Of a stretch of 64,000 nt of DNA, positions 1-64,000 are shown one piece after another. Source of the DNA: Sinorhizobium medicae. Its GTDB lineage: Bacteria; Pseudomonadota; Alphaproteobacteria; Rhizobiales; Rhizobiaceae. The stretch covers positions 62,001-126,000 of the forward strand of contig NZ_VITA01000014.1 in NCBI RefSeq assembly GCF_007827695.1. The letters are read 5' to 3'. The notes under the pieces were generated by a model, which did no database searches, was not told the origin of the DNA, and saw nothing but the letters and a program-made list of their open reading frames with translations. The position numbers and the translations under genes are program-made. Each line of letters begins with the position of its first letter. The stretch's first letter is position 1.

Positions 1-576
1 TCTGGGCCTCGACAGCATTTGGAAGGTCTGCTTCCCCGTTCGCCAGAATCCGGACGGCGGCCACGCCGATCTTGGTACGGCTCTTCACCTGGATCATGTC
101 CCCCGGAACGTCCCCGCTGAAATCCGGTCCGGTGACAATGTAGACGCCGGGTTCCGCACCCTTGGTTCCGCCGATGTTTCTGACGATCTCGTCGAAGGAA
201 TCCCCGATCTGAACGATATACCAGCGCGGTTGCGAAAGAGAGGGAACGAAGATGACGACCGGCTCGACCGTGAGGTCGAGCGTTGCGTAGGCATCGATGG
301 TCACGTTGTTGGGCGTGACGACGAACCTGTCTTTGGCAGTCTTCAACTCCGAATACTTGCGGAAATCATTGATGAAGGTTCCGCCGACCTCGACGCTCTT
401 CGGAGTGCTTCTGCTGTAGTAGTACAGCGGGAAGCCCCAGAGATAGGCCTGCAGACCTACCGCGTATGCGATCTCCTCCCTGCTCTGGTCGGGTGACATT
501 TTGACGGCTGCTGCGCGTGGGTCGGCGCGACGACGGAGAGCGAAACGGCAAAGGCAACGAGGATTCTTTTTAACAT
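1..576 (-). pseudogene. DUF1254 protein, frameshifted and cut by window edge
   Basis: On the minus strand an ATG at 576 opens a signal peptide (MLKRILVAFAVSLSVVAP, then THAQQPSK). After about 27 codons this frame hits a stop. The DUF1254 body continues one frame away from an ATG at 499 (MSPDQSREEIAYAV, then GLQAYLWGFPLYYYS) and stays open to base 1. Adding one A to the A-run at 499-502 would join signal peptide and body, so this looks like a single-base loss in a homopolymer. DUF1254/DUF1214 proteins are exported and of unestablished function. The C-terminal DUF1214 part lies outside the window. The gene is downstream of a second DUF1254 gene on the same strand. Translation restarting at 499 would give a cytoplasmic product. 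Confidence 0.75.
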
Positions 577-597
577 CCCACTCGACCTTTCAATTGG

Positions 598-1995
598 CTA
601 CCACGATATCGGGAAGGGTCCACGTCTTGTCGAAGAGAGGCTTTTGCGGGCCGTAGAGGCGGAAAGCACTTCGAAGCGGCCCCCGGCTTTCGTGGGTGTC
701 CAGTTCGATTCTTTGCCGGACGGCGCGTCGGGGCCGAAGTATAGATCAACAGTCCCGTCCTCGTTCACCTGAAGCCCCGGCGTCTGCGAGGATTTGCTGG
801 GGCTCGCGACATCGCGGATCAGCGCGTGAGTAGCCCTGTCATAGACCACGGCCGACCAGTACTGCGTGACTGGCACGTTTGCGGGGATGGTGAGCTTGTA
901 CGCCTTTCCTCCGTCGAGGGGCGCCCCATGCTTGTCCTTTGTCGACATCAGGTAGAATTGCCCCGCACCGAGGTGCTTAACCGTGCTGAAAGCCCAATAA
1001 TCTGTGACGCCCCTGGCGTCGATGGCGTAGCTGTCTGGCGACTCGTAGAAGCTGTCGGACACCTCCATCAATTCCGGAGATGCGGGCACGGCCCAGTGCG
1101 TGTCCTTGAAGTACGGAGCGAATGTCGTTTCATAACGGAAGTCGAACCAGGCATGCGCTTCGTCAACGGCGCTTTCAAGCACCTTTCGGGCAGACTCGTC
1201 TGGATTGAACGGCTTTCCCTTCTCGATGCCGATGGTCTTCAGCATGTCGACCATGACTTTGTCCCGAGACAACCATGGTTCGTACTGGACGACCCGGTTG
1301 AGCGACTGGAAAAAGCTGAGGTCATAGCGGATGGTGGAGTCGAACATCTGTCCGAGAACGTCGATGAACTTCGTCTTCGACGGGCTGGCTTCCTGTGCCA
1401 GCGGATAGAGTTTGACCTTCAAGCCGTAATCGACGGCGCGCCTGGCCGCATCTGGCCCACTGCCATTGATCACGGACCGGAGCAGACCGAAGCCCTCATA
1501 GGTCGAAGACGGCAGGACGATAAAGCCTTCGGGAGGCTTCTCCTTGTAGTCGGGCGGCAGGATCAGATACTTCCCGCCTTTACCCTGGTCCACGCCCGCC
1601 GGGCCGACGTCCTCCAGTGCCGCCTGCCACACGTCCATCAGCGTTCCCGTGATCGATCCATCTTCTCCCGCAGGAGGGATTTCGATCACAATCGGTCCGG
1701 CCATCTTCGTGTCCCAGAAAGGCTTGAAGTAGATCGTGTCCGGGTTGGGTGTGAGTGTCTGGTTCCTCCAGTCGAACAGTCCGCCCCAGTAGACGATCTG
1801 GTTGAAATCGCCGCCTTTTTCCTTGAACGCTTGCAGCATCCGGTCGAAGTTCACCACCGGAATGCCCCAGTTGACGGCTTCGACGGCCCGCCTCTCAATG
1901 GTTCGGTTTCGAAGCTCGTCCGTCGTGAAACCAGCTGCAGTGTCGGCCGTCGAAATCGATAGGGCGAGCGCGAGGAAAATCGGCGAGTGCTGCAT
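598..1995 (-). CDS. Exported DUF1254/DUF1214 domain protein, C-terminus frameshifted
   Basis: 465 codons. Residues 1-22 form a signal peptide, DUF1254 covers roughly 35-170 and DUF1214 roughly 330-445. A GAGGAG ribosome binding site precedes the ATG at 1995. After GGRFEVL the frame reads a non-homologous tail to a stop at 598. One extra base near 660-664 would instead read FRLYGPQKPLFDKTWTLPDI and end at TGA 590-592, which is the usual DUF1214 ending. The last 25 or so residues are therefore frameshifted, and whether the product still works is unclear. It lies 14-22 bp upstream of the next DUF1254 gene, so the two were probably one transcript. Family function is not established. Confidence 0.85.
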   Translation of the reverse strand: MQHSPIFLALALSISTADTAAGFTTDELRNRTIERRAVEAVNWGIPVVNFDRMLQAFKEKGGDFNQIVYWGGLFDWRNQTLTPNPDTIYFKPFWDTKMAGPIVIEIPPAGEDGSITGTLMDVWQAALEDVGPAGVDQGKGGKYLILPPDYKEKPPEGFIVLPSSTYEGFGLLRSVINGSGPDAARRAVDYGLKVKLYPLAQEASPSKTKFIDVLGQMFDSTIRYDLSFFQSLNRVVQYEPWLSRDKVMVDMLKTIGIEKGKPFNPDESARKVLESAVDEAHAWFDFRYETTFAPYFKDTHWAVPASPELMEVSDSFYESPDSYAIDARGVTDYWAFSTVKHLGAGQFYLMSTKDKHGAPLDGGKAYKLTIPANVPVTQYWSAVVYDRATHALIRDVASPSKSSQTPGLQVNEDGTVDLYFGPDAPSGKESNWTPTKAGGRFEVLSASTARKSLSSTRRGPFPISW

Positions 1996-2395
1996 GCGAG
2001 GCTCCTCTGCGTTTGTTGACGAGGATGCTGCAAGGCCTGCGTGTCGACAAGTGCCTAAAAGTAAAGGTGACAGTCACCTCGTCGTTGCCTTATCTGCGAC
2101 CAGTCGCCCTCGACCCCAAGCTGGAGCCCGACACTACGCAGTCGCGCCGGAGAATGGCCCAGAAGGCTTGGTTCGAGACTTGCGATGACCTTCCTGTTCC
2201 CCAATAGCAAAGCCGCCGCACCTCTCGTTGTAAATTAACGCGCCTGCTACCGTAGGCACTTTCCTGAAGATCTCGGCGCTCAATCTTCTCGCCAGAGTTA
2301 CGTAGCCGCCGGAACACGATTGGCGCAATCATGTCTCAACCACCGGTTCATGGAACGATAATGGAGAGTCCGCTGGGTCACCGCTCGGAACCGCC
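1996..2395. other. Intergenic stretch, no supported gene
   Basis: About 400 bases upstream of the leftward DUF1254 gene. I find no protein frame with family resemblance on either strand. It contains a 15-bp palindrome at 2065-2079 and should hold the promoter of the leftward gene. Confidence 0.4.
2065..2079. promoter_or_regulatory. 15-bp palindrome, possible operator
   Basis: AGGTGACAGTCACCT is a perfect 7-bp inverted repeat around a central A, about 70 bases upstream of the leftward DUF1254 start. Position and symmetry fit a dimeric repressor site. No regulator can be assigned. Confidence 0.35.
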
Positions 2396-2672
2396 GGTCG
2401 ATGCCTTCTGATCGCTGACGTTGTACAACGCCTCTGACAAGATGCTCGTTGAGAACCTGATCCAGCACTACAAGGTTGGAACGGATACACAAGGGCTGAA
2501 GAAGGGACCGGATGGATGGCTTACGATTGCCATCCAGAACGCGCAGCCGTCAGACGAAAACCTAAAACTGGCTGCCCGCCCCGAAAGGAGATTTCTACCT
2601 GTTCCTGCGCCTGTATCAGCCGAGCGACGCGATTTTGAGCGGGACCTAACCGTTGCGGCAGGTCACCCCGGA
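2396..2672 (+). pseudogene. DUF1214 C-terminal fragment
   Basis: The stretch reads PVDAF, a stop, then SLTLYNASDKMLVENLIQHY, TQGLKKGPDGWLTIAIQNAQ and, after a frame change, GDFYLFLRLYQPSDAILSGT before a stop. This is the order of the C-terminal DUF1214 core. A Trp codon at the start of the core (PVDAFWS expected) has become TGA, a frameshift follows near 2580, and a stop truncates the end. No N-terminal DUF1254 part is present, so it is a decayed remnant of a further family member. Confidence 0.7.
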
Positions 2673-2723
2673 ATAGTAGCCAACTGCACTCTGTATGCAA
2701 CGCCACACGGCGGAGGACGAAAG

Positions 2724-4179
2724 ATGCATCTCATTCGAAAGGTGGCTTCGACCACCGCCTAGCTTGCTACCCTGGCCGTTTCGCCGATCGTTTCGGCGCA
2801 GGACGGCACGGAAACTCTTGGACGCCACCCGCCTGCAGGTGCGACCGCCTCGGTCAAGGACTTCGACTACCCGATGATACCAGAGGGCGTTTGAAAGCGG
2901 TCCTCTGGAATATGCCTGCAATAGCGATCCACAGTTTCCGACGGGCGGCGTTTGATAATCTCGGCGTAAAGGACAACGACATCATAGCCTATTCCGGCAC
3001 GGGAACGCCGAAGCTGGAAGCGATCACTGCCAATAGCACGACACCTTACATCACGGCCTTCACGGACCTTCGCAAAGGCCCGGTCGTGCTGGAAATCCCA
3101 GCCGCCAGCGATGAGGGCAGCGTCTATGGTCAGGTGGTGGATGCGTGGCAGTCTACCATCGCCGATGTTGGCCCATCGACTGGACGGAGGCAAGGGAGGC
3201 AAGTTGCTGTTTACGCCTCCCGGCTATGAAGTGACGATACCTGCTGGATATAATCCCGGTCGCCTCACCGAACTACCGCATCGCCTTTGCCTTTCGCTCG
3301 GCAAGAGCGTAGCGGATGCCTATGCCTATGCCTACGCCAAGAAGCTGCGAATGTACTCCCTGTCCGAGGCCGACAGCCCGCCCAAGCAGCGCTTCGTCGA
3401 TCCGATCAATGACCGATATCCGACGCTGCCCTTCTATGACGAGCGTCATTTCGAAGACATGGCTGACATCATGAGCGTCGAGCCGGTCAAAGAACAGGAC
3501 AAGGTCATGATGGGCATGCTGCAGTCGCTTGGCATCGAGCCCGGCAAGCCATTTGCGCCGGATGAGAAGACGAAGAAGGTCATGCGGCAAACGGCTATCG
3601 ATGCGTGGTTCTATTTGCAGGAGTGGTTCGACAATATCCCGAAAGACCGCCTCTATTGGCCGGACCGCCACTACGCCTCGCTGCTCACGACCGACGCCAA
3701 CCTCGCTTCACTTTTTACCTACGACGACCACATCGATCTGATTGCTCCGGCCGCAGAATATTTCTGGTGCACCTACATGCCCGAAGAACTGACGGATAGC
3801 CCTGCAACCCAGTATCTGATGGCGATGGCTGACAAGGACGGCAAGTCACCGAAGCCGGGAAACTCTACAAGCTCGACGTTCCGGCGGAAATGCCCGTCAA
3901 GCAATTCTGGGCTCTGACGGTCTATCCCCGCGCCACTATGTCTTTCATCTACCATGACAGCAATCGCACGACGCTTTCGTCGTATGATGACGACAACATG
4001 AAGAAGAACGCCGATGGCGGTGTGACGATCTATGTCGGTCCGAAAGCGCCCGTCGGCCTGGAATCGAATTGGTTACCGACGGCAGGTAAACGACCGCTTC
4101 CCGCGATGCGCTTTACGGCGGAACGGATGCTTTGAACGACAAAACGTCCAAGGTGCCTGATTTTGAGCTGGCGGATTAA
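2724..4179 (+). pseudogene. DUF1254/DUF1214 protein, multiply frameshifted
   Basis: The signal peptide opens at ATG 2724 (MHLIRKVASTTA) but is cut by TAG. The family body is spread over three frames: RAFEAVLWNMPAIAIHSFRR near 2890, then AFDNLGVKDNDI, then KGGKLLFTPPGYEV after a frame change near 3175, then LYKLDVPAEMPVKQFW after one near 3850. The end, RFYGGTDALNDK to a TAA at 4177-4179, needs one more T at about 4113. At least five lesions in a full-length gene make this a pseudogene. Several lesions are single-base losses in short homopolymers. It sits in a tandem family cluster with three relatives in 4.2 kb. Confidence 0.85.
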
Positions 4180-4282
4180 CAGAGGGGTAGTCTGTCTGTC
4201 CGCTCCTCGAAACGTAGTTGGATACTCGATGTCGATCCTGGGTCTGGCGTGATGGCCGCCTACCGGCACCGCCCTGGAGTGG

Positions 4283-4307
4283 GTGTCCACTAGGTGCTAG
4301 TGGACAC
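4283..4307. repeat. Perfect 11-bp inverted repeat
   Basis: GTGTCCACTAG, loop GTG, then CTAGTGGACAC: a perfect 11-bp stem with a 3-base loop. There is no T-run, so it is not a classical terminator. It lies about 100 bases after the DUF1254 pseudogene and 190 bases before the HTH/Fic pair, and could be an operator, a transcript hairpin or a mobile-element end. Confidence 0.6.
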
Positions 4308-4385
4308 TATGGCGGCAACTGATGTCGTGAATGAGTGAGCCGCGTGGACCCGTCGTTATTTTTCAGCTGAACTTAACGTTGCGAT

Positions 4386-4495
4386 CAGTCCACAGGCTGA
4401 TACTGCACCCCAGTAATCAGCTTGCAACCTGAAATCGGTATTCAGCCTACGGACTGATATTGTGGCGCTGAAAATCAAGCTACAGTCTGAGAGTT
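4386..4495. promoter_or_regulatory. Operator-like repeats upstream of the HTH/Fic pair
   Basis: Three related direct motifs lie just upstream of the start at 4498: ACAGGCTGATACTG (4392-4405), ACGGACTGATATTG (4449-4462) and ACAGTCTGAGAGTT (4482-4495). Inverted versions intervene (CAGTAATCAGCTTG near 4411 and TATTCAGCC near 4440), giving imperfect palindromes around CTGATA/TATCAG. Antitoxin-like HTH proteins usually bind such arrays to control their own operon. That this array is bound by the 4498 product is inferred. Confidence 0.5.
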
Positions 4496-4497
4496 CT

Positions 4498-4954
4498 ATG
4501 AAGAGCGATACTCACAAGAGAGCCCGCCTGCGCCTCGACGAGAGGCTTCAGGCGCTACAGCCCTCTGACCGGTTCAGGGCGCCCCCGCAGGGATGGGTAC
4601 GCGCTCTGCGCGACGCTCTCGGCATGACGCGCAGCTCGGCTCGCGCATTGGCGTTCGGCCCCAAACTATCGAAGCGATTGAGAAGTCAGAAGCAGCAGGG
4701 ACGATCCAGCTCAATACGCTGCGCCGCGCCGCCGAGGCTCTCGATTGCACGCTTGTCTATGCCCTCGTTCCAAACAGCTCGCTTCAAGCTGTCGTTGAGG
4801 CTCGGGCACGCAAGATCGCGATACGCGAGCTGCAGCGCGTTGCGCACACGATGCGGTTGGAACTCAAGGGACGGAGAATGCAGACTTCGAAGCTCGCGTC
4901 CAAGCCTACATTCGCGACAAGCTCTCTGAACGCGATCTCTGGAACGAAACATGA
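4498..4954 (+). pseudogene. Mobile mystery protein A-like HTH regulator, frameshifted
   Basis: The protein starts MKSDTHKRARLRLDERLQAL and runs through PPQGWVRALRDALGMT. It continues in another frame as AQLGSRIGVRPQTIEAIEKS and LNTLRRAAEALDCTLVYALV, an XRE-type helix-turn-helix. It then shifts again to TENADFEARVQAYIRDKLSE and ends DLWNET with TGA at 4952-4954. Breaks lie near 4627-4635 and 4863. The order matches mobile mystery protein A, the putative antitoxin partner of the Fic-domain protein B. The stop overlaps the next start as ATGA, showing the original translational coupling. Two frameshifts should abolish function. Confidence 0.75.
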
Positions 4955-5545
4955 CGGATCTCTTCCAAGAGCCTGATGACGCAACGCCGCGTGAGCCGCA
5001 CGAGCGAGAGGGCCTGCTACAAACCTGGATCACCCACCGCAGCGACCTCAACGAGGCCGAGCAGGAAAACATCGTCGAGGGTGCGGCCTGGGCGCGCGGC
5101 CGCCGGCGTTTGCCCCTTGAGCAGATGCTCACTGAAGACTTCATGCGGTCACTGCATAAGCGAATGTTTGGCGACGTTTGGCGATGGGCCGGTTCGTTCC
5201 GGACGACGGAGCACAACATTGGAGGTCAGGCCTATCGCATCGGAATGGAGCTCACGAGTCTATTGGGCGACACCCGCTATTGGATCGAGCATGAAACTTT
5301 TCCGCCGGAGGAGATCGCGATCCGGTTCCACCATCGGCTGGTCGCTATTCACCCATTTCCGAATGGAAACGGTCGTCATGCGCGACTGGCGGCTTATCTT
5401 GTGATTCAGGGCCTTGGGGGAGCCTTTCAGTTGGGGCGGCGGTAGTCTAGCCGACGTGGGTCAACAGCGCGCACGTTACGTCGCAGCACTACGCGCAGCG
5501 GACAATCATGACATCGGGCCGCTGCTGGAATTCGCGCGCAATTAA
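4951..5545 (+). pseudogene. Mobile mystery protein B-like Fic-domain protein, frameshifted near its end
   Basis: Frame opens at ATG 4951 (MTDLFQEPDDATPREPHERE). The Fic signature HPFPNGNGRHAR is at residues 134-145. Fic AMP-transferases usually have Asp or Glu where this protein has Asn (residue 138), so classical AMPylation is doubtful even in an intact relative. After LGGA the frame is lost near 5425. Restoring two C residues in GCCTTTC gives PFSWGGGSLADVGQQRARYV and an end at TAA 5543-5545. The pair A/B is typical of mobile regions and resembles a toxin-antitoxin unit. Here both halves are broken, so it is a relic. Confidence 0.78.
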
Positions 5546-5630
5546 GTGCTGTTTCGCTGCGTCACGTAATTACCAATAGAACAGGTAGACTGCGCACATG
5601 CTCGATGAGCTGCTCAAGTAGCTTTAAAGA

Positions 5631-6275
5631 TGTCGGGTTGCAAATTCCGAGGCATTCCGCCCCCTGATTCCGAATGATGCCGCCCCCTGCTTGGGCTGTT
5701 CGTCGGGGTCCTGCTGGTGAGACGTTCGTCCTTTCAGTTGCGCTGAGAGGAAGGAACGCGATGCCAGCGGAGAGACTAAGATGCGGCGTGTCCGCGAGAT
5801 TCTGAGATACAGATTTGAAGATAAGCTTGGTCACAAGTCGATTGCGCTGCGGGTCGGTGCGGCTCCCTCGAGGGTGCGTGAGACACTGCGCCGTGTTGAG
5901 ATCGCAGGCCTGTCCTGGCCGCTTGGGGAGGATGCTGGAAGCGGCTTTGTACAAGGCCGCGGGAACGAAGACAGGGCACCGCCGCAGCGCTGAGCTGGAT
6001 TGGGCCCATGTTCATCGCGAGCTCAAACGCAAGCATGTGACGTTGCAGATACTTGAGACGAATATATCGGCCTTCATCCTGACGGGTATCGCTATAGCCG
6101 CTACTGCGATCATTATCGTGGCTGGGCCCTGAAGCTGCCGGTGACGATGCGCCAAGACCATGCGGCCGGCGAAAAGCTCTTTGTCGACCATGCCGGCGAC
6201 ACGGTCTCGGTAGTCATCGATCGACTATCGGGGAAAACGCGGCAAGCCCATCTGTTCGTTGCTGTGCTCGGGGCA
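5631..6275 (+). mobile_element. istA: Truncated IS21-family element (left end plus istA fragment)
   Basis: The likely left end starts TGTCGGGTTGCAAATTCCGA at 5631, followed by repeated ATTCCG and GCCGCCCCCTG blocks. IstA begins at about 5781 (MRRVREILRYRFEDKLGHKS), continues in a second frame as AAGTKTGHRRSAELDWAHVH and RELKRKHVTLQIL, and after another shift as DGYRYSRYCDHYRGWALKLP, AAGEKLFVDHAGDTVSVVID and KTRQAHLFVAVLGA. The HTH and start of the DDE catalytic domain are present. The rest of istA, all of istB and the right end are missing. The break at about 6270-6280 joins directly to a cyclase fragment. Confidence 0.8.
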
Positions 6276-6600
6276 GCCAAGCGCGCACTGGCTTCGCAAA
6301 GCCCTTGATATGATGTGAGCCAAGGTCGGCAAGGTCGAACAGGCCACTGACGAGTTGCCGTGTACTCCGGCTGATCACCACACCATTCGGCGTGGCGAGC
6401 GATTGCAGCCGTGCTGCCAGATGCGGTGTTTGACCGACGACGGACCTCTCTTGCGCCTCCCCGACTCCGATAAGCTTCCCGACCACCACGCCACCGGTTG
6501 CGATACCGACACGGATCGCCAGCGACAGGTCGTGCTTCGGCCTAAGGCTGTGAATAGCCTCCACCGCTGCGAGGGGTGCTCGGGAACGATCAGAACAGTC
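6276..6600 (-). pseudogene. Class III adenylate/guanylate cyclase catalytic-domain fragment
   Basis: On the minus strand the frame reads EAIHSLRPKHDLSLAIRVGI, ATGGVVVGKLIGVGEAQERS, VVGQTPHLAARLQSLATPNG and KGFAKPVRAWLPRAQ. This is the C-terminal half of a class III cyclase domain (GI.TG.VV.G.iG motif, then the region before the usual AAA ATPase). The N-terminal metal-binding part and everything after KGFAKPVRAW are missing. The latter is replaced by the IS21 remnant. No start codon belongs to it. Confidence 0.7.
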
Positions 6601-6608
6601 CAGGACCT

Positions 6609-6623
6609 TATTGTCCTTTGGGG
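6609..6623 (-). promoter_or_regulatory. AGGACAATA motif, copy A
   Basis: The minus strand reads CCCCAAAGGACAATA, about 115 bases upstream of the histidine kinase gene. It shares the core CCNNAGGACAATA with copies at 9284-9303, 10204-10223 and 12195-12209. Proposed as a binding site of the nearby response regulator (inference). Confidence 0.45.
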
Positions 6624-6738
6624 CAGAATGGGAGCTTCGGCGAGGGAGCGGCTATCCGCTCGGTTTTGGTGCAATACAGAGTGTGCGCCACGCTAATGAC
6701 ACTGCAGGGTTGATCTGTTAGGTTAACGTAACTTCCCG

Positions 6739-8631
6739 ATGCAAAGGACGCGCAGTATGGTTCGAGCCTGCAGGGTTCCACCACGCCAGACTGTCATCGG
6801 ATTTTTGTGTCTTCTGTTCGTCTTGATCATTCCGACAGTGGAAACCTGCTCGGCGGAAATCATCGGCCGGGTTCCGCGCGTCCTCATTCTCTATCCCTAT
6901 GACGAGAGGCTTCCCGCGACGACCTTCGCAGGCGAGACAGCACGGGCACGGCTGCTAGAGTCGACCGAAGGCCTGGTCGACCTGTTCTCGGAGTTTCTCG
7001 ACCTTTCGAGATTTCCCGAGAAAGTTCACATCGACCGAATGGCGCGGTATCTCGGCGAGAAATACCAAGAACGACGTCCGGATGTGGTGATTGCGATCGG
7101 TGAGGAGGCAACGAGCTTCATCATCAAGTACCGCAACGCGATCGCTCCCGAAGCGAAGATCGTGTTCTCTGGTTTTAGCGGCGCCGACGCCGCCAAGATG
7201 AAGCTGCCAGACGACGTATTTGGAGCCTTCAGCGACTATGACATCGCGAAGACGCTCGCCATGGCGCGCCGACTCCAGCCGGACGCCCGCGAACTGTTCA
7301 TCATCGGGGGGTCCGCACCCTTCGATCGTTCCTGGATCGCGACGGCGCGCAAGGATCTTGCCGGCGCCGCGGGCGGTCTTAAACTGACTTACTTCGAGGA
7401 TCTCACGATCGATGAATTCGTGGATCGCGCCTCTCGTGTGCCGGCGGGAAGTATCATTCTGGTGCTGACCATTCTCAGTGATCGCAGCGGCCGAAACTTC
7501 ATTCCGCGGGACGCGCTTGAACGGATAGCCGGCAAGGCCAACGCTCCCGTGTATGGGCCCTATGCCACTTACATCGGCCACGGCGCAGTCGGCGGCAACA
7601 CGGTCACCTTCGAGTCGATGGGAGCGGCTGTAGCCGAACTGGCCGTCGCCGCGATTGCCGGAAAGCCGATTGCGAGTGTCAAGGTACCGCAAACCTATGT
7701 GGCCGATGCGAGACAGCTGAAACGCTGGGGGTTGCCGGAGAGCGCTCTCCCATCCGGTACGGTCCAGAGCTTTAAAGAGAAAAGCCTTTGGGAACAATAC
7801 TGGCCAGCGATCGTCGGTATTGTCGCCGCGCTTGCGCTTCAGGCCGTGATCATCACAGGTCTTCTGGTGGAGCGGCATCGTCGGCGGGGCGCGGAGCAGG
7901 AATCGCGTCTCCGCCTCCTCGAATTAGTGCATCTCAACCAGTCGGCAACGGCGGGAGCCCTATCGGCATCGATCGCTCATGAACTGAGCCAACCGCTCGG
8001 CGCAATCCGCAGCAATGTCGAAACCGCTCAAGCCCTGCTTTGGAACATGAATCCGAATATCGATCTCGTCCAGCAAATTCTCGCCGATATCCGCGACGAC
8101 GATCAGCGTGCCAGCGATATTATTGTTCGGCTGAGAGGACTGCTGAAGAAACGAAGTGAGATCGACTGGCAGGAGTTCGACCTCAATGACGTGATCAGCA
8201 GTGCCATTCAGATTCTTCACGCCGAGGCCGAACAAAAACGCGTCGTGGTCAGTTCAAAACAGCCGGCCCGGAAGCTGCCGGTGCGGGCCGACAAGGTGCA
8301 TCTCCAGCAGGTCATTCTCAATCTCGCCACCAATGCGATCGACGCCATGGTCGATGCGGCCACGACGCACCGAGAGCTTGTCTTCCAGACCGCACTGATG
8401 GAGGAATCCAAGGTGGTGCTGTCTATTTCGGACACCGGTCGCGGCATCCCCAGGGATCAGCTCGACAGCGTTTTCAATGCGTTTTACACGACCAAGCCGG
8501 CGGGCACTGGGCTTGGACTTTCCATCGCCCGCGCGATAATTGAAACCTATGGCGGCAAGATATGGGCAGACAATCGCGCTGAAGGCGGCGCTGTTTTTCG
8601 CTTCGTCCTGCCCCTTGCCCAGCATGGATGA
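6739..8631 (+). CDS. Sensor histidine kinase with periplasmic binding-protein-like sensor
   Basis: 630 codons. An N-terminal signal/anchor (about 20-38) is followed by a periplasmic domain (about 45-345) that resembles ABC-type substrate-binding proteins (RVLILYPYDERLP, VVIAIGEEATSFI, GSIILVLTIL). A transmembrane segment near 353-378 and a HisKA domain follow, with SIAHELSQPLGAI carrying the phospho-His. The HATPase has N box NLATNAIDAM, DTGRGIP and GTGLGLSIARA. It ends 6 bases before the response regulator gene, so the two are one operon. An AAAGGA sequence at 6743-6748 suggests that ATG 6757 may be the true start. The ligand is unknown. The binding fold suggests direct sensing of a small solute. 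Confidence 0.9.
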   Translation: MQRTRSMVRACRVPPRQTVIGFLCLLFVLIIPTVETCSAEIIGRVPRVLILYPYDERLPATTFAGETARARLLESTEGLVDLFSEFLDLSRFPEKVHIDRMARYLGEKYQERRPDVVIAIGEEATSFIIKYRNAIAPEAKIVFSGFSGADAAKMKLPDDVFGAFSDYDIAKTLAMARRLQPDARELFIIGGSAPFDRSWIATARKDLAGAAGGLKLTYFEDLTIDEFVDRASRVPAGSIILVLTILSDRSGRNFIPRDALERIAGKANAPVYGPYATYIGHGAVGGNTVTFESMGAAVAELAVAAIAGKPIASVKVPQTYVADARQLKRWGLPESALPSGTVQSFKEKSLWEQYWPAIVGIVAALALQAVIITGLLVERHRRRGAEQESRLRLLELVHLNQSATAGALSASIAHELSQPLGAIRSNVETAQALLWNMNPNIDLVQQILADIRDDDQRASDIIVRLRGLLKKRSEIDWQEFDLNDVISSAIQILHAEAEQKRVVVSSKQPARKLPVRADKVHLQQVILNLATNAIDAMVDAATTHRELVFQTALMEESKVVLSISDTGRGIPRDQLDSVFNAFYTTKPAGTGLGLSIARAIIETYGGKIWADNRAEGGAVFRFVLPLAQHG

Positions 8632-8637
8632 ACCGCA

Positions 8638-9294
8638 ATGGACCCGATCGTTCACATCGTCGACGACGACAAATCCTTTCGGACCGCCTTGGCGCGGTTG
8701 ATGGGCGCCGCCGGATTTCGCACAGCCACGTACGAGTCAGGCGAAGACCTTCTGGCGCGCCTGTCAGACCCCGAGGCCGGATGCATTCTACTCGACCTGC
8801 ACATGCCAGGCTTGAGCGGTCTGGAGCTCCAGGACCAACTCGCCGAATGCGCTCCAATGCTGCCGATCGTGTTTTTGACGGGGCGAGCCGAAATCAGGGC
8901 AACCGTTCAAGCGATAAAGGCAGGCGCTGAGGATTTCCTGGAGAAACCGGCCTCCAGGGAGGCGTTGCTGGAGGCGGTCGATCGAGCATTGCGCCGCTGT
9001 GATGCACGGCGTGCCGAATACGATCGCATCCATGCACTCAAGGCACGTCTGGTGAGCCTGACCCCGCGGGAATTCGAAGTGTTCGGCCTGATCACCCGCG
9101 GCAGGCGCAACAAGCAGATTGCCTATGATCTAAGTACGTCCGAACGGACGGTCAAGGCGCACCGGCGTAGCGCCATGGAAAAGCTCGGGGTGGGTTCGCT
9201 GGCCGAGGCAGTTTCGATCGCGGAGAGATTGGGACTACTTAATCCGATGGCAAAGCCGCCGCAGCACCAGAATAAACGGCGCGCTTCCCCATAG
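8638..9294 (+). CDS. FixJ/NarL-type response regulator
   Basis: 218 codons. Receiver domain at 1-120 with acidic pocket D9-D11, phospho-acceptor D53 (ILLDLHMPG), T81 and K103 (FLEKPAS). A LuxR-type HTH lies at about 140-200 (LTPREFEVFGLITRG, NKQIAYDLSTSERTVKAHR). It starts 6 bases after the kinase stop and is its evident partner. Its stop codon lies inside the AGGACAATA motif at 9284-9303, placing a candidate autoregulatory site directly before the receiver-only gene. A decayed relative of the C-terminal part is at 12215-12375. Confidence 0.93.
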   Translation: MDPIVHIVDDDKSFRTALARLMGAAGFRTATYESGEDLLARLSDPEAGCILLDLHMPGLSGLELQDQLAECAPMLPIVFLTGRAEIRATVQAIKAGAEDFLEKPASREALLEAVDRALRRCDARRAEYDRIHALKARLVSLTPREFEVFGLITRGRRNKQIAYDLSTSERTVKAHRRSAMEKLGVGSLAEAVSIAERLGLLNPMAKPPQHQNKRRASP

Positions 9295-9303
9295 GACAAT
9301 ATC
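9284..9303 (+). promoter_or_regulatory. AGGACAATA motif, copy B
   Basis: CTTCCCCATAGGACAATATC overlaps the response regulator stop codon and lies 80 bases before the receiver-only gene. It is identical at 18 of 20 positions to copy C at 10204-10223. The same position relative to the neighbouring genes is kept in the decayed inverted copy (site D). Confidence 0.5.
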
Positions 9304-9383
9304 AAAATTTCCAAGTTGGTCATACGATCATCATGATCGGAGCTGGTTCATGCTTTCCGCATGGGGCTCCAGAAAGGCATAAC

Positions 9384-9755
9384 TTGGAAAGCCCACCACG
9401 CGAAGTGGCTGTCGTGGAAGACGATCCGAGCATGCGGAAGAGCGTCGCGCGGCTCCTGAACGCACATGGTTTTGCGACGGAGGTTTATGCGTCGGCCGAA
9501 GCCTTTCTGAGCTGCGCCAGTCAAAACCGGTTTGGTTGCATTGTCCTCGACATTCATCTCAGCGGCATGTCTGGCATCGAACTGTGGCACCGACTGAAAG
9601 ACACCGATTTCCGGATCAAGGTCATCTTCATCACGGCCTTGGACGATGGGGTGCTCGAAGCGGAGGCGATGAAAGCGGGATGCGTGGCGTATCTTCACAA
9701 GCCATTTCCGGCCGACGCTCTGATCGGAGCTGTCAACAGAGCATTGGGTGCTTAG
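9384..9755 (+). CDS. Single-domain response regulator (receiver only)
   Basis: 123 codons from a TTG start at 9384. This start is chosen because the sequence AAAGG plus TTGGAAA, with the same spacing class, is conserved in the decayed paralogue at 12115. An upstream ATG at 9333 is in frame but has no such support. The receiver has E12-D13-D14, phospho-Asp D56 (CIVLDIHLSG), a T in VIFITA and K in YLHKPF. No output domain follows. Stand-alone receivers often act as phosphate sinks or relays, so it may tune the adjacent kinase/FixJ pair. Confidence 0.88.
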   Translation: MESPPREVAVVEDDPSMRKSVARLLNAHGFATEVYASAEAFLSCASQNRFGCIVLDIHLSGMSGIELWHRLKDTDFRIKVIFITALDDGVLEAEAMKAGCVAYLHKPFPADALIGAVNRALGA

Positions 9756-10203
9756 CAAGGCGATGCCGTCTATCGCGCCTGTTGCAGCGTTTCGATGCTC
9801 TAGCTGCTTAATCCGGGTGCCCCACCCCAAGCAATCAGGTCGAGCAATAAGATCGGCGCTATTGACGCCGATCCCGAAACGGGACCGCAGCGGCTTCCAG
9901 GCTGCCAGTTATCGTCATCACGGTGATCGTAAAAGCGGCCGCGGCCAGTTTCGGTTGCGCCTCCAATCGGCAGAAGCCCTTTCCGCCGGAAGCGCCGACT
10001 GTCGCCGTCAAGAGCGCCCTTGGATCCTCGATGCATGTCACCAGAACGCGTGCAGCGGGTTTAGGACAAAGACATGCAAAAAACAAGATTTGAAGCGCTC
10101 CCATGAATTCGATTGAACTCGACGTGGTTCAAGGCGCGCCGATCTTGCGAAATTTGCCGAGCAACGCGGGTCGATCTTACCAGCGGTCGGCGGGTTCAGA
10201 CGA
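9756..10203. other. Non-coding or decayed stretch with a possible RND-adaptor lipoprotein start
   Basis: No intact gene seen. On the plus strand, about 9880-10075, an open frame without a good start reads SRLPVIVITVIVKAAAASFG, then a lipobox-like SFGC, then NRQKPFPPEAPTVAVKSA. This resembles the start of RND-efflux periplasmic adaptor lipoproteins (hydrophobic segment, Cys, Pro-rich linker). The rest of such a protein is absent. Treat it as a weak remnant. Confidence 0.3.
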
Positions 10204-10223
10204 CTTCCCCTAAGGACAATATC
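10204..10223 (+). promoter_or_regulatory. AGGACAATA motif, copy C
   Basis: CTTCCCCTAAGGACAATATC lies 98 bases upstream of the small exported protein gene at 10321. It matches copy B at 18 of 20 positions. Same orientation as the downstream gene. Proposed response-regulator site. Confidence 0.5.
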
Positions 10224-10320
10224 GCTCAGTGAAGAAACGCGTAAGCTGGGATGAGTTGTTTAAGCAGCCGCGCTTGATTGCCCCCTGGTTACAAGCGCAT
10301 AACCTAGGAAGGAGCATGAC

Positions 10321-10671
10321 ATGAATCGCCTTGCAACTTTTTCGATGATCGCCAGCCTGTCCGCCCTGAGCTTCGCTGGAATCGTGCACGGCCAGGGCGC
10401 CGAAATGAACTGGCCTAAAGAAATTGAGCAAACCGTGCGCAGCCACAGCGGCGACAAGATCAATGTCGTCGACGTCAGCACACTCTCGGAGCAGGACCAA
10501 ACACGCATGTGGGTCGACAATGCCACGCCGGAACAACGCGCGGCGCTGCTCGAGGCCGTCGAAGCAAACAAGCCCTTGGCTGAAAAGCTGAAGGCACAGA
10601 ATGTCGAGATGAACAACATCGGCGGCGCTGAGCAGGCGGCTGATGGCGGGCTGACGATCTACGTTCGCTAA
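10321..10671 (+). CDS. Small exported protein of unknown function
   Basis: 116 codons. Signal peptide at 1-24 (MNRLATFSMIASLSALSFAG, cut near HGQ), mature part rich in charged residues (NWPKEIEQTVRSHSGDKINV, EQRAALLEAVEANKPLAEKL), ending GGLTIYVR. A good ribosome binding site (AGGAAGGAG) precedes the ATG. Not recognised as a named family. It probably acts in the periplasm. The AGGACAATA motif 98 bases upstream suggests control by the kinase/FixJ pair at 6.7-9.3 kb (inference). Confidence 0.8.
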   Translation: MNRLATFSMIASLSALSFAGIVHGQGAEMNWPKEIEQTVRSHSGDKINVVDVSTLSEQDQTRMWVDNATPEQRAALLEAVEANKPLAEKLKAQNVEMNNIGGAEQAADGGLTIYVR

Positions 10672-11044
10672 TCTCTGTTCGGTGAAGCGGGGTGCGAACG
10701 GTATCCGCAGCCGCATCCCGCTTCAGAGTCAAGGGCGCCGGGCACATCGACTCCGTCGCCATGATGTAGGTGTCTTCGGCACTTGGACGGTTCATGCTTG
10801 CATTCGCGTTCGTGTTGTTGCCGGTCATGCTACGTCTAGGAGCCTTTCGGCTGCTATACGCAAGAGCGCCGCTTGGGCAAAGCCCTGCTGCCGCACGTGT
10901 CGATGCTGCGACGGCGCCTCGCCGTCACCGCGGTTCGGATCTGGTCTTTTCGGGCTGATCGCGGCCTGTCTGTGGCGTCTCTTCTCACGGGCCTCCGTTA
11001 GTGCCTCCTGAGCTGCGTGCATCGCGCGCTAGGAAGAGGAGCAA
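10672..11044. other. Intergenic stretch, no supported gene
   Basis: 373 bases between two forward genes. Short hydrophobic frames exist (for example FMLAFAFVLLPVMLRLGAF near 10795), but none has a ribosome binding site plus family resemblance. Possibly a decayed small membrane protein. Confidence 0.35.
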
Positions 11045-11782
11045 ATGCACTTGTCATCAACCGCCCGCGCTGCCCTGCCCGCCTTGGCAGCTCTGATCGC
11101 CGCCTATCTTCTGCTTGCCTATTTCCTGGTGCCCGAGATGTGGATCTTTCGCGAGCATCGCCTTCCACACTTCGATTCGATGGTGACGGCGACCGCCGAT
11201 GATATCCCCGGTGACCCGATCAACGTCGGTCTGGTAGGCTCAAAAGCACAGGTGATGGGCGCCTTTGCGGCTGCTGGTTGGCATGCCGCCGATGCAATTA
11301 CCTGGCGCTCCTCGATCGACATCGGCCTTAGCGTTGTACTTCACAGGCCGGACAGCGCCGCACCGGTAAGCCCGCTGTTTTATCGCGGCCGAAAGCAGGA
11401 CCTAGCCTTCGAAAAAGCGGTTGGGAACAGCGCCGATCAACGTCATCACGTGCGGTTCTGGCAAACGGATCAGAGCGACAACTACGGCCGACCGTTCTGG
11501 TTCGGTTCGGTCACCTTCGATCGCGGGGTCGGACTCAGTCATGACACAGGTCAGATCACTCATCACATCGCCGCAGACGTTGACGTCGAACGAGACGGTC
11601 TTATCCGTGACCTGCAAGCCGCAGGGCAAATTGCGTCAACCTACGACATCGGCGGCGTCGGGGCGACGATGAATGGTCGCAACGGTGGCGGCGATTCCTA
11701 CTTTACCGATGGCTTCGCGTTAATCGGCATTGTGCGAGCAGAGCCGAGAACAGGCAAGGCCCGCGCTAATACTTCCCGGTAG
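11045..11782 (+). CDS. LssY C-terminal-domain-like membrane-anchored protein
   Basis: 245 codons. One N-terminal membrane segment (about 8-30, RAALPALAALIAAYLLLAYF), then a domain resembling the LssY C-terminal family: GDPINVGLVGSKAQVMGAFA, AAGWHAADAI, SPLFYRGRKQDLAFEKAVG, RHHVRFW, and FWFGSVTFDRGVG. LssY-type domains accompany type I secretion or PAP2-type proteins, but no biochemical role is firm. The start has an AGGAAGAGGAG leader at 11030-11040. It stands alone, with a decayed regulator downstream on the opposite strand. Confidence 0.75.
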   Translation: MHLSSTARAALPALAALIAAYLLLAYFLVPEMWIFREHRLPHFDSMVTATADDIPGDPINVGLVGSKAQVMGAFAAAGWHAADAITWRSSIDIGLSVVLHRPDSAAPVSPLFYRGRKQDLAFEKAVGNSADQRHHVRFWQTDQSDNYGRPFWFGSVTFDRGVGLSHDTGQITHHIAADVDVERDGLIRDLQAAGQIASTYDIGGVGATMNGRNGGGDSYFTDGFALIGIVRAEPRTGKARANTSR

Positions 11783-11824
11783 ATAGCTAAAGCAGTTAAG
11801 CGCGATTGCTAAGGCTTTGAAGGA

Positions 11825-12115
11825 CCCACTGACGCGTCGCCAACTAGGCTCGAATGCTGCTCGCGGTCATGAAGATCACTTGAATGTCGGTAACAGCCCG
11901 TTTCAGGTAGTGCCTACATCGATGCCAGACATGCCGCCAATATGGATGTCAAGAACAACGCAACGGGTTGAACCTGTCTGGACCTTGTTGAGAAAGCTCT
12001 CGGCTGTCGGCTATCCTTCTGTCATGATGCCGTGCGCATTCAACAGCCTTTCGACGCTTCTGCGCATACTTGCATCATCATCGACTACAACCACGGTGCC
12101 AGGTGAATTTTCCAA
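11825..12115 (-). pseudogene. Decayed receiver-only response regulator (inverted copy)
   Basis: On the minus strand, from TTG at 12115 (AAAGG upstream): LENSPGTVVVVDDDASMRRS, VERLLNAHGIMTEG, a stop, PTAESFLNKVQTG, CVVLDIHIGGMSGID, then a stop and AVTDIQVIFMTASS in a shifted frame. This closely parallels the intact receiver at 9384-9755 (RLLNAHGFATE, CIVLDIHLSGMSGIE). An in-frame stop, a second stop and a frameshift make it non-functional. Confidence 0.8.
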
Positions 12116-12194
12116 GGAGAGCACCTTTCGGGGCCAAACCGACGGCGGACCCGAACCAAATCTGCGACTATCTTAGCAAGCCCAGAGCGGCCGC

Positions 12195-12209
12195 TATTGT
12201 CCTTTGGTG
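12195..12209 (-). promoter_or_regulatory. AGGACAATA motif, copy D
   Basis: The minus strand reads CACCAAAGGACAATA. It lies 6-20 bases past the stop of the decayed LuxR fragment and 80 bases before the decayed receiver, the same arrangement as copy B between the intact genes. Confidence 0.45.
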
Positions 12210-12214
12210 AACCC

Positions 12215-12375
12215 TCAAGGGCGGGAATGGTCGCCGATGGTCCCGACAAGTCCCAATCTCTCGGCGATGGAAACCGTTTCGGCCAGCGACCTTGCGCCGA
12301 TCTTCTCGATGAGAATTGTGCCTATGGGCCTTGATCCTCCTTTCCGACCCATCGGTCCGCAAGGTGGGCGATGTC
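12215..12375 (-). pseudogene. LuxR-type HTH fragment of a response regulator
   Basis: On the minus strand the remnant reads ERRIKAHRHN and, one frame away, ILIEKIGARSLAETVSIAER then LGLVGTIGDHSRP and stop. It aligns with the end of the regulator at 8638-9294 (ERTVKAHRRSAMEKLGVGSL, AEAVSIAERLGLLNP). The receiver and most of the HTH are missing. With the next gene it forms an inverted, decayed copy of the intact regulator pair. Confidence 0.75.
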
Positions 12376-12399
12376 GCCTGGCCGAGGAGGCAGCCTTCA

Positions 12400-13024
12400 A
12401 ATCCGACGACGGATTTCGCGACGCTCAAGGCGGACATCTAACCAAAGAATGCCGCCAAGACCTGGCTCAATGCACGGCTAGGAGGAATCCAGAACGCGGC
12501 GTCCTAGTCTTCATCCAATGGCTTCAACAACCGGTTCGAAGACTCGGTCTGTCGCTTCGTGCAGATCGTTCACGATTCCGGCGTCAAGAGTGCGCCCATA
12601 CTTGGCCGTCGCGCGGCAGGCTTCTGGCGTGTGGTTATGACCGAGAAATCACCAACTATACCCGCAACACGTTGGAAGCGCAGTTCCAATATCTCGCCGC
12701 CTATCCGGAGGTGAAAGAGGTATCGATCCTCGCGAATTCAATGGGCAACTGGCTGGCACTCGAAGGCTTGCGGCAGATGGATATACGCAACGACGGTCCT
12801 TCGCCGAAGTTCAAAAACGTGATGCTTGCGGGTCCCGACGTCGAGTTGCTCCGCTCGCAGATCAAGGACATCGAAGAGCGGCGGCCGCGCTTCACTTTGT
12901 TCGTATCCGCCGACGACCGGGCGCTGGCCTTCTCGCCCAAGATGTGGGCGACGTTCTCCGGCTGGGATCCATCGATCCGGAGCTGGCTCCTTACAAGGAC
13001 GAGATGACAGAAGTTATGGTATGA
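12400..13024 (+). pseudogene. DUF900-type alpha/beta hydrolase, frameshifted
   Basis: Parts appear in different frames: GFNNRFEDSVCRFVQIVHDS near 12520, then WPSRGRLLACGYDREITNYT near 12602 and VKEVSILANSMGNWLALEGL with the nucleophile-elbow-like SMGN, then PKFKNVMLAGPDVELLRSQI and RRPRFTLFVSADDRALAFSP. After about 12950 a further shift is needed to read the end. The family (COG4782-like esterases) normally has an N-terminal lipoprotein or signal region, which is absent or unreadable. At least two frameshifts. Confidence 0.7.
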
Positions 13025-13088
13025 ACGAATCGCATATTCGTAAGGACGCATGTCGTCCCTCGCAGCGACGGAGGGAGAGGAGCGGGCG

Positions 13089-13262
13089 ATGTCGAATTTT
13101 ATGATGCTCGTAGTTTCCGGAGCAGTTGCCGCGGTGTCGTATGGCGTTTCGCCGCTGCTGATCGACCATCCGCAAGCGGTCGACTCGCAGACCGATTGGG
13201 AATTTTCCGTCGCACCCTATCCCTTGACGGCGGGCTACCGTGCAGCAGGGCCCGATCCTTGA
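13089..13262 (+). pseudogene. N-terminal fragment of an outer-membrane-type protein
   Basis: 57 codons from ATG 13089 with a GGAGAGGAG leader. A hydrophobic start (MSNFMMLVVSGAVAAVSYGV) leads to DWEFSVAPYPLTAGYR, which resembles the WEFSxxPYLWxxG opening of outer-membrane beta-barrel proteins, then a stop. The rest of a barrel is absent. The following gene is a different outer-membrane-type protein. It could alternatively be a genuine small exported peptide. Confidence 0.4.
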
Positions 13263-13311
13263 ACTCGCAAAAATTCTAGCACTTTTCCGAAAAGCCTCTG
13301 GGGGTACGACA

Positions 13312-14118
13312 ATGGCATTCTCCGCATCCACGAACTTCATTTGTCTTCTGATGTTTCTCGGCGGAACAGGCTCGCTCCAGGCTCAGGAGTCCAGTTCCGA
13401 TCTGGCAAAGAAGCTGTCTAACCCGATCGCTTCGCTGATCAGCGTACCGTTTCAGTTCAACTACGATCATGGCTACGGTCCGCTCGACGGGGACAAGATA
13501 ACCCTCAACATCCAGCCCGTAATACCGATTTCTCTGAACGGGAACTGGAATCTCATCTCGCGCACAATCCTGCCGGTGACCTGGCAGCACGACATAGCCG
13601 GGCCATCCGGGACGCAGTTTGGCCTCGGCGACACCGTCCAGAGCTTCTTCCTTTCTCCCGCCAAGCCAACCGCGAGCGGGATTATCTGGGGTGCCGGTCC
13701 AGTGTTCCTTATACCGACCGCGACAGACGACCTCCTGGGAGGTGAGAAATGGGGGGCTGGACCGACGGTCGTCGCCCTCAAGCAGGACGGCCCTTGGACC
13801 TACGGCTTGCTTGCCAACCACATCTGGTCGTTCGCGGGCAATGAAGAACGGAATGATATCAGCAGCACGTTCGTGCAGCCGTTCCTCTCCTATACGACGC
13901 CTGATGCCTGGACCTTCGCGCTGAACACCGAGTCCACGTATGACTGGAAAGCGGAGGAGTGGTCGGTTCCGATCAATTTCACGGTTTCCAAACTGGTGAA
14001 GATCGAGGAGCAGCCGATCAGCCTTACGGCTGGCCTGCGTTACTGGGCGACTGCACCGGACAATGGCCCGGAGGGTCTTGGGATACGGGTGGCGGTGACG
14101 TTTCTGTTTCCCAAGTAA
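13312..14118 (+). CDS. Outer-membrane transporter-like protein (often annotated neuromedin U)
   Basis: 268 codons from ATG 13312. A longer frame starts at 13240, but the signal peptide (MAFSASTNFICLLMFLGGTG, cleavage near SLQAQE) fixes the start. The mature part has alternating beta-strand patterns typical of porin-like barrels (FQFNYDHGYGP, LISRTILPVTWQ, LGDTVQSFFLSP, GAGPVFLIPTATDDLLGGEK) and a C-terminal aromatic strand ending VAVTFLFPK. The group is annotated as neuromedin U homologue or MetA-like phenol-pathway barrel. No substrate is known. Confidence 0.75.
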   Translation: MAFSASTNFICLLMFLGGTGSLQAQESSSDLAKKLSNPIASLISVPFQFNYDHGYGPLDGDKITLNIQPVIPISLNGNWNLISRTILPVTWQHDIAGPSGTQFGLGDTVQSFFLSPAKPTASGIIWGAGPVFLIPTATDDLLGGEKWGAGPTVVALKQDGPWTYGLLANHIWSFAGNEERNDISSTFVQPFLSYTTPDAWTFALNTESTYDWKAEEWSVPINFTVSKLVKIEEQPISLTAGLRYWATAPDNGPEGLGIRVAVTFLFPK

Positions 14119-15078
14119 TGTGAATGGGTCAGAATAGGGAGCTACGCAACGACATCGGGTGGGCAGAGAATCCGCTATTGACGGACATTGACACTGGACC
14201 CGTCGTTGCGTGACAACTTCGGTTCACGTGCTGCCGCGGACGATCGGCTTCGTTTCGCACCGATCCTGACTCTGACGCCCCGGGCTTGGGTGGCGTTCGC
14301 GACATCCCGCCAGCGTCGAACACGAGCTGACCGATGTGGGCCGCTCCCCTGATCACGCCGCTGAGGCGTGCACGCCAATTGGTCGTTGGGGAAAGAGCCG
14401 GAGCGCTGCAAGGAGGTACTCGGGCGCATTGACGTCGGTAAACCCTTGACAATCCCACAACGTGGCATCCAGCTGAGCCTGAAATCCTGAAATTGCAATG
14501 ACCGACCGTAAAGGAAGCTTACCGGCCGGCGCACGGTTCCAACCGATACACTATGCGACTTTCGAAGCCCAGAACGTGAACATCCTCGAAACAAGCCGTG
14601 CGGCGCTCGTGAGAACGGCTCACTTCAACCGCTGCTTACTTTAGCACCGGGCGCGATCGAGGCTCGATTCGCCGGAAGCGGACTGTCAATTCGTTGCGGA
14701 GGACGGAAGGTTTGCGCCCCAAGTCGGACACTGAGCAGAGCACGGTGGTATCCCAGAAGCGGGCATGCATACATGCCGCCGAGTTGCAGGTTTGCACCAC
14801 TTCCAGACCTCACCTCGGAAGCTGCGATCGACGCGTTTCGACCCGTTGCGGTCCTCCAACTATGTCGCGGTGAACGACAGGTCTGCCCCCTTAAACCGGT
14901 CCTACGAGCTCGTGTCCTGCACACGAGGGCGGTTTGGGTAATACAGCCTTCCAAGAGATAGTTTCCTGTTCAATACTAGATCGATAGATCATCGCTGAAG
15001 AAAATGCCCGGTTTGCCATACCGGGCAAGTTGGCGGGAAGATGCCTCGTTCCCGCGGGGAAACTATACGCACATGACC
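14119..15078. other. 960-base stretch with no recognisable gene
   Basis: Frames up to about 140 codons exist on the minus strand but show arginine- and serine-rich composition typical of antisense frames and no family resemblance. I see no tRNA, repeat or insertion-sequence end. The right end borders the 3' end of the ABC operon. Confidence 0.4.
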
Positions 15079-16086
15079 TTATGCAGCCTGGTGAATTAGA
15101 GCCGAGCGCTTCCCTCCATGAAGGTCGGGGGCAAAAATGCACGCGGCGTTGTGGTCCGGCGAAAGGACATGTGATGCTGGTGCTCTTAGGGCGCAGTCCT
15201 CAACCGCAAGCGGACAACGTGTCCGGAATCGGCAGCCGGACGGTGGATTGGTCGGACTTGGCACTTCGCCCTTCAGCAAAGGAGCGCTGCGGAGCTTTTC
15301 AACGCGTGGGTCGACCTCGGGAACGGAGGCCAGCAACATCTGAGAGTATGGGTGGCCAGGATGATCGTACAGTTCCTGCGACGGCCCATGCTCAACGATC
15401 TTGCCTAGATACATGACGTAAACGCGCGAGGCTGCCTGCCTCACAAGTGCAAGGTCATGGGCGATGAACAGGCAGGCGACACCCAGATCCTTCTGCAAGC
15501 GCAGGAACAGGTTCATGACTTGCGCCCGGATGGAGAGATCGAGGGCGCTAACCGGCTCGTCGCAGATCAGAACTCGCGGGTTCACCGCGAGAGATCTGGC
15601 AATGGCAACGCGCTGACGCTGGCCGCCCGATAGCTCGCGTGTGTGACGGTCCCTTGCCGTATGAGGCAGACCGACCTGCTCCAATAGTTCCTTGGCCCGA
15701 CGAGTTCTCTCGTCCGCCGACCTGAGGCCATCGATCAATAGAGCTTCGTCGATCGCCTCGCCAACCGTCTGACGATCGTTCAGGGACGAATAGGGATCCT
15801 GGAACACGTACTGCAGAGCCCGACGACTGTTTCGCAGTGCGGCGCCCGAAAGCGTGCTGAGGTCGACCCCGTCGAGCAGTACCCGTCCAGCACTTGCCTT
15901 CTCGAGACCGACGATGGTTCTTCCGAGCGTGGATTTTCCGCAGCCGGATTCGCCGACCAAACCGACGATCTCGCCTGGATAGAGCTCGATCGAAACATCG
16001 TCGACCGCATGGACGTACTTGCCCCGCTGGACGCTCTTGAAGCGTGTTTGCAGGTTTTCGACTTTGAGAACAGGTGCGTGTGTCAT
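15079..16086 (-). CDS. Dipeptide/oligopeptide ABC importer ATPase (DppF-like)
   Basis: 335 codons from ATG 16086, which overlaps the previous stop (ATGA). Walker A GESGCGKST at residues 45-53, signature LSGGQRQR, Walker B VLICDEPVSALD, and the C-terminal oligopeptide-ABC extension with GCRFRTRCPLAVEDC. It energises import together with the second ATPase at the inner membrane. Last gene of a five-gene leftward operon. A longer upstream frame overlaps the preceding ATPase and is rejected. Confidence 0.93.
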   Translation of the reverse strand: MTHAPVLKVENLQTRFKSVQRGKYVHAVDDVSIELYPGEIVGLVGESGCGKSTLGRTIVGLEKASAGRVLLDGVDLSTLSGAALRNSRRALQYVFQDPYSSLNDRQTVGEAIDEALLIDGLRSADERTRRAKELLEQVGLPHTARDRHTRELSGGQRQRVAIARSLAVNPRVLICDEPVSALDLSIRAQVMNLFLRLQKDLGVACLFIAHDLALVRQAASRVYVMYLGKIVEHGPSQELYDHPGHPYSQMLLASVPEVDPRVEKLRSAPLLKGEVPSPTNPPSGCRFRTRCPLAVEDCALRAPASHVLSPDHNAACIFAPDLHGGKRSALIHQAA

Positions 16087-17078
16087 GCCGCAGCCTTTCC
16101 TTGGTTGACGACAGGGCAGGCTACGCAAACATTGCTGTCGGCGGTTGGGACCATTGGTGGGCGCGCCCGAGTGCATGCGGCCACTGCGAACTCGCAGCGC
16201 GGCGCGAAAGCGCAGCCCTGGATGGGTGCGCCGAGCGTTGGGGGCACACCGGGCAGCCCCCGGAATTCGGAGCCGATCGGATCGTCGCGCCTCGGAATCG
16301 CGTTGATCAGGCCCCTTGTGTAGGGATGACGAGGATTGACGAGGACCTTGTCCACCGGCCCGCATTCGGCAGCCCGTGCCGCATACATGACGACGATGTT
16401 GTCGGCCGCACCGGCGACGACGCCCATGTCGTGGGTGATCAAGACCATCGCCATGTTCAGGCGCTGCTGCAGGTCCTTCAGCAAGCGGAGAATCTGTGCC
16501 TGCACCGTGACATCGAGGGCAGTCGTCGGCTCGTCGGCGATGAGCAGCTTCGGCTCTCCAGCAAGTGCAATAGCAATGACGATCCTCTGTCTTAGGCCGC
16601 CCGACAATTCGTGCGGATATTGACTCAGCCGAGCGGCAGGATCTGAGATTCCGACAAGTTTGACGAGGTCGAGTGCCCTCGCCTCTGCTGCGCGAGGGCT
16701 CATGTTGAGATGCAGCTCCGCCATTTCGGCGATCTGCCGCCCGATACGTCTGACCGGGTTAAGCGCGCTCATCGGATCCTGGAAGATGAACCCGATGGAC
16801 TTGCCGCGCAACTTGCGGACTTCCGGCTCGGAGAGGCCGATCAGCTCCTGCCCCTCGAACCGTACCGAGCCGGAGAGATTCGTCGTCACGCCCGTTGGCA
16901 TCAGGCCGAGCGGGGCGAAGTTCATCACGGTCTTGCCGCTACCACTTTCGCCGACTATGGCGAGACACTGACCCTGCCGGATCGCGTAACTGACACCGTC
17001 AACCGGGCGCAGCGCGGATTTCGCGGTCAGCAGATCAACCGTCAGATTCTTGACGGACAACAATGGTTCATTTTGCAT
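16083..17078 (-). CDS. Dipeptide/oligopeptide ABC importer ATPase (DppD-like)
   Basis: 331 codons. Walker A GESGSGKT at 43-50, Q-loop FQDPMSALNP, signature ELSGGLRQR, Walker B LLIADEPTTALD, H-loop THD, and the C-terminal cysteine motif GCAFAPRCEFAVAAC of Opp/Dpp ATPases. It overlaps the permease gene by 11 bases upstream and the next ATPase by 4 bases downstream, so translation is coupled. Confidence 0.93.
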   Translation of the reverse strand: MQNEPLLSVKNLTVDLLTAKSALRPVDGVSYAIRQGQCLAIVGESGSGKTVMNFAPLGLMPTGVTTNLSGSVRFEGQELIGLSEPEVRKLRGKSIGFIFQDPMSALNPVRRIGRQIAEMAELHLNMSPRAAEARALDLVKLVGISDPAARLSQYPHELSGGLRQRIVIAIALAGEPKLLIADEPTTALDVTVQAQILRLLKDLQQRLNMAMVLITHDMGVVAGAADNIVVMYAARAAECGPVDKVLVNPRHPYTRGLINAIPRRDDPIGSEFRGLPGVPPTLGAPIQGCAFAPRCEFAVAACTRARPPMVPTADSNVCVACPVVNQGKAAA

Positions 17079-17967
17079 CGAGACTCTCCTTCCCCCAACC
17101 TGCGACCTCGATGCGGCGCGCCGCTAGCGTGCGCCGGGTGAGTGGCTTCGGAATGCGGTTGAGCGCTATCGATTCGCCAAGGGTATTGAAGCCGATGACC
17201 GCCGCGGTCAGGGCAAGGCCTGGCAGGAGCACCTGGCGCGGGTCGGACTCGAGATAGGGCAACGCGTCAACGAGCATTTGACCCCACTCGGGCGTTGGTG
17301 GCTGAATCCCGAGGCCCAGAAAGCTAAGCGTGGCGACTGCAAGTGCTGCGACACCGGCGTCGGCCGTCGCATAGACCATCACCGCACCGATCGTGCCTGG
17401 CAGCAGATGATTGAAATAGATGCGCCAGGGGCTGGCGCCCAGTACGCGCAACGCCTCGATATGCGGCTTGCTCATGATGCTGACGGCGACGGCGCGGCTG
17501 ATGCGGCCGCTCATCGGCCACCAGGCGAGAGCGAGCGCCAACACCATTGTCCAGTAACCAGGGCCAACGATGCCGATGACAGCGAGCGCGATGATCAGGC
17601 TCGGTATGGAAAGACCCACGTCGACCACACGCATCAGAACATCGTCGACCCAGCCGCGGTGGTAGCCGGCGATCGTCCCCATGGCGATGCCGATCGTCAT
17701 GGCGATGCCGAGAACAGAGCCGACGCTGACCAGCGACGTGTTAGCCGCGATAAGCAGGCGGCTGAGAGTGTCGCGGCCGAGATGGTCGGTCCCGAGCCAA
17801 TGGGCGGCACTCGGACCAGAGCCGGCCTCGAGGAGGTTCTGGGCGCTCGGGTCCTGAGGAGCCAACCAGGGCGCAAAAGTACCGAGGGCGACGAACAGTC
17901 CTATGGTGATTAAGGCCGCTCTGGGAATCTTGTTCAGTCTGGCGAAGAGAGGTTTCAGGTTCTTCAT
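17068..17967 (-). CDS. Dipeptide-type ABC importer permease (DppC-like)
   Basis: 299 codons from ATG 17967, supported by GGAG at a spacing of 6 bases. An alternative ATG at 17979 overlaps the upstream stop. It has an N-terminal membrane helix, HWLGTDHLGRDTLSRLL (the usual DppC signature) and five further helices, with the EAA loop region ALRVLGASPWRIYFNHLLPG. It pairs with the DppB-like permease immediately upstream. Confidence 0.92.
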   Translation of the reverse strand: MKNLKPLFARLNKIPRAALITIGLFVALGTFAPWLAPQDPSAQNLLEAGSGPSAAHWLGTDHLGRDTLSRLLIAANTSLVSVGSVLGIAMTIGIAMGTIAGYHRGWVDDVLMRVVDVGLSIPSLIIALAVIGIVGPGYWTMVLALALAWWPMSGRISRAVAVSIMSKPHIEALRVLGASPWRIYFNHLLPGTIGAVMVYATADAGVAALAVATLSFLGLGIQPPTPEWGQMLVDALPYLESDPRQVLLPGLALTAAVIGFNTLGESIALNRIPKPLTRRTLAARRIEVAGWGKESLDAK

Positions 17968-17969
17968 GA

Positions 17970-18905
17970 TCAGCTCCATTGCCGCCTGATGCGAGGGTCG
18001 GTCAGAAGCACTGCGAGATCGACAATCAGGTTCACGAGGATAAAGAAGGTGAGAAAGATGAGCAGGCATGCCTGCACCACCATGAAGTCGCGGAAGCGAA
18101 CGCCGGCGAGGAAGTAATCACCCAGCCCCTGCCAGGAGAAGAGCGGCTCGACGATGATCGCCGTAGCGGTCATGAGCCCGACCTGGGTGCCAAGCGCATT
18201 GATGAACAGCGGGGTGATGTTCGGCAATGCATCGCGGAATAATATTGCGGTGCGGCTGAGACCTTTGCTCTTTGCTGTCAGAACGAAGGGACTAGACATC
18301 GCCTCTTCCAGCCCAATCCTAACGACGCGGCTGAGGACCGCAGCAGGCAGAACGGCAACCGTGAGCCACGGAAGGACCCAGGTTTCCGGACCGCTGAAGC
18401 CGAAGGAAGGTAAGAGCTGGAAGTGCACGGAGAAGGCGTAGATCATCAGTGCGCCAACGAAGAAAGTCGGTGTCGACGCGCCGAGAAGTGCCAGACCGCG
18501 GGAAACGCGGTCTGGCAATTTGTAGGGCCAAAGGGCGCCGAGGAATCCGAGTGCCAGGCTCAACAGCGTCGCAATGATAGCTGAGCCGGCAATCAGCGTT
18601 CCGGTGATGGACATACGTGCGGCAAGGTCCGCGCTGACGTCCTGGCCTGTCCTGTAGGAGATCCCGAAATCTCCGCTGACCGCGTCGCCGAACCAATCCA
18701 CGTAGCGCATTAGCAGCGGCTTGTTCAGTCCTATTTCTTCGGCAACCTGCTCCACATATCCGGGCGTCGCGACCGCTCCGCGGAGCTCGGCGATCAGGAC
18801 GGCGACATTCCCCGGAGCGGAGACGACGAGGGTGAAGCACACCACTGATGCAAGGAAAAGCAGGATCAGTGACTGCTGCAGCCGCTTGCTGATGAAGTGA
18901 ACCAC
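17970..18905 (-). CDS. Dipeptide-type ABC importer permease (DppB-like)
   Basis: 311 codons. N-terminal helix FISKRLQQSLILLFLASVVC, periplasmic loop with LNKPLLMRYVDWFGDAVSGD and FGISYRTGQDV, then the permease core with LTAKSKGLSRTAILFRDALP (EAA loop). Six membrane helices in all. It lies 12 bases after the binding-protein gene and 2 bases before the DppC-like gene. Confidence 0.92.
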   Translation of the reverse strand: MVHFISKRLQQSLILLFLASVVCFTLVVSAPGNVAVLIAELRGAVATPGYVEQVAEEIGLNKPLLMRYVDWFGDAVSGDFGISYRTGQDVSADLAARMSITGTLIAGSAIIATLLSLALGFLGALWPYKLPDRVSRGLALLGASTPTFFVGALMIYAFSVHFQLLPSFGFSGPETWVLPWLTVAVLPAAVLSRVVRIGLEEAMSSPFVLTAKSKGLSRTAILFRDALPNITPLFINALGTQVGLMTATAIIVEPLFSWQGLGDYFLAGVRFRDFMVVQACLLIFLTFFILVNLIVDLAVLLTDPRIRRQWS

Positions 18906-18917
18906 GGCAACTTCCTC

Positions 18918-20498
18918 CTACTCGGCGGCCAAAACGATGTTTTCGTATGGCATGTCGTATTCGGTGACGGGACTGGTGAAGCCCTGTACCCGGTTGGAAT
19001 GCGCCCAGATGCTTGGTACGTAGACCAGCGGCGCAATCGCGTCGTTGTCGCGCAGCCAGTCGTAGACCTTCTGAATGGTCGGCTCGATCTGGTCTCCGGT
19101 TGCGGCCGTGGCCGCATTGATCAACGGATCGAGGTTAACCGGATCGGTAACCAGCTTGCCCTCGACATCATTCTTGAAAGTCGACAGGCACAGCCCGACG
19201 ATCGAGCCAAACGGGTCATAAGGCGCGCCGTAGGTCAGGAAGAAGCCGAGGTCGTACTTCTGTTCCAGCATGTCGGTGTGCTTGGAAGCATGGTCGACCG
19301 AGCGGATCACCAGGTCGATGCCGATCTCCTTCATCTCGGACTGGATGACTTCGGCGATGATCCGTGACCCCGGCACTGCGTCCGGACTGACGACCATCTC
19401 GAGCGTCAGCGGCTTGCCATCCTTGGATCGAATAGGACCACCAGTCCAGCCGGCCTTCTCCAGCAGCGCGGACGCGGCCGCCGCGTCGCGGACGGGAGCG
19501 CCATGCTGCTTGCCGGCATAAGGCAAAGCGCTTGAGAACAAGTTACCCGCAGGCTTGGCATAGCCATGGTAGAGCACCTGAGAGATTGCCGCACGATCGA
19601 TGCCGATACTGATCGCCTTGCGTACCTGCGAATCCTTGAGTGCCGCGGCGCGATCGGGATTGAACGCCATCACCAGTGTAACATTGCCCGGATCGACGAC
19701 GACGTTGACGGCGGCCGCCTCGAGTTGCTTGGCCTCTTCCGGGGTCAAGGGCGCAATCCAGAAGCCGCCGACCAGATCGATCTCGCCGCTGCGCAGTGCC
19801 GCGACCCGCGAGCGCGGGTCGGGAATAACCTTCGCCTCAAGACGCTCGTATGATGGTTTGTCACCCCAATAGCCGTCGTAGCGCTCGAATGCGCTTTCGG
19901 TGTCATCCGCCTTGACTTGGCGCCAAGGGCCCGTACCGACCGGCTCTTTGAACTTGCCATCGGCTCCAACGGACATCGGGCTGAGGAAGCGTGGCGGCCG
20001 GGTGTAGGAAAGCTCTTGCATCAGCGCCAGCACGGGCTCGTTGAAGTGGAGGGTGATGTGGTAGTCGTCAACGACTTCGAGCGACTCGAAATACTTCGAG
20101 CAGTTCATCCAACTGAACTGGTCGAGCCCCATCCACCGCTCGAGATTCCACTTGCACGCGGCGGCATCGAACTTGGTTCCGTCCTGGAAGGTAACACCCT
20201 GTCGCAAGGTGAGATGTAGCGTCTTGCCACCGCCCTCGATCTTCCAGTCGGTCGCGAGACAAGGTTCGATCTGGCCTCCCCGGCCGTATTTGACCAGCGG
20301 TTCGAACATCAGGTCCTGTATCGCCCAGATTGCGTAGTGGCTTTGCGGATCGAGGTTACCTGCGGGCTTTGCGATAGCGACCCGCAGCGTGCCGCTTGCC
20401 CCTTGCGCGTATACAAGCTTGGACAAGGCGCCCTGCGCCATGACCAATCCCACGGCGCCGAATGCGCCCTGCAGGAACGTACGCCTGTTCACTGTCAT
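18918..20498 (-). CDS. ABC importer substrate-binding protein, family 5, Tat-type signal
   Basis: 526 codons from ATG 20498 with GGGAGGAG at an 8-base spacing. Twin-arginine signal MTVNRRTFLQG with a hydrophobic stretch up to YAQGAS. The mature protein is an SBP family 5 (dipeptide/oligopeptide/nickel-type) fold: LRVAIAKPAGNLDPQ, LRQGVTFQDGTKFDAAACKW, ISIGIDRAAISQVLYHGYAK. First gene of the operon. Its promoter region carries TGTATACAATCTG sites (20560-20612). The adjacent amidohydrolase and racemase remnants hint at a hydantoin- or pyrimidine-like rather than a peptide substrate (inference). Confidence 0.92.
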   Translation of the reverse strand: MTVNRRTFLQGAFGAVGLVMAQGALSKLVYAQGASGTLRVAIAKPAGNLDPQSHYAIWAIQDLMFEPLVKYGRGGQIEPCLATDWKIEGGGKTLHLTLRQGVTFQDGTKFDAAACKWNLERWMGLDQFSWMNCSKYFESLEVVDDYHITLHFNEPVLALMQELSYTRPPRFLSPMSVGADGKFKEPVGTGPWRQVKADDTESAFERYDGYWGDKPSYERLEAKVIPDPRSRVAALRSGEIDLVGGFWIAPLTPEEAKQLEAAAVNVVVDPGNVTLVMAFNPDRAAALKDSQVRKAISIGIDRAAISQVLYHGYAKPAGNLFSSALPYAGKQHGAPVRDAAAASALLEKAGWTGGPIRSKDGKPLTLEMVVSPDAVPGSRIIAEVIQSEMKEIGIDLVIRSVDHASKHTDMLEQKYDLGFFLTYGAPYDPFGSIVGLCLSTFKNDVEGKLVTDPVNLDPLINAATAATGDQIEPTIQKVYDWLRDNDAIAPLVYVPSIWAHSNRVQGFTSPVTEYDMPYENIVLAAE

Positions 20499-20559
20499 TG
20501 TAGCTCCTCCCTTTGATGTCCCCGGCGCCGTCGACCGCCATCGGCTTTCAGTGCCGTTA

Positions 20560-20612
20560 TGTATAGACAATCTGACTGTCTCATGTATACAATCTGGCGT
20601 CAAGATTGTATT
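20560..20612. promoter_or_regulatory. TGTATACAATCTG operator sites upstream of the ABC operon
   Basis: TGTATAGACAATCTG at 20560-20574, TGTATACAATCTG at 20584-20596, and the inverted half CAAGATTGTA at 20601-20610. The core TGTATACA is palindromic. GntR/FCD regulators bind such T(T/N)GTATACAA-type sites. The intact FCD regulator at 21450 is the likely ligand-controlled repressor (inference). Confidence 0.6.
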
Positions 20613-20770
20613 TTTTTGAGCGAAACCGGTGCCCAGTAATGGTAGGTTGCGTTGAGGAGCAATTGACGAATTAGTGACACCAAAGGAGACTACTCAGCGT
20701 TTATGCGGACGAAACGCAGGATTTAAGCCGGTTACTGCTCGTTCGCTGCGCGTTAACTTGTATTATTTTT

Positions 20771-20784
20771 CGTATACAATCCGG
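20771..20784. promoter_or_regulatory. Operator site before the divergent gene remnants
   Basis: CGTATACAATCCGG repeats the core of the sites at 20560-20612. It lies 6 bases upstream of the racemase-like start at 20790, where a repressor would block the divergent transcript. Confidence 0.55.
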
Positions 20785-20789
20785 TCTGT

Positions 20790-20865
20790 TATGCTGATCA
20801 AACTGATAAATCCAAACACGACGACCGCGATAACAGAGCTCATGGGAGAGGCAGCACACGCGCGC
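20790..20865 (+). pseudogene. Asp/Glu/hydantoin racemase N-terminal fragment
   Basis: From ATG 20790 the frame reads MLIKLINPNTTTAITELMGE and AAHARSACG. IKxINPNTT is the N-terminal signature of hydantoin/aspartate racemases. After about 25 residues the similarity ends and the sequence passes abruptly into the C-terminal part of an amidohydrolase. The original gene lost about 90 percent of its length by deletion. Confidence 0.65.
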
Positions 20866-21365
20866 TCGGCATGCGGCGCAAGGCGACTGTCAGCCACGCC
20901 TTTTGTCTCGTCATGACCGACCGTGTCCGCGCCAACGCCTTGGTCGAGCAGTTGGCCCGCGAAGACATCGCGATTGCTACCACGGCGCAGCAAGTTGGCC
21001 GGCTCCAGCCGCAGCAGAATTGCGACAAGCCGGCATCCGCCTACGCGCGGGTTCAGATGGTTGGGGACACCTGGGGTCCCTACGGCAATCTCGACATGCT
21101 TGAGCGCGCGCTGTTTATCGGCTTGCGCAACAACTTCCGCAAAGACAGCGACCTCGAATATGCCCTGCATGTCTGCACGCAGGGCGGCGCCGACGTGCTG
21201 GAGCTTCAGAACTATGGTCTGTACGAGGGATCTTATGCGGACATCGTGCTCGTCGAAGCCGAGACAATCGCCGAAGCGGTCGCCTCTCGCCCCCAACGCA
21301 AGCTTGTGCTCAAGCGTGGCGAGCCGATCGCGCGCTACGGAAACGCCTTGTTTACTGCCGCGTGA
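20866..21365 (+). pseudogene. Cytosine deaminase-like amidohydrolase C-terminal fragment
   Basis: The frame reads TVSHAFCLVM, ALVEQLAREDIAIATTA, DTWGPYGNLDMLERALFIGL, RKDSDLEYALHVCTQGGADV, ADIVLVEAETIAEAVASRP and KLVLKRGEPIARYGNAL, the C-terminal third of cytosine deaminase/N-isopropylammelide-type amidohydrolases. Between about 21000 and 21062 the expected sequence (ELRQAGIRLRAGSDG) is in another frame, so two compensating indels are present. The metal-binding N-terminal HxH part is deleted. An open frame can be drawn from 20871, but it is not a whole enzyme. Confidence 0.7.
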
Positions 21366-21449
21366 GTTCCGTGGAGTCAGGTACAATAGGTAGACGCAGC
21401 TTCAATAAGGGAATAAATCGCAGGTTTCAGGCGCGTTGGGAACAACTGC

Positions 21450-22148
21450 ATGTTTAAGGACGACAGATCAGCGGAGAAGCAGACCAGTTGGTGGCCGATC
21501 TATAAAGCTCTGCGCGATGCAATCGTAAGCCATCGGCTGGCACCCGGCACCAAGCTGCCGGAGGACGAACTGGCGTCGATCTATGCGGTTAGTCGGACGG
21601 TAGTTCGATCGGCTCTTCAGGCGCTGACACATGACAGGCTGGCGCGCCTGCAACCGAACCGCGGCACCTTCATTTCCAGCCCAAGCAAGACGGAAGCCCG
21701 CGACGTTTTTGAAGCGCGTATCCTGATCGAGCCGAAAGTTGCGGCGATAGCGGCTGGGAACGCAAAAAAGTCAGACATTGCCAAGCTGCACAAGCACATG
21801 CAGGCCGAGCATGAGGCCGTCCAGTCGGGCGACACGAGCGAGGCGATCGCTGCCTCTGCACAATTTCACATAGAAATTGCCGAGATAGCCAACCACACCG
21901 TCTTTACGGATTTTGTCCGCGAGCTCGTTTCGAACTCGTCGCTTGTCGTCGCACTATACTGGAAAAGACGCGAGACGACCTGCGAGAGCCATGCCCATGA
22001 GACCTTGATCGAGGCAATAGCAAACGGAGGCGGGTCCGAAGCCGCCGACCTGATGAAGAGGCATCTGGAGGACGTTTTGTCGGGGATGGATCTCGGCCCC
22101 GCGGAAAGAAAACAGGAGCGGTTGGCGGACATTCTCCGATTGCGCTGA
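21450..22148 (+). CDS. GntR-family (FadR/FCD) transcriptional regulator
   Basis: 232 codons. Winged HTH at about 15-80 (IYKALRDAIVSHRLAPGTKL, LASIYAVSRTVVRSALQALT, RLQPNRGTFIS) and a helical FCD ligand domain at about 90-220 (ARILIEPKVAAIAAG, HIEIAEIANHTVF, HAHETLIEAIANG). FCD domains commonly bind a metal plus an organic acid. It lies downstream of the divergent remnants and probably represses the ABC operon through the TGTATACAATC sites. Confidence 0.9.
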   Translation: MFKDDRSAEKQTSWWPIYKALRDAIVSHRLAPGTKLPEDELASIYAVSRTVVRSALQALTHDRLARLQPNRGTFISSPSKTEARDVFEARILIEPKVAAIAAGNAKKSDIAKLHKHMQAEHEAVQSGDTSEAIAASAQFHIEIAEIANHTVFTDFVRELVSNSSLVVALYWKRRETTCESHAHETLIEAIANGGGSEAADLMKRHLEDVLSGMDLGPAERKQERLADILRLR

Positions 22149-22161
22149 GTGGGCAAACGTA

Positions 22162-22749
22162 TCACCTGTTCGTGCCGTTCTGACCGGTGGCTTCAGTTTC
22201 CATGATCGAGCTCGCCACGACCAGGGGCTTTCCGGGCGACTTTGAAGCTGGAAGCACCAGCCTTACGAATTGCTGGCGTCCGGAAACAAAGAGAATGTAG
22301 AGCCGGTTGGTTTGCACGGGGCTGCGTTCCTCGGAAATCTTCTCGGCATCTGTCCGGGTGAAGAAATCCTTCTGAAACTGTTCTGGGTCAATGCCGGGCA
22401 AGGCGAGTGTGCAGGTGAGGACCGGCTTCCCGCCAACCGATGCTGTGGTGAAGCCGATGATGGTGCCGGCCGGGAGCCCCCCGTCCACTTTGGTCGTCAG
22501 CCATACCCGCACTGACTTCGGATCGGCGATCGGCGCAAGTTCTTCAAACGCCACTTCAGCAAGCAATTCCCAGTCGCGGCCGCTAGCATTTTGGCTCATC
22601 CGCAGGAAGCTTGGCCCCTCCGCCAAACAAATGTGGTGGAACTCTTCGACAGTCTGCGTTGTATCGCTGGCGGAACGGGCTGCCAGCGGCGCTAAAGAGA
22701 GGAGAATTGCCCCTGCCAAGGCTGTTCGGCGGCACGCGACTGAACTCAT
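22162..22749 (-). CDS. Exported protein of unknown function
   Basis: 195 codons from ATG 22749. The longer upstream frame lacks a signal peptide and is rejected. Signal peptide MSSVACRRTALAGAILLSLA with cleavage near ARSAS. The mature part (VEEFHHICLAEGPSFLRMSQ, VRVWLTTKVDGGLPAGTIIG, PVLTCTLALPGIDPEQFQKD) is not assigned to a named family. It probably resides in the periplasm. Convergent with the GntR gene, 13 bases between stops. Confidence 0.75.
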   Translation of the reverse strand: MSSVACRRTALAGAILLSLAPLAARSASDTTQTVEEFHHICLAEGPSFLRMSQNASGRDWELLAEVAFEELAPIADPKSVRVWLTTKVDGGLPAGTIIGFTTASVGGKPVLTCTLALPGIDPEQFQKDFFTRTDAEKISEERSPVQTNRLYILFVSGRQQFVRLVLPASKSPGKPLVVASSIMETEATGQNGTNR

Positions 22750-23008
22750 CGGCCTCTCGAGAGTTTGGGCGATGACATCTAACCCCTGAACACAGTCTTG
22801 GTTCCCCCCGAGGCTTCGTCTCGGAGATGTGCGAGTTGAGCTTGGCAAATGGCGAAAGAAGGGCGTCGGCCGCGTCGCACCCCCCGCAAAGTGTTCAAAA
22901 CCTTGGTCTTGTTGCGGGCCATTACCGCCAAGCCTATAACCTCGTGTCCAGGCCCGACATACGCTCGCCCAGCCGCCTCCAGCGGTGGGCTCAACAGGTT
23001 CGCAAACC

Positions 23009-23380
23009 ATGAAACGACCATTTCTGTTTTTCCTGCTGTCAATCGCGATGAGCACATGCTCTGCAGCAAGGGACCGAGGCAATGTCTTCCGAGGCCTCAT
23101 GGCTGCTGCCTATCAAAATATCGTGTCGACGTACGAATGCCGCAACGTGATAGGAACATCTCACTATGTTCTTGCTCGGGTCGAGGCTGAGAACGCGTTT
23201 CGCTTACGGCATGCCGACTGACTCTGCGATCGCAGCAGTCGACAAAATTATGGGCAAGTCGAGAGTGCTTCGAGTCCTGCGGAGCGATCACTGAATGATT
23301 GCATCGAGTTCACGCGGCAAACTCAGAAAGATCTCAGCGAATGGCAATCGAAAATGAACGCCTTGAAATGGCAAGAATGA
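23009..23380 (+). pseudogene. Small exported protein, frame-disrupted
   Basis: From ATG 23009: MKRPFLFFLLSIAMSTCSAA is a clear signal peptide, followed by LMAAAYQNIVSTYECRNVIG and TSHYVLARVEAENAFRL. The frame then meets TGA. The continuation TYGMPTDSAIAAVDKIMG is in another frame, and LNDCIEFTRQTQKDLSEWQS is back in the first frame up to TGA 23378-23380. Two compensating indels with an internal stop make it a pseudogene of an unnamed periplasmic protein. Confidence 0.55.
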
Positions 23381-23467
23381 AGCGGTCGAACAGACTACAA
23401 TTTGCTTGGACGCGACTGAACAGCCGCTGACGGGATGGCCGCCAGCGGCTGCTGTTGTCGGTTCGGG

Positions 23468-24121
23468 TCACATCATCTTGTTAATGTCGCTGTAGCTTCC
23501 TTCTGTTTTCAGCGTCACGGTAACATCGGCATCGGTCCGGTTGCGCCAGAACCACCCGTGCTTGCCGTTGAATGCCGCCTCGAGAACGCCTTCGGCTCCC
23601 GGAGCGCCGCGCCCCTTCTCATAGCTGGTGCTTTCGCCACCGCCGTCGCCATGCATGTCGAAGTTCACGACGCCGCCGTTGGCGCTCCAGGAGTAGGTTA
23701 CCTTGGCACCGGCCGCCATCGTCAGCTTGATCTCGGTTCCTTCACCTGGCTTCAGCGTCACGGACATCTCGTCCTTCCTAACCTCCTGAGCATTGGCCGT
23801 TCCGACGAACATCTCGCGGAAGATGCGGTCTATCAGGAACGAGTCCTGTTGGGTTTCCGGTTGGCCCGAAGCGGGCTTCGCCTCTCCGCTTTCGCTCTGG
23901 CGGCGGTCGGCTTCCGCTTCCTCCGAGAGCTGGGTCTTGATCTCGCCCATCTCGGTGAGCCCCAGCACGGAGCCAGCTCCGGTCGGATCAATGCCGTACT
24001 CGGATGGCAGCACGACCGTCACGAGGATCGCGGCGGCCGCGGCCGCGGCGGCAATGGTCGATCGGATGAGCTGGCCGGAGGACGGCAGGTCTTCGGGTGC
24101 AGGTGCTTGCGAATTGAACAT
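23468..24121 (-). CDS. Membrane-anchored periplasmic protein next to HupE
   Basis: 217 codons. A single N-terminal anchor (about 20-40, STIAAAAAAAAILVTVVLPS), an acidic linker (EEAEADRRQSESGE), and a C-terminal beta-rich domain (EMSVTLKPGEGTEIKLTMAA, GAKVTYSWSANGGVVNFDMH, GKHGWFWRNRTDADVTVTLK). This architecture is annotated as transmembrane anchor protein and is regularly found next to HupE/UreJ-type permeases, as here (24 bases downstream). Likely an accessory for metal handling at the membrane, role unproven. Confidence 0.8.
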   Translation of the reverse strand: MFNSQAPAPEDLPSSGQLIRSTIAAAAAAAAILVTVVLPSEYGIDPTGAGSVLGLTEMGEIKTQLSEEAEADRRQSESGEAKPASGQPETQQDSFLIDRIFREMFVGTANAQEVRKDEMSVTLKPGEGTEIKLTMAAGAKVTYSWSANGGVVNFDMHGDGGGESTSYEKGRGAPGAEGVLEAAFNGKHGWFWRNRTDADVTVTLKTEGSYSDINKMM

Positions 24122-24145
24122 GTTCTGTCTCTTTCTTGTGCGAGG

Positions 24146-24877
24146 TTAGGCAACAAAGTAGCCGGTGAGCTGATAACCGATCAGCACGAAGCCGGCGGCC
24201 ATCATCAGCACGTTGGCGGCATAGGCGTGTTGGAGAAAGCTCGGTGTCTTTCTCCAATAGCTCATCGCGATCAAAATCATCGCGAGAGCGATGAGCTGGC
24301 CGATCTCGACACCGACATTGAAGGCGAGAAGGTTGGGGACGAGTCCGTCTTGCGCGATCTCGTACTCCAGAATCTTCGTCGCCAGGCCGAGGCCGTGGAA
24401 GAAGCCGAAGATCAACGTCGCGAGCTTGGTGTCGGGCTGATATCCGAACCAGCGCTGGAAGGCCCCGAGATTGTCGAGCGCCTTGTAGACGACGGAAAGG
24501 CCGATGATCGCGTCGATCAGGTAGGAACTGACGTTCCAGCCGAAATAGACGCCGAGCAGCATCGTCGTCGAATGGCCGACGGCGAAGAGGCTTACATAGA
24601 CGGCGATGTGCTTCAGCCGGTAGAGGAAGAAGATCACGCCGAAGAGAAACAGCAGGTGATCGTATCCGGTCACCATGTGCTTCGCTCCTAGATAGACGAA
24701 CGGGATCAGATGGACGCCCGTGATCTCCTGGATGTAGCCCTTGTCGCCTTCCGCGACAGCATGGGCGGCCGCCGTGCCCGCGAAAGCCAAAAGCGAAAAG
24801 ATGGCGATAGCGAGCTGGAGCGCGAGCGAGCAGGGCGCAAAAGCGCGGCTGCCGCCTGCGAGAGGTGGTTGTTTCAT
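24146..24877 (-). CDS. hupE: HupE/UreJ-family membrane protein
   Basis: 243 codons. Signal peptide at about 1-40, then EVTGVHLIPFVYLGAKHMVT-like entry (here EITGVHLIPFVYLGAKHMVT) with the HupE motif HMVTGYDHLLFL. The later helices include HSTTMLLGVYF and FGFFHGLGLATKILE. HupE/UreJ proteins are nickel permeases supplying hydrogenase or urease. This second type is found apart from those enzymes. It forms an operon with the anchor protein and lies beside nickel/cobalt efflux genes. Confidence 0.85.
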   Translation of the reverse strand: MKQPPLAGGSRAFAPCSLALQLAIAIFSLLAFAGTAAAHAVAEGDKGYIQEITGVHLIPFVYLGAKHMVTGYDHLLFLFGVIFFLYRLKHIAVYVSLFAVGHSTTMLLGVYFGWNVSSYLIDAIIGLSVVYKALDNLGAFQRWFGYQPDTKLATLIFGFFHGLGLATKILEYEIAQDGLVPNLLAFNVGVEIGQLIALAMILIAMSYWRKTPSFLQHAYAANVLMMAAGFVLIGYQLTGYFVA

Positions 24878-24924
24878 GAGGCGTTTCCGTGGATGTGTTG
24901 AACCAGCCGCCGAGGCGGCAACGA

Positions 24925-25344
24925 TCAGCTCAACGAGAGCATGCGCGGAGGGCGTTCTATGCCGTTGGGCGGTCCTTCGCTCAGGCTAGCAGTCGCTAGG
25001 GAATACACCGGATCGATGGGCAGCGGTGTGCCGAAGTCGTCCGCCGCGACCAGCTCTGCCTTCTCATGCGTATGGTCCGCATGATGATGGTCGGGAGCAC
25101 TGCTTGTGTCGTCGACGAGGTCGAGATCATCGTGCGAATGATCGCCGTGTTCATGGGAATGACTGTCCACGGCAACCATCTTCGTGTGGGCCGAATGTAG
25201 TCGCGGCGAGTGGGTGGCGGGTGCGCAGAACGCGTAGAACAGCATGGCCATCCCCGCCGCGAACGCGGCAAAAACGGGCAGCAGTCCTTGGCCGCGACGA
25301 AGCATCATCGGCGCACTGATAACCGTGTTCGTTGAGTCGGGCAA
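24925..25344 (-). CDS. Histidine-rich membrane-anchored protein
   Basis: 139 codons. A membrane segment at about 20-42 (LLPVFAAFAAGMAMLFYAFC), then clusters of His and Asp (SHSHEHGDHSHDDLDLVDD, DHHHADHTHEK), which are likely periplasmic metal ligands, and a C-terminal tail. No named family recognised. It sits between the hupE operon and the divergent RcnR-type regulator, so control by metal is likely. The promoter region is shared with the regulator gene at 25345-25390. Confidence 0.65.
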   Translation of the reverse strand: MPDSTNTVISAPMMLRRGQGLLPVFAAFAAGMAMLFYAFCAPATHSPRLHSAHTKMVAVDSHSHEHGDHSHDDLDLVDDTSSAPDHHHADHTHEKAELVAADDFGTPLPIDPVYSLATASLSEGPPNGIERPPRMLSLS

Positions 25345-25390
25345 GTTTCTTCGATTGAATTATCCCCTCCGGGAGGATAGGAAAAGCGGC

Positions 25391-25666
25391 ATGACAGAGC
25401 ACAAACACGAAACCCATCCAGAGATCGTCAAGCGGCTGAAGCGGGCCGAAGGACATCTGAAAAGCGTCATTGCAATGATCGAGTCGGGGAGGCCGTGCCT
25501 TGATATCGCCCAGCAGCTCCATGCTGTCGAAAAGGCGATCGCTCAAGCGAAACGGACACTGATACAGGACCACCTCGATCACTGCCTCGAGGAAACCGTC
25601 GGCGTTCTTCCCCGCGAGCGACGCCAATCGATCGATGAGTTCAAGTCAATCACCAAATATCTCTGA
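25391..25666 (+). CDS. RcnR/CsoR-family metal-sensing repressor
   Basis: 91 codons from ATG 25391. An all-helical metal-regulated repressor: HPEIVKRLKRAEGHLKSVIA, MIESGRPCLDIAQQLHAVEK, LIQDHLDHCLEE. Candidate metal ligands are C36, H61, H64 and C65, plus the N-terminal His residues H4, H6 and H9. The set resembles nickel/cobalt (RcnR/DmeR) and formaldehyde (FrmR) sensors. The linked Ni/Co exporters favour the former. It is followed 12 bases later by the MFS exporter gene and probably controls that operon. Confidence 0.88.
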   Translation: MTEHKHETHPEIVKRLKRAEGHLKSVIAMIESGRPCLDIAQQLHAVEKAIAQAKRTLIQDHLDHCLEETVGVLPRERRQSIDEFKSITKYL

Positions 25667-25678
25667 GGCGCTCCCGAC

Positions 25679-27001
25679 ATGCTGCAGGTCCTTGCCAACT
25701 ACACCTACCGCCACCTGTTCCTGGCACAGGTGATCGCGCTTATCGGCACGGGTCTCGCCACCGTCGCGCTCGGACTTCTCGCCTATGAACTGGCAGGAGC
25801 AGAGGCCGGCGCGGTGCTCGGCACTGCACTTGCCATCAAGATGATCGCCTATGTCGGCGTCGCCCCCGTCGCGGCCGCCTTTGCCGAACAACTTCCCCGC
25901 CGTACGATGCTCGTTTGCCTCGATCTCGCGCGTGCAGCCGTTGCATTGTTCCTGCCCTTCGTGACCGAGGTCTGGCAGGTCTACGTCCTGATCTTTGTGC
26001 TACAGTCGGCATCCGCCGCCTTCACGCCGACTTTCCAGGCGACCATTCCGGACGTCCTGCCGAACGAGAAGGAATATACCCGCGCCCTGTCGCTGTCGCG
26101 GCTTGCCTACGATCTCGAAAGCGTCGCAAGTCCGATGCTGGCAGCCGCGCTTCTGACCGTGGTCAGCTTCCACAGCCTGTTTGTCGGAACGGTAATCGGC
26201 TTCCTCGCATCGGCGGCCTTGGTTGTCTCGGTCGTGCTTCCGAGCCCCACGACGTCGGACCGCCGCGGCATCTATGATCGTACGACGCGTGGCCTGCGCA
26301 TCTATCTCGCCACGCCACGCCTGCGCGGCCTGCTCGCCCTTAGCCTCGCGGTCTCGGCGGCAGGATCGATGGTCATCGTCAACACCGTCGTGCTGGTCCA
26401 AGCGGAATTCGGCCTCACTCAGCGTGACACCGCCGTGGCGCTTGCGGCGTTCGGCGTCGGCTCAATGATTGCCGCCCTGCTGCTGCCGCGACTGCTCGAC
26501 AACATGCCGGACCGCACTGCGATGCTGGCGGGGGCCGTCGTTCTCGTCGCCGGACTGTTCGTCGGTGTGTTCGTACCGAGATTCGCTCTGCTGCTGCCGC
26601 TGTGGCTGGCAATCGGCGTCGGCTATTCGCTTACGCAGACGCCGTCCGGAAGGCTCCTGCGCCGGTCGTCGAGTCCGGAAGACAGACCCGCGCTGTTTGC
26701 GGCTCAGTTCGCCCTGTCGCATGCCTGCTGGCTGATCACCTATCCACTCGCCGGATGGCTTGGCGCAACGGTTGGCCTGCCAGCGACTTTCTCCGCGCTC
26801 GGGGTGATCGCCGCCGCCGCCATCTTCGTCGCCACTCGGCTCTGGCCGGCGGACGATCCCGAGGAAATCGAGCATGTCCACGACGACCTTGCCGCGGACC
26901 ACCCGCATCTTGCCGACGCCGAGCGTGTCGGCGATGGACACAGACATAGCCATGTCTTCGTCATCGACAGCCATCATCCCGATTGGCCGACCGAGCGATG
27001 A
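25679..27001 (+). CDS. MFS exporter with His-rich tail (NreB-like)
   Basis: 440 codons, 12 predicted membrane helices (LFLAQVIALIGTGLATVALG onward, including SARAAL-type loop LDLARAAVALFLPFVTEVWQ). The C-terminal tail is histidine-rich and acidic (EHVHDDLAADHPHLADAERV, GDGHRHSHVFVIDSHHPDW). A His-rich tail on an MFS protein is the hallmark of NreB-type nickel exporters. It follows the RcnR-type regulator, and its stop overlaps the next start as ATGA, so it belongs to the nickel/cobalt resistance operon. Confidence 0.82.
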   Translation: MLQVLANYTYRHLFLAQVIALIGTGLATVALGLLAYELAGAEAGAVLGTALAIKMIAYVGVAPVAAAFAEQLPRRTMLVCLDLARAAVALFLPFVTEVWQVYVLIFVLQSASAAFTPTFQATIPDVLPNEKEYTRALSLSRLAYDLESVASPMLAAALLTVVSFHSLFVGTVIGFLASAALVVSVVLPSPTTSDRRGIYDRTTRGLRIYLATPRLRGLLALSLAVSAAGSMVIVNTVVLVQAEFGLTQRDTAVALAAFGVGSMIAALLLPRLLDNMPDRTAMLAGAVVLVAGLFVGVFVPRFALLLPLWLAIGVGYSLTQTPSGRLLRRSSSPEDRPALFAAQFALSHACWLITYPLAGWLGATVGLPATFSALGVIAAAAIFVATRLWPADDPEEIEHVHDDLAADHPHLADAERVGDGHRHSHVFVIDSHHPDWPTER

Positions 27002-27432
27002 GCGAACTCGCCGTCTATGCCGGGCTGTTCCTGGTGGCGCTTGCGGCCGCCACGATCCTGCCGATGCAGTCGGAAGCAGCGCTGGCGGGCCTCCTGGTCT
27101 CCGGCTATTCCCCATGGCTTCTCATCGCCGTCGCAAGTATCGGCAACGTGCTTGGCTCCGTCGTGAACTGGCTGATCGGCCGCGGCATCCAGCGCTTCCG
27201 GCATAAGCGCTGGTTCCCGGCGAGCGATGCCGGGCTGGAACGCGCCCAACGCTGGTATCATCGCTATGGAAAATGGTCACTGCTCCTCAGTTGGATGCCG
27301 ATCATCGGCGATCCGTTGACTGTGGCGGCGGGCGTCATGAAAGAGCCACTAACGCATTTTGTGTTGCTGGTGGCGGTCGCCAAGGTGGTGCGCTATCTGG
27401 CCGTGGCGGCCGTTACCTTGAACTGGGCATAA
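26998..27432 (+). CDS. YqaA/DedA-like small membrane protein
   Basis: 144 codons. Hydrophobic, SNARE-associated/VTT-type: ATILPMQSEAALAGLLVSGY, ASIGNVLGSVVNWLIGRG and SWMPIIGDPLTVAAGVMKEP. YqaA proteins carry the E..P..G..G motif of the DedA superfamily and are linked to membrane lipid or ion homeostasis. Overlaps its upstream neighbour by 4 bases, and the following exporter starts 6 bases after its stop, so it was probably recruited to the metal-efflux operon. Confidence 0.82.
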   Translation: MSELAVYAGLFLVALAAATILPMQSEAALAGLLVSGYSPWLLIAVASIGNVLGSVVNWLIGRGIQRFRHKRWFPASDAGLERAQRWYHRYGKWSLLLSWMPIIGDPLTVAAGVMKEPLTHFVLLVAVAKVVRYLAVAAVTLNWA

Positions 27433-27437
27433 GCGCG

Positions 27438-28157
27438 TTGCTGCAAGCGATCGTAGACATACAGCGGGACATCTATCTCGCCTTCGCTGAGCATATCAAA
27501 ACCTTCGCGAACGGCGGCGGATGGACGGCTTTCCTCTCCTTCCTGCCTATGGGGATCGTCTTTGGCGCGGTGCACGCGATGACGCCCGGTCACAGCAAGG
27601 CTGTACTTGCCACCTACCTGACCGGCGCGTCGGCAGGTATGCGGCGCGGGCTGGTGGTCTCCCTGGCGTTGTCCGCCACGCATGTGACGATGGCCGTGGT
27701 CATAGCCTTGTTCTCGCTGCCGCTGGTATCGGTGATGCTCGGTAGCGCCGGTTCGGCTCCGCTGCTCGAGGACGTGAGCCGGGGATTGCTCGGCCTCATC
27801 GGGGCGTGGATGCTGTGGAGCGCCTTCTTCCAGCCGCCGCATGTGCACGGCGAAGGCGAAGGTGTCGCCGTCGGCTTCATGGCCGGGCTGATCCCTTGCC
27901 CGTTGACGCTGTTCGTCATGACCTTCGCCATGTCGCGCGGCGTACCCGAGGCCGGGATCATGTTCGCGCTCGTCATGATGACGGGGGTGGCGATCACCCT
28001 CTCCAGCGTGGCACTCGCGACCGTCTTCTTCCGGACGCGGATAGAAAAATTGCTGGAGACCCGGCATGCCTTGCTGACCAAAGTCTCGAAGGCGGTCGAG
28101 GCTTTCACAGGGCTGACCTTGGTGATCATCGCAATGCGAGAGATTTTCATCCGTTGA
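27438..28157 (+). CDS. NicO/RcnA-family nickel/cobalt exporter
   Basis: 239 codons from a TTG start at 27438, chosen because it follows the previous stop. A frame further upstream only overlaps the YqaA gene. Motifs: FGAVHAMTPGHSKAVLATYL (metal-binding helix), a short loop with HVHGEGEG, and GLIPCPLTLFVMTFAM (the Cys-Pro-Cys-like helix of the family). Six to seven helices. RcnA/NicO proteins move Ni or Co out of the cytoplasm. It completes the regulator-NreB-YqaA-NicO operon. Confidence 0.85.
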   Translation: MLQAIVDIQRDIYLAFAEHIKTFANGGGWTAFLSFLPMGIVFGAVHAMTPGHSKAVLATYLTGASAGMRRGLVVSLALSATHVTMAVVIALFSLPLVSVMLGSAGSAPLLEDVSRGLLGLIGAWMLWSAFFQPPHVHGEGEGVAVGFMAGLIPCPLTLFVMTFAMSRGVPEAGIMFALVMMTGVAITLSSVALATVFFRTRIEKLLETRHALLTKVSKAVEAFTGLTLVIIAMREIFIR

Positions 28158-28178
28158 AGGACTCTGTCGTCGCTCGCG

Positions 28179-29372
28179 TCAGCATTCCTCCGGCGGCTTC
28201 AACCGCCGGAACTGCATCAGCAGCAGCAGGTCGTAGACGATCTTCAACGCGCCGCAGATAAGCAGCGGCGATGCCCGGAAAGAGGCGGCGAAGAGAGCGC
28301 CCGCCAGTGCAGGACCGACCGAGGCGGCAAGGCTGCGCGGAACCGAGGTGAAGCTTGCAGCGGCGGCTCGCTCCGCCTCGGTGACGACGGCCATCACGTA
28401 GGACGAGCGCGTCGGCACGTCCATCTGCGACAGTGCGGCCCGGACCAGCAGAAAGGCAAGCGCGAGGGATAGTGTGGGCGCAAGCGCCGCCAGCATTAAA
28501 GCGATGCTGGACGGGATGTGTGTGAACACCATCGTGTTGATCAGTCCGATGCGTCGCGACAGCCATGCGGCCACAGGAAACGACAGCGCCGACAGCACGC
28601 CCGACCAGAAGAAGAAAACACCCGCCTCTGAAAGCGACAGGCCAAATCGCTCGAACAGCCAAAGCGCGAGCAGCGATTGGACGACGAAGCCACCGGCGAA
28701 GGCATCGAGACTGAACAGCGCCGCCAGCTTGAAAACAATATGGCGCGAAGGGCCGAGCGCGGCCATAGCGTTCGCGTCTGGTGCCGAGCGGCGCGGGACT
28801 TGCGCGTAGAGCAAACCGCCGAGCAGTCCCAGAAGCGCGTAAACGACGAACATGGCCCTGATGCCCCCGAGCCGGTCGAGGCCAATTGGCCCCAGAAGGT
28901 CAGGTACAGCCGCAGCCAGTCCACCAACGGCAGCCGCGAACGCCCCCACAAGGCTGTAACGCGCGAACATCCCGGTTCGCTCTCGCGCCGGGATTTCGCG
29001 TGTGAGCACGGCGTGCTCCAACGGCACGAATACGCTGACGCTGCCGGCCGAGGGATTGATCGTCCCGACGAACGCGATGACCAGAAGCAGCGCGTATTCG
29101 TGGACAACGGCAAAGGTCACGCCGGTCGCAATCATGAGGCTCGCACCGGCCAGCAAGATTTGGCGATGATCGTACCGGGCTCCGAGGAACCCGACACATA
29201 TCGTCAGCAGCGCCGAGCCAAGGAGCGATGCCGTTGCGATGACGCCTACCTCAAGCGGAGTAAATCCGAGCGCGAGCAGATAGATCGGTAACAGCACGGA
29301 TACGAAGCCGTCGCCTATGTCGCGGACTGCACGAGCCGCGAGGAGGAACGTGGCAGGGTGATTTCGCAGCAA
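28179..29372 (-). CDS. MFS transporter
   Basis: 397 codons, 11-12 membrane helices. Begins MLRNHPATFLLAARAVRDIG, then LLPIYLLALGFTPLEVGVIA, with a second half starting IVFKLAALFSLDAFAGGFVV. Resembles uncharacterised drug/metabolite MFS proteins found near metal resistance genes. Substrate unknown. Convergent with the NicO gene, 21 bases between stops. Confidence 0.85.
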   Translation of the reverse strand: MLRNHPATFLLAARAVRDIGDGFVSVLLPIYLLALGFTPLEVGVIATASLLGSALLTICVGFLGARYDHRQILLAGASLMIATGVTFAVVHEYALLLVIAFVGTINPSAGSVSVFVPLEHAVLTREIPARERTGMFARYSLVGAFAAAVGGLAAAVPDLLGPIGLDRLGGIRAMFVVYALLGLLGGLLYAQVPRRSAPDANAMAALGPSRHIVFKLAALFSLDAFAGGFVVQSLLALWLFERFGLSLSEAGVFFFWSGVLSALSFPVAAWLSRRIGLINTMVFTHIPSSIALMLAALAPTLSLALAFLLVRAALSQMDVPTRSSYVMAVVTEAERAAAASFTSVPRSLAASVGPALAGALFAASFRASPLLICGALKIVYDLLLLMQFRRLKPPEEC

Positions 29373-29471
29373 CGATCTTGTCTCTCCGTTTGGGTCATTG
29401 CTTCAGCATGTGGCGTTCGTCGATCGGCACAACTGAAGTCGGCAAATAATGCTCGAAGGCGGCGTTGGTTG

Positions 29472-30081
29472 TCACTGGCAATCGGCTCTTTCTTGGTCCC
29501 GTTTCGACGGAGCCAGGCCTGACCGGGATATTGTCGACGCGCGTTCCGTGGTGCTGGCGTCGCGCGGCTCGTAGGCACGCTGGTCACGCAGGATCTGGAA
29601 GGCGATCGTCAAAAGCTTGCGCGCAATGGCAATGCTCGCCTTGTTTACTCCTCTAAACTTCAGGTGTTCGTACTGGGCGCGCCGTTGTGCATTGCTGACA
29701 ATGGCCGGCGTGACCGCCTCGACGAACGCCCAGCGCAGCCACTTGTTGCCCCGTTTGATGATCTTGCCATGGAAGGTCTTGCCGCCACTGGAATAGGTCG
29801 AGGGTACAAAGTCGGCACAGGCGGCAAGCTTCTTCGGTTGCGGAACCGCGCTATGTCGTCGATCTCGGCGTCGATCAGCCGGGGGAAGAACTCACCAATA
29901 CCAGGGATCGTCTTCAACAGCTTCACATTGCCATTGGCTTTGGTCATTGCCCGGATCGTCGCTTCCGACGGCTTGATGCGCACATCGATGTCGCCGATGA
30001 AGGCGAGAACACGATCAATCTGGATGCGGTCGATCTCTGAGACGTTGACCTGCGCCAGCTGGATGCGGCCGGCCTTGGGGC
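29472..30081 (-). mobile_element. IS110-family transposase C-terminal remnant
   Basis: The minus strand reads VSEIDRIQIDRVLAFIGDID, ATIRAMTKANGNVKLLKTIP, GIGEFFPRLIDAEIDDIARF, then after a frameshift near 29850 GLVPSTYSSGGKTFHGKIIK-like sequence (here ACADFVPSTYSSGGKTFHGK) and NKWLRWAFVEAVTPAIVSNA, KASIAIARKLLTIAFQILRD. This is the Tnp_IS110 C-terminal half. The N-terminal RuvC-like DEDD part is missing. It begins right after the acetyltransferase stop, so the insertion boundary is at about 30081. Confidence 0.8.
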
Positions 30082-30972
30082 TCAGCCGAGGGCGTGACTT
30101 GCCAAGCCGTAGAGGTTTGGTCCTGGTACTACGTCGGCGCGGCCTTTGCCCGGACGCGACATTGCGAGTACCGTATCGAAGACGGCTAGGCCGGATTGGG
30201 AGAGAAATGTCGCGAAAAGGCCGGTCTCGATCGGGGTGTCGAGCCTCAGAAACTGGTTTTCTTTGGCGGCGACATGCGGTCGGATAACTGCGATAGCGTC
30301 GGCATTGGAGTCCGCAACGACCGGGCCCACGACATGGCCCCTGCCAAAGGGACGACAAAGCGCGAAAGCTTGCAGCCGATCGCCACGAAACAGGCCGTAG
30401 CCGACCGATTGCGTGAAGAGTTTGCCGATCAGAGCCGCCCTTGAAACGCCGAATGCCCCTGCATCCAGCTCAGCGACGGCGACAAGGTCCTCGCCTTCCA
30501 GTCGCCTGACCGGTGGCTGCTCCGTCGTAGTCGTCGAGTCGGCCGGGCGGACGATGCCCTGGCATTGGTAAATGGTCCGCATGGGCTTGAAATCGAGCGA
30601 ATGATACAGACGGCGGGAGGCCCTCGTTGCATTGAGTCTGAGGTTGCGTCCCAGACAATCCCGAAGCACGTGTTCCATGAGCCAGCGTGCGGTGCCGTTT
30701 GACTGCAGACGCGGGGAAGTGATCACCATGCCTATGGTGGCGAAATCGTCGCCATGTGGGAACCACATGGCCGAACCTGTTAGCCTGCCAATGTCGTCGC
30801 GTGCGACATAGCCGCGGCCGCACTCGCGCAGAAACTGCAAATCCTCGGAGCGCAGAGGCCACCCGACGGAAACGGACAAGGCATGCAACTGCTCGAGATC
30901 GGCGCTCTCGATTGTGGCCACATGCATTTTGAAGCTGTCGATCAACTTGGATTCGGATGCCGGTGCGTCCAC
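30082..30972 (-). CDS. Two-domain GNAT acetyltransferase (paralogue 1)
   Basis: GTG start at 30972 is preferred because GGGAGG lies 6 bases upstream. An ATG at 30990 is in frame. About 296 codons. The N-terminal GNAT domain (SVGWPLRSEDLQFLRECGRG, GMVITSPRLQSNGTARWLME with the acetyl-CoA loop, RLYHSLDFKP) is followed by a second, degenerate GNAT-like half (ELDAGAFGVSRAALIGKLFT, AFALCRPFGRGHVVGPVVAD). The same two-part protein recurs at 40733-41569, and both end in ALG. It probably acylates or binds an amino compound handled by the catabolic island. It diverges from the argE-like gene. Confidence 0.82.
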   Translation of the reverse strand: MDAPASESKLIDSFKMHVATIESADLEQLHALSVSVGWPLRSEDLQFLRECGRGYVARDDIGRLTGSAMWFPHGDDFATIGMVITSPRLQSNGTARWLMEHVLRDCLGRNLRLNATRASRRLYHSLDFKPMRTIYQCQGIVRPADSTTTTEQPPVRRLEGEDLVAVAELDAGAFGVSRAALIGKLFTQSVGYGLFRGDRLQAFALCRPFGRGHVVGPVVADSNADAIAVIRPHVAAKENQFLRLDTPIETGLFATFLSQSGLAVFDTVLAMSRPGKGRADVVPGPNLYGLASHALG

Positions 30973-31301
30973 CCCTTGCCTCCCTGCCATTGCGTTTGCT
31001 TTCGTCTCTTCTTTACCAATTCAGGTTCGGCCAGGCAGCGGCGAAAGCTTTTCCATTGTTCACAATAGAGCCCGCGGCTCGACAGGATTCGCTCGAGAGC
31101 GCGTCGCGCGCACAATAATCCTCCGAATTCGACACGCTTTCGGCATGTAAATCCTTCGAAGGCTTCTAAGCTACCTGGGAGCACGAGTTATGGGTCGCTT
31201 GCCCGTCATCTCATGCATGGTGACGCGAAACAAACCTTTCGTTGCGGACGCATGATCGACGGCATCGATATCGACGAGCCCGGCATATTGCGAGGACACC
31301 A
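30973..31301. other. Divergent promoter region at the left edge of the catabolic island
   Basis: 329 bases between the leftward GNAT gene and the rightward ArgE-like gene. No protein frame supported. AT-richer patches near 31040-31075 (TTCCATTGTTCACAATAG, with the short inverted pair TTGT/ACAA) and 31105-31150 are where promoters and a regulator such as the Lrp protein at 49250 could act. Confidence 0.4.
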
Positions 31302-32426
31302 ATGCAGGCAGCGGAAATACTAGGGAAACTCGTCGGCTTTCGCTCCGTCGTGGGGCTACCTAACGACGACGCCGTGTCCTGGATCCGGGGCTATTTGGAA
31401 TGCCATGGCATCGCAGTGGATGTCCTTCCCGGTCCAGAGGGCGATCGGTCCAACATCTTCGCCACCATCGGGCCAAAAGAGGCGCATGGCTATATCCTCT
31501 CCGGCCATATGGACGTCGTTCCGGCAACCGAGGCCGGCTGGACGAGCGATCCCTTCATCCTTCGCGCCGAGGGGGGCCGGCTCTATGGCCGCGGCACCAC
31601 CGATATGAAAGGTTTCCTTGCCGCCGGTCTGGCCGCCGTTCCGAAGCTTGCGGCGATGCCACTTCGCCGGCCGCTGCACCTCGCCTTCTCCTATGATGAG
31701 GAGGCCGGCTGTCGCGGCGTACCCCACATGATCGCACGCATGCCGGAACTTTGCCGCCAGCCGCTCGGCGCGATCATCGGCGAGCCGAGCGGCATGCGCG
31801 CTATCCGTGCCCACAAGGGCAAGGCGGCGGCACGGCTGACGGTCAGGGGGCGCTCCGGGCATTCTTCGCGCCCGGATCAGGGACTGAATGCGATACACGG
31901 CGTAGCAGGCGTCCTGACCCAGGCGGTCGCGGAAGCCGTCCGGCTGGCCGGCGGCCCCTTCGAGCATGTCTTCGAACCGCCCTACTCCTCCCTCCAGATC
32001 GGAACGGTAAAGGGCGGTCAGGCGGTCAACATTATTCCGGACAGCTGCGAGGTCGAGTTAGAGGCACGAGCAATTTCCGGTGTCGACCCGGCAGAGCTGC
32101 TGACGCCGGTGCGAAAGATCGCCGAGGCGTTGACGGCACTAGGCTTCGAGGTGGAGTGGCAGGAACTCAGTGCCTATCCGGCGCTTTCACTTGAACCTCA
32201 CGCTCCGCTGGCGGCACTGCTCGAGGCGTTGACCGGCCGCGAGCCTCTCCCCGCCGTCAGCTACGGTACCGAGGCGGGCCTTTTCCAACGGGCTGGCATC
32301 GACGCGATCATCTGCGGCCCCGGTGACATCGGCCGCGCCCACAAGGCGGACGAATACATCCTCATCGACGAGCTTATGGCATGTCAAGCGATGATAGAGG
32401 CGCTCGGCGCCCACTGCATAGCGTAA
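31302..32426 (+). CDS. argE: ArgE/DapE-family (M20) deacylase
   Basis: 374 codons from ATG 31302. M20 metal ligands: LSGHMDVVP (His), GRGTTDMKG (Asp), YDEEAGCRG (Glu-Glu pair, the first being the general base) and AHKADEY (His). Dimerisation domain in the middle ([20 protein letters not shown]). It resembles acetylornithine deacetylase, which hydrolyses N-acyl amino acids. In this island of amine catabolism its job is probably deacylation of an N-acyl amino acid rather than arginine synthesis. AAGGAG follows for the next gene, 11 bases downstream. Confidence 0.88.
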
Positions 32427-32437
32427 GGAGACGCGCG

Positions 32438-33361
32438 ATGGCCTTCCTGTTCAACTCCGATGCGAAGCGCGGCGCGATTTTCGCCGAAGCATTCGCGCGC
32501 AAGCTGCCTGACATTCCTTTTGCCATGAACCCGGCAGCGGTCGATCCCGACGCCGTGCGCTACCTGATCACCTGGACGGTGCCGGACAATCTCGCACGCT
32601 ATCGAAACCTCGAAATCCTCTTCTCGATCGGCGCCGGCGTCGACCAGTTCCGCATCGATGCGGTGCCGCCGCATGTGCGGGTGGTGCGCATGGTCGAGGA
32701 CGGCATCGTTCGAATGATGCAGGAATATGTGACGCTTGCCGTCCTCGCGCTTCACCGCGACCTGCCGGCCTATCTCGAGCAGCAGCGAGGCCAAAATTGG
32801 AAAGCCATGGCGCCGGTCCAGGCGGACGAACGCCGCGTAGGCGTGCTCGGGCTCGGCATACTCGGAACTGCGGTACTCGATCGGCTGAAGCCTTTCGGCT
32901 TTCCGCTCTCCGGCTGGAGCCGCAGCCCGCATGAAATCGAAGGCGTGAGGTGCCTAAGCGGCCGGAACGGTCTCGACACTTTGCTGGGCTCGACCGACAT
33001 TCTCGTCTGCCTCCTGCCGCTCACCGAAGAGACGCGCGGCTTCCTTAACGCCAAACTGTTTGCTCGGCTCCCGACCGGTGCTGCACTCGTCCATGTCGGC
33101 CGCGGCCCTCAACTCGATCGTGACGCACTTATCGAGGCACTTGATAACGGCCGTCTCTCCGGCGCCATGGTCGATGTGACCGACCCCGAACCGCTTCCTT
33201 CTGGTCATCCCTTCTGGGCCCACTCGAAGATCCTGCTGACGCCGCACATCGCGAGCGTCACCCAGCCGGAAACCGCCGCCAAAGCCGTGATCGAGAACAT
33301 CAAACGGCATCGGTCAGGTCTCGAGCCGATCGGGCTGGTCGACCGTCGCCGCGGCTACTGA
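32438..33361 (+). CDS. GhrA-like D-2-hydroxyacid dehydrogenase (glyoxylate/hydroxypyruvate reductase)
   Basis: 307 codons. NAD(P)-binding [12 protein letters not shown] at about 135-146, substrate Arg in [12 protein letters not shown]-like segment ([13 protein letters not shown]), Asp/Glu in [13 protein letters not shown] and catalytic His in [10 protein letters not shown]. Short N-terminal half as in GhrA. Reduces a 2-ketoacid to a 2-hydroxyacid or the reverse. AAGGAG ribosome binding site at 32425-32430. Probably co-transcribed with the ArgE-like gene. Confidence 0.88.
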
Positions 33362-33448
33362 GGCGCGCGAACCCGATCGAAGACAAATGCGGTTGTCCAG
33401 TACCGCCGGGCGGCATGCATCAAGTTCTAAAACGAGGAAAGGAAAACC

Positions 33449-33802
33449 ATGTCGCTCTTGAAAACCATCGAGACCAACCCTTCTTTCGCGCCGCGCGAGT
33501 CCAGCCCGCTCCCCGACCGTCTGATCTCCGGCAATCCTACCTTCAAGACCTGGGCACAGGACGTCGCCCGCGGCGAGATAGTCCACACCGGCGTCTGGGA
33601 AGCGACACCCGGCGAGACGCGCTCGATCAAGGGGGAGACCTTCGAGTTCTGTCACATTCTTTCCGGTGTCGTCGAACTCACGCCGGAAAACGGGGAGCCG
33701 GTCGTCTACAAGAGCGGCGACAGCTTCGTCATGAAGCCGGGTTTCGTCGGCATCTGGAAGACAATCGAGACGGTGCGCAAGATCTACGTGACCGTGATGT
33801 GA
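33449..33802 (+). CDS. Cupin-domain protein (cupin_3/DUF861)
   Basis: 117 codons, AGGAAAGG ribosome binding site. Single cupin: RGEIVHTGVWEATPGETRSI, EFCHILSGVVELTPENGEPV, YKSGDSFVMKPGFVGIWKTI. This group (sometimes called cupin_3) is linked to ureidoglycolate- or sugar-acid-like conversions and to unknown steps in amine catabolism clusters. The metal-binding His set is incomplete (one His in CHILSG), so it may lack metal. Confidence 0.82.
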   Translation: MSLLKTIETNPSFAPRESSPLPDRLISGNPTFKTWAQDVARGEIVHTGVWEATPGETRSIKGETFEFCHILSGVVELTPENGEPVVYKSGDSFVMKPGFVGIWKTIETVRKIYVTVM

Positions 33803-34171
33803 CGCTCGTGGCCGCCCGACCCAGGTTGCCGCGGAGGTCGCGCAAGAGCTATTCTCACCACATTCATGCTGAAGATGGCACGCTCTCTGGTTCTCGGGCG
33901 TGCCATTACCGACCGCGCCGTCTCCGCGTGACTATCAGACGTCTCTCCGCTCCAGGCCCATCGCGGCGAACCCTTCTCTTCCGCCGCCTTCTCGGATCGC
34001 CTCCCCCACCTTTGCCGACGCGTCGCACGGCTGGCGTCGGAATGACCGCCGAAGATTTGGTTGTCGTGCCGCCAAAAACGTAATTTTCCACCGCCTCGGT
34101 ATCGCCAGTCGATGCATGCTGCTCGCGTTCCTCCACTAGCTTTGAGTTCAAGCCCATACCGAGGACGCGCG
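33803..34171. other. Intergenic stretch inside the island
   Basis: 369 bases between the cupin and aldehyde dehydrogenase genes. No supported reading frame. No clear hairpin with a T-run was found. It separates the island into sub-operons and probably holds a promoter for 34172 onward. Confidence 0.35.
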
Positions 34172-35635
34172 ATGACACTCAGCTTTGATCCCGACACACT
34201 TCCCCTGCCCGTCGGCCACTTCATCGGCGGTCGGCTCGTGCCGGCCGAAGGCGTCATCGACATGCATCGCCCCTCCGACGGCAAGTCTTATGCGGGTTGC
34301 CCGCTTGCGGATGAGGTACTCGTCGATCGCGCCGTCGAAACCGCCAGGAAGGCGCTCAAGGCAAGCAACTGGGGCGGCGTGCGGCCGCGCGAGCGAACAG
34401 TCGTGCTGCAGCGCTGGGCAGACCTGATCGAAAGCGAGGCGGAGACCCTCGCCAAGCTCGAGGCGCTTTCCTCGACCCGGCCCGTTGGTCATCTCGTCGC
34501 CGGCGACATTGCCATCAGCGCCGAACAGATCCGTTTCTTCGCCGAATTCGCCGACAAGGAGGGAAGCGATCTCGTGCCGACCGACGATGCCAGCCTCGGA
34601 ATGATCATGACCGAGCCCTATGGCGTCGTCGGTGCCATCACGCCCTGGAACTTTCCCGTTTCCATGGCCGCCTGGAAGCTCGGCCCGGCGCTCGCGGCCG
34701 GCAATGCGGTGGTGCTGAAGCCCTCGGAAATGACACCGTTCTCGACGGTCTACCTTGCGGAGCTCGCAATCCGCGCCGGTCTGCCGGCCGGCCTCATCAA
34801 CATCGTTCTGGGCGACGGCCCCGTCACCGGCACGGCCATGACCGGACACCCGGACATCGCCAAGGTAAGCTTCACCGGCTCGACCGGCGCGGGCTCCGCC
34901 ATCATGGCCAACATCGCTCGCGCCGGCATCAAGCCAATGACGCTGGAACTCGGAGGAAAAAGCCCACAACTGGTCTTCTCCGATGCCGATCTCGACAAGG
35001 CGGCGGCGGCGATCGCGCAGAGCATGCTGTCAAATGCCGGCCAGGCCTGTGTCGCGGGCTCCCGGCTGATCGTAGAGGAAAGAATTGCCGCTCCCCTCGC
35101 CGAAGCGATCGTCACGCGCATGAAGGCGGCGAAGCCGGGGCCAACCTGGGACGAGACGAGCGAGTACTCGCCAATCATCTCGAAGAGCCAGTTAAACCGC
35201 ATCCACCACATCGTCCAACAGGCCGTCGCGGCGGGCGGCGAATGCCTGTTCGGTGGCGCCCCAATGGATGCGCCGGGCTATTTCTATCAGCCGACGCTAA
35301 TGGCAGTACGCGACAGCTTCTCGCCGGCGGTTGCAGAGGAGATCTTCGGTCCGGTGCTCACCATGCAGACCTTCGTGGACGAAGAGGAGGCGCTCGCGCT
35401 CGCCGATCACCCGACCTACGGCCTTGCCGCCGGCCTCTTCACTCGCGACCTGTCGCGCGCCCTGGGGCTGACGCGAAGGCTCCAGGCCGGAACCGTCTGG
35501 GTCAACCGCTACAGCCGCTCTCGCGACCACATCCTGCCGACCGGCGGCTACAAGCGCTCCGGTATCGGCAAGGATCTTGGCCGCGAGGCTTACCACGCCA
35601 ACCGCAAGAGCAAAAGCGTGCTCATCAGCCTCTAG
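34172..35635 (+). CDS. NAD-dependent aldehyde dehydrogenase
   Basis: 487 codons from ATG 34172. Rossmann loop FTGSTGAGSAI, general base Glu in LELGGKSP, catalytic Cys in NAGQACVAGSRL, and C-terminal oligomerisation strand GGYKRSGIGKDLGREAYHAN. Resembles the betaine-aldehyde/aminobutyraldehyde group. It would oxidise the aldehyde made by the amine oxidase or aminotransferase of the island. The next gene starts 9 bases later. Confidence 0.9.
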   Translation: MTLSFDPDTLPLPVGHFIGGRLVPAEGVIDMHRPSDGKSYAGCPLADEVLVDRAVETARKALKASNWGGVRPRERTVVLQRWADLIESEAETLAKLEALSSTRPVGHLVAGDIAISAEQIRFFAEFADKEGSDLVPTDDASLGMIMTEPYGVVGAITPWNFPVSMAAWKLGPALAAGNAVVLKPSEMTPFSTVYLAELAIRAGLPAGLINIVLGDGPVTGTAMTGHPDIAKVSFTGSTGAGSAIMANIARAGIKPMTLELGGKSPQLVFSDADLDKAAAAIAQSMLSNAGQACVAGSRLIVEERIAAPLAEAIVTRMKAAKPGPTWDETSEYSPIISKSQLNRIHHIVQQAVAAGGECLFGGAPMDAPGYFYQPTLMAVRDSFSPAVAEEIFGPVLTMQTFVDEEEALALADHPTYGLAAGLFTRDLSRALGLTRRLQAGTVWVNRYSRSRDHILPTGGYKRSGIGKDLGREAYHANRKSKSVLISL

Positions 35636-35644
35636 GGAAAAGCA

Positions 35645-36688
35645 ATGAAATGCTATTCTATCGCACTCATCCCCGGCGACGGCATCGGCCGCGACGTTAC
35701 GGATGCCGCCTGGCACGTCCTTTCCACCGTCGCCATGCACTCCGGTTTCACGCTAACCGGTACACCTTTTCCCTGGTCCTGCGCCTTCTACAAGGAGACC
35801 GGCGCGATGATGCCGGCGGACGGCATCGAAGCGCTGCGCCCTTTCGACGCCATCCTGCTCGGCTCCGTCGGCTGGCCGGCGCAGGTGCCGGATTCCATCT
35901 CGCTGCACGGCCTGCTGCTGCCGATCCGCAAGGCCTTCGTGCAATATGCCAATATTCGGCCGCATAGACTGCTGCCCGGCGTCGAAGGACCGCTGAGGGC
36001 GAGCGACTTCGATATCCTCTGCGTCCGCGAGAACACAGAGGGCGAATATTCCGGCGCCGGTGGTCGCGTACATCAGGGCACGCCGGGCGAGGTGGCGGTC
36101 GAGACCTCGATCTTTACGCGCGCGGGTGTCGAACGGATCCAACGCTTCGGCTTCGAGCAGGCACGTCAGCGTCGCGGCAAGCTCGCCTCGGTGACCAAAT
36201 CGAACGCCCAGAAATACTCGATGGTGTTCTGGGATGAGGTCACGCGAGAGCTCGCTGCCGAATACCGGGACGTCGAGGTGACGAGCTATCATATTGATGC
36301 CATGGCCGCTCGCATGGTGATGGCACCGGAAAGCCTTGATGTCGTCGTCGCCTCGAACCTCTTCGGAGACATCCTCACCGACCTCGGCGCTGCCATACAG
36401 GGCGGTTTGGGCTTTGCCGCTTCCGCCAACATCAATCCGGACAGAGGTGCCCCCTCCATGTTCGAGCCGGTACACGGTTCTGCCCCGGATATCGCCCATC
36501 TCGGCATCGCCAACCCAATCGCCGCCATCTGGTCCGGCGCGATGATGCTCGAGCATCTCGGAGAAAAAGAGGCGGCGGGGATGATCATAGCCGCGCTCGA
36601 AAGAGCGACCATCCGCGGCATCGGCACCGTTCCGGGAAAAGACAGGACCGAAACCATCACCGCGGCTGTGCTCGCCGCGCTCGATTGA
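35645..36688 (+). CDS. Tartrate/isopropylmalate/isocitrate-type dehydrogenase
   Basis: 347 codons. Family features: IALIPGDGIGRDV at the start, RENTEGEYSGAGG, TKSNAQKYSMVFWD with the catalytic Lys, and NLFGDILTDLGAAIQGGLGF with the metal-binding Asp. The sequence is closest in type to TtuC tartrate dehydrogenase/D-malate dehydrogenase, which oxidatively decarboxylate a 2-hydroxyacid. Tight spacing on both sides suggests co-transcription with the two aldehyde dehydrogenases. Confidence 0.87.
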   Translation: MKCYSIALIPGDGIGRDVTDAAWHVLSTVAMHSGFTLTGTPFPWSCAFYKETGAMMPADGIEALRPFDAILLGSVGWPAQVPDSISLHGLLLPIRKAFVQYANIRPHRLLPGVEGPLRASDFDILCVRENTEGEYSGAGGRVHQGTPGEVAVETSIFTRAGVERIQRFGFEQARQRRGKLASVTKSNAQKYSMVFWDEVTRELAAEYRDVEVTSYHIDAMAARMVMAPESLDVVVASNLFGDILTDLGAAIQGGLGFAASANINPDRGAPSMFEPVHGSAPDIAHLGIANPIAAIWSGAMMLEHLGEKEAAGMIIAALERATIRGIGTVPGKDRTETITAAVLAALD

Positions 36689-36722
36689 TCGCAAGAGGGA
36701 TAAACACAGGAGGGATAAACAC

Positions 36723-38177
36723 ATGAGATTGAAGGACAAGAAACTTTTCCGGCAATTGAGCCTGATCGGCGGTGAGTGGATCGCCGGCGCTTCGGGCTCG
36801 GTCGTCGACGTCGTCGACCCTGCGAACGAGGCCGTTCTCGGCACCGTGCCGGACATGGGAACGGCCGAAACCCGCGCGGCCATCGAAGCGGCCAATGCCG
36901 CATTCGGACCCTGGAAGAAGAAAACGCACGCCGAACGCGCCGCCCTGCTCGAGCGCTGGCACGCGCTGATGATCGAAAACCTCGAAGACCTGGCGCTGCT
37001 CGTGACGATGGAACAGGGCAAGCCGCTCGAGGAGGCGCGTGGCGAGATCCGCTATGGCGCCGCGTTTGTGAAATGGTTCGCTGAAGAAGCCCGCCGCATC
37101 GGTGGCCAAACCATTCCCTCCCCGACGCCGGACCGCCGCATCGTCGTGCTGAAGGAAGCGGTCGGCGTCTGCGCCATCGTCACGCCGTGGAACTTCCCGA
37201 ACGCGATGATCACCCGGAAGATCGCCCCGGCGCTCGCCGCCGGCTGCACGGTGGTCATCAAGCCGTCGGAGTTCACGCCCTTCTCGGCGCTCGCCCTTGG
37301 CGTGCTCGCGGAGCGCGCCGGCATTCCGGCCGGTGTCGTCAATATAGTGACCGGCTTGCCGACGGCGATCGGTAACGAGTTCATGACGAACGAGACGGTA
37401 CGCAAGATCTCCTTCACCGGCTCGACCCGCGTCGGTTCGCTGCTGATGCGCGGCGCCGCAGACAGCGTCAAGAGGCTCTCGCTCGAACTCGGCGGTAATG
37501 CCCCCTTTATCGTTTTCGACGACGCCGATCTCGATCTTGCAGTCGAAGGCGCGATCGCGTCGAAGTTCCGCAACGGTGGTCAGACCTGCGTCTGCGCCAA
37601 CCGAATTCTCGTGCAGGCCGGCGTCTATGACGACTTCGCCGAGAAGCTCGGCGCCCGCGTCAACGTGATGAAGGTCGGCCCGGGGACGGAGCCCGGCATC
37701 GCGATTGGCCCGATGATCAATGAGGCTGCCATCGCCAAGATCGACCGTCACGTCGAGGACGCGATTGCCAAGGGCGCAAAGATAGCGGCACGCGGCAGGT
37801 CGCTGACGGAGGGCCGGCAATATACGGCCCCGATCGTGCTCACCGGCGCGACGACTGAAATGCTGCTCGCCACTGAAGAGACCTTCGGCCCCGTCGCTCC
37901 ACTTTTCCGCTTCGAGACCGAGGACGAGGCGATCGCCATCGCCAACGGCACGCCCTTTGGGCTGGCCGCCTATTTCTACACCGAAGGCCTGAAGCGCTCC
38001 TGGCGGGTGGCGGAAGCACTCGAGTTCGGCATGATCGGCCTCAATACCGGCGCCATCTCGACCGAAGTCGCGCCCTTCGGCGGCGTCAAGCAATCCGGCC
38101 TCGGACGCGAAGGCGCCCAGGTCGGCATTGAGGAATATCTCGAGATGAAGAGCTTCCACATCGGCGGGCTGGACTAG
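36723..38177 (+). CDS. gabD: Succinate-semialdehyde dehydrogenase (GabD-like)
   Basis: 484 codons. PWNFPNAMITRKIAPALAAG, Rossmann loop FTGSTRVGSLL, Glu in LELGGNAP, catalytic Cys in NGGQTCVCANR, C-terminal GGVKQSGLGREG. Typical of GabD, oxidising succinic or glutaric semialdehyde, the end step of polyamine or gamma/omega-amino-acid breakdown. The leader holds the repeated unit GAGGGATAAACACA twice just before ATG. Confidence 0.9.
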   Translation: MRLKDKKLFRQLSLIGGEWIAGASGSVVDVVDPANEAVLGTVPDMGTAETRAAIEAANAAFGPWKKKTHAERAALLERWHALMIENLEDLALLVTMEQGKPLEEARGEIRYGAAFVKWFAEEARRIGGQTIPSPTPDRRIVVLKEAVGVCAIVTPWNFPNAMITRKIAPALAAGCTVVIKPSEFTPFSALALGVLAERAGIPAGVVNIVTGLPTAIGNEFMTNETVRKISFTGSTRVGSLLMRGAADSVKRLSLELGGNAPFIVFDDADLDLAVEGAIASKFRNGGQTCVCANRILVQAGVYDDFAEKLGARVNVMKVGPGTEPGIAIGPMINEAAIAKIDRHVEDAIAKGAKIAARGRSLTEGRQYTAPIVLTGATTEMLLATEETFGPVAPLFRFETEDEAIAIANGTPFGLAAYFYTEGLKRSWRVAEALEFGMIGLNTGAISTEVAPFGGVKQSGLGREGAQVGIEEYLEMKSFHIGGLD

Positions 38178-38188
38178 GGTCGCGAGGG

Positions 38189-38211
38189 TCTTGGGTCGGA
38201 TCGACCCAAGA
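38189..38211. repeat. 10-bp inverted repeat after gabD
   Basis: TCTTGGGTCG, loop GAT, CGACCCAAGA: a perfect 10-bp stem 11 bases after the gabD stop. No long T-run follows on the plus strand. It may end or stabilise the rightward transcript. Confidence 0.5.
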
Positions 38212-38404
38212 TCTTAAACTTGATCGGATTCTCGAGTTAGAGCGAGATGGGCGCAGAAGGCCCCGTCCATTCCTCATCCCGCCCTCAGCCGCGTGCGAAG
38301 GCGCTCAGTTCCTTATCCTTGCGCATGTCGCCGCCGCAAGACTGCTGCACGCCATAGGCGGCATGCGCCAGGCTAAACATGATAATCTCGGCGCAACTCC
38401 AAGC

Positions 38405-38436
38405 AAAAAAGGCGCGGCACCTTTCCGGTCCGCGCC
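38405..38436 (-). terminator. Rho-independent terminator of the leftward oxidase/HAD operon
   Basis: On the minus strand, CCGCGCC-type stem: GGCGCGG (38411-38417) pairs with CCGCGCC (38430-38436) around a 12-base loop, and six T follow (A-run at 38405-38410 on the plus strand). It sits about 20 bases beyond the oxidase stop. Confidence 0.8.
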
Positions 38437-38456
38437 CTTCATTATAGCGGCGCTGG

Positions 38457-39731
38457 CTACCGGAACCTGTCCAGCATCTTGTAATACATGCCGACGAGCG
38501 GCAGAAACCAGGGCTTGCCGAAGTGGCCCGGTACCGCCGGCCACTCGAGGCCCTTCAGCGGATTTCGGTCCGGCCGGTCGAGGATCGCGTCCGCCATGAT
38601 CATGCCGAGATGTGTCGAAAGCTGTGCGCCGTGGCCGGAATAGCCCATGGCGTACCAGACTCCATCGTGATAGCCGGCGCGGGGGAAGCGATCTTTGGTC
38701 ATGTCGACGAGACCGCCCCAGCAATAATCGATGCCGACATTGGCGAGTTGCGGAAAGATCTCAGCCAGACTCGCTTTGAGGATCGCACCGCTTTTCGCGT
38801 CCGAGCGTTGGTCGGACGTCGCAGAGAAGCGGGCGCGGCCGCCGAAGATCAGCCGGTTGTCGGGCGAGAGCCTGAAATAGTTGCCTATGTTCATCGACGT
38901 GACGCAGGTGCGGTTGCCCGGCATCGTTGCCTCGATCTCCTCCGCCGTCAGCGGCCGGGTGGCAATGATGAAGCTGCCGACGACGATGATCCGGCGGCGG
39001 AAATAGCCGAAAGTCGAAGGCGTATAGGCGCCGGTGGCGACAAGCACTGCATCCGCAGTGACGTTGCCGCGCGGGGTCTTCAACGCGTGCCGACCGCCTT
39101 CCTGCCGGTGCTCAGTGACGGCTGCCTGTTCGAAGATCGTGGCGCCGTAACGCGTGGCCGCTTCGGCGAGACCGACTACGTAGCGGCCCATATGCATCAT
39201 CGCGCTTTTCTTCGAGAGCATTCCGCCGAAGAAAGGCGCGCCGACTTCCTGCTGCAGGTCGACTGCGCCAAGTAGCGCCGTATCGGGGTCGACCTCCGCG
39301 TGCACGGCTTCGAAGTTGCGTGCGATTGCCTCAAAATGCTGAGGCTTGGAGGCGAGCTTTAGCTTGCCGGCGCGGCGGAACCTGCAGTCGATCCCCTCCT
39401 CCGCGATCAATGCCTCGATCGTGTCGATCGAGTCGTCAAGCGCCTTATAAAGCGCTATCGCCCGCTCTCTGCCGAGCTCCGCTTTGGCCGCCAGATAGCT
39501 ATGTGCAAGTCCGTTGTTGAGGTGCCCGCCATTGCGTCCGGAGGCGCCCCAGCCGGCTTTCTCCGCCTCCAGCACGACGACCTTCGCGCCAGCCTTGGCG
39601 AGTTGCCGGGCAGCAGCCAGGCCGGTGAAGCCGCCGCCGATTACTGCGACGTCGAAATGGCCTTCGACCGGACCCTGCACAGCCCCGGCGAAGGCCGGGG
39701 CTGTGTCGTGCCAGTAGGACAGGAATTTCAT
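38457..39731 (-). CDS. FAD-dependent amine oxidase (PuuB-like, DAO family)
   Basis: 424 codons. N-terminal FAD-binding VAVIGGGFTGLAAARQLAKA at about 28-47, GWGASGRNGGHLNNG, and a C-terminal DAO part (FGGRARFSATSDQRS, GLVDMTKDRFPRAGYHDGVW, YAMGYSGHGAQLSTHLG). Resembles gamma-glutamylputrescine oxidase, which oxidises a secondary or N-acylated amine to an aldehyde. With an aldehyde dehydrogenase and GabD nearby this fits polyamine-like breakdown. Operon with the HAD gene (17 bases). Confidence 0.88.
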   Translation of the reverse strand: MKFLSYWHDTAPAFAGAVQGPVEGHFDVAVIGGGFTGLAAARQLAKAGAKVVVLEAEKAGWGASGRNGGHLNNGLAHSYLAAKAELGRERAIALYKALDDSIDTIEALIAEEGIDCRFRRAGKLKLASKPQHFEAIARNFEAVHAEVDPDTALLGAVDLQQEVGAPFFGGMLSKKSAMMHMGRYVVGLAEAATRYGATIFEQAAVTEHRQEGGRHALKTPRGNVTADAVLVATGAYTPSTFGYFRRRIIVVGSFIIATRPLTAEEIEATMPGNRTCVTSMNIGNYFRLSPDNRLIFGGRARFSATSDQRSDAKSGAILKASLAEIFPQLANVGIDYCWGGLVDMTKDRFPRAGYHDGVWYAMGYSGHGAQLSTHLGMIMADAILDRPDRNPLKGLEWPAVPGHFGKPWFLPLVGMYYKMLDRFR

Positions 39732-39748
39732 GGCGCCACGCCTTCTCT

Positions 39749-40417
39749 CTAAAGACCGACGACGCCCGGCAGGCCGGAAATGTCGGCGATTTCGACGTAG
39801 CCGTAATAGGGATTGGCCGGCTCGTGACCGCGATTGACCCAGACCTTGTTCTTGATGCCGAGGTCATGCGCCGACATTAGATCGTAGCGGAAGGACGATG
39901 AACAATGGAGAATATCCTCCGGACCGCAGCCCAACATGTCGAACATGTATTCGAACGCCTTGAAGCGCGGCTTATAGGCCTGCGCCTGTTCGGCGGTGTA
40001 GACCGCATGGAAAGGAGTGCCGAGCTTCTCGACATTCGACATGATCTGCGAATTCATCGCGTTGGACAGGATGACAAGCGGGATCTCCTTGGCGACCCTG
40101 GCAAGACCGGCAGGCACGTCGGGATGCGGACCCCAGGTCGGGACGCGTTCATAGACCAGGCGCGCCGCTTCCTCGCGGAATTTCATGCCATTGCGCTTGC
40201 AGGTCCGTTCGAGCGAATTGTGCACCACCTCCGCATAGGGCTTCCAGTGGCCGAGGATCTCGTCAAGTCGGTAAGCGGCGAAATTCTTGATGAATTCCGC
40301 CATGCGCGACTCGTCGAGCTGTTCGCTGTAAAGGTCGCGCGCCGCTTCCGCCATCTGGAAGTTGGTCAGCGTGCCATAGCAGTCGAAGGTGATGTATCTC
40401 GGACGGAAGGTCGTCAT
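39749..40417 (-). CDS. HAD superfamily hydrolase, haloacid dehalogenase type II
   Basis: 222 codons. HAD motif I ITFDCYGTL with nucleophile Asp, motif II VILSNAM, motif III Lys in QAYKPRF, motif IV region LHCSSSFRYDLMSAHDLG. The type II (L-2-haloacid dehalogenase) cap is present. Many members act on substrates other than haloacids. A second family member lies at 43195-43908. Upstream of and co-transcribed with the PuuB-like oxidase. Confidence 0.87.
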   Translation of the reverse strand: MTTFRPRYITFDCYGTLTNFQMAEAARDLYSEQLDESRMAEFIKNFAAYRLDEILGHWKPYAEVVHNSLERTCKRNGMKFREEAARLVYERVPTWGPHPDVPAGLARVAKEIPLVILSNAMNSQIMSNVEKLGTPFHAVYTAEQAQAYKPRFKAFEYMFDMLGCGPEDILHCSSSFRYDLMSAHDLGIKNKVWVNRGHEPANPYYGYVEIADISGLPGVVGL

Positions 40418-40732
40418 CTGTACTATCCTTGAAAGAGCGGGCCAGGGTTTACGCGTAAGATCATAGGCGCCAGCTCATTCCTCGGCTCACCTGATTTCGC
40501 AACGATCGAAGCAGAATCTATCGTATACAGAGTCGGGTTTGGCAGAAGGTTGCGAGCTTTGCCTGCCGCTCTGCCTCCCGCCGCCCCACATTTTCGCTTC
40601 CGATCTTGTCCGCCAGCATAAAATGCGGCGCTCCGTGAGAGCAAAGCTATAAGATATCGCGCGGGCCGCAGCCTTCAGACGAACTGCCGGCCGGCACTCC
40701 TTCAGACTTCAGGCAGAAGTGAAGGACATCCC
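40418..40732. other. Divergent promoter region between HAD and GNAT genes
   Basis: 315 bases, no supported gene. Contains ATCTATCGTATACAGAGTC near 40517, with a GTATAC core similar to GntR-type sites. No further structure is clear. Confidence 0.35.
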
Positions 40733-41569
40733 ATGCAGACAAATCAGATCGAACTCACCGTCTTCGGTCCCGAGTATCTGGAAGCTGCCGTCAGGCTCTC
40801 GCGGCAGGCCGGCTGGCCACATCGCCTGGAGGATTGGCAGATGGCGCTCGCCTTGAGTGCAGGCGTGGTGGCTATTGAGGATGCCCGAGTTGTCGGCACT
40901 GTGCTCGTCACGCCCTATGAGGCGGACTGCGCGACCATCAACATGGTCATCGTCGACGAGACGGTGCGCGGTCGCGGCCTCGGCCGCAAGCTGATGGACG
41001 CCGCATTCCAGATCGCCGGCGACCGGCCGCTCCGGCTGGCGGCGACAACCGAAGGCCGGCCGCTCTATGAAAAGCTCGGTTTTGGCGAGAGCGATGCCGT
41101 CCTCCAACATCAGGGCGTAGTCGGAGAGATCGCCGCACCGGCCGAAACGGAGGCTGCAAGCACTGACGACGTTGAAGCGATCGCCAAGCTCGACCGCCTT
41201 GCCTTCGGCGCCGACCGTGGAGGATTGATTGACTATCTCGCCAAGGTGGGCGAGTTCGCCGTCCTTCGCCGCGACTGCCGCGTCACCGGGTTTGCCGCGC
41301 TGCGTGCCTTCGGTCGTGGCGAGGTCATCGGCCCCGTGGTCGCCGCCAACCTCGACGATGCCAAGGCACTCGTCGCCCATTTCATCGCCGCGCGGCCGGG
41401 CCGGTTGCTCCGCGTCGATACGACTGCCGGCACCGACCTTTCCCCTTGGCTCGCGGCACAGGGGCTCGCTCATGTCGGCGGCGGCATCGCCATGATGAAG
41501 CCGTTGATCCGCCGATCCGTCCATTCCATCGCTCATACCTTTGCCCTCGCCAACCAGGCGCTTGGCTGA
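40733..41569 (+). CDS. Two-domain GNAT acetyltransferase (paralogue 2)
   Basis: 278 codons. N-terminal GNAT domain with MVIVDETVRGRGLGRKLMDA (RGxGxG-type acetyl-CoA loop) and RPLYEKLGFGESDAV, then a second GNAT-like half (KLDRLAFGADRGGLIDYLAK, GFAALRAFGRGEVIGPVVAA). Paralogous over its whole length to 30082-30972. The acetyl-CoA loop is better preserved here. It starts the rightward sub-operon with the omega-aminotransferase (14 bases later). Confidence 0.85.
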   Translation: MQTNQIELTVFGPEYLEAAVRLSRQAGWPHRLEDWQMALALSAGVVAIEDARVVGTVLVTPYEADCATINMVIVDETVRGRGLGRKLMDAAFQIAGDRPLRLAATTEGRPLYEKLGFGESDAVLQHQGVVGEIAAPAETEAASTDDVEAIAKLDRLAFGADRGGLIDYLAKVGEFAVLRRDCRVTGFAALRAFGRGEVIGPVVAANLDDAKALVAHFIAARPGRLLRVDTTAGTDLSPWLAAQGLAHVGGGIAMMKPLIRRSVHSIAHTFALANQALG

Positions 41570-41583
41570 TCCGGAGGCTCTTG

Positions 41584-42960
41584 ATGAACAGCAACTCCCT
41601 CATCGAACTCGATCGCGCCCACCTCATCCATCCGGTCGCCTCCTATCGCGGCCACGAAAAGCTCGGCGTGCGCGTGCTTGCCTCGGCCAAAGGCGCGACG
41701 GTTACCGACGCTTCCGGCAGGCAACTGGTCGACGGCTTTGCCGGTCTCTGGTGCGTCAATGCCGGCTATGGCCACGAGACAATCGTCGAGGCGGCGGCAA
41801 AGCAGATGCGCGAGCTGCCCTACGCGACGGCCTATTTCGGCCTCGGTTCGGAACCGGCGATCCGCCTCGCCTCGGAGCTCGCTGAGCGCGCGCCGGGCGA
41901 TCTAAACCACGTTTATTTCACGCTCGGCGGCTCCGACGCCATCGATAGCACGATCCGCTTCATCCGCTACTACTGGATTGCCCGCCGCGAGCCGCAGCGC
42001 GACCAGTTCATCTCGGTGGAGCAAGGTTACCACGGCTCCTCCACGGCCGGGGCCGGCCTGACGGCGCTGCCCGCCTTCCACACCGGCTTCGGCATACCCT
42101 TCGACTGGCAGCACAAAATTTCGTCGCACTACGCCTACCGCAATCCGGTGGGTGATGATCCGCAGGCGATCATCGCGGCCTCGCTGACAGCTCTCAGGCG
42201 CAAGGTCGAGGAAATCGGTCCCGAGCGCGTTGCTGCTTTCTACGCCGAGCCTATCCAGGGATCGGGCGGCGTGCTTGTGCCGCCCAGGGGCTGGATGAAG
42301 GCGATGCGCGAACTCTGCCGCGAACTCGGCATCCTCTTCGTTGCAGACGAGGTGATCACCGGTTTCGGGCGCACGGGTCCGCTCTTCGCGTCAACCGAAG
42401 ACGAGATCGTGCCGGATTTCATCACCACGGCCAAAGGTCTCACTTCCGGCTATGTGCCGATGGGTGCCGTCTTCATGGCCGACCACATCTATCAAACGAT
42501 CGCCGACGGTGCAGGCGCTTCCGCCATCGGCCACGGCTACACCTATTCGGCCCACCCGGTCAGCGCCGCCGTCGGCCTCGAGGTGCTGAAGCTTTACGAG
42601 AACGGTCTCTTGGAGAACGGCGTGAAGGCCGGTGCCCGACTGATGGGAGGTCTCGAAAGCCTGAGGGATCACCCACTCGTCGGCGATGTGCGCGGCCGCG
42701 GCATGCTCGCCGCCATCGAACTCGTAATCGACAAGGCGAACAAGACACCTTTGCCGGCAGCCGCGGAACCCGCCCGCCGCATCTTCGACCGTGCCTGGGA
42801 AAACGGTCTCGTCATCCGCGCGTTCGCCAATGGCGTTCTCGGCTATGCGCCGCCTCTCTGCTGCAGCGAAACGGAAATCGAAGCGATTATCGAGCGCACC
42901 CGCCAAACACTGGATGAGACCTTGGAGGACCCGGATGTTCGCCAGGCTCTGAAGACCTGA
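41584..42960 (+). CDS. Class III omega-amino acid/polyamine aminotransferase
   Basis: 458 codons from ATG 41584. Class III PLP enzyme: DGFAGLWCVNAGYGHETIVE, FTLGGSDAIDS, the PLP-binding FVADEVITGFGRTG with Asp, and the Schiff-base Lys in TAKGLTSGYVPMGAV. Resembles SpuC/BauA-type omega-amine:pyruvate transaminases that move a terminal amino group of a polyamine or omega-amino acid and release an aldehyde for the dehydrogenases of the island. Confidence 0.92.
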   Translation: MNSNSLIELDRAHLIHPVASYRGHEKLGVRVLASAKGATVTDASGRQLVDGFAGLWCVNAGYGHETIVEAAAKQMRELPYATAYFGLGSEPAIRLASELAERAPGDLNHVYFTLGGSDAIDSTIRFIRYYWIARREPQRDQFISVEQGYHGSSTAGAGLTALPAFHTGFGIPFDWQHKISSHYAYRNPVGDDPQAIIAASLTALRRKVEEIGPERVAAFYAEPIQGSGGVLVPPRGWMKAMRELCRELGILFVADEVITGFGRTGPLFASTEDEIVPDFITTAKGLTSGYVPMGAVFMADHIYQTIADGAGASAIGHGYTYSAHPVSAAVGLEVLKLYENGLLENGVKAGARLMGGLESLRDHPLVGDVRGRGMLAAIELVIDKANKTPLPAAAEPARRIFDRAWENGLVIRAFANGVLGYAPPLCCSETEIEAIIERTRQTLDETLEDPDVRQALKT

Positions 42961-43194
42961 CGCATGACGGGGCGCGATATATCGCGAAAACGTCATATTC
43001 GCAATTTTGTGCCGCTTCAGAATGTCTTTTCGGCCACTTCCGTGCGGCACAAGTGCCAAACTCGAATCGAGGAAAAAGACCCGCAAATTGGGGCCTTTTC
43101 ACCAAGAGCGGAAAAAAGCATCCGCCGGGAACAGTATAATCTTCTTAACGAAGCCGGTGCTCCGAGCCGGCGCCCGAAAAACTGGGGAATCGAC

Positions 43195-43908
43195 GTGCGC
43201 AAGAGCCTTCCGGAATTCAAATACATGACTTTCGACGTCGTCGGCACGCTGATCGACTTCGAAGGCGGCCTCAAGGACTGTCTCGCCGGCATTGCCACCG
43301 AGGCAGGTGTCACGATAGATGGCGAGGAAGCGCTCAACCTTTACCGCGCAGCGCGCTATTCCAAGGACGCCGACCTCTTCCCGGACGATCTCGTACGGGT
43401 CTATCTTGAAATCGCGCCAAAGCTTGGCCTGCCAGCCGAACCGAAATACGGAGAACGTTTCAGGGACTCCACGAAGAACTGGAAAGGTTTCGCCGACAGC
43501 GCCGAGGCGCTGGCGCGCCTTGCCGAAGGTTGCCGGCTCATCGCGATGACCAATGCCCGTCGCTGGGCCTTTGATCTCTTTGCCCAGAAGCTGGGCAACC
43601 CCTTTCACGCAGCCTTTACGGCCGACGATACCGGGACCGAGAAACCGGACCCCGTCTTCTTCGAGAAGCTCTTCGATTTCGTCGGCTTGGAAGGAAATTC
43701 AAAGGACGACATTCTGCATGTCGCCCAGAGCCAGTATCACGATATCGGCATGTCCCGAAAGCTCGGATTGGCCAACTGTTGGATCGAGCGTCGCCACGCA
43801 CAGAAGGGCTATGGCGGCACGATCGAGCCCGCCGAATTCACCGCGCCCGATTTCCATTTCACCTCCATGGCCGGTCTCGCCGATGCCGTGGCCGTCGCAC
43901 GCGGCTGA
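43195..43908 (+). CDS. HAD superfamily hydrolase, haloacid dehalogenase type II (second copy)
   Basis: 237 codons from GTG 43195, with GGGGA 5 bases upstream. Longer frames from 42964 lack a ribosome binding site and extend into unrelated sequence. Motif I MTFDVVGTLIDF, motif II IAMTNARRWA, Lys in GTEKPDPVFF, motif IV region LHVAQSQYHDIGMSRKLGL. Same family as 39749-40417, with a DVVGT instead of DCYGT active-site loop. Followed by the ABC importer genes. Confidence 0.86.
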   Translation: MRKSLPEFKYMTFDVVGTLIDFEGGLKDCLAGIATEAGVTIDGEEALNLYRAARYSKDADLFPDDLVRVYLEIAPKLGLPAEPKYGERFRDSTKNWKGFADSAEALARLAEGCRLIAMTNARRWAFDLFAQKLGNPFHAAFTADDTGTEKPDPVFFEKLFDFVGLEGNSKDDILHVAQSQYHDIGMSRKLGLANCWIERRHAQKGYGGTIEPAEFTAPDFHFTSMAGLADAVAVARG

Positions 43909-43978
43909 CCAGTTCACCGTATCGGGTCCAAACCCGCAAAAGACGGGCAGCCCGCCACAAAACGAAAAGGGGAATGAC

Positions 43979-45586
43979 ATGAATGACATCACCAATTGGA
44001 CCAGATCTGACGACGCTATGATCGAAACCGCCATTCGTCGCGGAGCGACGCGCCGCGAACTCCTGCAGATGATGCTGGCCGGCGGTGCTGCCCTCTCTGC
44101 CGGCAGTCTGATGCTCGGCCGAGCCGGCAATGCGGTTGCCGCAACGCCGGTGGCCGGCGGTACGCTCAAAGCGGCCGGCTGGTCGGCTTCCACCGCCGAC
44201 ACGCTGGACCCGGCCAAGGCATCGCTCTCCACCGACTATGTCCGCTGCTGCTCCTTCTACAACCGACTCACCTTCCTCGATAAAGGCGGCACGCCGCAGA
44301 TGGAACTGGCCGAAGCTATCGAGACCAAGGATGCCAAGACCTGGACCGTCAAGCTGAGGAAGGGCGTTACCTTCCATGATGGCAAGCCGCTGACAGCCGA
44401 CGACGTGATCTTCTCGCTGAAGCGCCACCTCGACCCGGCGGTCGGTTCAAAGGTCGCCAAGATCGCCGCGCAGATGACGAGCTTCAAGGCGGTGGACAAG
44501 CAGACGGTCGAGATCACGCTCGCGAGCCCGAACGCCGACCTGCCGACGATCCTCTCGATGCACCACTTCATGATCGTCGCCGACGGCACCACCGACTTCT
44601 CGAAAGGGAACGGCACCGGCGCTTTTGTGAGAGAAGTCTTCGAGCCCGGCGTGCGCTCCGTCGGCCTCAAGAACAAGAACTACTGGAAGTCCGGACCGAA
44701 CGTCGATTCCTTCGAGTACTTCGCCATCAGCGACGACAGTTCCCGGGTGAATGCGCTCTTGTCCGGCGACATCCACCTTGCCGCCACGATCAATCCGCGC
44801 TCCATGCGCCTGGTCGAGAGCCAAGGCGACGGCTTCGTCCTCTCGAAGACGACCTCCGGCAACTACACCAACCTCAACATGCGGCTGGACATGGAACCCG
44901 GCAGCAAGCGCGACTTCGTCGAAGGCATGAAGTACCTCGTCAACCGCGAGCAGATCGTCAAGTCGGCGCTTCGGGGTCTAGGCGAGGTCGGCAACGACCA
45001 GCCGGTGTCCCCGGCCAACTTCTATCACAATCCCGACCTGAGGCCGCACGCCTTCGACCCCGAGAAGGCGAAGTTCCACTTCGAGAAGGCCGGCATGCTA
45101 GGCCAGTCGATCCCGGTGGTTGCCTCCGATGCAGCGAACTCCGCGATCGATATGGCAATGATCATTCAGGCCTCCGCTGCCGAAATCGGATTGAAGCTCG
45201 ATGTGCAGCGCGTTCCCGCAGACGGTTACTGGGATAATTACTGGCTGAAGGCGCCGATCCACTTCGGCAACATCAACCCGCGCCCCACGCCGGATATCCT
45301 GTTCTCTCTGCTCTACTCCTCGGAGGCTCCGTGGAACGAGAGCCAATACAAGTCGGAGAAATTCGATAAGATGCTGATCGAAGCGCGTGGCTCGCTCGAC
45401 CAGGAGAAGCGCAAGGCGATCTACAATGAGATGCAGGTGATGGTCGCCAGTGAAGCCGGCACCATCATTCCGGCCTATATCTCCAACGTCGACGCGATCA
45501 CCGCCAAGCTCAAGGGCCTGGAAGCCAATCCGCTTGGCGGGCAGATGGGTTATGCTTTTGCGGAATATGTCTGGCTCGAGGCCTGA
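43979..45586 (+). CDS. ABC importer substrate-binding protein, family 5, Tat-like signal
   Basis: 535 codons from ATG 43979 (AAAAGGGGA upstream). Signal with TRRELLQMMLAGGAALSAGS and cleavage near VAATPVAG. SBP family 5 core: LRKGVTFHDGKPLTADDVIF, SLKRHLDPAVGSKVAKIAAQ, YLVNREQIVKSALRGLGEVG. It brings the island's substrate to the importer in the periplasm. First gene of the importer, followed by a hairpin at 45603-45629. Confidence 0.92.
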   Translation: MNDITNWTRSDDAMIETAIRRGATRRELLQMMLAGGAALSAGSLMLGRAGNAVAATPVAGGTLKAAGWSASTADTLDPAKASLSTDYVRCCSFYNRLTFLDKGGTPQMELAEAIETKDAKTWTVKLRKGVTFHDGKPLTADDVIFSLKRHLDPAVGSKVAKIAAQMTSFKAVDKQTVEITLASPNADLPTILSMHHFMIVADGTTDFSKGNGTGAFVREVFEPGVRSVGLKNKNYWKSGPNVDSFEYFAISDDSSRVNALLSGDIHLAATINPRSMRLVESQGDGFVLSKTTSGNYTNLNMRLDMEPGSKRDFVEGMKYLVNREQIVKSALRGLGEVGNDQPVSPANFYHNPDLRPHAFDPEKAKFHFEKAGMLGQSIPVVASDAANSAIDMAMIIQASAAEIGLKLDVQRVPADGYWDNYWLKAPIHFGNINPRPTPDILFSLLYSSEAPWNESQYKSEKFDKMLIEARGSLDQEKRKAIYNEMQVMVASEAGTIIPAYISNVDAITAKLKGLEANPLGGQMGYAFAEYVWLEA

Positions 45587-45602
45587 CTGAGCAACTGGGC
45601 TC

Positions 45603-45629
45603 GGGGCTGCAGCCGCATCGCTGCGCCCC
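45603..45629 (+). terminator. Hairpin between binding-protein and permease genes
   Basis: GGGGC-TGCAGC pairs with GCTGCGCCCC, one bulged base, 6-base loop. No T-run. Such hairpins after binding-protein genes stabilise the upstream mRNA and lower permease expression (inference). Confidence 0.45.
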
Positions 45630-45675
45630 CGGCACTATAGTTCGAAACCTGTCTTCAAAGCCGAAAGGGAGCGCC

Positions 45676-46626
45676 GTGAACAACCGGGTCCTATCCCTTG
45701 TGCTGAGCAGATTGCTCATCGCCGTGATCACCTTGGTGATCGTCTCCTTCGCCGTCTTCTTCGCGACGACGCTCCTGCCGGGGGACACCGCGTCGATCCT
45801 GCTCGGTCAGGCCGCCACGCCGGAGGCCGTCGAAGGCCTGCGCAAGGCGATGCACCTCGACGAGCCGGCAATCTTCCGTTTCCTGCGCTGGATCGTCGGT
45901 CTGCTGCAAGGCGACCTCGGCATATCCTATGCCAACGAGATGCCGGTCGCAGATCTGATTGGCGGGCGCTTCGTCAATACACTTCAGCTCGCCGGTGTTA
46001 CCGCCCTCTTCTCTGTGCCGATCGCACTCACCCTCGGGATTACGTCGGCGATGCTGCGCGGTTCGCCTTACGACCGGATTGTGACGGTGCTTACCATCGG
46101 CGTCATCTCCGTGCCGGAGTTCATGATTGCGACCTCCGCGGTGCTGATCTTCGCCGTTTACCTGAAATGGCTTCCGGCGCTCTCCTTTGCCAATGAGGTG
46201 ACGTCGCTCACCGATCTGCTGCGCATCTATGCCATGCCGGTGATCACGCTCAGCTTCGTCATCTCGGCCCAGATGATCAGAATGACGCGCGCGGCAGTGA
46301 TCGAGACGCTGAACACGCCCTATGTGGAGATGGCTCTGCTCAAGGGCGCCTCCCGGCCGCGCATGGTGTTTCGCCATGCCCTGCCAAATGCTCTGGGGCC
46401 GATCGTCAATGCGGTCGCGCTTTCGCTCTCCTATCTGCTCGGCGGGGTCATTATCGTCGAGACGATCTTCAATTATCCCGGTATTGCCAAGCTGATGGTC
46501 GATGCCGTGTCGACCCGCGATCTGCCGCTGATCCAGAGCTGCGCGATGGTCTTCTGCCTGGGCTATCTGCTCCTGATCACGACAGCCGACATCATCGCCA
46601 TCCTTTCCAATCCGAGGCTACGATGA
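45676..46626 (+). CDS. Peptide-type ABC importer permease (DppB-like)
   Basis: 316 codons from GTG 45676 with GAAAGGGAG at a good distance. N-terminal helix LLIAVITLVIVSFAVFFATT, LLPGDTASILLGQAATPEAV, EAA loop MALLKGASRPRMVFRHALPN. Overlaps the next permease start by 4 bases. Confidence 0.92.
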   Translation: MNNRVLSLVLSRLLIAVITLVIVSFAVFFATTLLPGDTASILLGQAATPEAVEGLRKAMHLDEPAIFRFLRWIVGLLQGDLGISYANEMPVADLIGGRFVNTLQLAGVTALFSVPIALTLGITSAMLRGSPYDRIVTVLTIGVISVPEFMIATSAVLIFAVYLKWLPALSFANEVTSLTDLLRIYAMPVITLSFVISAQMIRMTRAAVIETLNTPYVEMALLKGASRPRMVFRHALPNALGPIVNAVALSLSYLLGGVIIVETIFNYPGIAKLMVDAVSTRDLPLIQSCAMVFCLGYLLLITTADIIAILSNPRLR

Positions 46627-47486
46627 CAATGACCCACTCTGAGACCAAGTCTGCCCGGATTTCGGGAACCCGGCTCGGCTATCGCTTCAATATCGTCGGG
46701 ATGGTCGGCCTTTCCATCATTCTTTTTTGGGCGCTCGTCGCGATCTTCGCGCCGCTGATCATCCCCTATCCGGTCGGGGAGATCGTCGATCTCGATTACT
46801 TCGGCCCGATGAGCCGCGACTTCTGGCTTGGTTCCGACTACCTCGGCCGCGACATGCTTTCACGCATCCTGATGGGAGCCCGCTACACGGTCGGCATCTC
46901 GCTTGCGGCAGTCACCATCGCCTGCTTCAGCGGCGTGGTGCTCGGCATGATCGCAGCGGTCGCCGGCGGGTGGCTCGACACTATTCTCAGCCGCCTTCTC
47001 GACGCCCTCAATTCAATCCCGAGTAAGCTCTTCGGTCTCGTGGTGGTCGCCGCCGTCGGCTCCTCCATACCCGTGCTGATCCTGACGTTATCGGTGGTAT
47101 ACATCCCCGGCGCCTACCGCTTCGCCCGCGCGCTCGCTGTCAACATCAACGCGATGGATTTCATTACCGTGGCTCGCATCCGCGGCGAGAGCACGCTTTA
47201 TCTCATACGCTCGGAGATCCTGCCGAACATCATCGGCCCGGTGCTTGCCGACCTCGGCATCCGCTTCGTCTTTATCGTTCTGCTGCTCTCGGGCCTCTCC
47301 TTCCTTGGCCTCGGCGTCCAGCCGCCCTATGCCGATTGGGGGGCACTGGTGCGCGAGAACATCGGCGCCCTTCCCTTCGGCGCACCGGCGGTGATTTTTC
47401 CGTCCTTCGCCATTGCAAGCCTCACGATCAGCGTGAACCTCCTGATCGACAACCTGCCGCAGAAGATCCGCGATCGGAGCGAATAA
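46623..47486 (+). CDS. Peptide-type ABC importer permease (DppC-like)
   Basis: 287 codons. FWLGSDYLGRDMLSRILMGA (DppC signature) and EAA-loop region RIRGESTLYLIRSEILPNII, six helices. Its stop (TAA 47484-47486) overlaps the start of the ATPase gene by one base. Confidence 0.92.
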   Translation: MTMTHSETKSARISGTRLGYRFNIVGMVGLSIILFWALVAIFAPLIIPYPVGEIVDLDYFGPMSRDFWLGSDYLGRDMLSRILMGARYTVGISLAAVTIACFSGVVLGMIAAVAGGWLDTILSRLLDALNSIPSKLFGLVVVAAVGSSIPVLILTLSVVYIPGAYRFARALAVNINAMDFITVARIRGESTLYLIRSEILPNIIGPVLADLGIRFVFIVLLLSGLSFLGLGVQPPYADWGALVRENIGALPFGAPAVIFPSFAIASLTISVNLLIDNLPQKIRDRSE

Positions 47487-49141
47487 TGGTGAACCTTGTA
47501 GAAATCCGTGACTTGAAGGTCGAAGCCACCACCGATTCCGGCCGCAAGGTCGAGATCATCAAGGGCGTCAGCCTCGATGTCGCCGAGGGCGAGATCGTCG
47601 CTCTGATCGGCGAAAGCGGCTCGGGCAAGACGACGATCGCCCTGACGCTGATGGGATATGCCCGCCCGGGCTGCCGCATCTCCGGCGGCAGCGTCTCGGT
47701 CGCCGGCAATGACTTGGTGACGCTGACGGAAAAGCAGCGAGCCAAGGTGCGCGGCACCGAGGTCACCTATGTTCCGCAATCCGCTGCAGCCGCTTTCAAC
47801 CCGGCCGCGACGATCATGGACCAGGTGATCGAAATCACCCGCATCCACGGACTCATGCCGGTCGTCGAGGCGCGCGCACGCGCCGTCGAGCTTTTCCGGG
47901 CGTTGTCGCTACCCGAGCCCGAGACGATCGGCAGCCGCTATCCGCACCAGGTTTCCGGCGGACAACTGCAGCGTTTATCGGCCGCCATGGCCCTCATCGG
48001 CGACCCGAAGCTCGTCATCTTCGACGAGCCGACAACGGCGCTCGACGTAACGACCCAAATCGAGGTGCTACGCGCCTTCAAGTCCGTGATGAAGAAGGGC
48101 GGCATCGCCGGCGTCTACGTCTCGCATGACCTCGCGGTCGTCGCTCAGATCGCCGACCATATTGTCGTGTTGAAGGCCGGCGAGGTACAGGAGGCCGGCA
48201 CCACCGAGGAAATCCTTTCGAACGCCAAGCACCCCTATACGCGCGAACTCCTCTCGGCCTTTGAACCAAAGCCGCGGGAGGCTGCCGACGCAGCCGAGAG
48301 CGCACCGGCTCCCCTGCTAAAGATCGAAAATCTGGTCGCGGGATACGGTGCGTCCAAGAGCGATGGCTTGCCGCTCGTGCGCGCCGTTGAAGATGTGAGC
48401 CTCAAGGTGGAAAAGGGTCGCAACCTCGGCATCATCGGCGAGTCGGGTTGCGGCAAGTCGACGCTCGCCCGCGCCATTGCCGGCATATTGCCGGCCGCCG
48501 TCGGCAAGATCGTCTTCGATGGCAAGGAACTCGGCCGCAGCGCCCGCGAGCGCACGCGCGACCAGCTGCGCGAAATGCAGATCGTCTTTCAATATGCCGA
48601 CACCGCCCTCAACCCGGCGAAATCCGTCGAGGACATTCTCGACCGACCGCTCGTCTTCTATCATGGGATGAATGCAAGGGCCCGCAGCCTCCGCATCGAC
48701 GAGCTGCTCGACATGGTGCGCCTGCCTCGCAACCTGCGTCATCGCCGGCCGGGCGAGCTTTCCGGCGGCCAAAAACAGCGCGTCAACTTCGCGCGCGCGC
48801 TCGCCGCCGATCCAAAGCTGATCCTTTGCGATGAGATCACTTCGGCACTCGACACGGTCGTCGCCGCCGCGGTCATCGAGCTGCTGAAGGAATTGCAGCG
48901 CGAGCTCGGTCTATCTTACATCTTCATCAGCCACGACCTCTCAGTGGTGGAAGCGATCTGCGACGAGATTGTCGTGATGTATGGCGGCAGAAAGGTTGAG
49001 GACATCACTCCGGCCAGGATCAATGCGCCGCACCACCCCTATTCGCAGCTGCTCTTCTCCTCGGTGCCAAAGCTCGATCCCGCCTGGCTCGATGGCCTCG
49101 AGCAGGATCCGGAATTGGTCAGGGCCTACTGCCGGAGGTAG
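47486..49141 (+). CDS. Fused double ATPase of the peptide-type ABC importer (DppD-DppF fusion)
   Basis: 551 codons from ATG 47486. First ATPase half: Walker A GESGSGKTT, signature VSGGQLQRL, Walker B LVIFDEPTTALD. Second half from about residue 280: Walker A GESGCGKST, signature LSGGQKQRV, Walker B LILCDEITSALD with Ile in place of the usual Pro after the catalytic Glu. The two halves normally form separate DppD and DppF proteins (compare 15079-17078), so one gene supplies both nucleotide-binding sites. Confidence 0.92.
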   Translation: MVNLVEIRDLKVEATTDSGRKVEIIKGVSLDVAEGEIVALIGESGSGKTTIALTLMGYARPGCRISGGSVSVAGNDLVTLTEKQRAKVRGTEVTYVPQSAAAAFNPAATIMDQVIEITRIHGLMPVVEARARAVELFRALSLPEPETIGSRYPHQVSGGQLQRLSAAMALIGDPKLVIFDEPTTALDVTTQIEVLRAFKSVMKKGGIAGVYVSHDLAVVAQIADHIVVLKAGEVQEAGTTEEILSNAKHPYTRELLSAFEPKPREAADAAESAPAPLLKIENLVAGYGASKSDGLPLVRAVEDVSLKVEKGRNLGIIGESGCGKSTLARAIAGILPAAVGKIVFDGKELGRSARERTRDQLREMQIVFQYADTALNPAKSVEDILDRPLVFYHGMNARARSLRIDELLDMVRLPRNLRHRRPGELSGGQKQRVNFARALAADPKLILCDEITSALDTVVAAAVIELLKELQRELGLSYIFISHDLSVVEAICDEIVVMYGGRKVEDITPARINAPHHPYSQLLFSSVPKLDPAWLDGLEQDPELVRAYCRR

Positions 49142-49175
49142 AGGGTTCCGATCCGATCGCACCGACGCAAATCGG

Positions 49176-49196
49176 GAAAGGTGTGACACACCTTTC
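49176..49196. terminator. Palindromic hairpin between convergent genes
   Basis: GAAAGGTGTG, a central A, CACACCTTTC: a perfect 10-bp inverted repeat 35 bases after the ATPase stop and before the convergent Lrp gene. Could end transcription from both sides or be an operator. Confidence 0.5.
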
Positions 49197-49249
49197 TGCC
49201 CTGCCGGGAGAGGGGCGGCCCCCCCGGGGCATTGCAGATCTCGGCCGAA

Positions 49250-49726
49250 TCAAACGCGAAACAGGCTGGTCAGCGGCATGTGCGCCTTGACGATCGGCGA
49301 CTTCAGCACGACGAAGCTGAAATATTTGTCGATGCCCACGTCCATGTCAGTGAGGCGCTCCATGATCGTCTGGTATTCGCCGATGCCGGCCGTGACGAAC
49401 TTCAAGAGATAATCATAGCCGCCGGACACCAGATGGCATTCGATCACCTGGTCGACCTTGTCGATTGCCGCAAGGAAGCGGGCGAAATCGATCTGCCGGT
49501 GGTTCTTCAAGGTGATTTCGGTGAAGACCGTCAGGGTCTGCCCGAGCTTGCCGATGTTAATCTGCGCGGAATAGCCGTCGATATAGCCCTCCGACTGCAG
49601 CTTTTTCACCCGCATCAGGCAGGGGCTCGGCGAGAGGTTGACCAGCTCAGCGAGTTCCACATTGGTGATGCGGCCATTCTTCTGCAGTTCGTACAAAATC
49701 TTAATGTCGATCCGGTCGAGTTTCAT
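49250..49726 (-). CDS. Lrp/AsnC-family transcriptional regulator
   Basis: 158 codons from ATG 49726. N-terminal HTH (RIDIKILYELQKNGRITNVE, LAELVNLSPSPCLMRVKKLQ) and a C-terminal RAM/AsnC ligand domain (TVFTEITLKNHRQIDFARFL, CHLVSGGYDYLLKFVTAGIG). Lrp-type regulators sense amino acids and control their catabolism or transport. It is the only regulator inside the island, so it probably responds to the imported amino compound. Confidence 0.92.
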   Translation of the reverse strand: MKLDRIDIKILYELQKNGRITNVELAELVNLSPSPCLMRVKKLQSEGYIDGYSAQINIGKLGQTLTVFTEITLKNHRQIDFARFLAAIDKVDQVIECHLVSGGYDYLLKFVTAGIGEYQTIMERLTDMDVGIDKYFSFVVLKSPIVKAHMPLTSLFRV

Positions 49727-49961
49727 GGCGCGCCTTCCCCTTGCTGAAGTGGGCCAACGGCGCAGCAGATTGTGCTGCGACTTCCCGACGACGACCTTAA
49801 CACATGTGAAAGGCGCGTCGATTTCGTTTGCAGCAATGAACCGAAGCAGAAAGGGCGGCATTGCTCCTGCAAGACGGCATCTTGTACTGCACTCCGGGCG
49901 TACTCGGACAACGCCGCCGCGCCAAAGCCGCTAGACTGCGGGGCGAAACGGAGGTCCCGCC

Positions 49962-51287
49962 ATGCCCGCACCGCTGAAACTCGTCGATACATCGCCGAAG
50001 CTGCCCGAGACCGCCGATGCCGTGGTAATCGGCGGCGGCATCGTCGGCGTGTTTGCGGCCTATTATCTTGCCCGCCGCGGAATGAAGGTCGCGCTCGTTG
50101 AGAAGGGACGGATCGGCGCGGAACAGTCGAGTCGCAACTGGGGTTGGTGCCGCCAGCAGAATCGGGACGCCCGCGAATTGCCGATGGCAACGAAGAGCCT
50201 CGATCTTTGGGAGCGTTTCGCCGCCGAGAGCGGCGAGGACACCGGTTTCCGCCGCTGCGGGCTGCTCTACCTCAGCACTAGCGAAGAGGAACTGGCCGGC
50301 TGGGCACGCTGGCGCGATTTCGCCCGGAACGTCGGCGTCACCACCCATATGCTCAACAGCGCCCAGGCGAGCGAGCGCGGCCGCGCAACCGGCAAACCAT
50401 GGAAGGGCGGCGTCTTTTCGCCGACCGACGGCACCGCCGATCCGGCAAGCGCGGCACCCGCGGTCGCGCGTGCGATCCTGAAGCTTGGCGGCACAGTGCA
50501 CCAGTCCTGCGCCGCCCGCGGCATAGAGACAGAAAGCGGTCGCCTGTCCGGTGTCGTCACCGAGCATGGCACCATCCGCACGAAAACGGCCGTCCTTGCC
50601 GGCGGCGCCTGGGCCTCCTCCTTCTGCCGCCAGCTGGGTATCCGCTTCCCGCAGGCCGCTATCCGCTCGTCGATCCTTGCCGTCTCGCCGGGCTCCATCG
50701 GCCTTCCGGATGCGCTGCATACGGCCGCTGTTTCGGTGACGCGCCGCGCCGACGGCGGCTATACGGTTGCCATCAGCGGCCGCGGCCGCGTCGACCCGAC
50801 GCCTCAGCAACTCAGGTTCTCGCCGCAATTTCTGCCGATGTTCGTCAAACGCTGGCGCAGCCTGGCGCCAGGCGGGCTTGAGGGCTTCCACTCAGGCCAT
50901 GAGACCTTGGCCCGCTGGCGACTGGACGCCCCTACGCCGATGGAGCGCATGCGCATCCTTGATCCCGCGGTCGATAAGGCCACTATCCGCCTCACCCATT
51001 CGCGCGCAGTCGATCTCCTGCCTCCCCTGAAGAACATCAGCATCGCCGCCGCATGGGCGGGCTATATCGACAGCACGCCGGACGGGGTCCCGGGCATCGG
51101 CGAAATCGCCGCCGTACCGGGTTTCATCCTCGCCGCCGGCTTCAGCGGGCACGGCTTCGGTATCGGTCCGGGCGCCGGCCACTTGATCGCAGACATCGTG
51201 ACCGGTAACGAGCCAATCGTGGATCCCCGCCCCTACCATCCGGACCGCTTCCGAAAATCCGCCTGGGGTAAAGTCGCTGACTTTTAG
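49962..51287 (+). CDS. DadA-like FAD-dependent amino acid oxidoreductase
   Basis: 441 codons. FAD loop AVVIGGGIVGVFAAYYLARR at about 23-42, KGRIGAEQSSRNWGWCRQQN, and the C-terminal DAO part (YIDSTPDGVPGIGEIAAVPG, FILAAGFSGHGFGIGPGAGH). Resembles D-amino-acid dehydrogenase/glycine oxidase-type enzymes that oxidise an amine to an imine. Divergent from the Lrp gene, which probably controls it. Last intact gene of the island. Confidence 0.88.
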   Translation: MPAPLKLVDTSPKLPETADAVVIGGGIVGVFAAYYLARRGMKVALVEKGRIGAEQSSRNWGWCRQQNRDARELPMATKSLDLWERFAAESGEDTGFRRCGLLYLSTSEEELAGWARWRDFARNVGVTTHMLNSAQASERGRATGKPWKGGVFSPTDGTADPASAAPAVARAILKLGGTVHQSCAARGIETESGRLSGVVTEHGTIRTKTAVLAGGAWASSFCRQLGIRFPQAAIRSSILAVSPGSIGLPDALHTAAVSVTRRADGGYTVAISGRGRVDPTPQQLRFSPQFLPMFVKRWRSLAPGGLEGFHSGHETLARWRLDAPTPMERMRILDPAVDKATIRLTHSRAVDLLPPLKNISIAAAWAGYIDSTPDGVPGIGEIAAVPGFILAAGFSGHGFGIGPGAGHLIADIVTGNEPIVDPRPYHPDRFRKSAWGKVADF

Positions 51288-51489
51288 ATGAGGTCCCTGC
51301 ATGGGCACCGCTCTGGGCAAGCGCCTCTTCCAACATTTTCGCCTAAGCTCGGAAAGACGCCTGCCGCAACTCTCTGCCAAAGCTCCTATGCGATACATAC
51401 AATCTGCTTCAGCTCACGGCGAATGCGGCCACTATCCCTGCTCTCCCGCTATCGTGATTGCGGTACAGGGTGTGCCGTGCCGATGCATT

Positions 51490-51715
51490 CCACACGGTCC
51501 CAGGGATCATCGACTTTCTCAAGATTATTGTATCGATCCGGACGCAAGCCCCGACGTCATCGAGGCTGAATTTTTCGCTCGTGATTGCCCTACATCTCTC
51601 ATCCAGCGGATGATTGAGCCGCAGGAGATCGCAAGTCTGGTCGCATATGTCGCAAGTCCCCTGTCCGCGGCCACCGATGGCGTTGCGCGCTGACGGTGGC
51701 ATCACACCGAAAATC
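51490..51715 (+). pseudogene. SDR oxidoreductase C-terminal fragment
   Basis: The frame reads VIEAEFFARDCPTSLIQRMI, EPQEIASLVAYVASPLSAAT, DGVA, then a one-frame shift to LRADGGIT. PTSLIQR...ASLVAYVASPLSAAT...ADGG is the C-terminal end of short-chain dehydrogenases. The N-terminal Rossmann fold and catalytic Tyr-Lys are absent. Confidence 0.7.
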
Positions 51716-51777
51716 ATTTGAACCGTGATTGCGGTGTCCAGTGGGAGCAATGGAAGGTGGACCTCGGCTCTCCGGTT

Positions 51778-52695
51778 CTACTTGTCCTCCGGCTTTGGAA
51801 CTGTTGCCGGCAGTAGTGAGCCTGAGCCCGTCAGCACTGCTGTTCCCGCGAGGATGGCCAGCATGGTAAGGTTGGTGAGGACGAATAGACCGATCGCAAG
51901 GCTTGTTATCGCCGGATCCTCAGTCTTACCAGCTGCTCGCGGCGTTGCACTCGCGAGTGCCGTGGCTCCGAACGTGAACGACCAATACGAGACGGAAAAT
52001 CCATGCTTCGCAATCCATGGAATGAGGCGGGCGTAGCCCAGCATGCCGTGCAAGAGCGCGTCGGGAGGTGCGCCTGTCGACAGGCGACACTTCCAACGGC
52101 TGAAGGTGCAAGCTGAACGCAGAATGTGGGACGCAACTGGTGAGACAGCTCCGGAGCATTTAAAAACCGGTGCAGAACAACCGAATCAATCGCAAGCCAC
52201 GCGAAGAATCCTGCATCGAACGCAAGCTTGGCCAGCTCGTGGCAGCCAAATGAACCCAAAGCTATCGCCGTAACGAAAGGGCCCGCGACAAGGGGAATAT
52301 AGAGAGCCGGGATAGAGTGTTTTGGATCGCGTCCTCCCTGCCAAAGCCTGCCTGCCTGTCGCCATGGCGGGAGAATATGGTAAGGCGCCGAGAGCAACAA
52401 GCATCATGGCGACACCTGCCAGTCCAACGAAGAGGCCCTGCATCGGTGGTTCAGCTCAGCTTGCGATCTTCGCGTGCGGTCAGCCATTTCGCGCCGTAGG
52501 TGATCGCGAGGAATAACCAGATCGACCCTGGGGGGGCGTTGAGCATCTCACCGGAACGGGCGTTAGTCCCCAGACATCGGAAGCAGCGCGCCAGCTACAG
52601 GCGAAGCCGGCCAGACCGACGACGATACTGAAGAACGTTGCGGGTATGCGTGTGAGAACCCGCTTGGTAGAGTCGGGCCACTTAACGAAGTGCAT
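51778..52695 (-). pseudogene. TehA/SLAC1-family anion channel, frameshifted
   Basis: On the minus strand from ATG 52695: MHFVKWPDSTKRVLTRIPAT, FFSIVVGLAGFACSWRAASD, then in other frames LYIPLVAGPFVTAIALGSFG, CHELAKLAFDAGFFAWLAID and LHGMLGYA-like MHGMLGYARLIPWI, FGATALASATPRAAGKTEDP. This is the order of tellurite-resistance/dicarboxylate (TDT) transporters. At least three frame changes, so it is a pseudogene. Confidence 0.72.
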
Positions 52696-52846
52696 GACAA
52701 TTGTAAGGCTCCTTCCCTCGTGAAGGCTTCCTGAACCCGCTTTCGACTGGTGCAGGAAGCCCATCGACTTCAACTTCGCGACCTTGTGGTCGAGGAAGCT
52801 TCGGATCAGCGGCGCCATCTCGCCCAACTTGTCCGCAAGCGCGAAA

Positions 52847-53278
52847 GGTTCTGGACCTCGAAGGCACAAAGATCGGCATCACCGCCCCTCAACCCGTACA
52901 CACGGACGGCGACATCTCGGTGTACTTCAAGGAAGCAAATGCCATCCATGTCGGAGACATCTTCTGGAACGGTCTATATCCCTTCATCGATACTCGACGG
53001 GCGGGAGCATAGACGGAACGATCGCAGCTTCAGCAAAGGTCATTGCCTCGGTGGGCGCCGACACCGTGATCATTCCCGGCCATGGCAAGCCGCTTAGCAC
53101 TCTCGACGACCTGAAGCACTATCATGAGATGCTGGCGACCATTCGGGACAATGTCGCAAGGCTCAAATCAGCAGGGCGCTCCGTCGAGGAAACGGCAGCG
53201 GCGAACCTGCGTGAAGCCTTCGACGATCAGTGGGCCAAAGCGATCATCAGCCCCGCCTTCTTCACGCGCTTTGTCTAG
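52847..53278 (+). pseudogene. Metallo-beta-lactamase-fold hydrolase C-terminal fragment
   Basis: Reads KVLDLEGTKIGITAPQPVHT, DGDISVYFKEANAIHVGDIF, WNGLYPFID, then after a one-base loss near 52995 TGGSIDGTIAASAKVIASVG, ADTVIIPGHGKPLSTLDDLK. HVGD and PGHG are the third and fifth metal-site motifs of the MBL fold. The HxHxDH first metal site is missing together with the N-terminal half. Non-functional. Confidence 0.75.
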
Positions 53279-53369
53279 AAGGGCGTTTAGACGAGACGCC
53301 AACAACCACAGCGCCGACCTTTGATCCTAAGAAACGAGCAGCGCCATACCAGCCATCATGAGGACCATC

Positions 53370-53507
53370 ATGACCGACGACCACCCTTTGAACGTCTCGC
53401 GTCGAGACGTCTTGCTCGGAGGCTCAGCCCTGCTGCTGGCCTCCGGAATCTCTGCGCTTGCCGCTGGTTCGATGACGCAACCGCGATCAGAAAAGACCGT
53501 GCTGTAG
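53370..53507 (+). pseudogene. Isolated Tat signal peptide fragment
   Basis: 45 codons: MTDDHPLNVSRRDVLLGGSA, LLLASGISALAAGSM, then TQPRSEKTVL and stop. SRRDVLLGG is a clear twin-arginine motif followed by a hydrophobic stretch and an Ala-rich cleavage site. No mature protein follows, so the gene was cut off after its signal. Neighbouring fragments show the same kind of decay. Confidence 0.55.
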
Positions 53508-53588
53508 GCTCCTTAGTGTCACACATCCGCACTCAAGGCAGTAGTTGCTTTCATATCGCAGAACCTGATATGTAGCGTAAGAAAGCGT

Positions 53589-54521
53589 GTGGACGATATG
53601 ACTGGTAAAGTACTCGTGATTGATCCGATCGAGCGGCAAGACCTCATCAAAGGTCTCGCAAGCGACGTTCGCGTAATGATGTTGAAGTTGCTTCGATCGA
53701 GCGGTCCGAAAAACGTGAACGAGATCGCGGAGGAACTAAAGCTTCCCCAGTCGACGGCGTCGATCAACCTGAAGGTGCTCGAGGATTGCGGACTAATCTA
53801 TACTGAGGGACAGCGGGCCAAAAAGGGCAGCCAGAAAGTCTGTTATTCGGCTTTCCAGGAAATACTCATTTCGTTTTCAGAGCCAGTGGTTGATCGATTA
53901 GCGGACGCGATAGAAGTTTCCATGCCGCTTGGTCTATATACCCAGTTTGAAGTCACGGGCCCGTGTGGGATGTGCTCCAAGGATGGCGTCATCGGCCTTC
54001 TCGACGTACCCGACACCTTCCTCGATCCGGACCGTATGAAAGCGGGGCTTCTGTGGTTTAACACGGGGTTCGTAGAATATCAGTTCCCCAACAACACCCT
54101 GCTCAAGAAGGCTAGACCTAAGGCGATCGAGTTCTCGATGGAGCTGAGTTCTGAAGTGCCGGGGACGTCCGCAAACTGGCCATCCGACATATTTCTGCAG
54201 GTCAACGGAATCGAAATCGGCACGTGGACGTCGCCTGGCGATTATGGAGATAAAAGAGGTGCTTTCACGCCGGACTGGTGGAAGCTCGCGGGTTCACAGT
54301 ATGGCATGCTCAAGAACTGGCGCATCAACGGGCAGGGAAGTTTCGTCGATGGAGTGAAGATATCAAACATCAACCTCGATGATCTCGGTCTGGACAAGCA
54401 TCGTTCAATCCGGTTGCGGGTTGGCGTCAAGGACGGGGCCGAGCATCCCGGCGGAATCAACATTTTCGGCAACGGCTTCGGCAATTACGACCAGGATATC
54501 GTGCTCCGCATTCAACTTTGA
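53589..54521 (+). CDS. ArsR-like transcriptional regulator with large C-terminal domain
   Basis: 310 codons from GTG 53589 (ATG 53598 is an alternative). Residues about 15-90 form an ArsR-type winged HTH (IKGLASDVRVMMLKLLRSSG, NEIAEELKLPQSTASINLKV, LEDCGLIYTEG). Residues about 100-310 form a larger domain not found in ordinary ArsR proteins (GPCGMCSKDGVIGLLD, NTGFVEYQFPNNTL, ANWPSDIFLQVNGIEIGTWT, GGINIFGNGFGNYDQDIVLR), beta-rich and likely ligand-binding. It lies directly upstream of the arabinofuranosidase gene, so a sugar-responsive role is likely. Confidence 0.8.
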   Translation: MDDMTGKVLVIDPIERQDLIKGLASDVRVMMLKLLRSSGPKNVNEIAEELKLPQSTASINLKVLEDCGLIYTEGQRAKKGSQKVCYSAFQEILISFSEPVVDRLADAIEVSMPLGLYTQFEVTGPCGMCSKDGVIGLLDVPDTFLDPDRMKAGLLWFNTGFVEYQFPNNTLLKKARPKAIEFSMELSSEVPGTSANWPSDIFLQVNGIEIGTWTSPGDYGDKRGAFTPDWWKLAGSQYGMLKNWRINGQGSFVDGVKISNINLDDLGLDKHRSIRLRVGVKDGAEHPGGINIFGNGFGNYDQDIVLRIQL

Positions 54522-54622
54522 AAAGTCATACTTTCGCTTGACGTGACCTCCGAAACGGCTTCATATACCAACAAATCGGATACGAACCGAAAACTTGGAT
54601 ATTGAATTCGAGGGAGAGAGTT

Positions 54623-56131
54623 TTGGAGGCTCGGGTTACCGCGCATTCGCGCTATACAATCGCGGACATAGATAAGCGGCTATACGGATCGTTCCTGGAG
54701 CACTTGGGTAGGGCTGTCTATACAGGCATTTACGAACCTGGCCATCCGACGGCGCTCCCCAACGGGATGCGCAAGGACGTGATCGATCTCGTGCGGGAAC
54801 TCGATACGCCGATTTGCCGCTATCCAGGTGGCAATTTCGTGTCGGCCTACAATTGGGAAGACGGCATTGGGCCGAAAGAGGGCCGTCCAACGCGCCTTGA
54901 TCTCGCATGGCGCACCTCGGAATCTAACCAGGTCGGTATCCATGAGTTCGCCGAATGGGCTGAGGCTGCTGGCACCGAAATGATGCTGGCGGTCAATCTG
55001 GGCTCGCGCGGCCTGGACGCCGCACGGAACTTCGTCGAGTACGTGAACCATCCCGGCGGCAGTCAGTGGTCGGACCTGCGACGCCAGAACGGGCGCGCGG
55101 AGCCTTGGAATGTCAAGCTGTGGTGCCTTGGCAACGAAATGGACGGGCCGTGGCAAGTGGGTCATAAAAGCGCCGCCGAGTACGGCCACCTTGCAAACGA
55201 GACCGCAAAGGCCATCCGCGCCTTCGACGACAAGCTTGAACTTGTCGTTTGCGGATCATCCCACTCCGATATGGCGACCTATCCTCGGTGGGAGGCAACG
55301 GTCCTCGACGCGACATACGACCAGGTCGACTACATCTCCCTCCACATGTATTTCGAGAACTACGAGAAGAGAACTTCAGAATTTCTCGCTCTTCCGGAAA
55401 AGCTCGATCGCTACATCGGCACGGTCAGTGGTGTTATCGATTTTGTGAAGGGCAGCAAACGGTCCAATCGAGACGTCAAGATTTCCTTCGACGAATGGAA
55501 CGTCTGGTATCACGAGCGCAAGAACGACGCCAAGCGGATGCGAGAATGGAATTGGCCTCATGCGCCGGTTCTCCTCGAAGACATATATAACTTCGAGGAT
55601 GTGCTCCAGGTCGGGTGCATCATCAACACCTTCATCCGCCGCTCGGACGTCGTGCGAGTCGCCTGTATAGCGCAGCTGGTCAACGTGATCGCGCCGATCA
55701 TGACCGAGCCAGGCGGTAGTTCCTGGCGTCAGACGATCTACCATCCCCTCCATCTGGCATCTCGCTACGGTCGAGGCACCGCGCTGCAACTCGACGTCGA
55801 CTGTGCGACTTATGTCTCCAACGTTTCCGAAGCTGTGTCCTATCTCGATATCGCCGGCGTTCATGACGCCGACGCGGGCACTCTCACCTTCTTTGCGGTC
55901 AATCGCCACTCGTCCGAAGCGGCAAGCATCAAGCTCGCCGTGGAGCGTTTCGGAACCATCAGGGGCGTCGAGCACACCCTGATCAAGCACGACGATCTCG
56001 AGGCCCGGAATACCAAGGACAATCCGGACAACGTCTCACCGCGCAAGACGTCCGATGCGGTCATGGACGGAAACAGCGTCAGTGTTTCCGTTCCGCCATA
56101 CTCGTATTCGATGATCAGAATTCGACTTTAA
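54623..56131 (+). CDS. Alpha-L-arabinofuranosidase, GH51
   Basis: 502 codons from TTG 54623, chosen because GAGGGAGAGAG lies just upstream and homologues begin near MEARVT. A TTG at 54602 is in frame. GH51 landmarks: YGSFLEHLGRAVYTGIYEPG, PGGNFVSAYNWEDGIGP, acid/base Glu in LWCLGNEMDGPW and nucleophile Glu in ISFDEWNVWYH. No signal peptide, so it acts in the cytoplasm on imported arabino-oligosaccharides. Placed between its regulator and the ABC importer, 47 bases before the binding-protein gene. Confidence 0.92.
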   Translation: MEARVTAHSRYTIADIDKRLYGSFLEHLGRAVYTGIYEPGHPTALPNGMRKDVIDLVRELDTPICRYPGGNFVSAYNWEDGIGPKEGRPTRLDLAWRTSESNQVGIHEFAEWAEAAGTEMMLAVNLGSRGLDAARNFVEYVNHPGGSQWSDLRRQNGRAEPWNVKLWCLGNEMDGPWQVGHKSAAEYGHLANETAKAIRAFDDKLELVVCGSSHSDMATYPRWEATVLDATYDQVDYISLHMYFENYEKRTSEFLALPEKLDRYIGTVSGVIDFVKGSKRSNRDVKISFDEWNVWYHERKNDAKRMREWNWPHAPVLLEDIYNFEDVLQVGCIINTFIRRSDVVRVACIAQLVNVIAPIMTEPGGSSWRQTIYHPLHLASRYGRGTALQLDVDCATYVSNVSEAVSYLDIAGVHDADAGTLTFFAVNRHSSEAASIKLAVERFGTIRGVEHTLIKHDDLEARNTKDNPDNVSPRKTSDAVMDGNSVSVSVPPYSYSMIRIRL

Positions 56132-56178
56132 GATCAATCGGTAGCGACGACACGCTGCTTGTCTGGGAGGAAAGTGAC

Positions 56179-57453
56179 ATGCCGAATTGGTTTAAACTTA
56201 CGAAGGCAGTGCTTTTGGCGGGAGGTCTCATGACCTCCGTCGCCCACGCCGAGGAGACCGTCACATGGTGGGACTTCTTCGGCGGCGGTGACGGCGTTCG
56301 CATGAAACAATTGGTCGCCGATTTCAACGAGGCCCACAAGGGCAAGATTAAGATCGATGCGACCACGCTGGAATGGGGAACGCCATTTTATTCCAAGGTC
56401 CAAACCTCTGCGGCGGTTGGCGAAGCCCCTGATATCATGACGTATCACGCCAGCCGCATCCCGCTAGCGGTGAAGCAGGGCATTCTGCAGGAAATCACCG
56501 CCGACGACTGGAAGACGATGGGCCTCGGACGATCTGACTACGCCCCCGCGACTTGGGAGGCTGTGAGCATCGACGGCAAACAGTATGCGGTGCCGCTCGA
56601 TACACACCCAATCGTCCTTTATTATAACAAGGACCTGCTCAAGAAAGCCGGAGTGCTCGGCGACGACGGCAAGCCGAAGGGCATGGACTCGCGTGAGAAC
56701 TTCACCGCGACGCTGAAGGCCTTGAAGGCCGCTGGGGTCAAGTTCCCGCTTGGCTCGGTGACTGCGGACGGCAACTTCATGTTCCGCACCGTCTATTCCT
56801 TCATGGGCCAGCAGGATGGTGAGCTCATGACGGACGGTGAGTTTCTTGCTGGCGACAGCGCAAAGAAGCTCGAAAACTCTCTTGCCGTTCTGTCCGAATG
56901 GACGAAGGAAGGGCTTCAATCCACCTATACGGACTACCCTGCGACCGTGGCGCTCTTCACATCGGGTGAAGCTGCGATGATGATCAACGGGGTTTGGGAA
57001 GTCCCCACTATGACGGACCTCAAGAACAACGGCAAGCTCTTCGAATGGGGAGCCGTCGAACTCCCTGTAATCTTCGATCATCCCTCCACCTACGCCGACA
57101 GTCACACCTTCGCACTCCCTGCCAACAAGGGCGAGGAGATGAGTCCCGAGAAGCGCGCCGCGGTCCTCGAGGTCATGAGCTGGATGTCAAAGAATTCGTT
57201 GTTCTGGGCGACCGCGGGGCATATCCCCGCATATGGTCCGGTCACGAACTCGGCCGAGTACAAGGCGATGGAGCCGAACCACACATATTCTTCGCTCACC
57301 GCGAACATCATCTTCGATCCCAAGACTCCGCTGGCGGGCATCGCTGGGCCAATTTTTGACGTGATGTCGAATTTCTTCGTGCCGACGCTCAATGGTGAAA
57401 TGGAGCCCGCGAAAGCGGTCGAGGAGATCAAGGCCGGTTTGGCCGAGCTTTGA
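56179..57453 (+). CDS. Sugar ABC importer substrate-binding protein
   Basis: 424 codons, signal peptide LTKAVLLAGGLMTSVAHAEE. Family 1 binding protein: VTWWDFFGGGDGVRMKQLVA, GEAPDIMTYHASRIPLAVKQ, FTSGEAAMMINGVWEVP, PANKGEEMSPEKRAAVLEVM. Delivers an arabinose-containing sugar in the periplasm (substrate inferred from the GH51 neighbour). Followed by a strong hairpin at 57462-57491. Confidence 0.9.
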   Translation: MPNWFKLTKAVLLAGGLMTSVAHAEETVTWWDFFGGGDGVRMKQLVADFNEAHKGKIKIDATTLEWGTPFYSKVQTSAAVGEAPDIMTYHASRIPLAVKQGILQEITADDWKTMGLGRSDYAPATWEAVSIDGKQYAVPLDTHPIVLYYNKDLLKKAGVLGDDGKPKGMDSRENFTATLKALKAAGVKFPLGSVTADGNFMFRTVYSFMGQQDGELMTDGEFLAGDSAKKLENSLAVLSEWTKEGLQSTYTDYPATVALFTSGEAAMMINGVWEVPTMTDLKNNGKLFEWGAVELPVIFDHPSTYADSHTFALPANKGEEMSPEKRAAVLEVMSWMSKNSLFWATAGHIPAYGPVTNSAEYKAMEPNHTYSSLTANIIFDPKTPLAGIAGPIFDVMSNFFVPTLNGEMEPAKAVEEIKAGLAEL

Positions 57454-57461
57454 CGACCCGA

Positions 57462-57491
57462 GGCCCAGGCAGTCGATCGTTCGCCTGGGCC
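57462..57491 (+). terminator. Hairpin between sugar-binding-protein and permease genes
   Basis: GGCCCAGGC pairs perfectly with GCCTGGGCC around a 12-base loop, just after the binding-protein stop (57453). No T-run follows, so partial termination or mRNA protection is likelier than full termination. Confidence 0.6.
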
Positions 57492-57522
57492 ATCCTCGTC
57501 TGAAAAGAAGTGGAGCGGGAGG

Positions 57523-58410
57523 ATGATGCTCAGAAACCGGCGCAACGAAGGTCTCTTCGGCTTGGCGCTCGTCGCGCCTTTCGTCGCCATTTACGGACTT
57601 GTGTTCGTCTATCCGACGATCAAGCTTTTCATGACAAGCTTCACAGATGCGCCCCTGATTGGCGATGGAAACTTCGTCGGGTTCGACAACTACGCACGCC
57701 TTCCTTCTGACCGACGGTTCGGCACCGCGGTGTGGAACACGGCCTACTTCGTACTCATCACCGTCGTCCCTGGAACGCTTTTGGCATTCGCAATAGCGCT
57801 CGGCGTCAATCGTCTTGCCGGACGGCTTCAGGCGGCCGTGCTCGCTCTATTCTTCTTGCCATATATTCTTCCGGTTTCGGTCGTATATCTCCTCTGGGAT
57901 TGGACGCTGAACTTCCAGTTCGGCATCGCGATGTACCTTTTCGACATGCTCGGCATCGCGCGCATCCCCGTTTTCAAGTCGACCGCCTGGTTCATGCCCG
58001 CCGTGGGTATGATCACAATCTGGTGGACCGCCGGATTTTCCATATTGTTGTTCCTCGCCGGGTTGCGAACCATCCCGACGGAAATCTACGAGGCTGCGGC
58101 CTTGGACAACGCCGGCAGATGGTCGACCTTCCGCCGGATCACTTGGCCTTTGATGTGGCCAATCACAGCGCTCGTATTGACCATCCAGTTGATTTCACAG
58201 CTCAAGATTTTTGACCAAGTCTACCTGTTCTCAGTCGGCGGACGACCGAACGACAATATGGTCCTGGTCTATTATGTCTTTCAGCGAGCGTTCCAGTCGG
58301 ATCAGGGAGGCAGGGCAGCAGCCGTCGCGGTGGTTCTCTTTGTAATCGTCATCGTCGTGTCGGTTTTGAATTTTCAGCTTACACGCCTTTCGGGAGGGCG
58401 GGACCGATGA
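57523..58410 (+). CDS. Sugar ABC importer permease 1
   Basis: 295 codons from ATG 57523 (a second ATG follows at once). Six membrane helices, N-terminal GLFGLALVAPFVAIYGLVFV, EAA loop EIYEAAALDNAGRWSTFRRI. MalF/UgpA type. Overlaps the next permease by 4 bases. Confidence 0.9.
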   Translation: MMLRNRRNEGLFGLALVAPFVAIYGLVFVYPTIKLFMTSFTDAPLIGDGNFVGFDNYARLPSDRRFGTAVWNTAYFVLITVVPGTLLAFAIALGVNRLAGRLQAAVLALFFLPYILPVSVVYLLWDWTLNFQFGIAMYLFDMLGIARIPVFKSTAWFMPAVGMITIWWTAGFSILLFLAGLRTIPTEIYEAAALDNAGRWSTFRRITWPLMWPITALVLTIQLISQLKIFDQVYLFSVGGRPNDNMVLVYYVFQRAFQSDQGGRAAAVAVVLFVIVIVVSVLNFQLTRLSGGRDR

Positions 58411-59249
58411 CCGCGACAACAGCGCGCCGACTTAACGCCATCGGCCTCATTATCACTGTCATAACCGTCTTCTGCGCCATCATCTGGGCGTTTCCCCTTT
58501 ACTGGGCTGTGGTTTCGTCACTGAAGCCTGAGCACGAAGTCGTCAGGCCCTATATCGAGCTCTGGCCCGAAACTTTCACCGTATCGCACTATGTATTCGC
58601 CCTGACGCAGACAGAGATCGGGCGGTGGTATGTCAATTCCATCGTCACGGCGACAGCCGTCACGGTGCTGACTGTCAGTTCGTCACTGTTTTGCGGCTAC
58701 GCCATCTCGCAGCTGAACTTTCCGCTTCGGAATGTCTTGTGGTGGCTAATCTTGGCGAGCTTCATGATCCCCATGCAGACCCTGATCGTCAACCACTTCG
58801 AATTGGTGGCCGATCTTGGCCTGATCAATACCTGGAGTGGGATCGTGCTCCCGCAGCTCATTCATCCCGTCATCATCATCGTCTACAAGCAATTCTTTGA
58901 CGGCGTGCCGAAGGATTTTCGCGAGGCCGCGGTTATGGACAATGCGTCTGAATGGCGGATTTTAACCAAGGTCTATATTCCAATGAACTGGGGTGTGACA
59001 ACGGCGCTCTCGATCGTCTGCTTCATCTGGTCCTGGAACGCGTTCTTGTGGCCATTTCTTGCGGTGACCAAGACCGACATGATGACGATTACTGTGGGGA
59101 TCACGCAGGTGAACGATGCCTTCGGGGTCTATTATGCAAGGCAGCTTACTGCGGCGGTTCTCGCCGGCCTGCCGGTGGCCATGGCTTACCTAATCTTTCA
59201 GCGGCGCGTCACTGAAGCGATCACACTGTCAGCGGGTATTAAAGGCTAG
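58407..59249 (+). CDS. Sugar ABC importer permease 2
   Basis: 280 codons. MalG/UgpE type: LIITVITVFCAIIWAFPLYW, periplasmic loop PYIELWPETFTVSHYVFALT, EAA loop DFREAAVMDNASEWRILTKV. Together with permease 1 it forms the membrane pore. Ends 28 bases before the bidirectional terminator. Confidence 0.9.
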   Translation: MTATTARRLNAIGLIITVITVFCAIIWAFPLYWAVVSSLKPEHEVVRPYIELWPETFTVSHYVFALTQTEIGRWYVNSIVTATAVTVLTVSSSLFCGYAISQLNFPLRNVLWWLILASFMIPMQTLIVNHFELVADLGLINTWSGIVLPQLIHPVIIIVYKQFFDGVPKDFREAAVMDNASEWRILTKVYIPMNWGVTTALSIVCFIWSWNAFLWPFLAVTKTDMMTITVGITQVNDAFGVYYARQLTAAVLAGLPVAMAYLIFQRRVTEAITLSAGIKG

Positions 59250-59276
59250 ATCGTTATTCTCCCGCTGGCCGTTGCA

Positions 59277-59306
59277 CGGACCTCCGATTAGATGATTGGA
59301 GGTCCG
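59277..59306. terminator. Bidirectional terminator between convergent genes
   Basis: CGGACCTCC (59277-59285) pairs perfectly with GGAGGTCCG (59298-59306), 12-base loop. It lies between the permease stop and the convergent ATPase stop. No long T-run. Confidence 0.6.
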
Positions 59307-59324
59307 CTGCTATTGGGACGCGTA

Positions 59325-60410
59325 TCAGATCGCTTGATAGGATTTCCCGGCCGCATCAAAGAGGTGAACGGCCAGAGGGTCGAGTCCCACGCGCACACGA
59401 TCTCCCGGACGAACTTCGGAACGCCCCGCATCCTGAGCGATAAGCTGTGAACCGTCCTCAAGCGTGCAATATGCCAGCGTCCGCTCGCCGAGTTGCTCGA
59501 CGACGCCAACCTGTGCCTCGATCGAGGGCCGAGAGGGATCGTTTTCGCCAGTCATGATCCGGACCGACTCTGGCCGTATGCCAAGATCGAATCTGCCTGG
59601 CGCGGGCACAGGGGCCTCAATCTCGAGTTCGAATCCGTTTCCGAATCGGATGGGTGTCCGCCCTGGACGGATGACATCGACCGGAACGAAATTCATTCCT
59701 GGGCTTCCGATGAAACCTGCGACGAAGCGGGACGCGGGTTTGAGGTAAACCTCCATTGGTGTCCCGATCTGCTCAATCTTGCATTGGTTGAGCACCACGA
59801 TCCGATCTGCCAGCGTCATCGCCTCCGTCTGGTCGTGCGTGACATAGATCATCGTAGACTTCATCCGCTGGTGAAGTTGCGCCAACTCGACGCGCGTCCT
59901 CACGCGCAGCGCGGCATCGAGGTTCGACAGAGGTTCGTCGAAAAGAAACGCCTTTGGCTCCTTCACGATCGCACGCCCGATAGCCACGCGCTGCCTTTGA
60001 CCACCAGATAGCTGCGCGGGTTTGCGAGAAAGCAGGTTTTCCATTTCGAGCATCCGCGCCGCCTTCAAGACCCGCGTCTCGATCTCCGCCCCCGGAAGCC
60101 CGATGTTCTCGAGCCCAAACGCCATGTTGTCCCGCACCGACATGTGCGGATAAAGCGCGTAGTTCTGGAAAACCATCGCTACGTTGCGATGGCCGGGCGG
60201 CAGCGCTTCGCTGCGCATGCCGCCGATCGTCAGAGAGCCGGAGTCGATTGTCTCCAGACCGGCGATCATCCGAAGAAGCGTCGATTTTCCCGACCCCGAT
60301 GGTCCCAGAAACACCATCAGTTCGCCGGCGTTCACCGTCAGGGATATGTTGCTGATCACCGATACCGAGCCGAAGCTCTTGGAAACGTTCTCCAGACGAA
60401 TTTCCGCCAT
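59325..60410 (-). CDS. Sugar ABC importer ATPase (UgpC/MsmK-like)
   Basis: 361 codons. Walker A GPSGSGKST at about 36-44, signature LSGGQRQRV, Walker B AFLFDEPLSNLDAALR, H-loop VTHDQTEAMTLADRIV, and a C-terminal OB/TOBE regulatory domain (about 240-361). Energises the two permeases. Encoded on the opposite strand to them, so it needs its own promoter in 60411-60940. Confidence 0.91.
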   Translation of the reverse strand: MAEIRLENVSKSFGSVSVISNISLTVNAGELMVFLGPSGSGKSTLLRMIAGLETIDSGSLTIGGMRSEALPPGHRNVAMVFQNYALYPHMSVRDNMAFGLENIGLPGAEIETRVLKAARMLEMENLLSRKPAQLSGGQRQRVAIGRAIVKEPKAFLFDEPLSNLDAALRVRTRVELAQLHQRMKSTMIYVTHDQTEAMTLADRIVVLNQCKIEQIGTPMEVYLKPASRFVAGFIGSPGMNFVPVDVIRPGRTPIRFGNGFELEIEAPVPAPGRFDLGIRPESVRIMTGENDPSRPSIEAQVGVVEQLGERTLAYCTLEDGSQLIAQDAGRSEVRPGDRVRVGLDPLAVHLFDAAGKSYQAI

Positions 60411-60940
60411 GTAATCCTCCCAATGTTTCCATCATTCTTTTCGGTATGTATCGGAAGTCAAGATATCGCCTCCAACAAACACCGGGCAGCGAGCACGAAT
60501 GTGGACCAAACAATATCGGCGAAGTAATCGTTGACGGCGAGTACCGGTACGGCGAGTGTGAACGTCGCGGCCAGGCTGGAGCAACTCGCGTTTCCAGGTT
60601 CCGCGCCAGGCTTGTCGGAACACAATTCCGTCCACCCCTAGGCGACGTCCACGCTTAACGGCAGCTTTGCGCCCCATCTCTGCCGGGAGGTGTGCGGCGG
60701 CGTTTTCCCGAAAACAGACGTCGACCATGACAAGCTTCAACGGCATCAATGCGCCATCAAACGAACATCATACGGGCCTTCTGAACTCAGATCGGCGGGC
60801 AGCGCATGCTACTCCAGCTGACAAAACGTTCGGAGCGGGGGTTGCCGCGGCGTTGGACGCCTGAACACTTAAACCATCTGACCGCATCGGAACCTCTCGC
60901 CGCAAACCTCGTTGTGCTTCAACAAACCGAGGAAAAACCC
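60411..60940. other. Intergenic stretch between ATPase and PPOX-type genes
   Basis: 530 bases. No gene supported. A minus-strand frame of about 105 codons has arginine-rich antisense-like composition and is not accepted. It should hold the promoters of the leftward ATPase gene and the rightward PPOX-type gene. Confidence 0.4.
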
Positions 60941-61378
60941 ATGGCCGCAATGTCACTCGAAGAGCTTTCCGAAAAGATTCGCAAGATCGACTTCTGCATG
61001 CTGTCGACGCGCGAAGCCGGCGATGGAATCTCGACCCGCCCCATGAGCAACAACGGGGATGTCGAATACGATGGCGACTCATGGTTCTTCTCCTTCGAGG
61101 ACACGCGGAAGGTAGCGGCCATAGGCTCTGACCCTAGAGTAAGTTTGTCGCTCTCGGCACCTCCAAGCCTGCTCGGCAAGCCTGGTATCTTCGTGGCCAT
61201 AGACGGCCGCGCATCGATCATCAGAGACAAGGCAATGTTCGAAGAGCATTGGGTCGCAGAACTCGAACGGTGGTTTCCTCAGGGTACTAAGACGCCCGGG
61301 CTCGTCTTGATCAAAGTCCATGCTGGCCGCCTTGAGTATTGGGACGGCGAGGACAACGAAGTGGTTACGGTCTCCTGA
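60941..61378 (+). CDS. Pyridoxamine 5-phosphate oxidase-like (general stress protein 26 type)
   Basis: 145 codons from ATG 60941 with GAGGAAA upstream. Split-barrel flavin-binding fold: IRKIDFCMLSTREAGDGIST, RPMSNNGDVEYDGDSWFFSF, TRKVAAIGSDPRVSLSLSAP. C-terminal WDGEDNEVVTVS. Such proteins bind FMN or FAD and are linked to stress. True substrate unknown. It stands alone. Confidence 0.87.
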   Translation: MAAMSLEELSEKIRKIDFCMLSTREAGDGISTRPMSNNGDVEYDGDSWFFSFEDTRKVAAIGSDPRVSLSLSAPPSLLGKPGIFVAIDGRASIIRDKAMFEEHWVAELERWFPQGTKTPGLVLIKVHAGRLEYWDGEDNEVVTVS

Positions 61379-61858
61379 GGAAACAGCAGGGATCCGCCAG
61401 GGCGTAACGTTCGTCGGGTCGCGCTTGTCACCGTGCAGTTTCGCAGGTTCGGAATTGTGCTCATGTGCGACCCACCATGCGCAATCCGGTTTGACAAACC
61501 GCCAATCGCGCAGTCGCCTCAGGGGCACCTTCCCAGCAAAGCAGGGCGCGTGCCAAGCAGACATCGGAGCCATAGATCACATGAAGGTCCTGCAACGGAG
61601 ACTCTATCGATCCCTCGAGGGCGAAATACTGAACACATGAGCTTCAATATTGACCATGTCCAAAGCGTCTCGGGATCATCGAACATGACGATGTCGTCAG
61701 TTCTTTCCGCGCAAACGGCGTCGAAATCGTCTGCAACCCCGCGCGCCGGCAGGATCGTTTGATACGGATGTAATCATTTGAAGCGAGCCATTTTTTTCTG
61801 CTAGGTATCCAAACTCTATATTGTAAGCAGCGCCGTCAAATCAGCCCGACAGGAGAGT
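61379..61858. other. Intergenic stretch before the KaiC-like gene
   Basis: 480 bases. On the minus strand, 61573-61385, an open frame reads VPLRRLRDWRFVKPDCAWWV and KRDPTNVTPWRIP, with an even, protein-like composition but no family I can name. Another stretch (61775-61640 minus) reads DDIVMFDDPETLWTW. They may be decayed fragments. An AGGAGAG ribosome binding site for the next gene ends it. Confidence 0.35.
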
Positions 61859-63364
61859 ATGATGAATACAGGGGGGTCAACAAAAGCTCGCTTGGGAGTG
61901 GGTGGGTTGGACGACATCCTAGTTGGCGGCCTTTCGCGCGGTCACGTCTTCCTTCTTGAAGGCACTCCTGGGTCAGGGAAAACAACGATTGCGCTCCAAT
62001 ATATGATAGAAGGCGCTGCCCAGGGAGAGAAGTGCCTTTATATAACACTGTCAGAGACCGAGCAGGAACTGCGTGACGGCGCTGCCTCCCATGGGATGAC
62101 ATTAGAAGAACATGTCGAGGTCTTCGAGCTTGTACCCCCGGAAAGCCTGCTTGACCCGAGACAGCAGCAGAGTCTGCTCTATTCTTCGGACCTGGAACTC
62201 GGCGAAACTACAAAGCTGATTTTCGAGGCAGTGGAACGAGTGAGGCCGTCGCGGATCGTGCTGGACAGCCTTTCTGAAATCAGATTGCTCGCCCAAGGCT
62301 CGCTCCGCTATCGAAGGCAAATTCTCGCTCTCAAACACTACTTCGCGAAGCGGTCGGCGACAGTCCTGCTGCTGGACGACATGAGCACCGAACAAAACGA
62401 CAAGACAGTCCACAGCGTGGTTCACGGCGTCATTCATTTAGAGGAACTCGCCCCCACTTATGGCGCCGAGCGTCGACGCCTGCGGGTACTCAAATACCGC
62501 GGACAGGCATTCCGCGGCGGATTTCATGATTTCACGATAAGAACCGGTGGCGTGCAGGTTTTTCCGCGTCTCGTTGCCGCGGAACACCGGACAGCTTTTG
62601 AGCGTAAACTGGTATCGAGCGGTATCGCAGAAGTCGATGAGTTGCTCGGCGGTGGCGTGGAGCGTGGATCAAGCACTCTTGTTCTCGGCCCGGCCGGAAC
62701 AGGAAAGAGTACATTCGCGTTGCAGTTCCTAGCAGCGGCCATTGGCCGTGGCGAAAAGGCAGCGGCATTCATTTTTGACGAAGAATTGGGACTTCTCTTT
62801 ACACGGATGAAGACCATGGGAATTGATCTGGAAGCCATGCGGGCTTCAGGCAACCTGCATATTGAACAGGTCGACGCAGCCGAACTCTCTCCTGGGGAAT
62901 TTGCGCACCGCGTACGCGAAAGAGTCGACAGCGCCGGAGCCAAAACGGTCCTGGTCGACAGCATAAATGGCTACCAGGCAGCGATGCCTGACGAGCAGTC
63001 GCTAATACTTCACATGCACGAGCTCCTACAGTACCTCAACCGCCAAGGAGCCAACACCTATCTGACTGTCGCACAGCACGGATTGGTTGGAGACATGAAG
63101 TCGCCTGTCGACATTACATATTTGGCAGATAATGTAATTCTACTTCGGTACTTCGAGGCTTTGGGCAAGGTTCGGCGTGCAGTTTCAGTGATCAAGAAGC
63201 GCACCGGAATGCACGAGGAAACGATCCGCGAATACAGAATTTCGAAGAAGGGGTTGACTTTGGGAGAACCCCTTTCGGAATTCCAGGGTGTCCTTAGAGG
63301 AGTACCGCAATTCGCCGGTGGAAGCAAACCGTTGATGTCCACGGAGGGCGGAAGAAATTCCTGA
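61859..63364 (+). CDS. KaiC-like double RecA-domain ATPase
   Basis: 501 codons from ATG 61859 or the adjacent 61862. Two KaiC/RAD55-type domains: the first with Walker [10 protein letters not shown] at 35-43, [16 protein letters not shown] and [13 protein letters not shown]; the second from about residue 245 ([20 protein letters not shown]) with Walker [10 protein letters not shown] and [20 protein letters not shown]. Cyanobacterial KaiC is the clock ATPase. Alphaproteobacterial KaiC-like proteins usually pair with histidine kinases and are thought to act in signalling, as here. Its last codons overlap the downstream kinase frame. Confidence 0.9.
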
Positions 63365-64000
63365 AGCAGATCCCACCGCCCTCGTACTGACGCCTGCTGG
63401 TCCCACCGCCCTCGTACTGACGCCTGCTGGCCGCGATGCTGAGCTGGCTGTCTCAATGCTAAGTGAAGCCGCGGTGCCCTCGATTTCAATTCCCGATTTA
63501 GAGACCTTAGCAACATCAATCCATGACGATACAGCCTTCGTCGTCTTGACTGAGGAGGTGTTGCGGGGACGGGATATCGGGAGGATCTCGACATTGCTGG
63601 CAAATCAGCCGAGCTGGTCGGACCTCCCCTTTATCATCCTCACTTCGCGTGGGGGGCCGGATCGCCATTCCAGTGCCCGACTTTCAGAATCACTCGGCAA
63701 CGTCACTTTTCTCGAGCGGCCTTTCCACCCCACAACATTCATTAGCGTCGCTCGCTCGGCTATGAAGGGACGGCGTAGGCAGTTTGAAGCGCGTACCAGG
63801 CTTGAGGAGATCAGTCGCCTCAATGAGACGCTTGAGGAGCGCGTGGCGATACGCACTGCAGAATTGCAGCGCGCGAACAGAGTTCTCTCTGAGCAGATTG
63901 CACAGCGCGAAGATGCCGAAGAGAGACTGCGGCAATCTCAAAAACTTGAAGCCATCGGCCAGTTGACTGGCGGCGTTGCCCACGACTTCAACAATCTCCT
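63357..64000 (+). CDS. Sensor histidine kinase with N-terminal receiver-like domain, cut by window end
   Basis: The frame opens after a stop at 63333-63335 and runs off the window. N-terminal residues carry [10 protein letters not shown] twice (30-bp duplication), then a receiver-like domain ([63 protein letters not shown]), a coiled coil (about 130-175) and the HisKA start [20 protein letters not shown]. No ATG, GTG or TTG starts the frame. ATT 63357, 9 bases after GGAGGG, is the best candidate, so the start is uncertain. The usual phospho-Asp of a receiver is not evident, so this may be a pseudo-receiver. Overlap with the KaiC-like gene shows coupling. Confidence 0.7.
63371..63430 (+). repeat. 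Perfect 30-bp tandem duplication
   Basis: The 30 bases at 63371-63400 (starting TCCCACCGCC, ending CGCCTGCTGG) are repeated exactly at 63401-63430. Thirty bases equal ten codons, so the kinase frame is kept ([10 protein letters not shown] twice). It lies 6 bases after the KaiC-like stop. Confidence 0.95.

Follow-up and report, generated by a model that had tools for sequence, protein, structure and literature searches.

A set of 18 genes on the symbiotic plasmid of Sinorhizobium medicae may encode the catabolism of an azetidine-type amino acid, the C4 units of which would leave via D-malate and pyruvate, with nicotianamine or a relative as the likeliest large substrate. The probability of this reading, drawn from sequence, is put at roughly 0.46, that is, slightly below even. 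Gene content, conservation, family membership and catalytic residues were observed in the window (the whole stretch of 64,000 nucleotides that was analysed), and from these we infer every reaction, the stereochemistry and the substrate.

Gene content and conservation of the island

The island consists of 18 open reading frames at positions 30082–51287 of the window, each with a terminal stop only, in agreement with the count of about 18 intact genes in an earlier note on this DNA. The genes gnatA, dao1, had1 and lrp are on the minus strand and the remaining ones on the plus strand. The table of one annotated S. medicae plasmid, which is incomplete, lists every gene of the set but argE with a matching product, 17 in all.

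The gene classes named in the note (two GNATs, an M20 ArgE-type deacylase, a GhrA-type reductase, a Cupin_3 protein, two aldehyde dehydrogenases, a TTC-type dehydrogenase, two DAO oxidases, two HADs, a class-III transaminase, an importer of one binding protein, two permeases and an ATPase, and an Lrp/AsnC regulator) agree with Pfam and NCBIfam. In detail, gnatA (30082–30990; Acetyltransf_1 and Acetyltransf_18) and gnatB (40733–41569) are tandem GNAT acetyltransferases by Pfam and, as the note had held, paralogous (37% identity over 271 aa). The closest structure to the gnatB model (pLDDT 93.1) that was noted is 3ddd (Z 30.4; rmsd 2.5 for 263 residues); the predicted fold is that of a tandem GNAT and gives no substrate clue. 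The yeast azetidine acetyltransferase is not among the matches listed for this fold, which excludes nothing. The deacylase argE (31242–32426) scores 530 bits with TIGR01892 (cut-off 297.7). It is followed by ghrA (32438–33361), a D-isomer-specific 2-hydroxyacid dehydrogenase (PF02826; PRK15469 at 207.5 bits, short of the required 403), the Cupin_3 gene (33449–33802; PF05899, E=9.7e-25) and the aldehyde dehydrogenase aldh1 (34172–35635; PF00171, E=2.1e-144; 4o6r, E=6.3e-106), for which none of the best 25 NCBIfam matches listed is above its cut-off. Both FAD oxidases belong to PF01266. The best NCBIfam match of dao1 (38457–39731), of the DAO family, is AmaA-type, at 180.9 bits where the cut-off is 600, and glycine oxidase is matched at 2.5e-19; the closest solved relative of dao2 (49962–51287) is the L-amino acid deaminase 5fjm (E=6.2e-57).

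The importer includes a family-5 substrate-binding protein (43979–45586; PF00496) with a twin-arginine-like N-terminus, in which RR at residues 25–26 is invariant across 21 aligned sequences, two permeases (45676–46626 and 46623–47486; both PF00528) and an ATPase of two fused ABC domains (47486–49141; PF00005 in two stretches). The regulator lrp (49250–49726) carries PF13404 and PF01037. At the positions of Arg97, Arg137 and Tyr402, which we take to be the ligand residues of NikA, the orthologues of the binding protein have Gly (107/107), His (105/107) and Arg (107/107), in a distant alignment where positions are approximate. The binding protein does not keep these ligand residues of a NikA-type binder of nickel or metal chelates, which counts against the azetidine reading. 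The structure model of the binding protein (mean pLDDT 46.3) is too poor for use.

The note's view of the island as a single catabolic unit, equipped with an importer and a regulator, is borne out. Its co-regulation gains some independent support from S. meliloti: the accessible part of one source assigns SMa1850 (oxidoreductase), SMa1855 (aminotransferase), SMa1864 (ABC ATPase) and SMa1869 (amino acid oxidase) to the same co-expression module (PMC12542648); these tags are matched to the island genes by name and map order. A search of seven intergenic stretches for Lrp sites as shared 17-mers (≤3 mismatches) returned two weak pairs and no common motif; this comparison, made without a shuffled control, neither supports nor excludes co-regulation.

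S. meliloti 1021 also carries the cluster. When positions 30000–52000 were compared with its pSymA, the match covered window positions 30079–51492 (93.2%, 97% covered), and the similarity ends at the island edges, with flanks of 6 kb compared beyond each. A metal-handling link via an upstream Ni/Co-type transporter was dropped, as that flank finds no counterpart in the 6 kb adjoining the S. meliloti 1021 unit.

Among 80 related loci, 17 island genes have identical order and strand in 44. Paracoccus and Thioclava have nearly the same gene set in reshuffled order, and because the set stays together even there, it is read as a coherent unit. On comparative evidence, a self-contained, widely conserved catabolic unit is regarded as real. 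The most constant HAD is had1 (79 loci); lrp is present in 73, had2 in 72, ttc in 69 and argE in 59 (some loci being cut by the locus end). In the 71 full-length loci, had2 is missing from seven and gabD or ttc also from seven. The search turned up neither ttc nor gabD in the stretch L163, and no transaminase in L169. These absences count against the azetidine reading. Clusters of Azospirillum, Paracoccus, Chelatococcus and R. tumorigenes also contain gnatA. In R. leguminosarum relatives, extra genes between had1 and gnatB form a threonate-type operon and were taken as an unrelated insertion.

The divergent cluster of Paracoccus marcusii retains 61–77% identity in aldh1, ttc, gabD and lrp and 33–47% in the binding protein, oxidases and HADs. 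This pattern, taken in favour of the proposed pathway, reads as a common lower route to which different upper routes can be joined. The Chelatococcus carrier came from a biotrickling filter and Thioclava is a marine genus; therefore, the substrate need not be plant-made.

HAD hydrolases and the putative route to D-malate

The best pointer to azetidine chemistry is had2 (43195–43908). Its first-ranking match among 15 from the PDB is L-azetidine-2-carboxylate (AC) hydrolase (3smv, with 8ywo and 9v14; E=4.5e-42; 38% identity over 231 aa), whereas cis-epoxysuccinate hydrolase is far weaker (1.2e-9). For had1 (39749–40417), 8hp5 and its mutants come first (E=2.5e-21) and 3smv second (E=9.6e-17). 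TIGR01428 (haloacid dehalogenase type II) gives had1 202 bits (cut-off 125.4), but since the AC hydrolase also exceeds this cut-off, "haloacid dehalogenase" was not adopted as a function. The catalytic residues, namely the nucleophile D12 with T16 and K152, are kept in 93/93 had1, 93/93 close had2, 23/23 distant had2 and 13/13 AC-hydrolase sequences, window copies and the reference sequence included. In a tree of had1, had2 and AC-hydrolase sequences only, with groups labelled by best query, had2 (116) and the AC-hydrolase group (13) fall into a single clade that excludes had1 (support 1.0). The match, the kept residues and this clade are grounds for an azetidine substrate.

Near the catalytic motifs, five residues of the reference hydrolase are replaced in had2: Cys13 and Tyr14 by Val, Trp20 by Phe, Ser121 by Thr and Leu182 by Gln. 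Such positions also vary within the AC-hydrolase group, where 13 is C in 7/13 and 182 is L in 8/13. By sequence, had2 is called a sister subfamily of AC hydrolase and not itself an AC hydrolase, and because of the differences beside the motifs the substrate of the island is here inferred.

After ring opening, three further enzymes would complete a route. The class-III omega-transaminase (41584–42960; PRK05965 subfamily) scores 875 bits with NF004625 (cut-off 729) and has polyamine:pyruvate transaminase among its solved relatives. The adjoining ttc (35645–36688) and gabD (36723–38177) both exceed an NCBIfam cut-off: ttc, of tartrate/D-malate dehydrogenase type, has 566.5 bits with TIGR02089 (cut-off 470.4) and tartrate dehydrogenase/decarboxylase 3flk as best solved relative (E=6.3e-98); gabD, of the SSADH family, has 669 bits with TIGR01780 (cut-off 646.35), and SSADH is the name of most of its solved relatives.

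In the proposed pathway, an amino-acid-like compound would be taken up through the family-5 ABC transporter, and one or both of had1 and had2 would open the azetidine-2-carboxylate ring. Inversion in this step, as in haloacid dehalogenases, would yield (R)-4-amino-2-hydroxybutyrate, from which the omega-transaminase may form 2-hydroxy-4-oxobutyrate (a malate semialdehyde). Oxidation of the latter by gabD would give D-malate, to be decarboxylated to pyruvate by ttc. Azetidine or aminohydroxybutyrate units could be freed from a larger N-alkylated molecule by dao1 and the L-amino-acid-deaminase-like dao2, with ghrA possibly interconverting 2-oxo and D-2-hydroxy acids and aldh1 oxidising a second aldehyde. 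Free azetidine or intermediate amines might be N-acetylated by the GNATs and so rendered harmless, while argE, where present, might recover the acetylated forms.

Azetidine-2-carboxylate is a proline analogue. SMa1862, by map order presumably a part of this importer, is described in the available text of one paper as a proline-betaine permease homologue (PMC3596328), a likeness which also argues for the azetidine assignment. The accessible part of a study in Aspergillus further supports it: hydrolysis of azetidine-2-carboxylate yields 2-hydroxy-4-aminobutyrate, a transamination follows, and a GNAT serves as a second detoxifying enzyme (PMC8016842). The D-malate branch is suggested by an Acinetobacter carnitine cluster, for which a gabD and ttc-type pair was proposed to lead from malic semialdehyde to D-malate and pyruvate; its authors, in the part of the paper at hand, grade the dehydrogenase role as speculative (PMC9162365). 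By our reading of the chemistry that precedent concerns the isomeric 3-hydroxy-4-oxobutyrate, not 2-hydroxy-4-oxobutyrate; this, together with the loci lacking gabD or ttc, weakens the azetidine assignment.

Candidate substrates and rival explanations

The two FAD oxidases and the peptide-type importer hint at something larger than azetidine-2-carboxylate in its free form. Nicotianamine, composed of an azetidine ring and two 3-amino-3-carboxypropyl units, or a relative, is the most likely candidate for such a substrate. That the island degrades nicotianamine or a related plant metallophore, with the ring opened by the HADs, the secondary amines cut by the FAD oxidases and all three C4 units passing through malate or aspartate to pyruvate, is in itself unlikely. 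That the island serves to catabolise nothing but free L-azetidine-2-carboxylate, in the manner of Pseudomonas sp. A2C, while the other enzymes act on side products, is rather improbable. It would account for the family match of had2, the transaminase–gabD–ttc route and the GNATs, given the fungal detoxification precedent (PMC8016842, as excerpted), but it leaves the FAD oxidases, the second aldehyde dehydrogenase, ArgE and the reductase superfluous. The surroundings of ten AC-hydrolase-like genes bear both on the azetidine reading at large and on this narrower one. In two, an SSADH-type gene slightly under the SSADH cut-off is adjacent (a 59% homologue) or one gene off (58%), which favours the azetidine reading; eight have no gabD match, which speaks against it. 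In the former two, which contain a close homologue of the hydrolase, a carrier or regulator is adjacent and no other island gene is matched, which also stands against free azetidine as the island's sole substrate.

The earlier note had drawn a route resembling that for glutamylated putrescine. As considered here, it begins with the uptake and N-acetylation of an acylated amine or polyamine; oxidation or transamination and a further oxidation would lead to an acid, from which ArgE would remove the acyl group, with succinate formed via gabD. The two GNATs, an ArgE above its equivalog cut-off, the SSADH-family gabD, the two FAD oxidases and the polyamine:pyruvate relative of the transaminase would fit it. 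However, acylation and deacylation are not supported as the backbone: 28.6-kb stretches of Paracoccus denitrificans and Chelatococcus, each of which keeps the other 17 genes, contain nothing that matches argE at E≤1e-8 and half length. Such a route also leaves without a task the two AC-hydrolase-related HADs (79/80 and 72/80 loci) and the D-malate/tartrate-type ttc (69/80), and is quite improbable. Some other compound ending in malate semialdehyde, for instance a betaine or amino acid resembling carnitine or 4-amino-3-hydroxybutyrate, is unlikely. The HADs would then be 2-haloacid dehalogenases or cis-epoxysuccinate-type hydrolases, consistent with the TIGR01428 score of had1 and with cis-epoxysuccinate hydrolase as a weaker relative; the carnitine-cluster pair (PMC9162365) and the permease homologue SMa1862 (PMC3596328), both from partial texts, agree. 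Against it, no carnitine-monooxygenase-type family is found by Pfam among the 18 proteins, and had2 is far closer to the azetidine hydrolase than to the epoxysuccinate hydrolase.

If catabolism of an azetidine-type amino acid is correct, a function can be given to some 17 genes that are conserved together in many bacteria, nitrogen-fixing and plant-associated ones among them, and a D-malate route for such amino acids is revealed. Should the substrate be nicotianamine, the island offers candidate genes for the microbial loss of plant metal chelators; in the available part of one report, mugineic acids were less abundant with root Pseudomonas present and the candidate genes were tentative only (PMC7786132). 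Rhizobial catabolism would then also be tied to the supply of metal in nodules, where fixation depends on a nicotianamine synthase of the host, according to an excerpted source (PMC7003136).

Comparison with known systems

No named pathway with exactly this set was found, as the note had stated, and no description of the cluster was found in the open PMC literature. There, titles and abstract openings on azetidine-2-carboxylate and rhizobia contained nothing relevant, and no bacterial catabolic cluster for nicotianamine or mugineic acids was found, including in the accessible parts of PMC7786132, PMC8079746 and PMC10341464.

Ectoine catabolism (doe/eut) combines a deacetylase, a class-III transaminase, a semialdehyde dehydrogenase and an Lrp/AsnC regulator, a layout analogous to that of the island. 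The gamma-glutamyl-putrescine (Puu) pathway shares four enzyme kinds with it, namely an FAD amine oxidase, an aldehyde dehydrogenase, a transaminase and an SSADH. We take the markers to be M24 for ectoine hydrolase, AstE/AspA for DoeB, and a PuuA-type ligase and PuuD-type hydrolase for Puu; none of these families has a Pfam match among the 18 proteins. By family content, the island is neither an ectoine cluster nor a gamma-glutamyl-putrescine cluster, and acyl protection need not be essential to it. The Acinetobacter carnitine cluster, as partly accessible, shares an SSADH-annotated dehydrogenase and ttuC, with D-malate and then pyruvate proposed; it has CntAB, whereas the island has no CntAB-type or BCCT gene, an isomeric semialdehyde and another upper route (PMC9162365).

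Compared with AC assimilation in Pseudomonas sp. A2C (PDB 3smv) and in Aspergillus nidulans (AzhA/NgnA), the island has a hydrolase only 38% identical, and a second HAD, two FAD oxidases, ArgE, GhrA, a second aldehyde dehydrogenase and the ABC importer are extra. The likeness lies in a related HAD hydrolase, a GNAT partner and a GABA-like product passed to a transaminase.

Gene content and distribution of the cluster

Positions 30000-52000 of the window (22 kb) are 100% identical to the S. medicae WSM419 plasmid NC_009621 and 93.2% identical to pSymA of S. meliloti 1021; judged by sequence, the 64-kb window is part of the S. medicae symbiotic plasmid. The similarity to S. meliloti 1021 spans positions 30079-51492, and the flanks showed no match to the 6 kb taken on either side of the 1021 locus, which gives the unit sharp edges. 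All 18 genes (30082-51287) are present in the 1021 locus. Each is an open frame with a terminal stop only, and profile searches confirmed the families named in the earlier note. From left to right, the order is gnatA (GNAT acetyltransferase, minus strand), argE (M20 deacylase), ghrA (D-2-hydroxyacid dehydrogenase), cupin, aldh1 (aldehyde dehydrogenase), ttc (tartrate/D-malate-type dehydrogenase), gabD (SSADH family), dao1 (FAD oxidase, minus), had1 (HAD hydrolase, minus), the second GNAT gnatB, the transaminase, had2, the substrate-binding protein (SBP), two permeases, a double ATPase, lrp (minus) and dao2.

Upstream in S. medicae (25679-28157) lie an MFS carrier and a nickel/cobalt NicO-type transporter, neither of which has a counterpart in the 6-kb stretch adjoining the S. 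meliloti 1021 unit. Downstream (53589-59249), an ArsR-type regulator, an alpha-L-arabinofuranosidase and a sugar ABC importer form a separate sugar-use locus.

Of 517 confirmed relatives found with the transaminase, the best 80, all Rhizobiales by their titles, were retained, and a match was counted at 48% identity or above and half length. The transaminase was found in 80/80 loci, dao1, had1 and gnatB in 79 each, SBP in 74, lrp and each permease in 73, had2 and the ATPase in 72, gabD in 71, ttc in 69, dao2 in 66, cupin in 65, aldh1 in 64, ghrA in 62 and argE in 59; absence of the left-hand genes is often due only to the end of the locus, and gnatA lies beyond the reach of nearly all 80, so the counts say nothing of it. 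The run of 17 genes that begins with argE and ends with dao2 is complete in 44 of the 80 loci, with identical order and strand in 44/44. Some loci are incomplete: of the 71 that are 21.3 kb or longer, seven lack had2, four the SBP and seven gabD or ttc.

Beyond these, seven hand-picked plasmid loci were scored (E<=1e-8, half length). The full set of 18 genes is present in Azospirillum lipoferum 4B and Rhizobium tumorigenes. Thioclava carries 17/18 in rearranged order (gnatA missing), Paracoccus denitrificans PD1222 and Chelatococcus daeguensis 17/18 each (argE missing), and Paracoccus sp. MA 15/18 (aldh1, ttc and gabD outside the stretch). Paracoccus marcusii (pKGP2) has a divergent version of 14 genes, without gnatB, permease or ATPase matches; several of its matched genes do not appear in its gene table, which is incomplete, and the GNAT annotated there is just 93 aa. 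Since the gene set is kept despite reshuffling across Hyphomicrobiales, Rhodobacterales and Rhodospirillales, the island is, on comparative grounds, a functional unit. Its spread is patchy: had2 orthologues (at least 58% identity) occur in 0/288 other genomes drawn across the class and 14/248 drawn across the order.

Between had1 and gnatB, the cluster of R. leguminosarum relatives is interrupted by an L-threonate-type operon (ltnD, otnI, otnK, aldolase, MFS; L031 4721-9132, L103 5065-11402). In C. daeguensis an iron-type ABC importer directly follows dao2 (L175 22068-25053), a hint of a metal link seen in none of the other cluster gene tables examined.

The HAD pair and its kinship with azetidine hydrolase

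The HAD pair, listed in the earlier note without a role, is the decisive clue to function. The best of 15 PDB matches of had2 is L-azetidine-2-carboxylate hydrolase (3smv/8ywo/9v14; E=4.5e-42, 38% identity over 231 residues). The top match of had1 is 8hp5, named a haloacid dehalogenase (2.5e-21), followed by the azetidine hydrolase (9.6e-17) and then by other haloacid dehalogenases at 3.7e-8 or weaker.

Hits covering at least 75% of the query, after removal of those with a stop or unknown residue, numbered 249; the 219 distinct ones, the two window copies and the reference were aligned (n=222). The nucleophile and two further catalytic positions are invariant throughout. At positions 13, 14, 20, 121 and 182 the had2 group differs from the reference hydrolase, and these positions also vary within the hydrolase-like group (n=13). 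In a tree of the aligned sequences alone, which leaves out classical dehalogenases, had2 (116 sequences) and the hydrolase group (13) form one clade (support 1.0) with a had2 subclade (0.984), while the had1 grouping at the midpoint root is weakly supported (0.283). The shared clade and the differing residues make had2 a sister subfamily of the azetidine hydrolase by phylogeny; its chemistry is likely of the same kind, though an identical substrate is not certain. Alphaproteobacterial relatives of the hydrolase already stand in the published family tree (PMC8016842).

Seven of ten stretches around had2-like genes (L163-L169) hold most of the cluster, with no ttc or gabD match in L163 and no transaminase match in L169. 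In L170 a divergent part is present; L171 and L172 have just a HAD and a distant DAO gene, L172 with a weak ghrA match besides. Outside the cluster, a had2-like HAD (45-46%) directly followed by a DAO occurs in Agrobacterium pAt15955 and Microvirga VF16 (L100 11998-14053, L101 11995-14050), adjoining other ABC importers and dehydrogenases. This two-gene module could represent the cluster's chemistry in a compact, portable version.

Putative route and substrate

The known hydrolase converts azetidine-2-carboxylate to 2-hydroxy-4-aminobutyrate, which is then transaminated; as that source describes, in Aspergillus the same hydrolase type is joined by a GNAT that serves as a second means of detoxification, and loss of the GABA transaminase leaves growth on azetidine-2-carboxylate poor (PMC8016842). 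The island holds a transaminase, an SSADH-family and a TTC-family dehydrogenase, the last two directly adjoining. Such a pair in the Acinetobacter carnitine cluster is proposed to be malic semialdehyde dehydrogenase and D-malate dehydrogenase, and A. baumannii ATCC 19606 is reported to grow on D-malate (PMC9162365). The semialdehyde differs, being on our reading the 3-hydroxy isomer in Acinetobacter, whereas 2-hydroxy-4-oxobutyrate is proposed for the island. L-2-haloacid dehalogenases invert at the alpha carbon. A HAD doing likewise would turn L-azetidine-2-carboxylate into an R product leading to D-malate, which would explain the D-malate-type enzyme in the cluster. The D-isomer-specific family of ghrA (PF02826) is consistent with this route, every reaction of which we infer.

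The earlier note had drawn a path of import, N-acylation, oxidation or transamination, aldehyde oxidation and deacylation. Two GNATs (37% identical; gnatB is a tandem GNAT in its predicted model) and an ArgE above cut-off are present and could serve side steps, but acylation and deacylation are an unlikely backbone, as two stretches with the other 17 genes have no argE match. A better fit is that azetidine or amine intermediates are detoxified through acetylation and that ArgE serves for salvage.

The true substrate may be larger than free azetidine-2-carboxylate, because the latter would need neither two FAD oxidases, a second aldehyde dehydrogenase, GhrA nor a peptide-type importer. dao2 has its closest solved relatives among L-amino acid deaminases (6.2e-57); dao1 also belongs to the DAO family, at a greater distance. 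Ten stretches around hydrolase-like genes gave an SSADH-type gene in two and no gabD match in eight. One of the two is L153, whose hydrolase-like gene is 59% identical to the known hydrolase and has the SSADH-type gene immediately next to it, followed by an MFS carrier; in L156 (58%) the SSADH-type gene comes after a PucR-type regulator; both score slightly under the SSADH model cut-off. In P. marcusii, the lower-route genes aldh1, ttc and gabD and the regulator gene lrp are 61-77% identical, SBP, oxidases, HADs, ghrA and argE 33-47%, with transaminase (56%) and cupin (58%) intermediate, as expected if the upper part were tuned to differing substrates.

Nicotianamine consists of an azetidine ring with two 3-amino-3-carboxypropyl units, and its breakdown would draw on all of the steps above. 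It is made in legume nodules, where a host synthase is described as required for nitrogen fixation (PMC7003136). Nicotianamine is a candidate substrate rather than an established one. Several points speak against it: the SBP does not have the ligand residues of NikA and its predicted model was of no use, at least one carrier of the cluster comes from a biotrickling filter, SMa1862 was earlier read as a proline-betaine permease homologue (PMC3596328), and the nodule paper takes the view that nicotianamine does not supply metal directly to bacteroids (PMC7003136).

The SBP N-terminus (43979-44140) is twin-arginine-like, and its RR pair (residues 25-26) does not vary across 21 aligned sequences, which suggests export in folded form.

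Co-regulation and comparison with known systems

A search of the island for a common promoter motif gave nothing convincing. In a proteome study of S. meliloti, SMa1850 (oxidoreductase), SMa1855 (aminotransferase), SMa1864 (ABC ATPase) and SMa1869 (amino acid oxidase) belong to co-expression module 3, with log2 changes of 1.10, 1.96, 1.87 and 3.12 in TY medium on removal of PhaR in a phbC background and no detection in low-phosphate medium (PMC12542648). From names and map order we infer that they are dao1, transaminase, ATPase and dao2, respectively.

Searches of the open PMC library yielded no paper on this cluster, on azetidine catabolism in rhizobia or on nicotianamine-breakdown genes. Mugineic acids are reported to be lower when Pseudomonas fluorescens SBW25 is present, and genes for a porin, a transport-associated protein and a monooxygenase are the tentative candidates (PMC7786132). 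These genes are unlike those of the island, which we rate as a catabolic cluster with azetidine-hydrolase-type chemistry as its putative core and an upper pathway that is much larger.
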